A stretch of 21,590 nt of DNA from a virus. The DNA lies in IMG/VR virus record IMGVR_UViG_3300028666_000117, positions 1-21,590 of that record. One strand, written 5' to 3'. The notes under the pieces are model-generated. The model made no database searches and was not told the DNA's origin. It saw only the letters and a list, made by a program, of their open reading frames with translations. Within the stretch, counting starts at the first letter, position 1, and each line of letters opens with the position of its first letter. Shown piece by piece: positions 1 through 21,590 of the stretch. The position numbers were made by a program, and so were the translations under genes.

Positions 1-127
1 ACTGAATTGTCACCGACTTAACGCCCCCCGTTCATGCGTTCATTGCTACATACTCGTTTGGTAGGTCTGAGGAGCTTGTGGAATGTCGTAGAGGCGTTTA
101 TATTGGACGCCGAGGTAACGGAAGGCA
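1..127. repeat. Left copy of 127-bp perfect inverted terminal repeat
   Basis: Base by base, positions 1-127 are the exact reverse complement of 21464-21590. Identity stops at 128, where the left side reads G and the mirrored right side reads T. The repeat holds a C6 run at 24-29 in an otherwise AT-rich sequence. Read on the minus strand it contains the last 26 codons and the stop of the large terminase gene. The length equals k=127, a common final k-mer in de Bruijn assembly, so this may be a graph overlap and not a true telomere. A genuine repeat could extend beyond the contig ends. Confidence 0.97.
46..127 (-). pseudogene. C-terminal remnant of large terminase inside the left inverted repeat
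   Basis: Because the left repeat copies the right end in reverse, its minus strand encodes the last 26 residues of TerL, with the stop at 46-48. The ATPase centre and all three nuclease aspartates are missing, so it cannot work alone. It is either a by-product of an assembly overlap or a duplicated gene end left by a real inverted repeat. It is not an independent gene. Confidence 0.6.
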
Positions 128-134
128 GAAGAGA

Positions 135-350
135 ATGAGTTTAACCCCAGCGCAAGATCAGATTGAATTACGAAAGAAAAAAGAAGACGTTGAGTTATGC
201 GGAAAGAATCGTGGCCCACATGATTACATTCCTATTCAGTGGAGTACGACGGGAAATGTAAAAGTGGTAACGCGTTTATTCTGTCGTGTATGTTTCTGTA
301 ATGTAGCGATAAGTAATTTGATTGATAACTATCCTGAAGTTAAGATTTGA
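135..350 (+). CDS. Small Cys/His-rich phage protein, possible zinc-binding
   Basis: A 71-residue protein starts at the ATG at 135, just after a purine-rich AGAAGAGA ribosome binding site. An in-frame ATG at 78 lies inside the inverted repeat and is a poor choice. The N-terminus is charged (a run of Lys and Glu around residues 13-20). Cys22, His29 and the pair Cys50/Cys53, with Cys55 beside it, could hold a zinc ion in a ribbon-like fold. The central W36 and the segment VTRLFCRVC resemble small phage zinc-finger proteins as I remember them, but no specific function is known to me. Its end overlaps the convergent lysozyme-like gene by 11 bp. Its ribosome binding site begins right at the repeat boundary, so the gene itself is intact. 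Confidence 0.6.
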   Translation: MSLTPAQDQIELRKKKEDVELCGKNRGPHDYIPIQWSTTGNVKVVTRLFCRVCFCNVAISNLIDNYPEVKI

Positions 351-813
351 ATGCTAAAAATTTCTGAACGGACAGGTCATGAGTGGCCGCTCCTAGTGAA
401 GTGTTATAGTGAGCTTTGTAAAAATTCCATAGCGCATCAGTTTCAGTCGTATTCGGCAAAGCCTCAGATACCCGCGCATAATGCAACCGGCACATTGCTG
501 TCGCAAATCGAAGATCATAAACAAGACGTCCCTCATTTGGTATCCGATTACAGTTAAAGTTAGTCGTCATTAGCAACATTAGTTTATGGTTATTATTAAT
601 ATAGTTTTGCCACAGATCGTTATAGGTTGCTGGTTCCATCTGATATATGCCGAGCGCTGGGCCATTTAGTTGTTTTAAATACGTACCACCGTTTGATTCG
701 GTAGCGCATGTAAAAATCATTAACTCAACTGCGACATCAGACAGCATCATTAAATCAGTAAGTGCTGGCTTCACGATTAGCTCTCTGAGTTGCGCACAAT
801 TCATCATGGACAT
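340..813 (-). CDS. Lysozyme/transglycosylase-like protein, putative endolysin
   Basis: This 157-residue protein is the only clear gene on the minus strand. Residues 35-60 contain TES-x-GG followed by a GPALGIYQMEP segment, which resembles the ES-x-GG ... GALGLMQ signature of SLT/lysozyme-fold muramidases. Glu39 is the candidate catalytic acid. Later segments (around YDLRFATAMCRLHYARV and WNFYKAHYNT) resemble small phage-encoded proteins of this kind. The likely role is cleavage of peptidoglycan glycan strands, for host lysis or for local wall opening. No signal peptide or membrane anchor is evident, so a holin would be needed for release, and none is seen. The ATG at 813 has an AGGA at 819-822 with a 5-nt spacer. 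ATGs at 807 and 804 are alternatives. It is divergent from the small terminase gene, sharing the 814-870 gap. Confidence 0.7.
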   Translation of the reverse strand: MSMMNCAQLRELIVKPALTDLMMLSDVAVELMIFTCATESNGGTYLKQLNGPALGIYQMEPATYNDLWQNYINNNHKLMLLMTTNFNCNRIPNEGRLVYDLRFATAMCRLHYARVSEALPNTTETDALWNFYKAHYNTSLGAATHDLSVQKFLAFKS

Positions 814-821
814 TGCAATCC

Positions 822-830
822 TGGTATAAT
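822..830 (+). promoter_or_regulatory. Extended -10 promoter for the packaging/virion operon
   Basis: TGGTATAAT matches the bacterial sigma-70 extended -10 consensus (TGnTATAAT) exactly. No good -35 hexamer lies 16-18 bp upstream, but extended -10 promoters can do without one. It sits in the divergent gap about 40 bp before the small terminase start, the natural place for a promoter reading the long plus-strand gene run. This suggests use of the host polymerase; I saw no clear phage-polymerase promoter series in the window. Confidence 0.45.
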
Positions 831-842
831 AGTTTATTATTA

Positions 843-854
843 ATACAATTGTAT
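843..854. promoter_or_regulatory. 12-bp palindrome, possible operator
   Basis: ATACAATTGTAT is a perfect palindrome located just downstream of the extended -10 box and just upstream of the small terminase ribosome binding site. A protein dimer bound here would overlap the initially transcribed region and could block both divergent transcripts. The window encodes no obvious repressor, and AT-rich palindromes of this length do occur by chance, so the role is inferred from position only. Confidence 0.3.
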
Positions 855-870
855 CAGGAATATGATAAAC

Positions 871-1473
871 ATGTCACGAACTGCTCAAGATATTTACTTA
901 CAGATAAAAGCAGGAAAGACGAAATACATTGAAGAAGTACACTGTCCAAAGTTATTAGAGGTCATGTGTTCGTCGGGAAGAATTACTGACTTTTGCGCTC
1001 AAATATTAATCAGCGATACCACTTTTTATACATGGTGTAGAGAACATGAGCTACTGAGAGAAATATATGCAGTAAGCAAGATATTTGCCAGGGAGCTATG
1101 GGAGAAGGAAGGCGAGGAGTTAAAAACTAAGACGTGTATGCCTGGCGTTATAGATCATGAGTTTGATCATTGGCGCATGATAGGTTGGTCTCGTTTTGGC
1201 ATTAGTAAGAATTCTCGCATCAAATTAAACCTCGACCCTAACGGCAATCCTAGTCAGCATTATAGCCAACTGTTAAAGCAAGCATCCGAAGGTGAGTTTA
1301 CTGCTGCTGAGATAAAGCAGTTGATGGAAGCGGTTAATGTAGGCTTAAGCACGCATCAGGTTATTGAGTTACAAAAAGAGATAGACCAGCTAAGATTAGA
1401 TTTAGCGGTCATGGCGGATAATGCTAATGGCAACAATTCAAGCACAAATAAGGGAATTGCGCAAAAGGATTAA
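871..1473 (+). CDS. Terminase small subunit
   Basis: A protein of about 200 residues. Residues 38-56 form a helix-turn-helix of the pattern ITDFCAQ-x-LIS-x-TTFYTW, followed by helical residues containing ARELWEKEGEEL; this is how many phage small terminases begin. The C-terminus is helical, with a coiled-coil-like stretch around 155-180, suitable for ring formation. Its role would be to recognise viral DNA and regulate the TerL motor. The ATG at 871 is preferred because AGGAA at 856-860 lies about 10 nt upstream; the in-frame ATG at 862 leaves only about 2 nt. It is the first gene of the plus-strand virion run, directly before the portal region. TerL is almost 19 kb away. The 3' end overlaps a 44-residue ORF in another frame. 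Confidence 0.75.
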   Translation: MSRTAQDIYLQIKAGKTKYIEEVHCPKLLEVMCSSGRITDFCAQILISDTTFYTWCREHELLREIYAVSKIFARELWEKEGEELKTKTCMPGVIDHEFDHWRMIGWSRFGISKNSRIKLNLDPNGNPSQHYSQLLKQASEGEFTAAEIKQLMEAVNVGLSTHQVIELQKEIDQLRLDLAVMADNANGNNSSTNKGIAQKD

Positions 1474-1561
1474 AATCCCTTGGCGAATCGTTTATGTTGA
1501 TAGAGTGATAGAGTCGGAAGAATTCGAGCCAAAGACAATCTACGTTCACATTTGGATTTAG
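1427..1561 (+). CDS. 44-residue overlapping small ORF
   Basis: This short reading frame starts with ATG at 1427 inside the end of the small terminase gene and stops with TAG at 1559-1561, just before the next gene's ribosome binding site. It exactly fills the otherwise empty 99-bp gap between two tightly packed genes. The product starts MATIQAQIRELRKRIKIPW, with a basic amphipathic helix, and then has a beta-like acidic/aromatic half ending in YVHIWI. A weak GGA lies upstream, with translational coupling possible. I know no family for it. Position and clean fit argue for a real gene; its small size argues for caution. Confidence 0.45.
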   Translation: MATIQAQIRELRKRIKIPWRIVYVDRVIESEEFEPKTIYVHIWI

Positions 1562-1572
1562 GGAGAGAAAGC

Positions 1573-1902
1573 ATGAGTTGGCACTGGAAAGACTGGTTAT
1601 CGGCGGGCACAACAAGACTTTGGGATAAAGCAACAGATTTAGGTCATGAGTTAACTGGCATTCCGACGGCAGATGAAAGACGCAATCAGGCTAAGGACGT
1701 GAGCGATCAAGTTAATGCATATAAAGCTCAGACAGAATTAACTCGCAATGAATTAGCGGCCAAGGCAAATGAAGTTGATGCGGCTAAGCGTCAAGTCGAA
1801 GAAAAGCAGATCAGGGCGTTAAGAGGAAACTATCGCGGTCAAAGCCTCTTAGGTGATCAATCAAATAATCAAAATGGTATGTCTGACAAGTTAGGTGGCT
1901 AA
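1573..1902 (+). CDS. Small pre-portal virion-associated protein, function unknown
   Basis: A 109-residue protein starting at the ATG at 1573, preceded by GGGAGAG at 1561-1567. An in-frame ATG at 1552 lies before that site and is less likely. The N-terminus is Trp-rich (MSWHWKDWLSAG), the middle (residues 45-82) is a charged helix with coiled-coil character, and the tail is Gly/Asn/Gln-rich ending in KLGG. The portal gene begins 2 bp after its stop, and the portal ribosome binding site lies in its last codons. In T7 the small ejected or tail-assembly proteins gp6.7 and gp7.3 sit at this place. A similar role is an inference from position, not from a recognised domain. Confidence 0.65.
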   Translation: MSWHWKDWLSAGTTRLWDKATDLGHELTGIPTADERRNQAKDVSDQVNAYKAQTELTRNELAAKANEVDAAKRQVEEKQIRALRGNYRGQSLLGDQSNNQNGMSDKLGG

Positions 1903-1904
1903 GC

Positions 1905-3554
1905 ATGGATACAACACAAGGAATGCCGCCGGTGCCTATGCCTGGCAATTCATTATTGGAAGTTTTACGGAAACGCTATAACGCTGCAAAGTATGTCGCT
2001 GATTTGTGGATTCCAATCATGCAGGCGTCATTCTTTTATTGTGTGCCATTTAGGAATAGATTTTATCTTCCTGGCAAAGAGTTTCAAGGTACGATTCAAA
2101 ACACGAGAGTCTACGATACAACTGCTGTCGATGGTGTTTCGACATTCGTATCAAAGCTTCATGACACGATGACACCGCCGCAAGTTCAGTGGGGTTTTCT
2201 AGAAGTTGATAACTCAATGGTTGATGATGATGAAAACCCTGAGAATATTAAGTTACTTGAAACCGCTCAGATGGTATTGAATAAATATATGCGTCGTCTT
2301 TTCTCATATATTCACGCATCAAACTTCGATGTAGTTATTAACGAATGTTATTATGATTTGAGCATTGGCACAGCGGCGCTTGTCATTAATCAGCATACAG
2401 ATGAGAATCCTTTTCTCTGCACATCTATCCCAATGGATAAACTTGCTATTGAGGAAGCTGTAAATGGAAACATTGAATCGTGGTATCGCACTTGGCAGAA
2501 TCTAAAAATAGTTGAGTTACATACACGCTGGCCTGGCATTGTACTTAGTGCAAATCTATTGCAAATGATATCGGCTGATAATGATGCTGTCATCAGAAAT
2601 GTCTATGAAGGTGTTGCATATTTTTGTAACCAGCCGAAGAAATACTGTTATGCGGTTTGGGCGGACAATGATTTATTATTAGCGCAATGGATAGATTCAC
2701 CTCCTGGTATCATCTGGCGTTGGAAGAAGTGCAACAATGAAACATGGGGTCGTGGTCCAGTAATGGAAGCATTACCATCCATCATCAGTTTAAACGAGAT
2801 GGCACGTGTTGAGCTTGCATCTGCTAACTTAAATACTTTCAGACCTTACATGGGATTCAGTGATGCTGTATTTAATCCTCATACTTTCCGGCTTGAGCCT
2901 TTTACTATTATACCTATCGCCCCCATTGGCTCTAATGGACAAGTGCCACTCATACCTCTCCCAAATAGCGCTGACCCTAATTTTGCTCAGCTTACTATTG
3001 CTGATTTGCGCATGCAGATACTCAAGCTATTGTTCGCCGAACAACCTCAAGATTCAAAAGGCGTTCAGCCACAAACTGCTTACGAACTCGGATTAAAACA
3101 GCAAACACTTGCCGAGAAAGTGGGGCCACTATTTAGCCGAGTGATTCAAGAATTCTCATGGCCTGTTATTAAGCGATTTGCTTATATTTTAAATAACATG
3201 GGACTGTTGTTATATCCTGAAGTGGGCGGCGTTCCCATTAAGTTTAAATACAAGTCACCACTTGCATTAGCGAAAGGTAAAGCTGATGTTGAGCGCTTAG
3301 TTCAATTCGTTCAAACTATGCAGGGTATCATGGGGCCAGAGGCGACTCAGATTTATATTAACCCTAAAACAACGCCTTATATGCTGGCTGAGTTGTTGCA
3401 AGTTGATGAGAGATTCTTGAATAAGCCAGGCGAGATTGAGAAAGTCATGCAAGCAGTTCAAGATCAGCATAGCCAGCAGCAAGTTCAGGCACAGCAAGGT
3501 CAAATGCAAAATGGCGAGCCGCCACAATCACCCGTTCAAATGCCACAACAATAA
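1905..3554 (+). CDS. Portal protein (T7 gp8-like head-tail connector)
   Basis: A 549-residue protein, close to the roughly 535 residues of T7 gp8. It forms the dodecameric ring through which DNA enters and leaves the head. Family-like features are the N-terminal aromatic helix region (residues 20-60), the segment with VDGVSTFVSKLHDTMTPP around 75-95, the central WGRGPVMEALPSI stretch near 285 and the helical QPQTAYELGLKQQTLAEKVGP stem/crown region around 388-408. The last 40 or so residues are rich in Gln and Pro and probably disordered. The start at 1905 uses the AGGTGG site at 1893-1898. It sits between the pre-portal protein and the scaffold block, the standard order in T7-like phages. Confidence 0.9.
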   Translation: MDTTQGMPPVPMPGNSLLEVLRKRYNAAKYVADLWIPIMQASFFYCVPFRNRFYLPGKEFQGTIQNTRVYDTTAVDGVSTFVSKLHDTMTPPQVQWGFLEVDNSMVDDDENPENIKLLETAQMVLNKYMRRLFSYIHASNFDVVINECYYDLSIGTAALVINQHTDENPFLCTSIPMDKLAIEEAVNGNIESWYRTWQNLKIVELHTRWPGIVLSANLLQMISADNDAVIRNVYEGVAYFCNQPKKYCYAVWADNDLLLAQWIDSPPGIIWRWKKCNNETWGRGPVMEALPSIISLNEMARVELASANLNTFRPYMGFSDAVFNPHTFRLEPFTIIPIAPIGSNGQVPLIPLPNSADPNFAQLTIADLRMQILKLLFAEQPQDSKGVQPQTAYELGLKQQTLAEKVGPLFSRVIQEFSWPVIKRFAYILNNMGLLLYPEVGGVPIKFKYKSPLALAKGKADVERLVQFVQTMQGIMGPEATQIYINPKTTPYMLAELLQVDERFLNKPGEIEKVMQAVQDQHSQQQVQAQQGQMQNGEPPQSPVQMPQQ

Positions 3555-3563
3555 GAGGTAACA

Positions 3564-3884
3564 ATGGATTCAGTTGAAAATAACCCGTTTTTGCAGCAAG
3601 AAGATTATTGGAAAGGCTATCAAGAAAGTATTGATAAACTTAAAAATAATCCTGAAGTTATTATGTTTGATAAGCTTTGCTATGAAGTTTTTGAAGCCTC
3701 AGAGATGGGTAAGAAGTTTCTTGAGTTTGCTAAAGATCGCTTTCTCATTCATTCACAAGTATCGCGTGGAAATGAAACATACCCTACTGACTGTTTGTGG
3801 CAGGAAGGTTTCCGTGATGCTTATAGAATGATATTGCAAAGTGTTATGTCGCATCAGCAACGCATAGCGGCGGGAGCGAAATAA
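3564..3884 (+). CDS. Conserved podovirus protein between portal and scaffold, function unknown
   Basis: A 106-residue, mostly helical, soluble protein. It starts 10 bp after the portal with an AAGAGG ribosome binding site. Notable features are the N-terminal acidic part, the central GKKFLEFAKDRFLI helix and the C-terminal W-QEGFRDAYRMI ... SHQQRI stretch. I recall similar proteins in this slot in other podoviruses without an assigned role. There is no membrane segment or known catalytic motif. Tight packing between portal and scaffold (1 bp to the next start) suggests a part in head assembly. A second reading frame at 3574-3831 within it is a shadow. Confidence 0.7.
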   Translation: MDSVENNPFLQQEDYWKGYQESIDKLKNNPEVIMFDKLCYEVFEASEMGKKFLEFAKDRFLIHSQVSRGNETYPTDCLWQEGFRDAYRMILQSVMSHQQRIAAGAK

Positions 3885-3885
3885 T

Positions 3886-4560
3886 ATGACTGAGACTATT
3901 GTGGATAATCCTACTTGGTTTATTGATGACGGTGTTCCTGGTGTTGGCGCTCGTCCGACTTGGCTTCCTGATAAATACAAGACTGTCGCAGATTTAGCCA
4001 AGAGCAATGTTGAGCTTGAGAGGAAACTTGGTGCAACACCTGAAGAGTATGATTTTAGCAAATCGAGATATATTGACCCAGACTATGTTCCATTCCAAGA
4101 GTTGAAGCAACTCGCAAAAGACAAGCGTGTGCCTAAAGAAGTCATGGATAAGATGCTTGATTCCGTCGATAAGTACATGGATGAATTTAGCACTGACTAT
4201 AACGAGGAATATAAAAAGTTAGGTGATAATGCTAGCGATAGGCTAACAACACTTGATAACTGGGCGAAGGCAAATTTATCTAAAACATCCTATGAAGCAA
4301 TAACATCTAACATGCGCAATGCGGATTCAATTAAAGCACTGGAAGAACTGAGAGGGAAAATGATGTCTAATACGCCAACGGTACCAAACGGCAACAATGA
4401 AGCAGTCAATAATAGCGCAACAATAGAAGATATTAAGTTAGAGTTATCTGAGAATTTGGGCAAATATAAAACAGATATGGCTTATAGGAAAGATATATCA
4501 TCTCGTCTCGAAGTGGCTGCAAAAAATACACCTGGCTTTGTTGACAAGGTGGGTGCTTAG
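3886..4560 (+). CDS. Capsid scaffolding protein
   Basis: A 224-residue, highly charged, helical protein directly upstream of the capsid gene, the usual place for a scaffold. The N-terminus contains WLPDKYKTVADLAKSNVELERKLG, resembling the [FY]K-[ST]-V-x-DLAKS-Y-x-ELEKKLG pattern of T7-like scaffold/assembly proteins. The middle (residues 60-150) is helical. A Pro/Asn-rich linker at about 165-180 leads to a C-terminal helix ending YRKDISSRLEVAAKNTPG, where scaffolds usually bind the coat protein. It would guide procapsid assembly and leave before DNA packaging. A GGGAG ribosome binding site at 3872-3876 overlaps the end of the preceding gene. No protease motif is seen. Confidence 0.8.
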   Translation: MTETIVDNPTWFIDDGVPGVGARPTWLPDKYKTVADLAKSNVELERKLGATPEEYDFSKSRYIDPDYVPFQELKQLAKDKRVPKEVMDKMLDSVDKYMDEFSTDYNEEYKKLGDNASDRLTTLDNWAKANLSKTSYEAITSNMRNADSIKALEELRGKMMSNTPTVPNGNNEAVNNSATIEDIKLELSENLGKYKTDMAYRKDISSRLEVAAKNTPGFVDKVGA

Positions 4561-4708
4561 CTGCAACAATAATAGTCAATATTATGTTAATGCCAGTCTG
4601 AAAGGACAACTTTAACGCATTGACCTCGAAAGAGACAATCAAGAAGCATGAAGCCCTTAAATACGATGGTGAAAGAAATTTCATTCAATTATTTAGGAGT
4701 TTTATGCC
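4561..4708 (+). promoter_or_regulatory. 148-bp untranslated leader before the capsid gene, with a GAAA-tetraloop hairpin
   Basis: This is the longest non-coding stretch in the virion operon. At 4668-4685 the RNA can fold into a stem whose core is UGAAA / UUUCA (two further G-U pairs possible), closed by a GAAA tetraloop of the stable GNRA type. The hairpin ends about 9 nt before the AGGAG at 4695-4699 that serves the capsid start at 4709. A TTGACC at 4620-4625 resembles a -35 box, but no matching -10 follows at the right distance. I found no convincing terminator. A role in stabilising or initiating the capsid transcript is plausible but unproven. Confidence 0.35.
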
Positions 4709-5545
4709 ATGTCAACTTCCTTGACAGCAGTACAACAAATTGAGTTTGATGCACTTGTAAAAGCCGAATACCAATCCCTTGGTTTCTTATTGAGAGATAC
4801 AGTACGTGTGCGCCGTGATGTCATTGGTGCGACTGTATCTTTCCGTAAGGTTAATCAAATCCAAGCAGTCCCAACAGGCTATCTGCAAACTGTTGTGATT
4901 CAAGATCCTGGTTACACCCAATACTCGGCAATCTTGCAAAAATACACAGCGCCAACCGCTGTAGATTCTGTACAAGAATTAACAGTTAACTTTGATGCTA
5001 AGATGGAAAATGCGATGATTGTCGCAAACGCCCTTGGCCGTCGTTCAGATCAAATCATCATTAACTCGTTAGCCCTTTCTCCCGGACAAACGATCGTTGA
5101 TGGCGGTACGAACATGACGTATTCGAAGTACACACAAGCTATTCAATTCTTTGATAATAACGCCGTGCCATTGCCTGAAAGATTTGCTGCGATGTCTGCT
5201 AGCAACTTCCAGTCATTACTACAAGCCGATCAATTCGTCTCAACCTTTTACACACAAAATCGTGTGTTAGATAAAGGCTTTGTACGCGATTACCTTGGTA
5301 TTAACTTAATCGTTATACCTAACATGGTCGAAGGCGGCCTGCCATTTGCTAGCACATCACCTAACATTCGCAAAACATTTTTCTGGCACAAGCAGTCAAC
5401 TGGTATGGGTATTGGCCACGACTTCCGCACCGAAATTAACTATCTCCCACGTGAAACATCTTGGTTGATTAACGGTATTTTCAGTGCTGGCGCAATCACA
5501 ATTGATAATCTCGGTATCATCGAAATCAATTGCGATGAAGGCTAA
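4709..5545 (+). CDS. Major capsid protein
   Basis: A 278-residue protein following the scaffold. It is shorter than T7 gp10A (345 residues) and appears to belong to a separate branch of HK97-fold coat proteins found in other podoviruses. Visible features are a short N-terminal helix, a beta-rich region with TVSFRKVNQIQAVPTGYLQ, the acidic motif TVNFDAKMENAMIVANALGRRSDQ around residues 92-115 (spine-helix-like), and a C-terminal part with FFWHKQSTGMGIGHDFRTEINYLPR near 225-250 followed by a beta-strand-rich end. It carries fewer AT-rich codons than its neighbours, as highly expressed genes often do. The start is fixed by AGGAG 9 nt upstream. No protease accompanies it and there is no long N-terminal delta domain, so maturation without cleavage is likely. 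Confidence 0.88.
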   Translation: MSTSLTAVQQIEFDALVKAEYQSLGFLLRDTVRVRRDVIGATVSFRKVNQIQAVPTGYLQTVVIQDPGYTQYSAILQKYTAPTAVDSVQELTVNFDAKMENAMIVANALGRRSDQIIINSLALSPGQTIVDGGTNMTYSKYTQAIQFFDNNAVPLPERFAAMSASNFQSLLQADQFVSTFYTQNRVLDKGFVRDYLGINLIVIPNMVEGGLPFASTSPNIRKTFFWHKQSTGMGIGHDFRTEINYLPRETSWLINGIFSAGAITIDNLGIIEINCDEG

Positions 5546-5575
5546 ACTTTACTAATAAATTGGAGAATTTTAATC

Positions 5576-6463
5576 ATGACTTTTACAATTGCAAACTGGG
5601 GTTGCCAACAACCCTCGCTCAATGCAGGTCAAGAAACAATCACACCATTTGGCGGCTCACCAACCGTTGAAAACACATGTAATGTTTTCACGTATGTAAG
5701 CCCTAATGATGCGGCCGCAACAATTATTGCAGCTAACTATTTCCTACCAATGTATGCCGATTTATGTGTTGGCGACATTATATGGGGAAGTGGCACAGAT
5801 GCTTCTTTCGCAGTTCAAGTAACAGCGGTAAGTTCAACATCTGTCACCGTTGCAAGTATGGGTTTAACGACATCAATCGGTACAGCAAATATCGTTAACA
5901 ATGCTGTGACATATGCAAAGCTTCAGCAATCTGTAGGGTCTAACACTCTGTTAGGAAACCCAACGGGTGGAGCTGCAAACTTTGAAGAAGTCACACTTGG
6001 TAATGGTTTGGACTTTGCAAGTACAGCATTAGAGTTAAAACCTTCCTACTTAAATGTTGTAGAGGTAAGTTTAACTGCTTCTCAGTTTAATGGTATGTAT
6101 GCAACACCTGTATCAGTTATTGCTGCTCCTGGCGCTAACAAAGCAATTGTCGTTAACCATGCCGTATTGAACATGACGTATGGTTCTGCTCAATTTGTCG
6201 GTGGTGGTGTGGTTGGCCTTCAATATGGAAGCACTGCGCACTTAGCTGGCGCCGCTGCTTCTGCTACTGAAGCCGCAACAGACTTTACTGGCGCTTCTGC
6301 AAGCACGTTATTCCGACTTGGCGCTGGTGTATCAACAGGTGCGGCTGTAACTTCTGCTGCAAATGCTGCGGTATACATCTCTAATGCAACAGGCGCATTT
6401 ACAACCGGTGACTCTACATTCAAGCTTTGGATTTGGTATGAAGTAATACCAACCAATTCTTAA
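5576..6463 (+). CDS. Head-fibre or capsid decoration protein
   Basis: A 295-residue beta-rich protein, low in charge and rich in Ala, Gly, Thr and Val, directly after the coat gene. Residues 1-100 include a compact domain with FTYVSPNDAAATIIAANYF and LCVGDIIW. Residues 107-155 carry a fibre-type stretch (NNAVTYAKLQ ... LLGNPTGGAANFEEVTLGNGL), a pattern I know from phage fibres. The C-terminal part (about 165-295) is Ala/Gly-rich, with APGANKAIVVNHAVLNMTYG, and may form a knob. Position after the coat gene suggests a spike or fibre on the head surface instead of a tail fibre. GGAG lies upstream of the start. A tail-associated role cannot be ruled out from sequence alone. Confidence 0.65.
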   Translation: MTFTIANWGCQQPSLNAGQETITPFGGSPTVENTCNVFTYVSPNDAAATIIAANYFLPMYADLCVGDIIWGSGTDASFAVQVTAVSSTSVTVASMGLTTSIGTANIVNNAVTYAKLQQSVGSNTLLGNPTGGAANFEEVTLGNGLDFASTALELKPSYLNVVEVSLTASQFNGMYATPVSVIAAPGANKAIVVNHAVLNMTYGSAQFVGGGVVGLQYGSTAHLAGAAASATEAATDFTGASASTLFRLGAGVSTGAAVTSAANAAVYISNATGAFTTGDSTFKLWIWYEVIPTNS

Positions 6464-6487
6464 TACTAGAGTAAGAGGAATTACTGA

Positions 6488-7093
6488 ATGGCTTATACTA
6501 AGACAAGCATTATATCGTTAGCGGTGCAACTTCTTGGTCATAAGCCAATCATCTCTTTGGATGACGCCGACGATCTAGTTATCTCTGCTGAACAGGCATA
6601 TGATATTTTATTGCCAAGCATCTTAGGTACGGGTAATTGGCGTTTTTCAATCCAAATATCTCAACTAACAGCGTCAACCGAAGTTCCACCATTACAAACT
6701 AACTGGCAGAATATTTACCTATTACCGCCTGGGTATCTAAAAAATATCAGAATCATTCCTCAAAATTATAATTATGAAATTTATGCTAATAGTCAGATAT
6801 GGTGTAATTGGGGTGTTCAATCGCCTGTATTCATGGAATATGCTTTTTTACCGGATACAGCGCAGTTAACAGCTACCTTTGTTAATTATTTTATTTATGA
6901 AATAGCTGCTATTCTTGCATTGTCAAATGCGCAAAAACCAGATTACTTTGCAGCTTTAACAGCGCAGAAAAATATTCAATGGGCTATTGCTGCGGCAGCA
7001 GACGCGCAGAATAGACCGCAGTTTGTTCAGTGGGAAATTCCAATTCTTACGAAACGAAACATTACTGGTATCATTGGCCCACAAATAGGTTAA
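6488..7093 (+). CDS. Tail tube protein A (T7 gp11-like, gatekeeper)
   Basis: A 201-residue protein, very close to T7 gp11 (196 residues). Family features are the N-terminal helix SIISLAVQLLGHKPI, the segment AEQAYDILLPSILGTGNWRFS around residues 33-55, the LPPGYLKNIRI turn near 80, and the C-terminal Ala-rich helices with YEIAAILALSNAQKPDYF. Twelve copies would form the ring that joins the portal to the nozzle. The gene lies directly before tail tube B, the canonical order. The start is preceded by AGAGGAA. Confidence 0.85.
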   Translation: MAYTKTSIISLAVQLLGHKPIISLDDADDLVISAEQAYDILLPSILGTGNWRFSIQISQLTASTEVPPLQTNWQNIYLLPPGYLKNIRIIPQNYNYEIYANSQIWCNWGVQSPVFMEYAFLPDTAQLTATFVNYFIYEIAAILALSNAQKPDYFAALTAQKNIQWAIAAAADAQNRPQFVQWEIPILTKRNITGIIGPQIG

Positions 7094-7106
7094 GAGAGAT
7101 GTCTAA

Positions 7107-9656
7107 ATGGCATATGAATTATGGTCACAAGATGTATTCTCTCGCGGAGAATTATCGCCGTTTATGTACGCTCGCGCGACCGTCAATGAGTATAGTAACG
7201 GTTTAAAGCAAGCTCAGAATGTTTTAACTTATCCTATAGGTGCCGCAGGAAAACGATTCGGCACGCTTTTTCAAAGTATCTTAAATTTCACGAATCCTCA
7301 AGGAATGTACTTTCAGACATTCCAATATCTAAATCAGTGTGTATATCAATTGGTATTTTATAATTCTAATATTGATATCTACCTTGAGGGTATTTTGATT
7401 GCGAACGTTTCAACTAGCTTGAACGATACGCAAGTATTTAATATAAGCAGTACAGTATTAGGCGTTATATTTAGAGTAGCTGGAATTGGATTTAAACCCT
7501 ATGATTTGACGCGATCAGCATCTTCACCTAATGGGATTACAACAACGTCGCCTACAACTATTAGTTTAACGTCGGCAATTACGGCTGGCCTGGTTGTGCC
7601 AATTACTTTTACTGCTGTAACCTCACTACCTATCACTAGCCCGCAAGTTATTTTAGGGGTGACATACTTTGCTAAAAACATTAATACTTCAGATATAGAA
7701 GTTTATGCAACAGCTCATGACGCCAAGTTTGGATTAAATAAATTTGGAATTGTTACGGGTGGCGTTTCAGCATCTGTTGTTTTTGAAAATACTTGGACAT
7801 TCGCCCATTCAGTTTTTACGAATGTCCCTGTTTATGATTTTAACGGAACTATAACTTCTTATGATGCTTTAACATTCACGCCAAGCGCCGTAGTAGGCTC
7901 AGGCGTCACGATTACAGTTAGCGGGTCTGGTTATGCCCTCCTAGATTCATCATACGTAGGTGGCGCATTTATTGGCGCTGGCGGAACATCTCGCATCACG
8001 GCCGTAGCAAGTGCAACTTCCTTCACGGTGTCTGTTGAGATGCCATTCGATTCCACTGACCCAATTCAAGGAAGCCTTACTCTTTTAGCTGAGCCAGCGT
8101 GGAGTGATAAGCGTGGCTGGCCGCAAGTATGTTCCAGCTATCAGAACAGAGCATTATTCGCAAACACCCCAAGTCTGCCAAATGGATTCTATGCTAGCGT
8201 TATTAATGATTACCCAAACTTTGGCGATTTGACGAGCGATGATGATGATGCGATTAGTTGGTATCCAACATCGAATAATGTAAATTTCATCAAGTTTATT
8301 GTTCCTTATCGCAGCATCACGGTGCATACAAACACGGGTATTTACTCAAGCCCACTCTCTGATTTGGTGGCAATTACACCTAGTAATTTTACATTGCAAT
8401 TACAAGATTCAACACCTGCCGACGTCTTATATCCAGTTGCTATTGATAATCAGGTTTTAGTGTTATCTGGAAATGATGCGCATCAAATGCTGTGGGATGG
8501 TATTAATAACGCTTATACATCCAACATCGTATCAATCATTAATGAACAAACAATTCGTGACCCTGTTGATGAAACGCCATTTTTAGCACTTCATCGCGCT
8601 GGTAGTAGATTTGTTTTTATTATTAATGCAAATGGATCGATGGCTATATACCAAACATTAATATCTGAGAATGTTTCAGGTTTTACAAGTGCAATAATGG
8701 AACAATCCTATGGCAATGCTGGCTTCTTACAGTCAGCAAGCAGCTCAGATGGTCGAGCATGGTTTGTTGTTCAGAGACAAATTGCGGAAGCCGCTTCGCC
8801 ATTAACTATCAGCGCAATCTCTCCAGGCGCTACAGCAATGGAAGCGACAAGCGCAGCTTTCTCAACAACTCAACCGACAGCAGTTATATTTACAACATCA
8901 GGCTCACTACCGACAAGCTCTCCACAAATTACAACAGAACAATATTACTGGGTCGTTGGAATAGTCGGCGATGCTTTCAATGTGTTCGTCTTGCAAGAAG
9001 ACGCGGCCGCATGGATAGCTGATGGATACCCAGCCAATCCTGAGACGGCAATATTTTGGGCGACACTTGGCTCTGATAGTCAGGTAGTGCCGTGGACACT
9101 TAACACGATATTTACGCTTGAAGAATTAACGCATGATACATTCTTAGATTGCGCTGTTTATTACAATGGCACGCCAGTAAACACTGTTGATACTGGAATA
9201 TTATTTAATGCGCAAAATGTTAAGATGGTCGGCGATGGTTTTGGATTTGATGGTATCGGCGGAAACAATGGCGTCGCATTTGTGGCGCATGGTGTTTACA
9301 CAGATGTTTCTGTCGCTTATATCGGCTTTCCAATTAATACCATTATGGAGCCAATGCCGCTCAGCATGTCTAACGGTTCATCTCCTAAAAATACAACACT
9401 AACAAAGCCTAAGCATATTCGCACAATAAGATTTATGTTTAATAATACAATTGGCGGAACAATTAATGGCGTTCCAATTTCACTCTTGCCGTTTAGTCTA
9501 GCCAATATTGGAGAGCCGCCATTTCCTGCACGCGGAGTTTTTGAGTTAAGTGTCATGAAAGGGTGGGATGATTTTAATAATCCAAGTTATGTTATAGAGC
9601 ATAGTGAGCCATTTAATATTCAGCTTTTAGGTGTATTTTATTCAGTAGATATTTAG
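7107..9656 (+). CDS. Tail tube protein B (T7 gp12-like nozzle)
   Basis: An 849-residue protein, slightly longer than T7 gp12 (794). The N-terminus contains FSRGELSPFMYARATVNEY and GAAGKRFGT, matching the G-E-L-S-P ... Y-x-x-G-L-x-x-x-x-N ... G-x-x-x-R-x-G-T start of this family. Around residues 335-350, PAWSDKRGWPQVCSSYQNRA is another hallmark. The rest is beta-rich, as expected for the nozzle hexamer that carries the fibres. Two similar small beta modules, at about 152-230 and 567-650, look like inserted copies of one domain and account for the extra length. An AGAGAG site precedes the ATG at 7107; an earlier ATG at 7099 is in another frame. The 3' end contains the ribosome binding site of the next gene. 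Confidence 0.88.
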   Translation: MAYELWSQDVFSRGELSPFMYARATVNEYSNGLKQAQNVLTYPIGAAGKRFGTLFQSILNFTNPQGMYFQTFQYLNQCVYQLVFYNSNIDIYLEGILIANVSTSLNDTQVFNISSTVLGVIFRVAGIGFKPYDLTRSASSPNGITTTSPTTISLTSAITAGLVVPITFTAVTSLPITSPQVILGVTYFAKNINTSDIEVYATAHDAKFGLNKFGIVTGGVSASVVFENTWTFAHSVFTNVPVYDFNGTITSYDALTFTPSAVVGSGVTITVSGSGYALLDSSYVGGAFIGAGGTSRITAVASATSFTVSVEMPFDSTDPIQGSLTLLAEPAWSDKRGWPQVCSSYQNRALFANTPSLPNGFYASVINDYPNFGDLTSDDDDAISWYPTSNNVNFIKFIVPYRSITVHTNTGIYSSPLSDLVAITPSNFTLQLQDSTPADVLYPVAIDNQVLVLSGNDAHQMLWDGINNAYTSNIVSIINEQTIRDPVDETPFLALHRAGSRFVFIINANGSMAIYQTLISENVSGFTSAIMEQSYGNAGFLQSASSSDGRAWFVVQRQIAEAASPLTISAISPGATAMEATSAAFSTTQPTAVIFTTSGSLPTSSPQITTEQYYWVVGIVGDAFNVFVLQEDAAAWIADGYPANPETAIFWATLGSDSQVVPWTLNTIFTLEELTHDTFLDCAVYYNGTPVNTVDTGILFNAQNVKMVGDGFGFDGIGGNNGVAFVAHGVYTDVSVAYIGFPINTIMEPMPLSMSNGSSPKNTTLTKPKHIRTIRFMFNNTIGGTINGVPISLLPFSLANIGEPPFPARGVFELSVMKGWDDFNNPSYVIEHSEPFNIQLLGVFYSVDI

Positions 9657-9665
9657 GAGAAAAAA

Positions 9666-10166
9666 ATGCCATTTGCATTCTTACTTGCCATGCAAGCCGC
9701 TGGAATGATAACCGATTATATGGGTACGCAGAATCAACAGCGTATAAGCGATTACGGCGCTCAACTACAGCAAGCAGGCATTCAAGCCAATATAGAACAA
9801 ACAAGACTTGAGACTGAAGACGAAAGCCTGCAAGCGCTTAAAGCGTTAAGGCAGAATCTTGGCACGCAGTCAGCTGTATTTGCAGCGCGAGGAACAAATC
9901 CAGGCGCAGGAAGTGCAGTTGTGTTTATGCAAGAAAACCTAAATAATTTTAATGCTGATGAAAGAACCCGCCGCATGAACCTGCTAGGTAAAGAGAATCA
10001 ATTACGCGGTGGCGCATCTATAGCTAGTCTTAATCAGCAAAGTGAAAACTCTAAAATGTGGCAGAGTTTCTCACAACGCACAGCGAACAGATTCCCCTCC
10101 TCATTGCCAGGATGGAAACAAGGCGTTTCAGATTTAAAAGAAGGTTTTGGGCTAACATCAATTTGA
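9666..10166 (+). CDS. Internal virion protein, gp14-like (small ejectosome subunit)
   Basis: A 166-residue protein, the first of three internal virion genes. The N-terminus is hydrophobic (PFAFLLAMQAAGMITDYM), which suits outer-membrane insertion after ejection. A long helix follows, with the segment LRQNLGTQSAVFAARGTNPGAGSA at about residues 60-85, typical of this family in T7-like phages, and then F-x-x-DE-x-x-RRMN. T7 gp14 (196 residues) forms the outer-membrane pore of the trans-envelope channel. AGGAG overlaps the end of the tail tube B gene, showing tight coupling. Confidence 0.78.
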   Translation: MPFAFLLAMQAAGMITDYMGTQNQQRISDYGAQLQQAGIQANIEQTRLETEDESLQALKALRQNLGTQSAVFAARGTNPGAGSAVVFMQENLNNFNADERTRRMNLLGKENQLRGGASIASLNQQSENSKMWQSFSQRTANRFPSSLPGWKQGVSDLKEGFGLTSI

Positions 10167-10177
10167 GGTAATGGTTA

Positions 10178-12418
10178 ATGGCTGAATTAGATTTTTCTCA
10201 CAATGTTCCAGGCATACCAGAGGGAGCGCCATTACCTGAACCTGTTAAGCGATCAGTTGGTGCGGAGGTTATTCAGACACCTGATTATCAAAGCGCTTAC
10301 AGCAACTATGCAGCTAATACAAATTGGATGTCATCTATTGGTTCAGCGGTTGCAGGGCGTGCATCTAATGCTATTGCAACTCAGTTAGGCGGGGAACTTG
10401 GAAAAAATCCACAAGGCACAATCCCAGAGTTTACTGACTTTGACAAGGCCATGAATGACAGCTATACAACCCAAGCCGCCTCAACACTTGGATTGCAAGC
10501 GCATAAGCTGATCACCGATTCAAATGTCGAGATGTCAAAAGCACCACGCATCACGCCGGAATTGATTGCTAAAACTAATAAGTCAGTGAGTCTGGGATTG
10601 CAAAATATATTTGCTAATGCCCCTATTCAAGTAAAGCCACAACTTGAATTGCAGTACAAACAGCAGCAAATGAATCAAGCATCAGAGTTAGCTGATAGAA
10701 TGGTTCGTCAGAATAAAGAAGACCGCATCAATAATTTAGATTTATCCGCAAAGACCAATAGTGAAGCGCTTTATTCATTACAGTTATCAAGTAATGACCT
10801 CGATAAAAATGGCGATTCAAAATCAGCGCTTGCGACAGAGGCGGCACTAAAAAAAACATTGGATGCAGCGGTTGCCATTGGTGATAAGACACCACTCGAA
10901 AGAAAGGTGGCGCTTGACTCAGCAAGACAATCAAGATTATCAGCGAAATACATTCGAGTCGGATTAGAGGCGCAAGATAATCGTACAGAGCCAGAGTTTA
11001 GAAAGAATCTTGCCGAGAAGCCGCCGGCAGATGTAAGCGCTGAAGATCATGCGGCAGTTTACCAAAATGTTATCGCATATCTCAACAATCAAGACTCGCT
11101 TAAATCAAGTGATGAAAATCTAAAATCACAGTTAATGTATAATCGTATTATCTCAGCGCCAAATGATATTAGCGGAACTGAATGGGCATCCTTTGAGCAA
11201 TCTGTCTCGCCAGAAAAAGCTGCTGAGATGAAGTTCCATTTAATTCAAGCGCAGAATAAGAAGCAGACCACTGAAGCGGGCGTTAACGAGTTAATGAAAA
11301 ACTACTCTGACCCACGCATTCAAGCAAATGCCTCACCTGAAGTAAAAAATGCTGCTTTCAATAAAGCGGTAGATTATACGATTAACCAAAATCCTAATAT
11401 GTCACGCGATGAAGCAGAGGTGCAAGTTGCAATGACTGCGGGTGAGCCTGCTCCTGTGTTTACTAAAACAATGCAGAATAAACTATGGAGTGGCGACCCC
11501 GCTCAAATGATTTCCGCTGCAAGACAGGTTGATGCTCTCCAATTGTCAGGCAATGGCCATGCCCTACAAAATCTCAACGACACCGATAAAGCGATAGCAT
11601 CTGATATAGCGCATAACTACAATTCTGCTGACCCCGCATGGGCTGCACGTGTTGTGACAGAAAATAGACAAAATCAAGACCCGACTGTTAGAAAGCAAAC
11701 TGAAATATCCTGGTCAAGTTACGTTTACGATAACACGATAAAGAAAGGTATTTCAGAGGATGATTTTATTCTTGGTCAATTCGGCCTAAATAGTTCGTGG
11801 GATATTCTTGGTTTGAAAGTCGGGAATCAATTTGATAGTCCGTGGGCAAAGGGAAATTACGCCGCAGACATCATGGATGTATATAGAACTAACTTTATTA
11901 ATACACGTGGCGATCAAGCAAGAAGTCAGGCATTAACACAGCAATATGTTAGTCAAAACTATGGTAGGACGAATATTAATGGTCAGGAAGAATTCACAAA
12001 ACATCCAATAGAAAAAGCTATCGGCTTATCTCAAGGTCAAGGAATTGATGCAATTAATCGGGATATCATTAGGCAGACAGCTGTTCCTATGTCCAAACTT
12101 CGCGAAGCTTATAATAACAAAATATCTGATACATTTTGGAGTATTGAGAAAAATGACAAAACAGGCCGTTTGGATTTTGTTAAGTATACTCGTAATGGTA
12201 ACACTACAGATACTGTTAAATTTCCTTTACGACTGGTGGGTAATAACTTCAATTGGGAATTAAACGTTGATACTGCTACCGGACCAATGAGTGTATTTTT
12301 AGCCGCACCCGCTATTGGTGTACATCAATATACGCCTGATAGTAATTGGATAAGAAAACAAGCTACCATTGATGCGCAGATGAAGAAAGTGCATCCAAGT
12401 TATATAGGGCGGGGATAG
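10178..12418 (+). CDS. Internal virion protein, gp15-like ejectosome subunit
   Basis: A 746-residue protein, the same size class as T7 gp15 (747). It is mostly helical, rich in Gln, Asn and Ala, with no membrane segment and few Cys. The N-terminus (IPEGAPLPEPVKRSVGAEVIQTPDYQSAYSNYA) is Pro-rich and probably extended. Helical repeats cover residues 60-560. The C-terminal third has more aromatic and beta-like sequence. Its role would be to form the periplasmic tunnel together with the next protein. The assignment rests on length, composition and its place between the gp14-like and the very large gp16-like genes. GAGGT precedes the ATG at 10178. Confidence 0.75.
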   Translation: MAELDFSHNVPGIPEGAPLPEPVKRSVGAEVIQTPDYQSAYSNYAANTNWMSSIGSAVAGRASNAIATQLGGELGKNPQGTIPEFTDFDKAMNDSYTTQAASTLGLQAHKLITDSNVEMSKAPRITPELIAKTNKSVSLGLQNIFANAPIQVKPQLELQYKQQQMNQASELADRMVRQNKEDRINNLDLSAKTNSEALYSLQLSSNDLDKNGDSKSALATEAALKKTLDAAVAIGDKTPLERKVALDSARQSRLSAKYIRVGLEAQDNRTEPEFRKNLAEKPPADVSAEDHAAVYQNVIAYLNNQDSLKSSDENLKSQLMYNRIISAPNDISGTEWASFEQSVSPEKAAEMKFHLIQAQNKKQTTEAGVNELMKNYSDPRIQANASPEVKNAAFNKAVDYTINQNPNMSRDEAEVQVAMTAGEPAPVFTKTMQNKLWSGDPAQMISAARQVDALQLSGNGHALQNLNDTDKAIASDIAHNYNSADPAWAARVVTENRQNQDPTVRKQTEISWSSYVYDNTIKKGISEDDFILGQFGLNSSWDILGLKVGNQFDSPWAKGNYAADIMDVYRTNFINTRGDQARSQALTQQYVSQNYGRTNINGQEEFTKHPIEKAIGLSQGQGIDAINRDIIRQTAVPMSKLREAYNNKISDTFWSIEKNDKTGRLDFVKYTRNGNTTDTVKFPLRLVGNNFNWELNVDTATGPMSVFLAAPAIGVHQYTPDSNWIRKQATIDAQMKKVHPSYIGRG

Positions 12419-12421
12419 GTC

Positions 12422-15400
12422 ATGGAAGATACGACAACAAATGATCAAGATGTTAATCTAGCGAATGTTAATATCGACCCCAAGAAAGACGCTGCTCCAG
12501 CGGATAATGTAAATACACCACCATCTATATCAATGGATGTACCATTTTCACCATTTGATCACACCACCACAGAGGCACCAGCAATAGAGTCATTATCTGC
12601 TTTTGGATATAACCCTGTTAGTCCACCAAAAGAAGATATTGGCTTTATGGAAGGTGCCACCGCTAATTGGGAAGATAAAAACGATACATGGAAAGCGGCG
12701 CATGGTAGCTGGGATAGAGCGCAAGATTATATCGATACCTATAAAGACGCCAATTTTAATCCATTACAATTTCAAGACAAATTCATCAATGTAAGAAAAG
12801 AATACCTTAGTTATCTGATGTCGTCAGAAAATGAAAAACAAATGGATTTCAGGTTAAAACGTATTTATCACGAGCAAAATATAGACGACACAGTAAAGAG
12901 TAGCTCGGGTATGCAATGGTTGATTGGTGGGGGTGCTGGTCTTGCGACTGACCTTATCAATTACATTCCCTTCATCGGTGAAGTAAAATACGCAAGCATG
13001 GGAAAGACAGCGTTAAGAAGTCTTGCTAGATCGGCGCCAGGTGCAATGGCTTACGGTGTTAGCGCTTCACTTGGAGATAATATTGATAAAATTAATGGCA
13101 ACCTCCAGGATTTTTTAAAGGACGCTGTCATTGGGTCAACATTTGCCACGGCATTGTTTGGGCTTTCACCTGTCGCATCGTTAGCAGCTGATAAACTTCA
13201 ATTGTGGGATTTACGATCATATGTAGGTGATGCGGTTCGCGGGATAGGTTACAAATTAAAAGTTGGTGAAAAGGGTGAGGTGCAAGGATTGCACGCCTAT
13301 GACATGACCACGGACGGTTCTTTATCTGCTGATAAAGTAAAACTTGCTCAAGAAAAAGCTGATTCTGCTTTCCATAAGAATGGATTTTTCAAGGTTCCTT
13401 ATATTGGAACAGCGGCAGAAAAGCTCATGAGTAATAAGTTCTTTGGTTCGCCAACACTTTCCATGCTTCTCTCTCCCTATCAAACCGTGCGATCAGTAAT
13501 TGATTTAGCTTACGATCACGGCATCACTACAAAGGGATTAGCTGAAGGTAAGGCTAAACCAATTACTTTCTTTACGCAGATGCAAAAAACTGTCGCGCAT
13601 ATTCGGCAAGAACAAAATTTGTTTAATGCGCTACACATGGAGCGCAATGGTGTAAAATCAGATAACTATGTTGCGCAAAGTTTAACGAAAGCTGGCATGT
13701 ATCTAAAACAAAAGTCATTAGAGAAAATACAATCTGAAATTGGCGATAGACCTTATATATCACAAGAACAATTCTCTGATGAAGTTCAACATGTCATGTA
13801 TTCTGGTGAGCCACACGAGAATGCTGCCGTTAATAACGCAGCATCAATGTTCAAAACTTCAATGGATATATATTACAAAGATTTTAGAACTGCTTTTAAT
13901 CTACCTGAAGACTGGTTGCCGCCAATTACCGCAAAACAATATCTAATGCGCGTATATGATACAAACTTCATGAATAATAATCAGAGTTTATGGACTAATG
14001 TCATATCGAATGAATTGCGCAATCAAGATAATAAGATTATTGAATACTCACAACCAATTAATTCTTTATCAAAACAGATTAAAGATTTTGAATCAGCCCA
14101 TACTGATGCGGTTCGGGAGCTGGGTGCAAGTGAAGAGTTAGATGAATCATTTAACCCACAAGCAACCATTCCGCACCTCACAAATGATGTTGGTTTAGGA
14201 TTAAAGACATATCATATACCAGAACAGCAAAGACTTGGCTCAGATCAAGTTAAGGTTGGCGTATCTATTCCAGCTATGCAATTGCGTTCAATGAAGACTA
14301 AATTAAAAGCAATGAAGGAATCATTGCAAAATGAAATACGTTCTAATCCTGATATGCACTTGTTAGCAGATGACTGGCACGCACTATCAGCAGATGAAGC
14401 GAATGAGTTAAAAGTTTTATTAAAACCTATCAATGATCTTAAAAAATCCGTTAGCGAGCAACAAGAATTAATCGCTGATTTGAAGGCGCAAAAAAATAAG
14501 CAGCTTGCTACTGCAAAGAATAAATCCACAGTTGTGAAAGCTACTCCTAAAGCTAAGGAATTTGTAGCAAGTGAAGAACAGCTTGTTAAAGAGCAAAAGA
14601 AGCTCGATGAATTAAAATATAAGTTATCTGAATCTCAAGTTAACTTGGATATGCGCGCTCATAAAGGCGAAATTAATCAGCGCCTATATAAAACAAATGG
14701 CACAGTAATTAATTTTAAAGACCCTAATGATAGGTTGAAATTTAGAGATACATATCATCAACAGAAAGGTTACACGGTTGAAGAAGAAGAAGCGCATAGT
14801 TTGCGTGAAGAACATGCTACAGCCTATTATCACACCATCATGAATCAGACCGCTGAAGATACAATCAATCAGATCATAGGTAAATACACGGGAAATAATA
14901 TGGAGAATCACATCAAGGCTAGAACGCTTATGATTCCCGATGAAATACTTTATAAGTATAATTTCATGACCAAAGATTTATTGTCTAAGGTTGCTAACTA
15001 TAAAATGTGGTTAGCTCGTAGAACACATCTAAAGAATACTTATAAAGATGTTTCAATTGATGGCGGGTTTGAACCGTTGATTCAAGAGATGAGTGACGAT
15101 TTTAATGCTAAGCACAAATTGTTAAATGATGATAAGGCTAAATTTGAAGCCAAACTTAAAAAAGAAAATCTCTCTCTTGATGAAAAGAAGAAAGCTCAAA
15201 AAGGGTTAGATCAGGCTGAAGTTAAGATCAAAAAGAATCGAAAAGATTTTAATCGCGGCAAAGGCCAAGTTCAATTCGTTTATGAAAAGTTAATGGGTAT
15301 CAGCAAATTAAGCGCTAATGCTAGGGCATTTGTTGCTGGCGCTAAAGCATTCAATGTGTTTGCTAACCTTGGATTTTTACCCGCCACAATGATCACCGAT

Positions 15401-16546
15401 TTATCGGCAAATGGTTTGAAGCAGGGATTAATTCCATTCATTCAAAATGGTATATATCCTACCATTCAAAGCTTGGGTGGCTTGCTAAAAACTCATGATA
15501 GTGAATCATTGCGCAATACTGCGGGAGCATTAAACCTCGCCTTGCATCATATTGGTAATGCAACATCATCAAGACAATTAGACTTGTCTACAAATCCATA
15601 TCTTAATCTAGGTAAGTTGCCAACCTTCTTTGATAAGACCGCACACCTTGCGTCGAACATTAACTTAACCACGACAATTGATAACTATCTTCAGCGAGTA
15701 ACATCTGCTGTCGCCCAGTCTAATGTCATTCGTCATATGGTAGCCTTCTCTGAAGGCAAGCTAACCAAAGGCGATAGAATGTGGTTGAATCGTTATGGTC
15801 TTGACCCTGAAAGAGATGCTGAGGCAATTTTAAAAGCTTTTAAGCTGGACGGTGGTGGGACAAATAAGCTCGGCGGATATCAAAGCAATTTCTGGCATTG
15901 GCAGGATTTAGAGTCAGCCAACAAAGTGGCTGATGCCGTTTTCCGCTCAACACATGACACAATTATCTCAGCTAACTCATTCGACTCACCCATTTGGCTA
16001 GATGAAAATAGTGTGCTTAATATTATGGCACCTATTATTCGGGGTTTTAAAGGTTGGGCATTTGCATCTCTTAATCGCTATCTAATCCCCGCGCTACAAC
16101 AACCTGATGCTCATACGCTCATGGGATTTGCTTTGATGTCGGCATCTGCTGCTCTGGTAAGCCCTAGCAGAAGGATGGCAAGAGGCGAGTCACCTTATCG
16201 CGCTGACCAAACGCCAGCTCAGATAGCGGCTGAGATATTACTTGACTCACCCGAGTTCGCATGGGTGTCTGAATCTTTGCAAGATGCCAATTTGTTAACT
16301 CACGGTACTCTTTTGGGCAGCTTAAAGAATGACAAATACTACGACAGGACGTTAATGGGAATCCTTGGCCCAACAGGTTCAAATGCGAATAAATTGACTA
16401 ATTTTGTCACAGCTATGGCAACAGGAAATATGAACCAACAAGATGTTCAAGGAATGGCTAGTATGATTCCAATTCTCAATTCATTATATGGTTATCAGGC
16501 GTCAAAGGATGTAATTGATCACTTTGTAACGCAGCAACGCAGATAA
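12422..16546 (+). CDS. Giant internal virion protein, gp16-like DNA-ejection protein
   Basis: A 1374-residue protein, the largest in the window and close to T7 gp16 (1318). It should line the head core and be ejected to form the inner-membrane end of the DNA channel. The first 60 residues are Asp/Pro-rich and disordered. Residues 163-250 are hydrophobic and Gly/Ala-rich (MQWLIGGGAGLATDLINYIPFIG), possibly membrane-active. Coiled-coil-like stretches occur near 670-705, 717-747 and 890-945. Another hydrophobic region is at about 968-1000. The conserved-looking C-terminal part (1198-1374) includes IIRGFKGWAFASLNRYLIPAL and the ESPYRADQTPAQIAAEILLDSPE segment seen in related podovirus proteins. 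The N-terminal lytic transglycosylase signature (ES-x-GG ... GLMQ) of T7 gp16 is not seen here. Start 3 bp after the preceding stop. Confidence 0.8.
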   Translation: MEDTTTNDQDVNLANVNIDPKKDAAPADNVNTPPSISMDVPFSPFDHTTTEAPAIESLSAFGYNPVSPPKEDIGFMEGATANWEDKNDTWKAAHGSWDRAQDYIDTYKDANFNPLQFQDKFINVRKEYLSYLMSSENEKQMDFRLKRIYHEQNIDDTVKSSSGMQWLIGGGAGLATDLINYIPFIGEVKYASMGKTALRSLARSAPGAMAYGVSASLGDNIDKINGNLQDFLKDAVIGSTFATALFGLSPVASLAADKLQLWDLRSYVGDAVRGIGYKLKVGEKGEVQGLHAYDMTTDGSLSADKVKLAQEKADSAFHKNGFFKVPYIGTAAEKLMSNKFFGSPTLSMLLSPYQTVRSVIDLAYDHGITTKGLAEGKAKPITFFTQMQKTVAHIRQEQNLFNALHMERNGVKSDNYVAQSLTKAGMYLKQKSLEKIQSEIGDRPYISQEQFSDEVQHVMYSGEPHENAAVNNAASMFKTSMDIYYKDFRTAFNLPEDWLPPITAKQYLMRVYDTNFMNNNQSLWTNVISNELRNQDNKIIEYSQPINSLSKQIKDFESAHTDAVRELGASEELDESFNPQATIPHLTNDVGLGLKTYHIPEQQRLGSDQVKVGVSIPAMQLRSMKTKLKAMKESLQNEIRSNPDMHLLADDWHALSADEANELKVLLKPINDLKKSVSEQQELIADLKAQKNKQLATAKNKSTVVKATPKAKEFVASEEQLVKEQKKLDELKYKLSESQVNLDMRAHKGEINQRLYKTNGTVINFKDPNDRLKFRDTYHQQKGYTVEEEEAHSLREEHATAYYHTIMNQTAEDTINQIIGKYTGNNMENHIKARTLMIPDEILYKYNFMTKDLLSKVANYKMWLARRTHLKNTYKDVSIDGGFEPLIQEMSDDFNAKHKLLNDDKAKFEAKLKKENLSLDEKKKAQKGLDQAEVKIKKNRKDFNRGKGQVQFVYEKLMGISKLSANARAFVAGAKAFNVFANLGFLPATMITDLSANGLKQGLIPFIQNGIYPTIQSLGGLLKTHDSESLRNTAGALNLALHHIGNATSSRQLDLSTNPYLNLGKLPTFFDKTAHLASNINLTTTIDNYLQRVTSAVAQSNVIRHMVAFSEGKLTKGDRMWLNRYGLDPERDAEAILKAFKLDGGGTNKLGGYQSNFWHWQDLESANKVADAVFRSTHDTIISANSFDSPIWLDENSVLNIMAPIIRGFKGWAFASLNRYLIPALQQPDAHTLMGFALMSASAALVSPSRRMARGESPYRADQTPAQIAAEILLDSPEFAWVSESLQDANLLTHGTLLGSLKNDKYYDRTLMGILGPTGSNANKLTNFVTAMATGNMNQQDVQGMASMIPILNSLYGYQASKDVIDHFVTQQRR

Positions 16547-16558
16547 GGGAGAAACTTC

Positions 16559-17629
16559 ATGAGTCAGGTAGTAATTGGGGATATTCTCCCTTATACACAA
16601 GCCACTTCAACAGCTAGTCAAACAGTTTATGGAACAAATTGGACAGCTAACTATTCGTCTGATGTCGTCGTTTATCATACGCCAGCCGGTTCGCCGCCCG
16701 ATGATGCAACACAAATACTTTCCTATCCATCGGATTATTCGGTGGCATTTATTGGCGGCCTTCAGGAAGTTCAAGTAACGTTAGTGACTGCCGCTAATTT
16801 AGGCGATATCGTCACCATAACAAGGCAAACACCTGCCGATAGGTTGAATCTTTATACTAATACCAACTTTATACCTGCGATGTTAAATAATGATTTTGGC
16901 ATCTTAACATTAGTAGATCAGCAAGCTCAGCTCGTAAATCAACTTATCGGTCCACGATATAATTACTCTGCGATAATTCAGGATGTTATTGATACGATTT
17001 TACCTATTCTCCCCGCGAATAGTGGCTGGGTTAAGAATGCTGGCAATACCGCTATCGTTCCTTATCTATTCCCCGCGAGTGGAATTGCGCCAGCAGATGC
17101 AAATTATATACTTCAAACTCCTAATAGCGGCCTTCCTAATGCGCAGTCACTTTCACTTTTAGGCGATGGATTGGTTTACAACACTACAATCACCGGCGTT
17201 CTAAGCATCATACCGCAGAATTCAGCTAGTCCTGGTGACACGTTAACATTTGTAAGTACAACACAACCCCCTGTTTGGCAAGCGGGTGGTGGCGGTGGTG
17301 GAATAACAAACTGGCTAACAGTTAGCGCAGCATCAATCTTGGTAGATGGTGGCCAAGGCATTGTTGCAAATAGAAGCTCAACACCTGTTCAAGTTGAACT
17401 ACCAGCTACCTTTGACGTAGGTGATGAAATTGCAGTCTTAGGTGAGGGAACAGGTGGATGGTCTTTAGTTGCTAACACAGGGCAGACAATTAAATTTGGT
17501 TCAGTTTCTACAAGCACAGCAGGATCTATTAGTTCAGATATAACTAATGCAAATATCTTCATCAGAGGATTAGTTGCCAATACAACTTGGACAGTTACAG
17601 TCGTTAATAGCAACCCTACTTACCTTTAA
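16559..17629 (+). CDS. Tail fibre 1: T7 gp17-like adaptor with C-terminal domain
   Basis: A 356-residue protein. Residues 1-150 resemble the N-terminal domain of T7 gp17, which anchors the fibre to the tail (the LSYPSDYSVAFIGG ... VTLVTAANLGDIVTITRQTPADRL pattern with the N-x-x-F helix after it). Residues 180-235 are a fibre-type shaft with PNAQSLSLLGDGLVYNT and TGVLS. A run of six glycines near 242-247 acts as a hinge. Residues 278-353 form a C-terminal module (LPATFDVGDEIAVLG ... ANTGQTIKFG ... LVANTTWTVT) that recurs in the next gene. The protein is much shorter than T7 gp17 (553), and the tip specificity probably lies in the two following proteins. AAGGGAG precedes the ATG. Confidence 0.75.
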   Translation: MSQVVIGDILPYTQATSTASQTVYGTNWTANYSSDVVVYHTPAGSPPDDATQILSYPSDYSVAFIGGLQEVQVTLVTAANLGDIVTITRQTPADRLNLYTNTNFIPAMLNNDFGILTLVDQQAQLVNQLIGPRYNYSAIIQDVIDTILPILPANSGWVKNAGNTAIVPYLFPASGIAPADANYILQTPNSGLPNAQSLSLLGDGLVYNTTITGVLSIIPQNSASPGDTLTFVSTTQPPVWQAGGGGGGITNWLTVSAASILVDGGQGIVANRSSTPVQVELPATFDVGDEIAVLGEGTGGWSLVANTGQTIKFGSVSTSTAGSISSDITNANIFIRGLVANTTWTVTVVNSNPTYL

Positions 17630-17649
17630 CTTATTAGGAGATTAATATC

Positions 17650-18183
17650 ATGGCAACAAATAATATGATTAACACCCCTGAACCGTTTGCATTGTCTTCA
17701 GGCGGTACAGGCGCAAATATTACAGCAGTGCAAGGCGCATTAGTCTTTTGTAATGCTACCACCTTTGCTTTAACCGGTGTCGGCGCTGCCGGTCAGTTCA
17801 TACAATCGCAGGGAACAGGAACGCCAATCTGGACGACAATACCAGGCGTTCTAGCGACATGGACAGCCGTAACAGCCGCAACGTTAGCCGCAGCAATTAA
17901 TAATGGCTATGTATTGAATCACGCAGCAACGCCTTGCGTCGTGACATTACCAGCAACAGCCGCAATCGGAAGTAAAGTATCTTTAAGAGGTTTAGCTGGC
18001 AGTGGTGGTTGGACAGCAACAGCAAATACAGGTCAAACAATTCAGTTCGGTAATCAAGCATCTAGCAGTGGCGGGTCATGGTCTTCAACCAATGCTGGCG
18101 ATAGCTGTGATCTTGAGTGCATTGTTGCTAACACAACCTGGACATTAACAAATGCTGTATCGTCAGGATTAACCGTTGTCTAG
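17650..18183 (+). CDS. Tail fibre 2: short fibre protein sharing domains with both neighbours
   Basis: A 177-residue protein with no cysteine-rich or membrane part. Residues 1-22 (NNMINTPEPFAL-S-SGGTGA) are almost the same as the start of the next protein. Residues 20-70 show the known fibre pattern GGTGAN-x-TAVQGALVF ... GQFIQSQGTGTPIW. Residues 97-172 repeat the C-terminal module of tail fibre 1 (LPAT, GGW, ANTGQTI-x-FG, VANTTWT). It looks like a hybrid of its neighbours. It may be an accessory tip or a fibre chaperone-like piece; receptor binding is inferred. AGGAG at 17635-17639 fixes the start. Confidence 0.65.
   Translation: MATNNMINTPEPFALSSGGTGANITAVQGALVFCNATTFALTGVGAAGQFIQSQGTGTPIWTTIPGVLATWTAVTAATLAAAINNGYVLNHAATPCVVTLPATAAIGSKVSLRGLAGSGGWTATANTGQTIQFGNQASSSGGSWSSTNAGDSCDLECIVANTTWTLTNAVSSGLTVV
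17659..17690 (+). repeat. Near-identical 32-bp N-terminal tag core, copy 1
   Basis: Positions 17659-17690 and 18204-18235 differ at a single base (C/T in an Asn codon), while the codons on both sides differ at many silent positions. The DNA encodes NNMINTPEPFA near the start of both fibre genes. Such a short block of higher DNA identity at a domain edge suggests recombination or conversion between the two genes. Confidence 0.85.
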
Positions 18184-18194
18184 GGAGTTAGTTA

Positions 18195-19109
18195 ATGACT
18201 ACTAATAATATGATTAATACCCCTGAACCGTTTGCGCTTGCATCCGGTGGCACGGGTGCTACAACTGCGTCAGGTGCATTTACAAATATAAGCGCTGGCA
18301 TGTTGACGCTTAGCTACGTCGGAAGCTCTGTAAACCTACTTAATTTATTTAATAATAGTACAGGTAATTTCCCTGGCTTTAATGCTACGGGAACGGATGC
18401 CGCGGTTGGTATTCAGTTAGGTACTAAAAACTCAAGCCTGAATTTAGTTGATACTACAAATACAATTGCACCGCCCTTTAAATGGTACAACGCAGCGCAG
18501 ACACATTTTACGTCGTTAGCTATTGCAACAGCACAATCTACGAATTTAGCATTGATTTTACCTGCTACGGATGCAGCAACATCACATACTCCACTATCAA
18601 GTGATGCCTCTGGTAATTTGTCATTTAGCACAACGCCATTTTTAGGCGCTGCGACTGCCACAACCTTAGCATTCACCAATAATGCTACTGGCGGTTTAAT
18701 AGGCACAGCAACGAATGATAGCGCTCCAGCAGGAAAGGTGGGTGAGTTAATATCTAGTGTTATTTTAGCTTCATCTGCTGTAAGTGTTTCCGCTAATACT
18801 CAAACAAACGTGACTTCAATATCACTAACGGCGGGCGACTGGGATGTCTGGGGAAATTTAACAATGGTATCCCCAGCAACAACAACATCCGGATTTTATT
18901 CTTGGATAAGTTCGACCTCTGCAACAGCTCCAGATTCTTCTTTGTATACCCTGACAACTGGTGCGCTTACTTCTACCGTTGGACAATGCGCTCCTCAAAA
19001 AACTTTTCAGTTGGCCTCTACAACGACGATATACATAAGTACATATATAGCCGCAGCAAGTGGAACGGGTACGGTATGTGGTGGTATATATGCTAGACGT
19101 AGAAGATAA
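18195..19109 (+). CDS. Tail fibre 3: receptor-binding tip protein
   Basis: A 304-residue, Ser/Thr/Ala-rich, beta-structured protein. The N-terminal tag (TNNMINTPEPFALASGGTGA) matches tail fibre 2. The middle (30-185) is low in charge and fibre-like. Residues 185-304 form a separate domain with SLTAGDWDVWGNLTM at about 207-221 and a basic end (IYARRRR), a pattern I know from the C-terminal tips of many tail fibres, where the receptor-binding fold ends in [AV]RR-x-R. This is the best candidate for the host-range determinant. It ends the virion-structure run; a 43-bp gap with a weak promoter-like sequence follows. AGGGAG lies upstream of the start. Confidence 0.68.
   Translation: MTTNNMINTPEPFALASGGTGATTASGAFTNISAGMLTLSYVGSSVNLLNLFNNSTGNFPGFNATGTDAAVGIQLGTKNSSLNLVDTTNTIAPPFKWYNAAQTHFTSLAIATAQSTNLALILPATDAATSHTPLSSDASGNLSFSTTPFLGAATATTLAFTNNATGGLIGTATNDSAPAGKVGELISSVILASSAVSVSANTQTNVTSISLTAGDWDVWGNLTMVSPATTTSGFYSWISSTSATAPDSSLYTLTTGALTSTVGQCAPQKTFQLASTTTIYISTYIAAASGTGTVCGGIYARRRR
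18204..18235 (+). repeat. Near-identical 32-bp N-terminal tag core, copy 2
   Basis: Second copy of the block at 17659-17690, 545 bp downstream in direct orientation. Recombination between the two copies would delete or fuse tail fibre 2 while keeping the reading frame, because both copies have the same codon phase. Confidence 0.85.
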
Positions 19110-19122
19110 ATTTTAATAGTAG

Positions 19123-19128
19123 TATAAT
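19123..19128 (+). promoter_or_regulatory. Possible -10 box before the small-protein and TerL block
   Basis: A perfect TATAAT lies in the 43-bp gap between tail fibre 3 and the next gene. No -35 box or upstream TG is present at the right spacing, and AT-rich DNA makes such matches common. Its position at the only gap before the final block of genes, and its likeness to the TATAAT at 825-830, are the only support. Confidence 0.25.
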
Positions 19129-19152
19129 AAATAATCATAAGGGAGATATTTC

Positions 19153-19359
19153 ATGTCGAAGTTAAATGCTGCTGAAAGAAGTGCTCTGCCTAAGAAAGAA
19201 TTTGGAATGCCGTCTGAGCGCAAATATCCAATGCCTGATAATGATCATGCAGCAAATGCAAAGGCACGCGCATCCCAGCAATATAACAAAGGTCATATCT
19301 CTCTTGAGATGCTTCATAATATAGACTCAAAAGCTGATAATATACTTAAAGGAAAATAA
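19153..19359 (+). CDS. Small phage protein with an L-P-x-x-x-F-G-x-P-x-x-R-K-Y-P-M-P-D motif
   Basis: A 68-residue soluble, charged protein. Its first 45 residues (RSALPKKEFGMPSERKYPMPD, then DHAANAKARASQQYNKG) follow a short conserved pattern found in many phage and some bacterial proteins, alone or as a tail on larger ones. Its function is not known to me; it may be a small binding module. The GGGAG ribosome binding site is good (19141-19145). It is the first of five small genes placed between the fibres and TerL, the position of the holin and spanin genes in T7, but it has no membrane segment. Confidence 0.7.
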   Translation: MSKLNAAERSALPKKEFGMPSERKYPMPDNDHAANAKARASQQYNKGHISLEMLHNIDSKADNILKGK

Positions 19360-19361
19360 CC

Positions 19362-19661
19362 ATGTCCGTAGAATCAATTGCAAATTTAAACGCTGAAATT
19401 TCACAATTAAAAAAACAATTAGATGATGCTGTTAATCAAGCGAATGGTTTTGTCTCTCAACTAGATGCTCATAAATCTATGCTAAGTGAAGTTATTGGAA
19501 ATTACTTAAACGCTAAGGCCGCGATGATTATGTCCAATAAACATCTTCATGAATCAAATTTTAAACTTGCTGAAGCAGAACGGAAAGTGACAGAGCTTTC
19601 AACCCCCAAAGCGGATAACGTTGAGGAAATAAAAAATGCCTCTAATAAAGTCGTCAAGTGA
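19362..19661 (+). CDS. Coiled-coil small protein, function unknown
   Basis: A 99-residue protein. Residues 5-40 show clear heptad spacing (IANLNAEISQLKKQLDDAVNQANGFVSQL), and a second helix covers about 60-80. There is no signal peptide, lipobox or membrane segment, so the spanin assignment that its position between fibre and TerL genes would suggest is not supported. It starts 2 bp after the previous stop and overlaps the next gene by 26 bp, which suggests coupled translation. No family recognised. Confidence 0.65.
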   Translation: MSVESIANLNAEISQLKKQLDDAVNQANGFVSQLDAHKSMLSEVIGNYLNAKAAMIMSNKHLHESNFKLAEAERKVTELSTPKADNVEEIKNASNKVVK

Positions 19662-19824
19662 AAGCGCGCGTTCAGAAAATATCCGAGAAATGATAAATTC
19701 TGGACACCCAGTTAATCAAGCTGTGGCAGCTAGTTACGCTAATCAGCGCGAAGCTCAACGCCATAGTCACAAAGAACGTGAAGCACCACGCCATGCGCAT
19801 GAATCATATAAGTACGGAAAATAA
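19636..19824 (+). CDS. Small conserved phage protein (MPL-I-K ... QAVAA-x-Y family)
   Basis: A 62-residue protein. Its first 40 residues (MPLIKSSSESARSENIREM, then GHPVNQAVAASYANQR) fit a short pattern seen in many phage and bacterial genomes, usually MPL-[IV]-K-x-KS-KKA ... NI-x-x-EM-x-AGKP-x-QAVAIAY. The function is unknown. The C-terminal half is His/Arg/Glu-rich and ends in YKYGK, a tail like those of the two following proteins. The start overlaps the previous gene in another frame and is marked by GAGGAAA. Confidence 0.7.
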   Translation: MPLIKSSSESARSENIREMINSGHPVNQAVAASYANQREAQRHSHKEREAPRHAHESYKYGK

Positions 19825-19842
19825 CATTAAGAGGAAATAATC

Positions 19843-20076
19843 ATGGCAGCAGCAAAACCTACAAAGCCAACGGGTAAAGGCGCAAACACAGACTCTAAAA
19901 CATCCACAGCTACAAAGACCGCCACATCAACAAAAACATCTACCGAAGCTTACACGCAAGGGAATGTTACCGTTACAGGTGGCGCAGGTGATGGAGATAC
20001 GACTGTTTCAATTGGAAAGATGCCTGACCACGAAAAAGAACGCAAATATCACGAGAAGCAGAAATATGGACGCTAA
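19843..20076 (+). CDS. Low-complexity Lys/Thr-rich small protein
   Basis: A 77-residue protein. Residues 1-40 are almost only Ala, Lys, Thr, Ser, Gly and Pro, with repeats of the T-x-T/KT type, and are probably disordered and basic. Residues 41-57 (GNVTVTGGAGDGDTTVSIG) may form a short beta segment. The charged end (MPDHEKERKYHEKQKYGR) shares a KYG-[KR] tail with the previous protein and resembles the RKYPMPD motif of the 19153-19359 product. The ribosome binding site AGAGGAAA is good. No homologue is known to me; a nucleic-acid-binding or virion-internal role is only a guess. The next gene overlaps its end by 11 bp. Confidence 0.55.
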   Translation: MAAAKPTKPTGKGANTDSKTSTATKTATSTKTSTEAYTQGNVTVTGGAGDGDTTVSIGKMPDHEKERKYHEKQKYGR

Positions 20077-20230
20077 TAATCTTCCAGCTCAAAGAGAGCA
20101 ATTTGAGATTGATAAATATGGTCGTCGCCTTCATGAAGAGGCGGCGGCATATCCTCACGTCTACTATAAGCATTCAATCGAACCTGCTTATGGACAGTTT
20201 AGCGTGCCAATCAATGAACCGAATCAATGA
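20066..20230 (+). CDS. 54-residue protein directly upstream of TerL, function unknown
   Basis: A short gene starting at the ATG at 20066 within the end of the previous gene, with GAGAAG about 10 nt upstream. Further upstream ATGs in the frame (19964) would overlap the previous gene fully and give an unlikely sequence. The product is charged and aromatic (FEIDKYGRRLHEEAAAYPHVYYKH, shown here in part of its length), without membrane segments. It again contains KYGR. It stops 4 bp before TerL, and TerL has only a weak ribosome binding site of its own, so its translation may be coupled to this gene. Confidence 0.5.
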   Translation: MDANNLPAQREQFEIDKYGRRLHEEAAAYPHVYYKHSIEPAYGQFSVPINEPNQ

Positions 20231-20234
20231 CTAA

Positions 20235-21545
20235 ATGTATATTAGAATACCTAACATATCCCCTTATCCCCATCAAGCGCGTATGTTTAAGGCTATGGTG
20301 GATGACAAAAACGTGTGCGCGGTTATTCATCGCCGAGCCGGTAAAGACATCTTTTCACTACAGGCGTGGTTATTGCGGGGTCTCAGAAGAGTCGGGACAC
20401 ACGTATATCTGTTCCCTTTGCATAAGCAAGCCCGCTCGGTTATTTGGCAAGGTCTGGACTTTGACGGAAAACCGTTCATGGATGCAATACCTGACTGCCT
20501 TGTGGCGAAAAAGAACGAAGCGCGAATGGAGATTGACCTATTTAATGGTAGCAAACTTGTGCTTGCTGGCTCAAATAATTATGACGGACTCATGGGTTCT
20601 AATCCTGTTACTATCATTTATTCTGAATTTAGCCTACATAATCCTTTAGCTCGTCAGTATCTAAATCCAATTATAGTCCAGAACCAAGGAAAAGAGATTC
20701 TCCAATACACACCTCGAGGAATGAATCATGGGTACGAAGTATACCAACAAGTTAAAGACCTCCCAGATTATCACGTTGAGCATCTCTCTGTTGAGCAAAC
20801 ATTCAAACATGACGGCATCACACCAATCATCTCTAGGGCAGATATCCAAAGAGCAAAAGACCTTGGAATGTCTGATGAACTCATACGACAAGAATTCTAT
20901 GTCGATTTCGAAGTGGGAAACCTTGGCGCCTACTATACGAGAGAAATTGGAGACATGGAGCGTGAGGGACGTATTACTATTATTAAGCCAGACCCTCGAT
21001 TAAAAGTACATACAATATGGGATTTAGGCGGCACAGATGCAACAGCAGGATTAATGTTTCAAGTCACAGGGCAATACATCCATGTCCTATATCTTCTACA
21101 CGACACTGGAAAAGGATTTAAACATTACCTCGATGAAGCTGAACTCGTACGACAGCGCATGGGTTTAACATGGGGTAATCACTACGGACCTCATGATATA
21201 GATCAAAAGCATCAAGGATTTGAACACTGCGAATCTCGTCTCATGCAAGCTCGCAAATATGGCTGGCACTTTCATATGGTCCCCAAGGTTTCTTTTGAAG
21301 ACGGAATTGAATCATGCCGCTATATGTTTCCACGCCTAAGAATAGATAAGGTTAATTGCTCATTAGCCATAAGAGCATTAAGAGAATACCAACGAGACTA
21401 CGATGAAGTGAAAGCTCGCTTTGAACCGAAGCCATTAGACAACTGGGCGCAACACATAGCTGATGCCTTCCGTTACCTCGGCGTCCAATATAAACGCCTC
21501 TACGACATTCCACAAGCTCCTCAGACCTACCAAACGAGTATGTAG
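20235..21545 (+). CDS. Terminase large subunit (packaging ATPase-nuclease)
   Basis: A 436-residue protein. It pumps viral DNA into the procapsid and cuts the concatemer. ATPase domain: Q-motif-like YPHQ at 11-14, Walker A variant HRRAGKD at 32-38, Walker B VTIIYSEF at 125-132 with Glu131 as catalytic residue, and motif III QYTPRGMNHG at 157-166. Nuclease domain: Asp263 and Asp268 in WDLGGTDAT, Asp321 in YGPHDID and Asp410 in HIADAFRY, giving the metal-binding acidic set. The protein is shorter than T7 gp19 (586) but full for this shorter subfamily. The start at 20235 follows the previous stop by 4 bp. Codons 411-436 and the stop lie in the right inverted repeat, so an inverted copy of the gene's end is at the left edge of the window. 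Confidence 0.92.
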   Translation: MYIRIPNISPYPHQARMFKAMVDDKNVCAVIHRRAGKDIFSLQAWLLRGLRRVGTHVYLFPLHKQARSVIWQGLDFDGKPFMDAIPDCLVAKKNEARMEIDLFNGSKLVLAGSNNYDGLMGSNPVTIIYSEFSLHNPLARQYLNPIIVQNQGKEILQYTPRGMNHGYEVYQQVKDLPDYHVEHLSVEQTFKHDGITPIISRADIQRAKDLGMSDELIRQEFYVDFEVGNLGAYYTREIGDMEREGRITIIKPDPRLKVHTIWDLGGTDATAGLMFQVTGQYIHVLYLLHDTGKGFKHYLDEAELVRQRMGLTWGNHYGPHDIDQKHQGFEHCESRLMQARKYGWHFHMVPKVSFEDGIESCRYMFPRLRIDKVNCSLAIRALREYQRDYDEVKARFEPKPLDNWAQHIADAFRYLGVQYKRLYDIPQAPQTYQTSM

Positions 21546-21590
21546 CAATGAACGCATGAACGGGGGGCGTTAAGTCGGTGACAATTCAGT
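21464..21590. repeat. Right copy of 127-bp perfect inverted terminal repeat
   Basis: Exact reverse complement of 1-127. It begins at the last base of the TerL Asp410 codon and includes the final 26 codons, the stop and 45 bp of non-coding sequence. That tail contains a tandem pair of ATGAACG 8-mers at 21548-21563, a G6 run at 21562-21567 and a short AACGC/GCGTT inverted pair at 21551-21571 without a T-run, so it is not a convincing terminator. T7-like phages normally have direct, not inverted, terminal repeats. Confidence 0.97.

Follow-up and report, generated by a model that had tools for sequence, protein, structure and literature searches.

Inverted repeats partition the genomes of herpesviruses and chloroplasts into unique arms. 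In HSV-1, the L and S arms are flanked by inverted repeats, and the packaging 'a' sequence is repeated and lies inverted at the joint. This description of the HSV-1 arms partly follows one account (PMC3147054), which describes double rolling-circle replication as recombinogenic. Double rolling-circle amplification via inverted copies has been proposed for the 2-micron plasmid and plastid DNA. No description of tailed phages with inverted-repeat isomers was found in the open-access literature, and an earlier one is possible. Podoviruses with a homologous terminase large subunit (TerL, ~31-36%) include Alteromonas ZP6, the Vibrio 1.138.O type, Pelagibacter HTVC010P and EXVC031P, and the uncultured ctVRi840, and the Pelagibacter and Vibrio types additionally share a homologous portal (~23-29%) and a similar virion gene order. 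Neither a large inverted repeat nor the motif described below is present in seven phage records with homologous TerL. The comparative analysis presented here indicates that the arrangement seen in the locus under study is an inverted-repeat-partitioned genome in tailed phages.

The window, i.e. the whole stretch of DNA that was analyzed, corresponds to a virus record 21,590 bases long and has the following features:

1..127, minus strand: the part of the left inverted-repeat copy that the contig contains; matches the right copy exactly, same layout in relatives
135..350, plus strand: small conserved ORF marking the structural arm's left boundary; present in 11 of 18 relatives, beside that boundary in every case
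340..813, minus strand: conserved antisense ORF of 157 aa, PHROG 3108 (PHROG match; conserved in relatives)
862..1473, plus strand: putative terminase small subunit (TerS), from position and size; conserved in relatives
1905..16546, plus strand: virion gene block (PHROGs matches)
1905-3554, plus strand: portal (PHROGs match)
4709-5545, plus strand: major capsid (PHROGs match)
6488-7093 and 7107-9656, plus strand: tail proteins (PHROGs matches)
12422-16546, plus strand: internal virion protein (PHROGs match)
20235..21545, plus strand: TerL, complete, 436 aa (tblastn and C-terminal alignment)
21464..21590, plus strand: right copy of the inverted repeat, made up of the TerL 3' end and 45 bases past the stop codon; in relatives, the inner edge of a longer repeat

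A comparison of the window's ends bore out the preliminary description in that bases 1-127 are the exact reverse complement of 21464-21590 (0 mismatches) and that identity breaks at base 128; beyond ~base 130 the ends agree at 2-3 of 10 bases, which is background. There is no direct terminal repeat in the window, and the next longest inverted pairs inside it (20-35 nt, 70-86%) are not comparable to the 127-bp pair. An exact search of IMG/VR with 41 bases of the repeat end yielded no match. TerL, which shows 31-36% identity by tblastn to records annotated as terminase large subunit, had been thought to be cut by the repeat, but it has a stop codon of its own within the right copy, and the alignment with its relatives extends through its C-terminal end. 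The inner edge of the repeat falls within TerL at ~codon 410, and positions 46-127 repeat, in antisense, the final 27 codons of TerL and its stop. The putative TerS at 862-1473 has no family match, and the 157-aa ORF sits antisense between the left-edge ORF and TerS in most relatives. Two neighboring genes, probably for tail fibers, share a near-identical N-terminal module (MxTNNMINTPEPFAL.SGGTGA; 17650-17714 versus 18195-18259, 78% at the DNA level), a sign that fiber genes may have been duplicated or exchanged.

A length of 127 is a usual assembler k (a common largest k), and a perfect pair of exactly this size could be a pure assembler artefact, in which a branching 127-mer or a chimeric join mimics a repeat without a real second copy. 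In support of a k-mer overlap, as had been proposed, a relative from another sample (G007) also presents a pair of exactly 127 bp, and pairs of 99 bp occur in four others (G012, G186, G189, G212); the window's apparent repeat length was almost certainly set by the assembler. Relatives were fetched from IMG/VR by TerL, portal and TerL-alignment searches, and comparing full contigs with themselves revealed inverted pairs at the arm edges. Close relatives repeatedly end at two places, before the small conserved ORF and after TerL, often at ~20-24 kb, and no such recurrent end points are seen in relatives with TerL below ~45% identity. Among 38 IMG/VR contigs with TerS and TerL, the window included, 28 contain an inverted pair flanking a structural arm of ~19-24 kb; the pair overlaps or adjoins TerL in 25 of the 38 and begins 0.3-1.4 kb beyond it in three counted among the 28 (G189, G198, G214). 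The ten contigs lacking a pair comprise four that end at or near a repeat edge (G008, G029, G185, G208), two that stop short of the left edge (G011, G014) and four to which neither applies (G190, G193, G209, G210).

An end-overlap artefact would be confined to contig ends, always be 100% identical and match k in length. The window's length does equal a usual k, but the relatives depart from this pattern. The pair lies in the interior of the contig in G004 (13412-13480 with 35129-35197) and likewise in G009, G015, G023, G024, G186, G188 and G204; the copies are not identical in G022 (174 bp at 97.7%), G186 (234 bp at 98.7%) and G192 (189 bp with a 3-bp indel); and two contigs from one sample (G032 and G035) carry the same 434 bp inverted, beside the structural start in one and beside TerL in the other. 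The edges are repeated across samples, with G029 corresponding to G024 13464-35269 and G208 to G204 8346-32405; both contigs stop no more than ~2 bp away from the repeat. Because of these interior, non-identical and recurrent copies, together with the 817-bp repeat of G204 and G205 described below, the repeat is real and longer than 127 bp, with whole copies in relatives spanning 434-1193 bp. The pure artefact is hence already refuted for the phage family, where the same pair recurs at the same genes in many samples, and is very improbable for the window.

The same evidence bears on the other reading of a perfect terminal inverted repeat, namely that the genome is linear and that 1 and 21590 are its telomere-like ends. 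The perfection of the repeat and the frequency with which relatives' contigs stop near the same place would agree with true termini, but longer relatives proceed past both copies into a second arm, and the window encodes a terminase and a portal and presents no sign of protein-primed replication genes. A phi29-type linear genome with terminal inverted repeats does not fit relatives that pass through the repeat into the second arm on either side, and true termini are extremely improbable. Of the two origins that the preliminary description had weighed, telomere or artefact, neither therefore holds for the repeat itself, whereas its caution that 127 bp is only a lower bound was justified by whole copies of ~490-1190 bp within longer contigs.

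The second arm is delimited in nine contigs by a second inverted pair flanking ~7-13 kb (G004, with 24 bp only, G009, G015, G024, G025, G033, G186, G196 and G204), and seven of them (all except G025 and G033) hold both pairs. Measured from the coordinates of both pairs within one contig, the stretch between the pairs' inner edges is 497 bp in G004, 984 in G009, 1170 in G015, 1193 in G024, 539 in G186, 487 in G196 and 817 in G204. The pairs mark the opposite edges of a single repeat of ~0.5-1.2 kb, and since this stretch is one full repeat, the map is circular or circularly permuted, running through the structural arm, the repeat, the small arm and the inverted repeat. Once the missing part of the second copy is added, genome sizes come to ~33.1 kb (G204), 34.1 (G186), 35.6 (G004) and 36.4 (G024). 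With a family genome of ~33-36 kb, the window represents ~60% of such a genome; the contig is incomplete, as had been suspected, and a 'complete' call would be wrong. Two unique arms, each between inverted copies, are thus found in the relatives, and the window holds one of them. We consider it likely that the window corresponds to the structural arm of a ~33-36 kb genome of podovirus type that is partitioned by inverted repeats, with arm flipping and a packaging motif in the repeat. Counting against this is that neither a small arm nor a full repeat was found for the window itself; the window's repeat is presumably as long as those of its relatives. Both edges of the structural arm would enter the same repeat, at which a de Bruijn assembler would halt, leaving one k-mer (127 bp) at each end. 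The plan is widespread in an uncultured family of short-tailed, podovirus-type phages.

The small arm encodes an exonuclease VIII-like nuclease, SSB and RusA, and in G204 also a thymidine kinase. A further conserved small-arm protein (PHROG 3657) is encoded close to the exonuclease and, judging by this position, is a putative single-strand annealing protein. Among the small-arm ORFs examined, none was recognized as encoding an integrase, invertase or DNA polymerase, and no recombinase was recognized among seven small-arm proteins scanned in G024 and G204. Imperfect palindromes of ~56-62 bp are also present in the small arm (G009 5380-5443, G015 7464-7519), and a putative tRNA-like sequence directly follows TerL in L013 (~1562-1640).

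According to our reading of gene directions, which in G009 and G011 depends on one or two marker genes, small-arm marker genes are opposed to the structural genes in G004, G009, G186, G189 and G205 and co-directed with them in G011, G015, G023, G024, G025, G033, G196, G198 and G204. Such mixed orientations would be the expected outcome of recombination between the copies. G204 and G205 are one strain assembled from different samples, with 100% identity over 10,810 bp in direct and 4,168 bp in inverted orientation. Their complete 817-bp repeat is identical and adjoins the same small-arm end in both, but on its other side the structural start follows in G204 and TerL in G205, which suggests that isomers may coexist in one population. 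These joins come from assemblies, and the repeat may exceed the read-pair span, leaving the assembler free to take either path; one of the two apparent isomers of this strain could then be a misjoin, which weighs against this reading. We nevertheless infer that the arms flip in the living phage. Homologous recombination between the copies would both keep them alike and flip one arm relative to the other, much as in HSV-1 or plastid DNA, and the phage's own exonuclease and SSB, with the putative annealing protein, would probably assist it.

The repeat copies themselves appear to evolve in concert, judging from few sites. Of the aligned repeat sites in the two copies of each of the related genomes G022 and G023, 99 are invariant across the four sequences, 6 are genome-specific (agreeing within a genome), 0 separate left from right copies and 3 show other patterns. 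Across species the stretch of the last 27 TerL codons shares only ~62-74% with that of the window, whereas copies within a genome are 97.7-100% identical. The edges of the repeat drift, from including no TerL (G189, G198, G214) to including ~the last 100 codons (G212). Concerted copies could also represent a fixed duplication, kept alike by occasional gene conversion and lacking both frequent flipping and a packaging role. The slight differences between copies in G022, G186 and G192 are compatible with this, as are one-strain isomers if these reflect assembler path choices, but both arm orientations are scattered through the family and occur in assemblies of one strain, and we regard a fixed duplication as distinctly unlikely.

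A motif of ~75 bp, in which TCCGGT-N7-AACTCTC-N12-CCAG or a close variant comes after a G-rich block, was identified in 26 contigs at no more than 3 mismatches and in G196 at 4, i.e. in every contig with a complete repeat copy. It is directed into the structural arm from both copies, and the window ends short of it. An exact pattern scan returned 16 IMG/VR stretches, each with genes of the window's phage family, and 7 places in prokaryote genomes, 4 of which are convincing in combining the G-rich block with the profile score; the other three (L114, L115, L118) lack the block and were taken as chance matches. The convincing loci belong to a Legionellaceae MAG, Legionella feeleii and two gammaproteobacterial MAGs, one of which was placed by genome search in the order of L. 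feeleii. All four lie beside satellite- or plasmid-like genes:

L112, 4456-4491: motif, with a primase-helicase and a weakly TerS-like protein
L113, 4915-4950: motif, with an AlpA regulator
L116, 225-260: motif, with a resolvase
L117, 617-652: motif, with an AlpA regulator and a weakly TerS-like protein

The genomes carrying these loci contain no relative of the window's TerL, and a search for proviruses in 143 genomes of the L. feeleii order returned no close TerL and one distant partial match. A possible connection with the Legionella element LME-1 found no support in the literature. The Legionellales loci look like satellites or plasmid-like elements, and they could constitute an unrecognized satellite group with the window's phage family as helpers. 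Among satellites of Gram-negative phages, the cos site of the helper can be present, in some cases even twice (PMC6092414). On the basis of this precedent and of the satellite-like loci, the motif is most likely a packaging site, and Legionellales are the probable hosts of the family.

As an RNA, the motif has no structure in RNAalifold (energy 0, column shuffles mean -0.02), which makes a DNA element more likely, and eight loci with the motif have no match in Rfam. Plasmid and phage record collections contain no real match. By eye, the motif of G192 and G204 resembles the lambda left end (CGGGTTTTCGCT...TCCGGT), a likeness that is not claimed because the lambda end scores below shuffles with the family profile. 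The same holds for the N15, HK97, P2 and D3 ends, the left 240 bases being scored in each of the five, and the motif was not classed as a lambda-type cos.

Packaging could start at either copy, proceed through the structural arm and the inverted copy, and stop once another copy oriented like the first is reached, which would give full-length genomes of two isomers. Alternatively, the repeat could serve mainly replication, through double rolling-circle amplification, with the motif as an origin or replication element instead of a packaging site. The architecture fits such a role, double rolling-circle replication is recombinogenic according to PMC3147054, and the small arm codes for recombination proteins, DNA polymerase being unrecognized in the ORFs examined. 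Packaging, however, fits better with a motif near TerL that also lies beside weakly TerS-like genes in two satellite-like loci, and a mainly replicative repeat seems rather unlikely to us. The fuller analogy with HSV, in which a packaging site within inverted repeats faces the structural arm from either side, virions are a mix of two isomers packaged from one copy or the other, and Legionellales satellites copy the site in order to be packaged, is put forward as a tentative possibility.

Contigs of this family that are called complete from their inverted ends contain one genome arm only, the other being likely binned separately or lost. The motif loci point to Legionellales as hosts, an order for which, to our knowledge, few phages have been described. 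If the proposed plan is true, recombination, replication and packaging would be tied to one repeat, whose purpose would be testable in a phage.

Among known systems, ZP6, 1.138.O, HTVC010P and ctVRi840 have TerL before the portal, whereas the window has it at the far end of the virion genes. As in phages Mu (G) and P1 (C), a segment of phage DNA lies between inverted repeats and takes two orientations; in Mu and P1, however, the segment is short, carries alternative tail fibers and is turned by a site-specific invertase, whereas here it comprises the whole structural gene set, and no invertase was recognized in the ORFs examined. Plastid DNA and the yeast 2-micron plasmid share with these phages a circular map, inverted repeats separating two arms, copies that evolve together and repeat edges that drift, but the phages are viruses with a terminase, in which no dedicated Flp-like recombinase was recognized among the ORFs examined. 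Compared with HSV-1, the phage genome is small (~35 kb), its repeat is below 2 kb and of one type, and a packaging role and a mixture of isomers are proposals; no homology is claimed. Like HSV-1, these phages have inverted copies on either side of two unique arms, arms joined in either relative orientation among their assemblies, and a conserved repeat element with a possible role in directing packaging. If the plan is true, they would constitute a small bacterial counterpart to herpesvirus genome isomerization.
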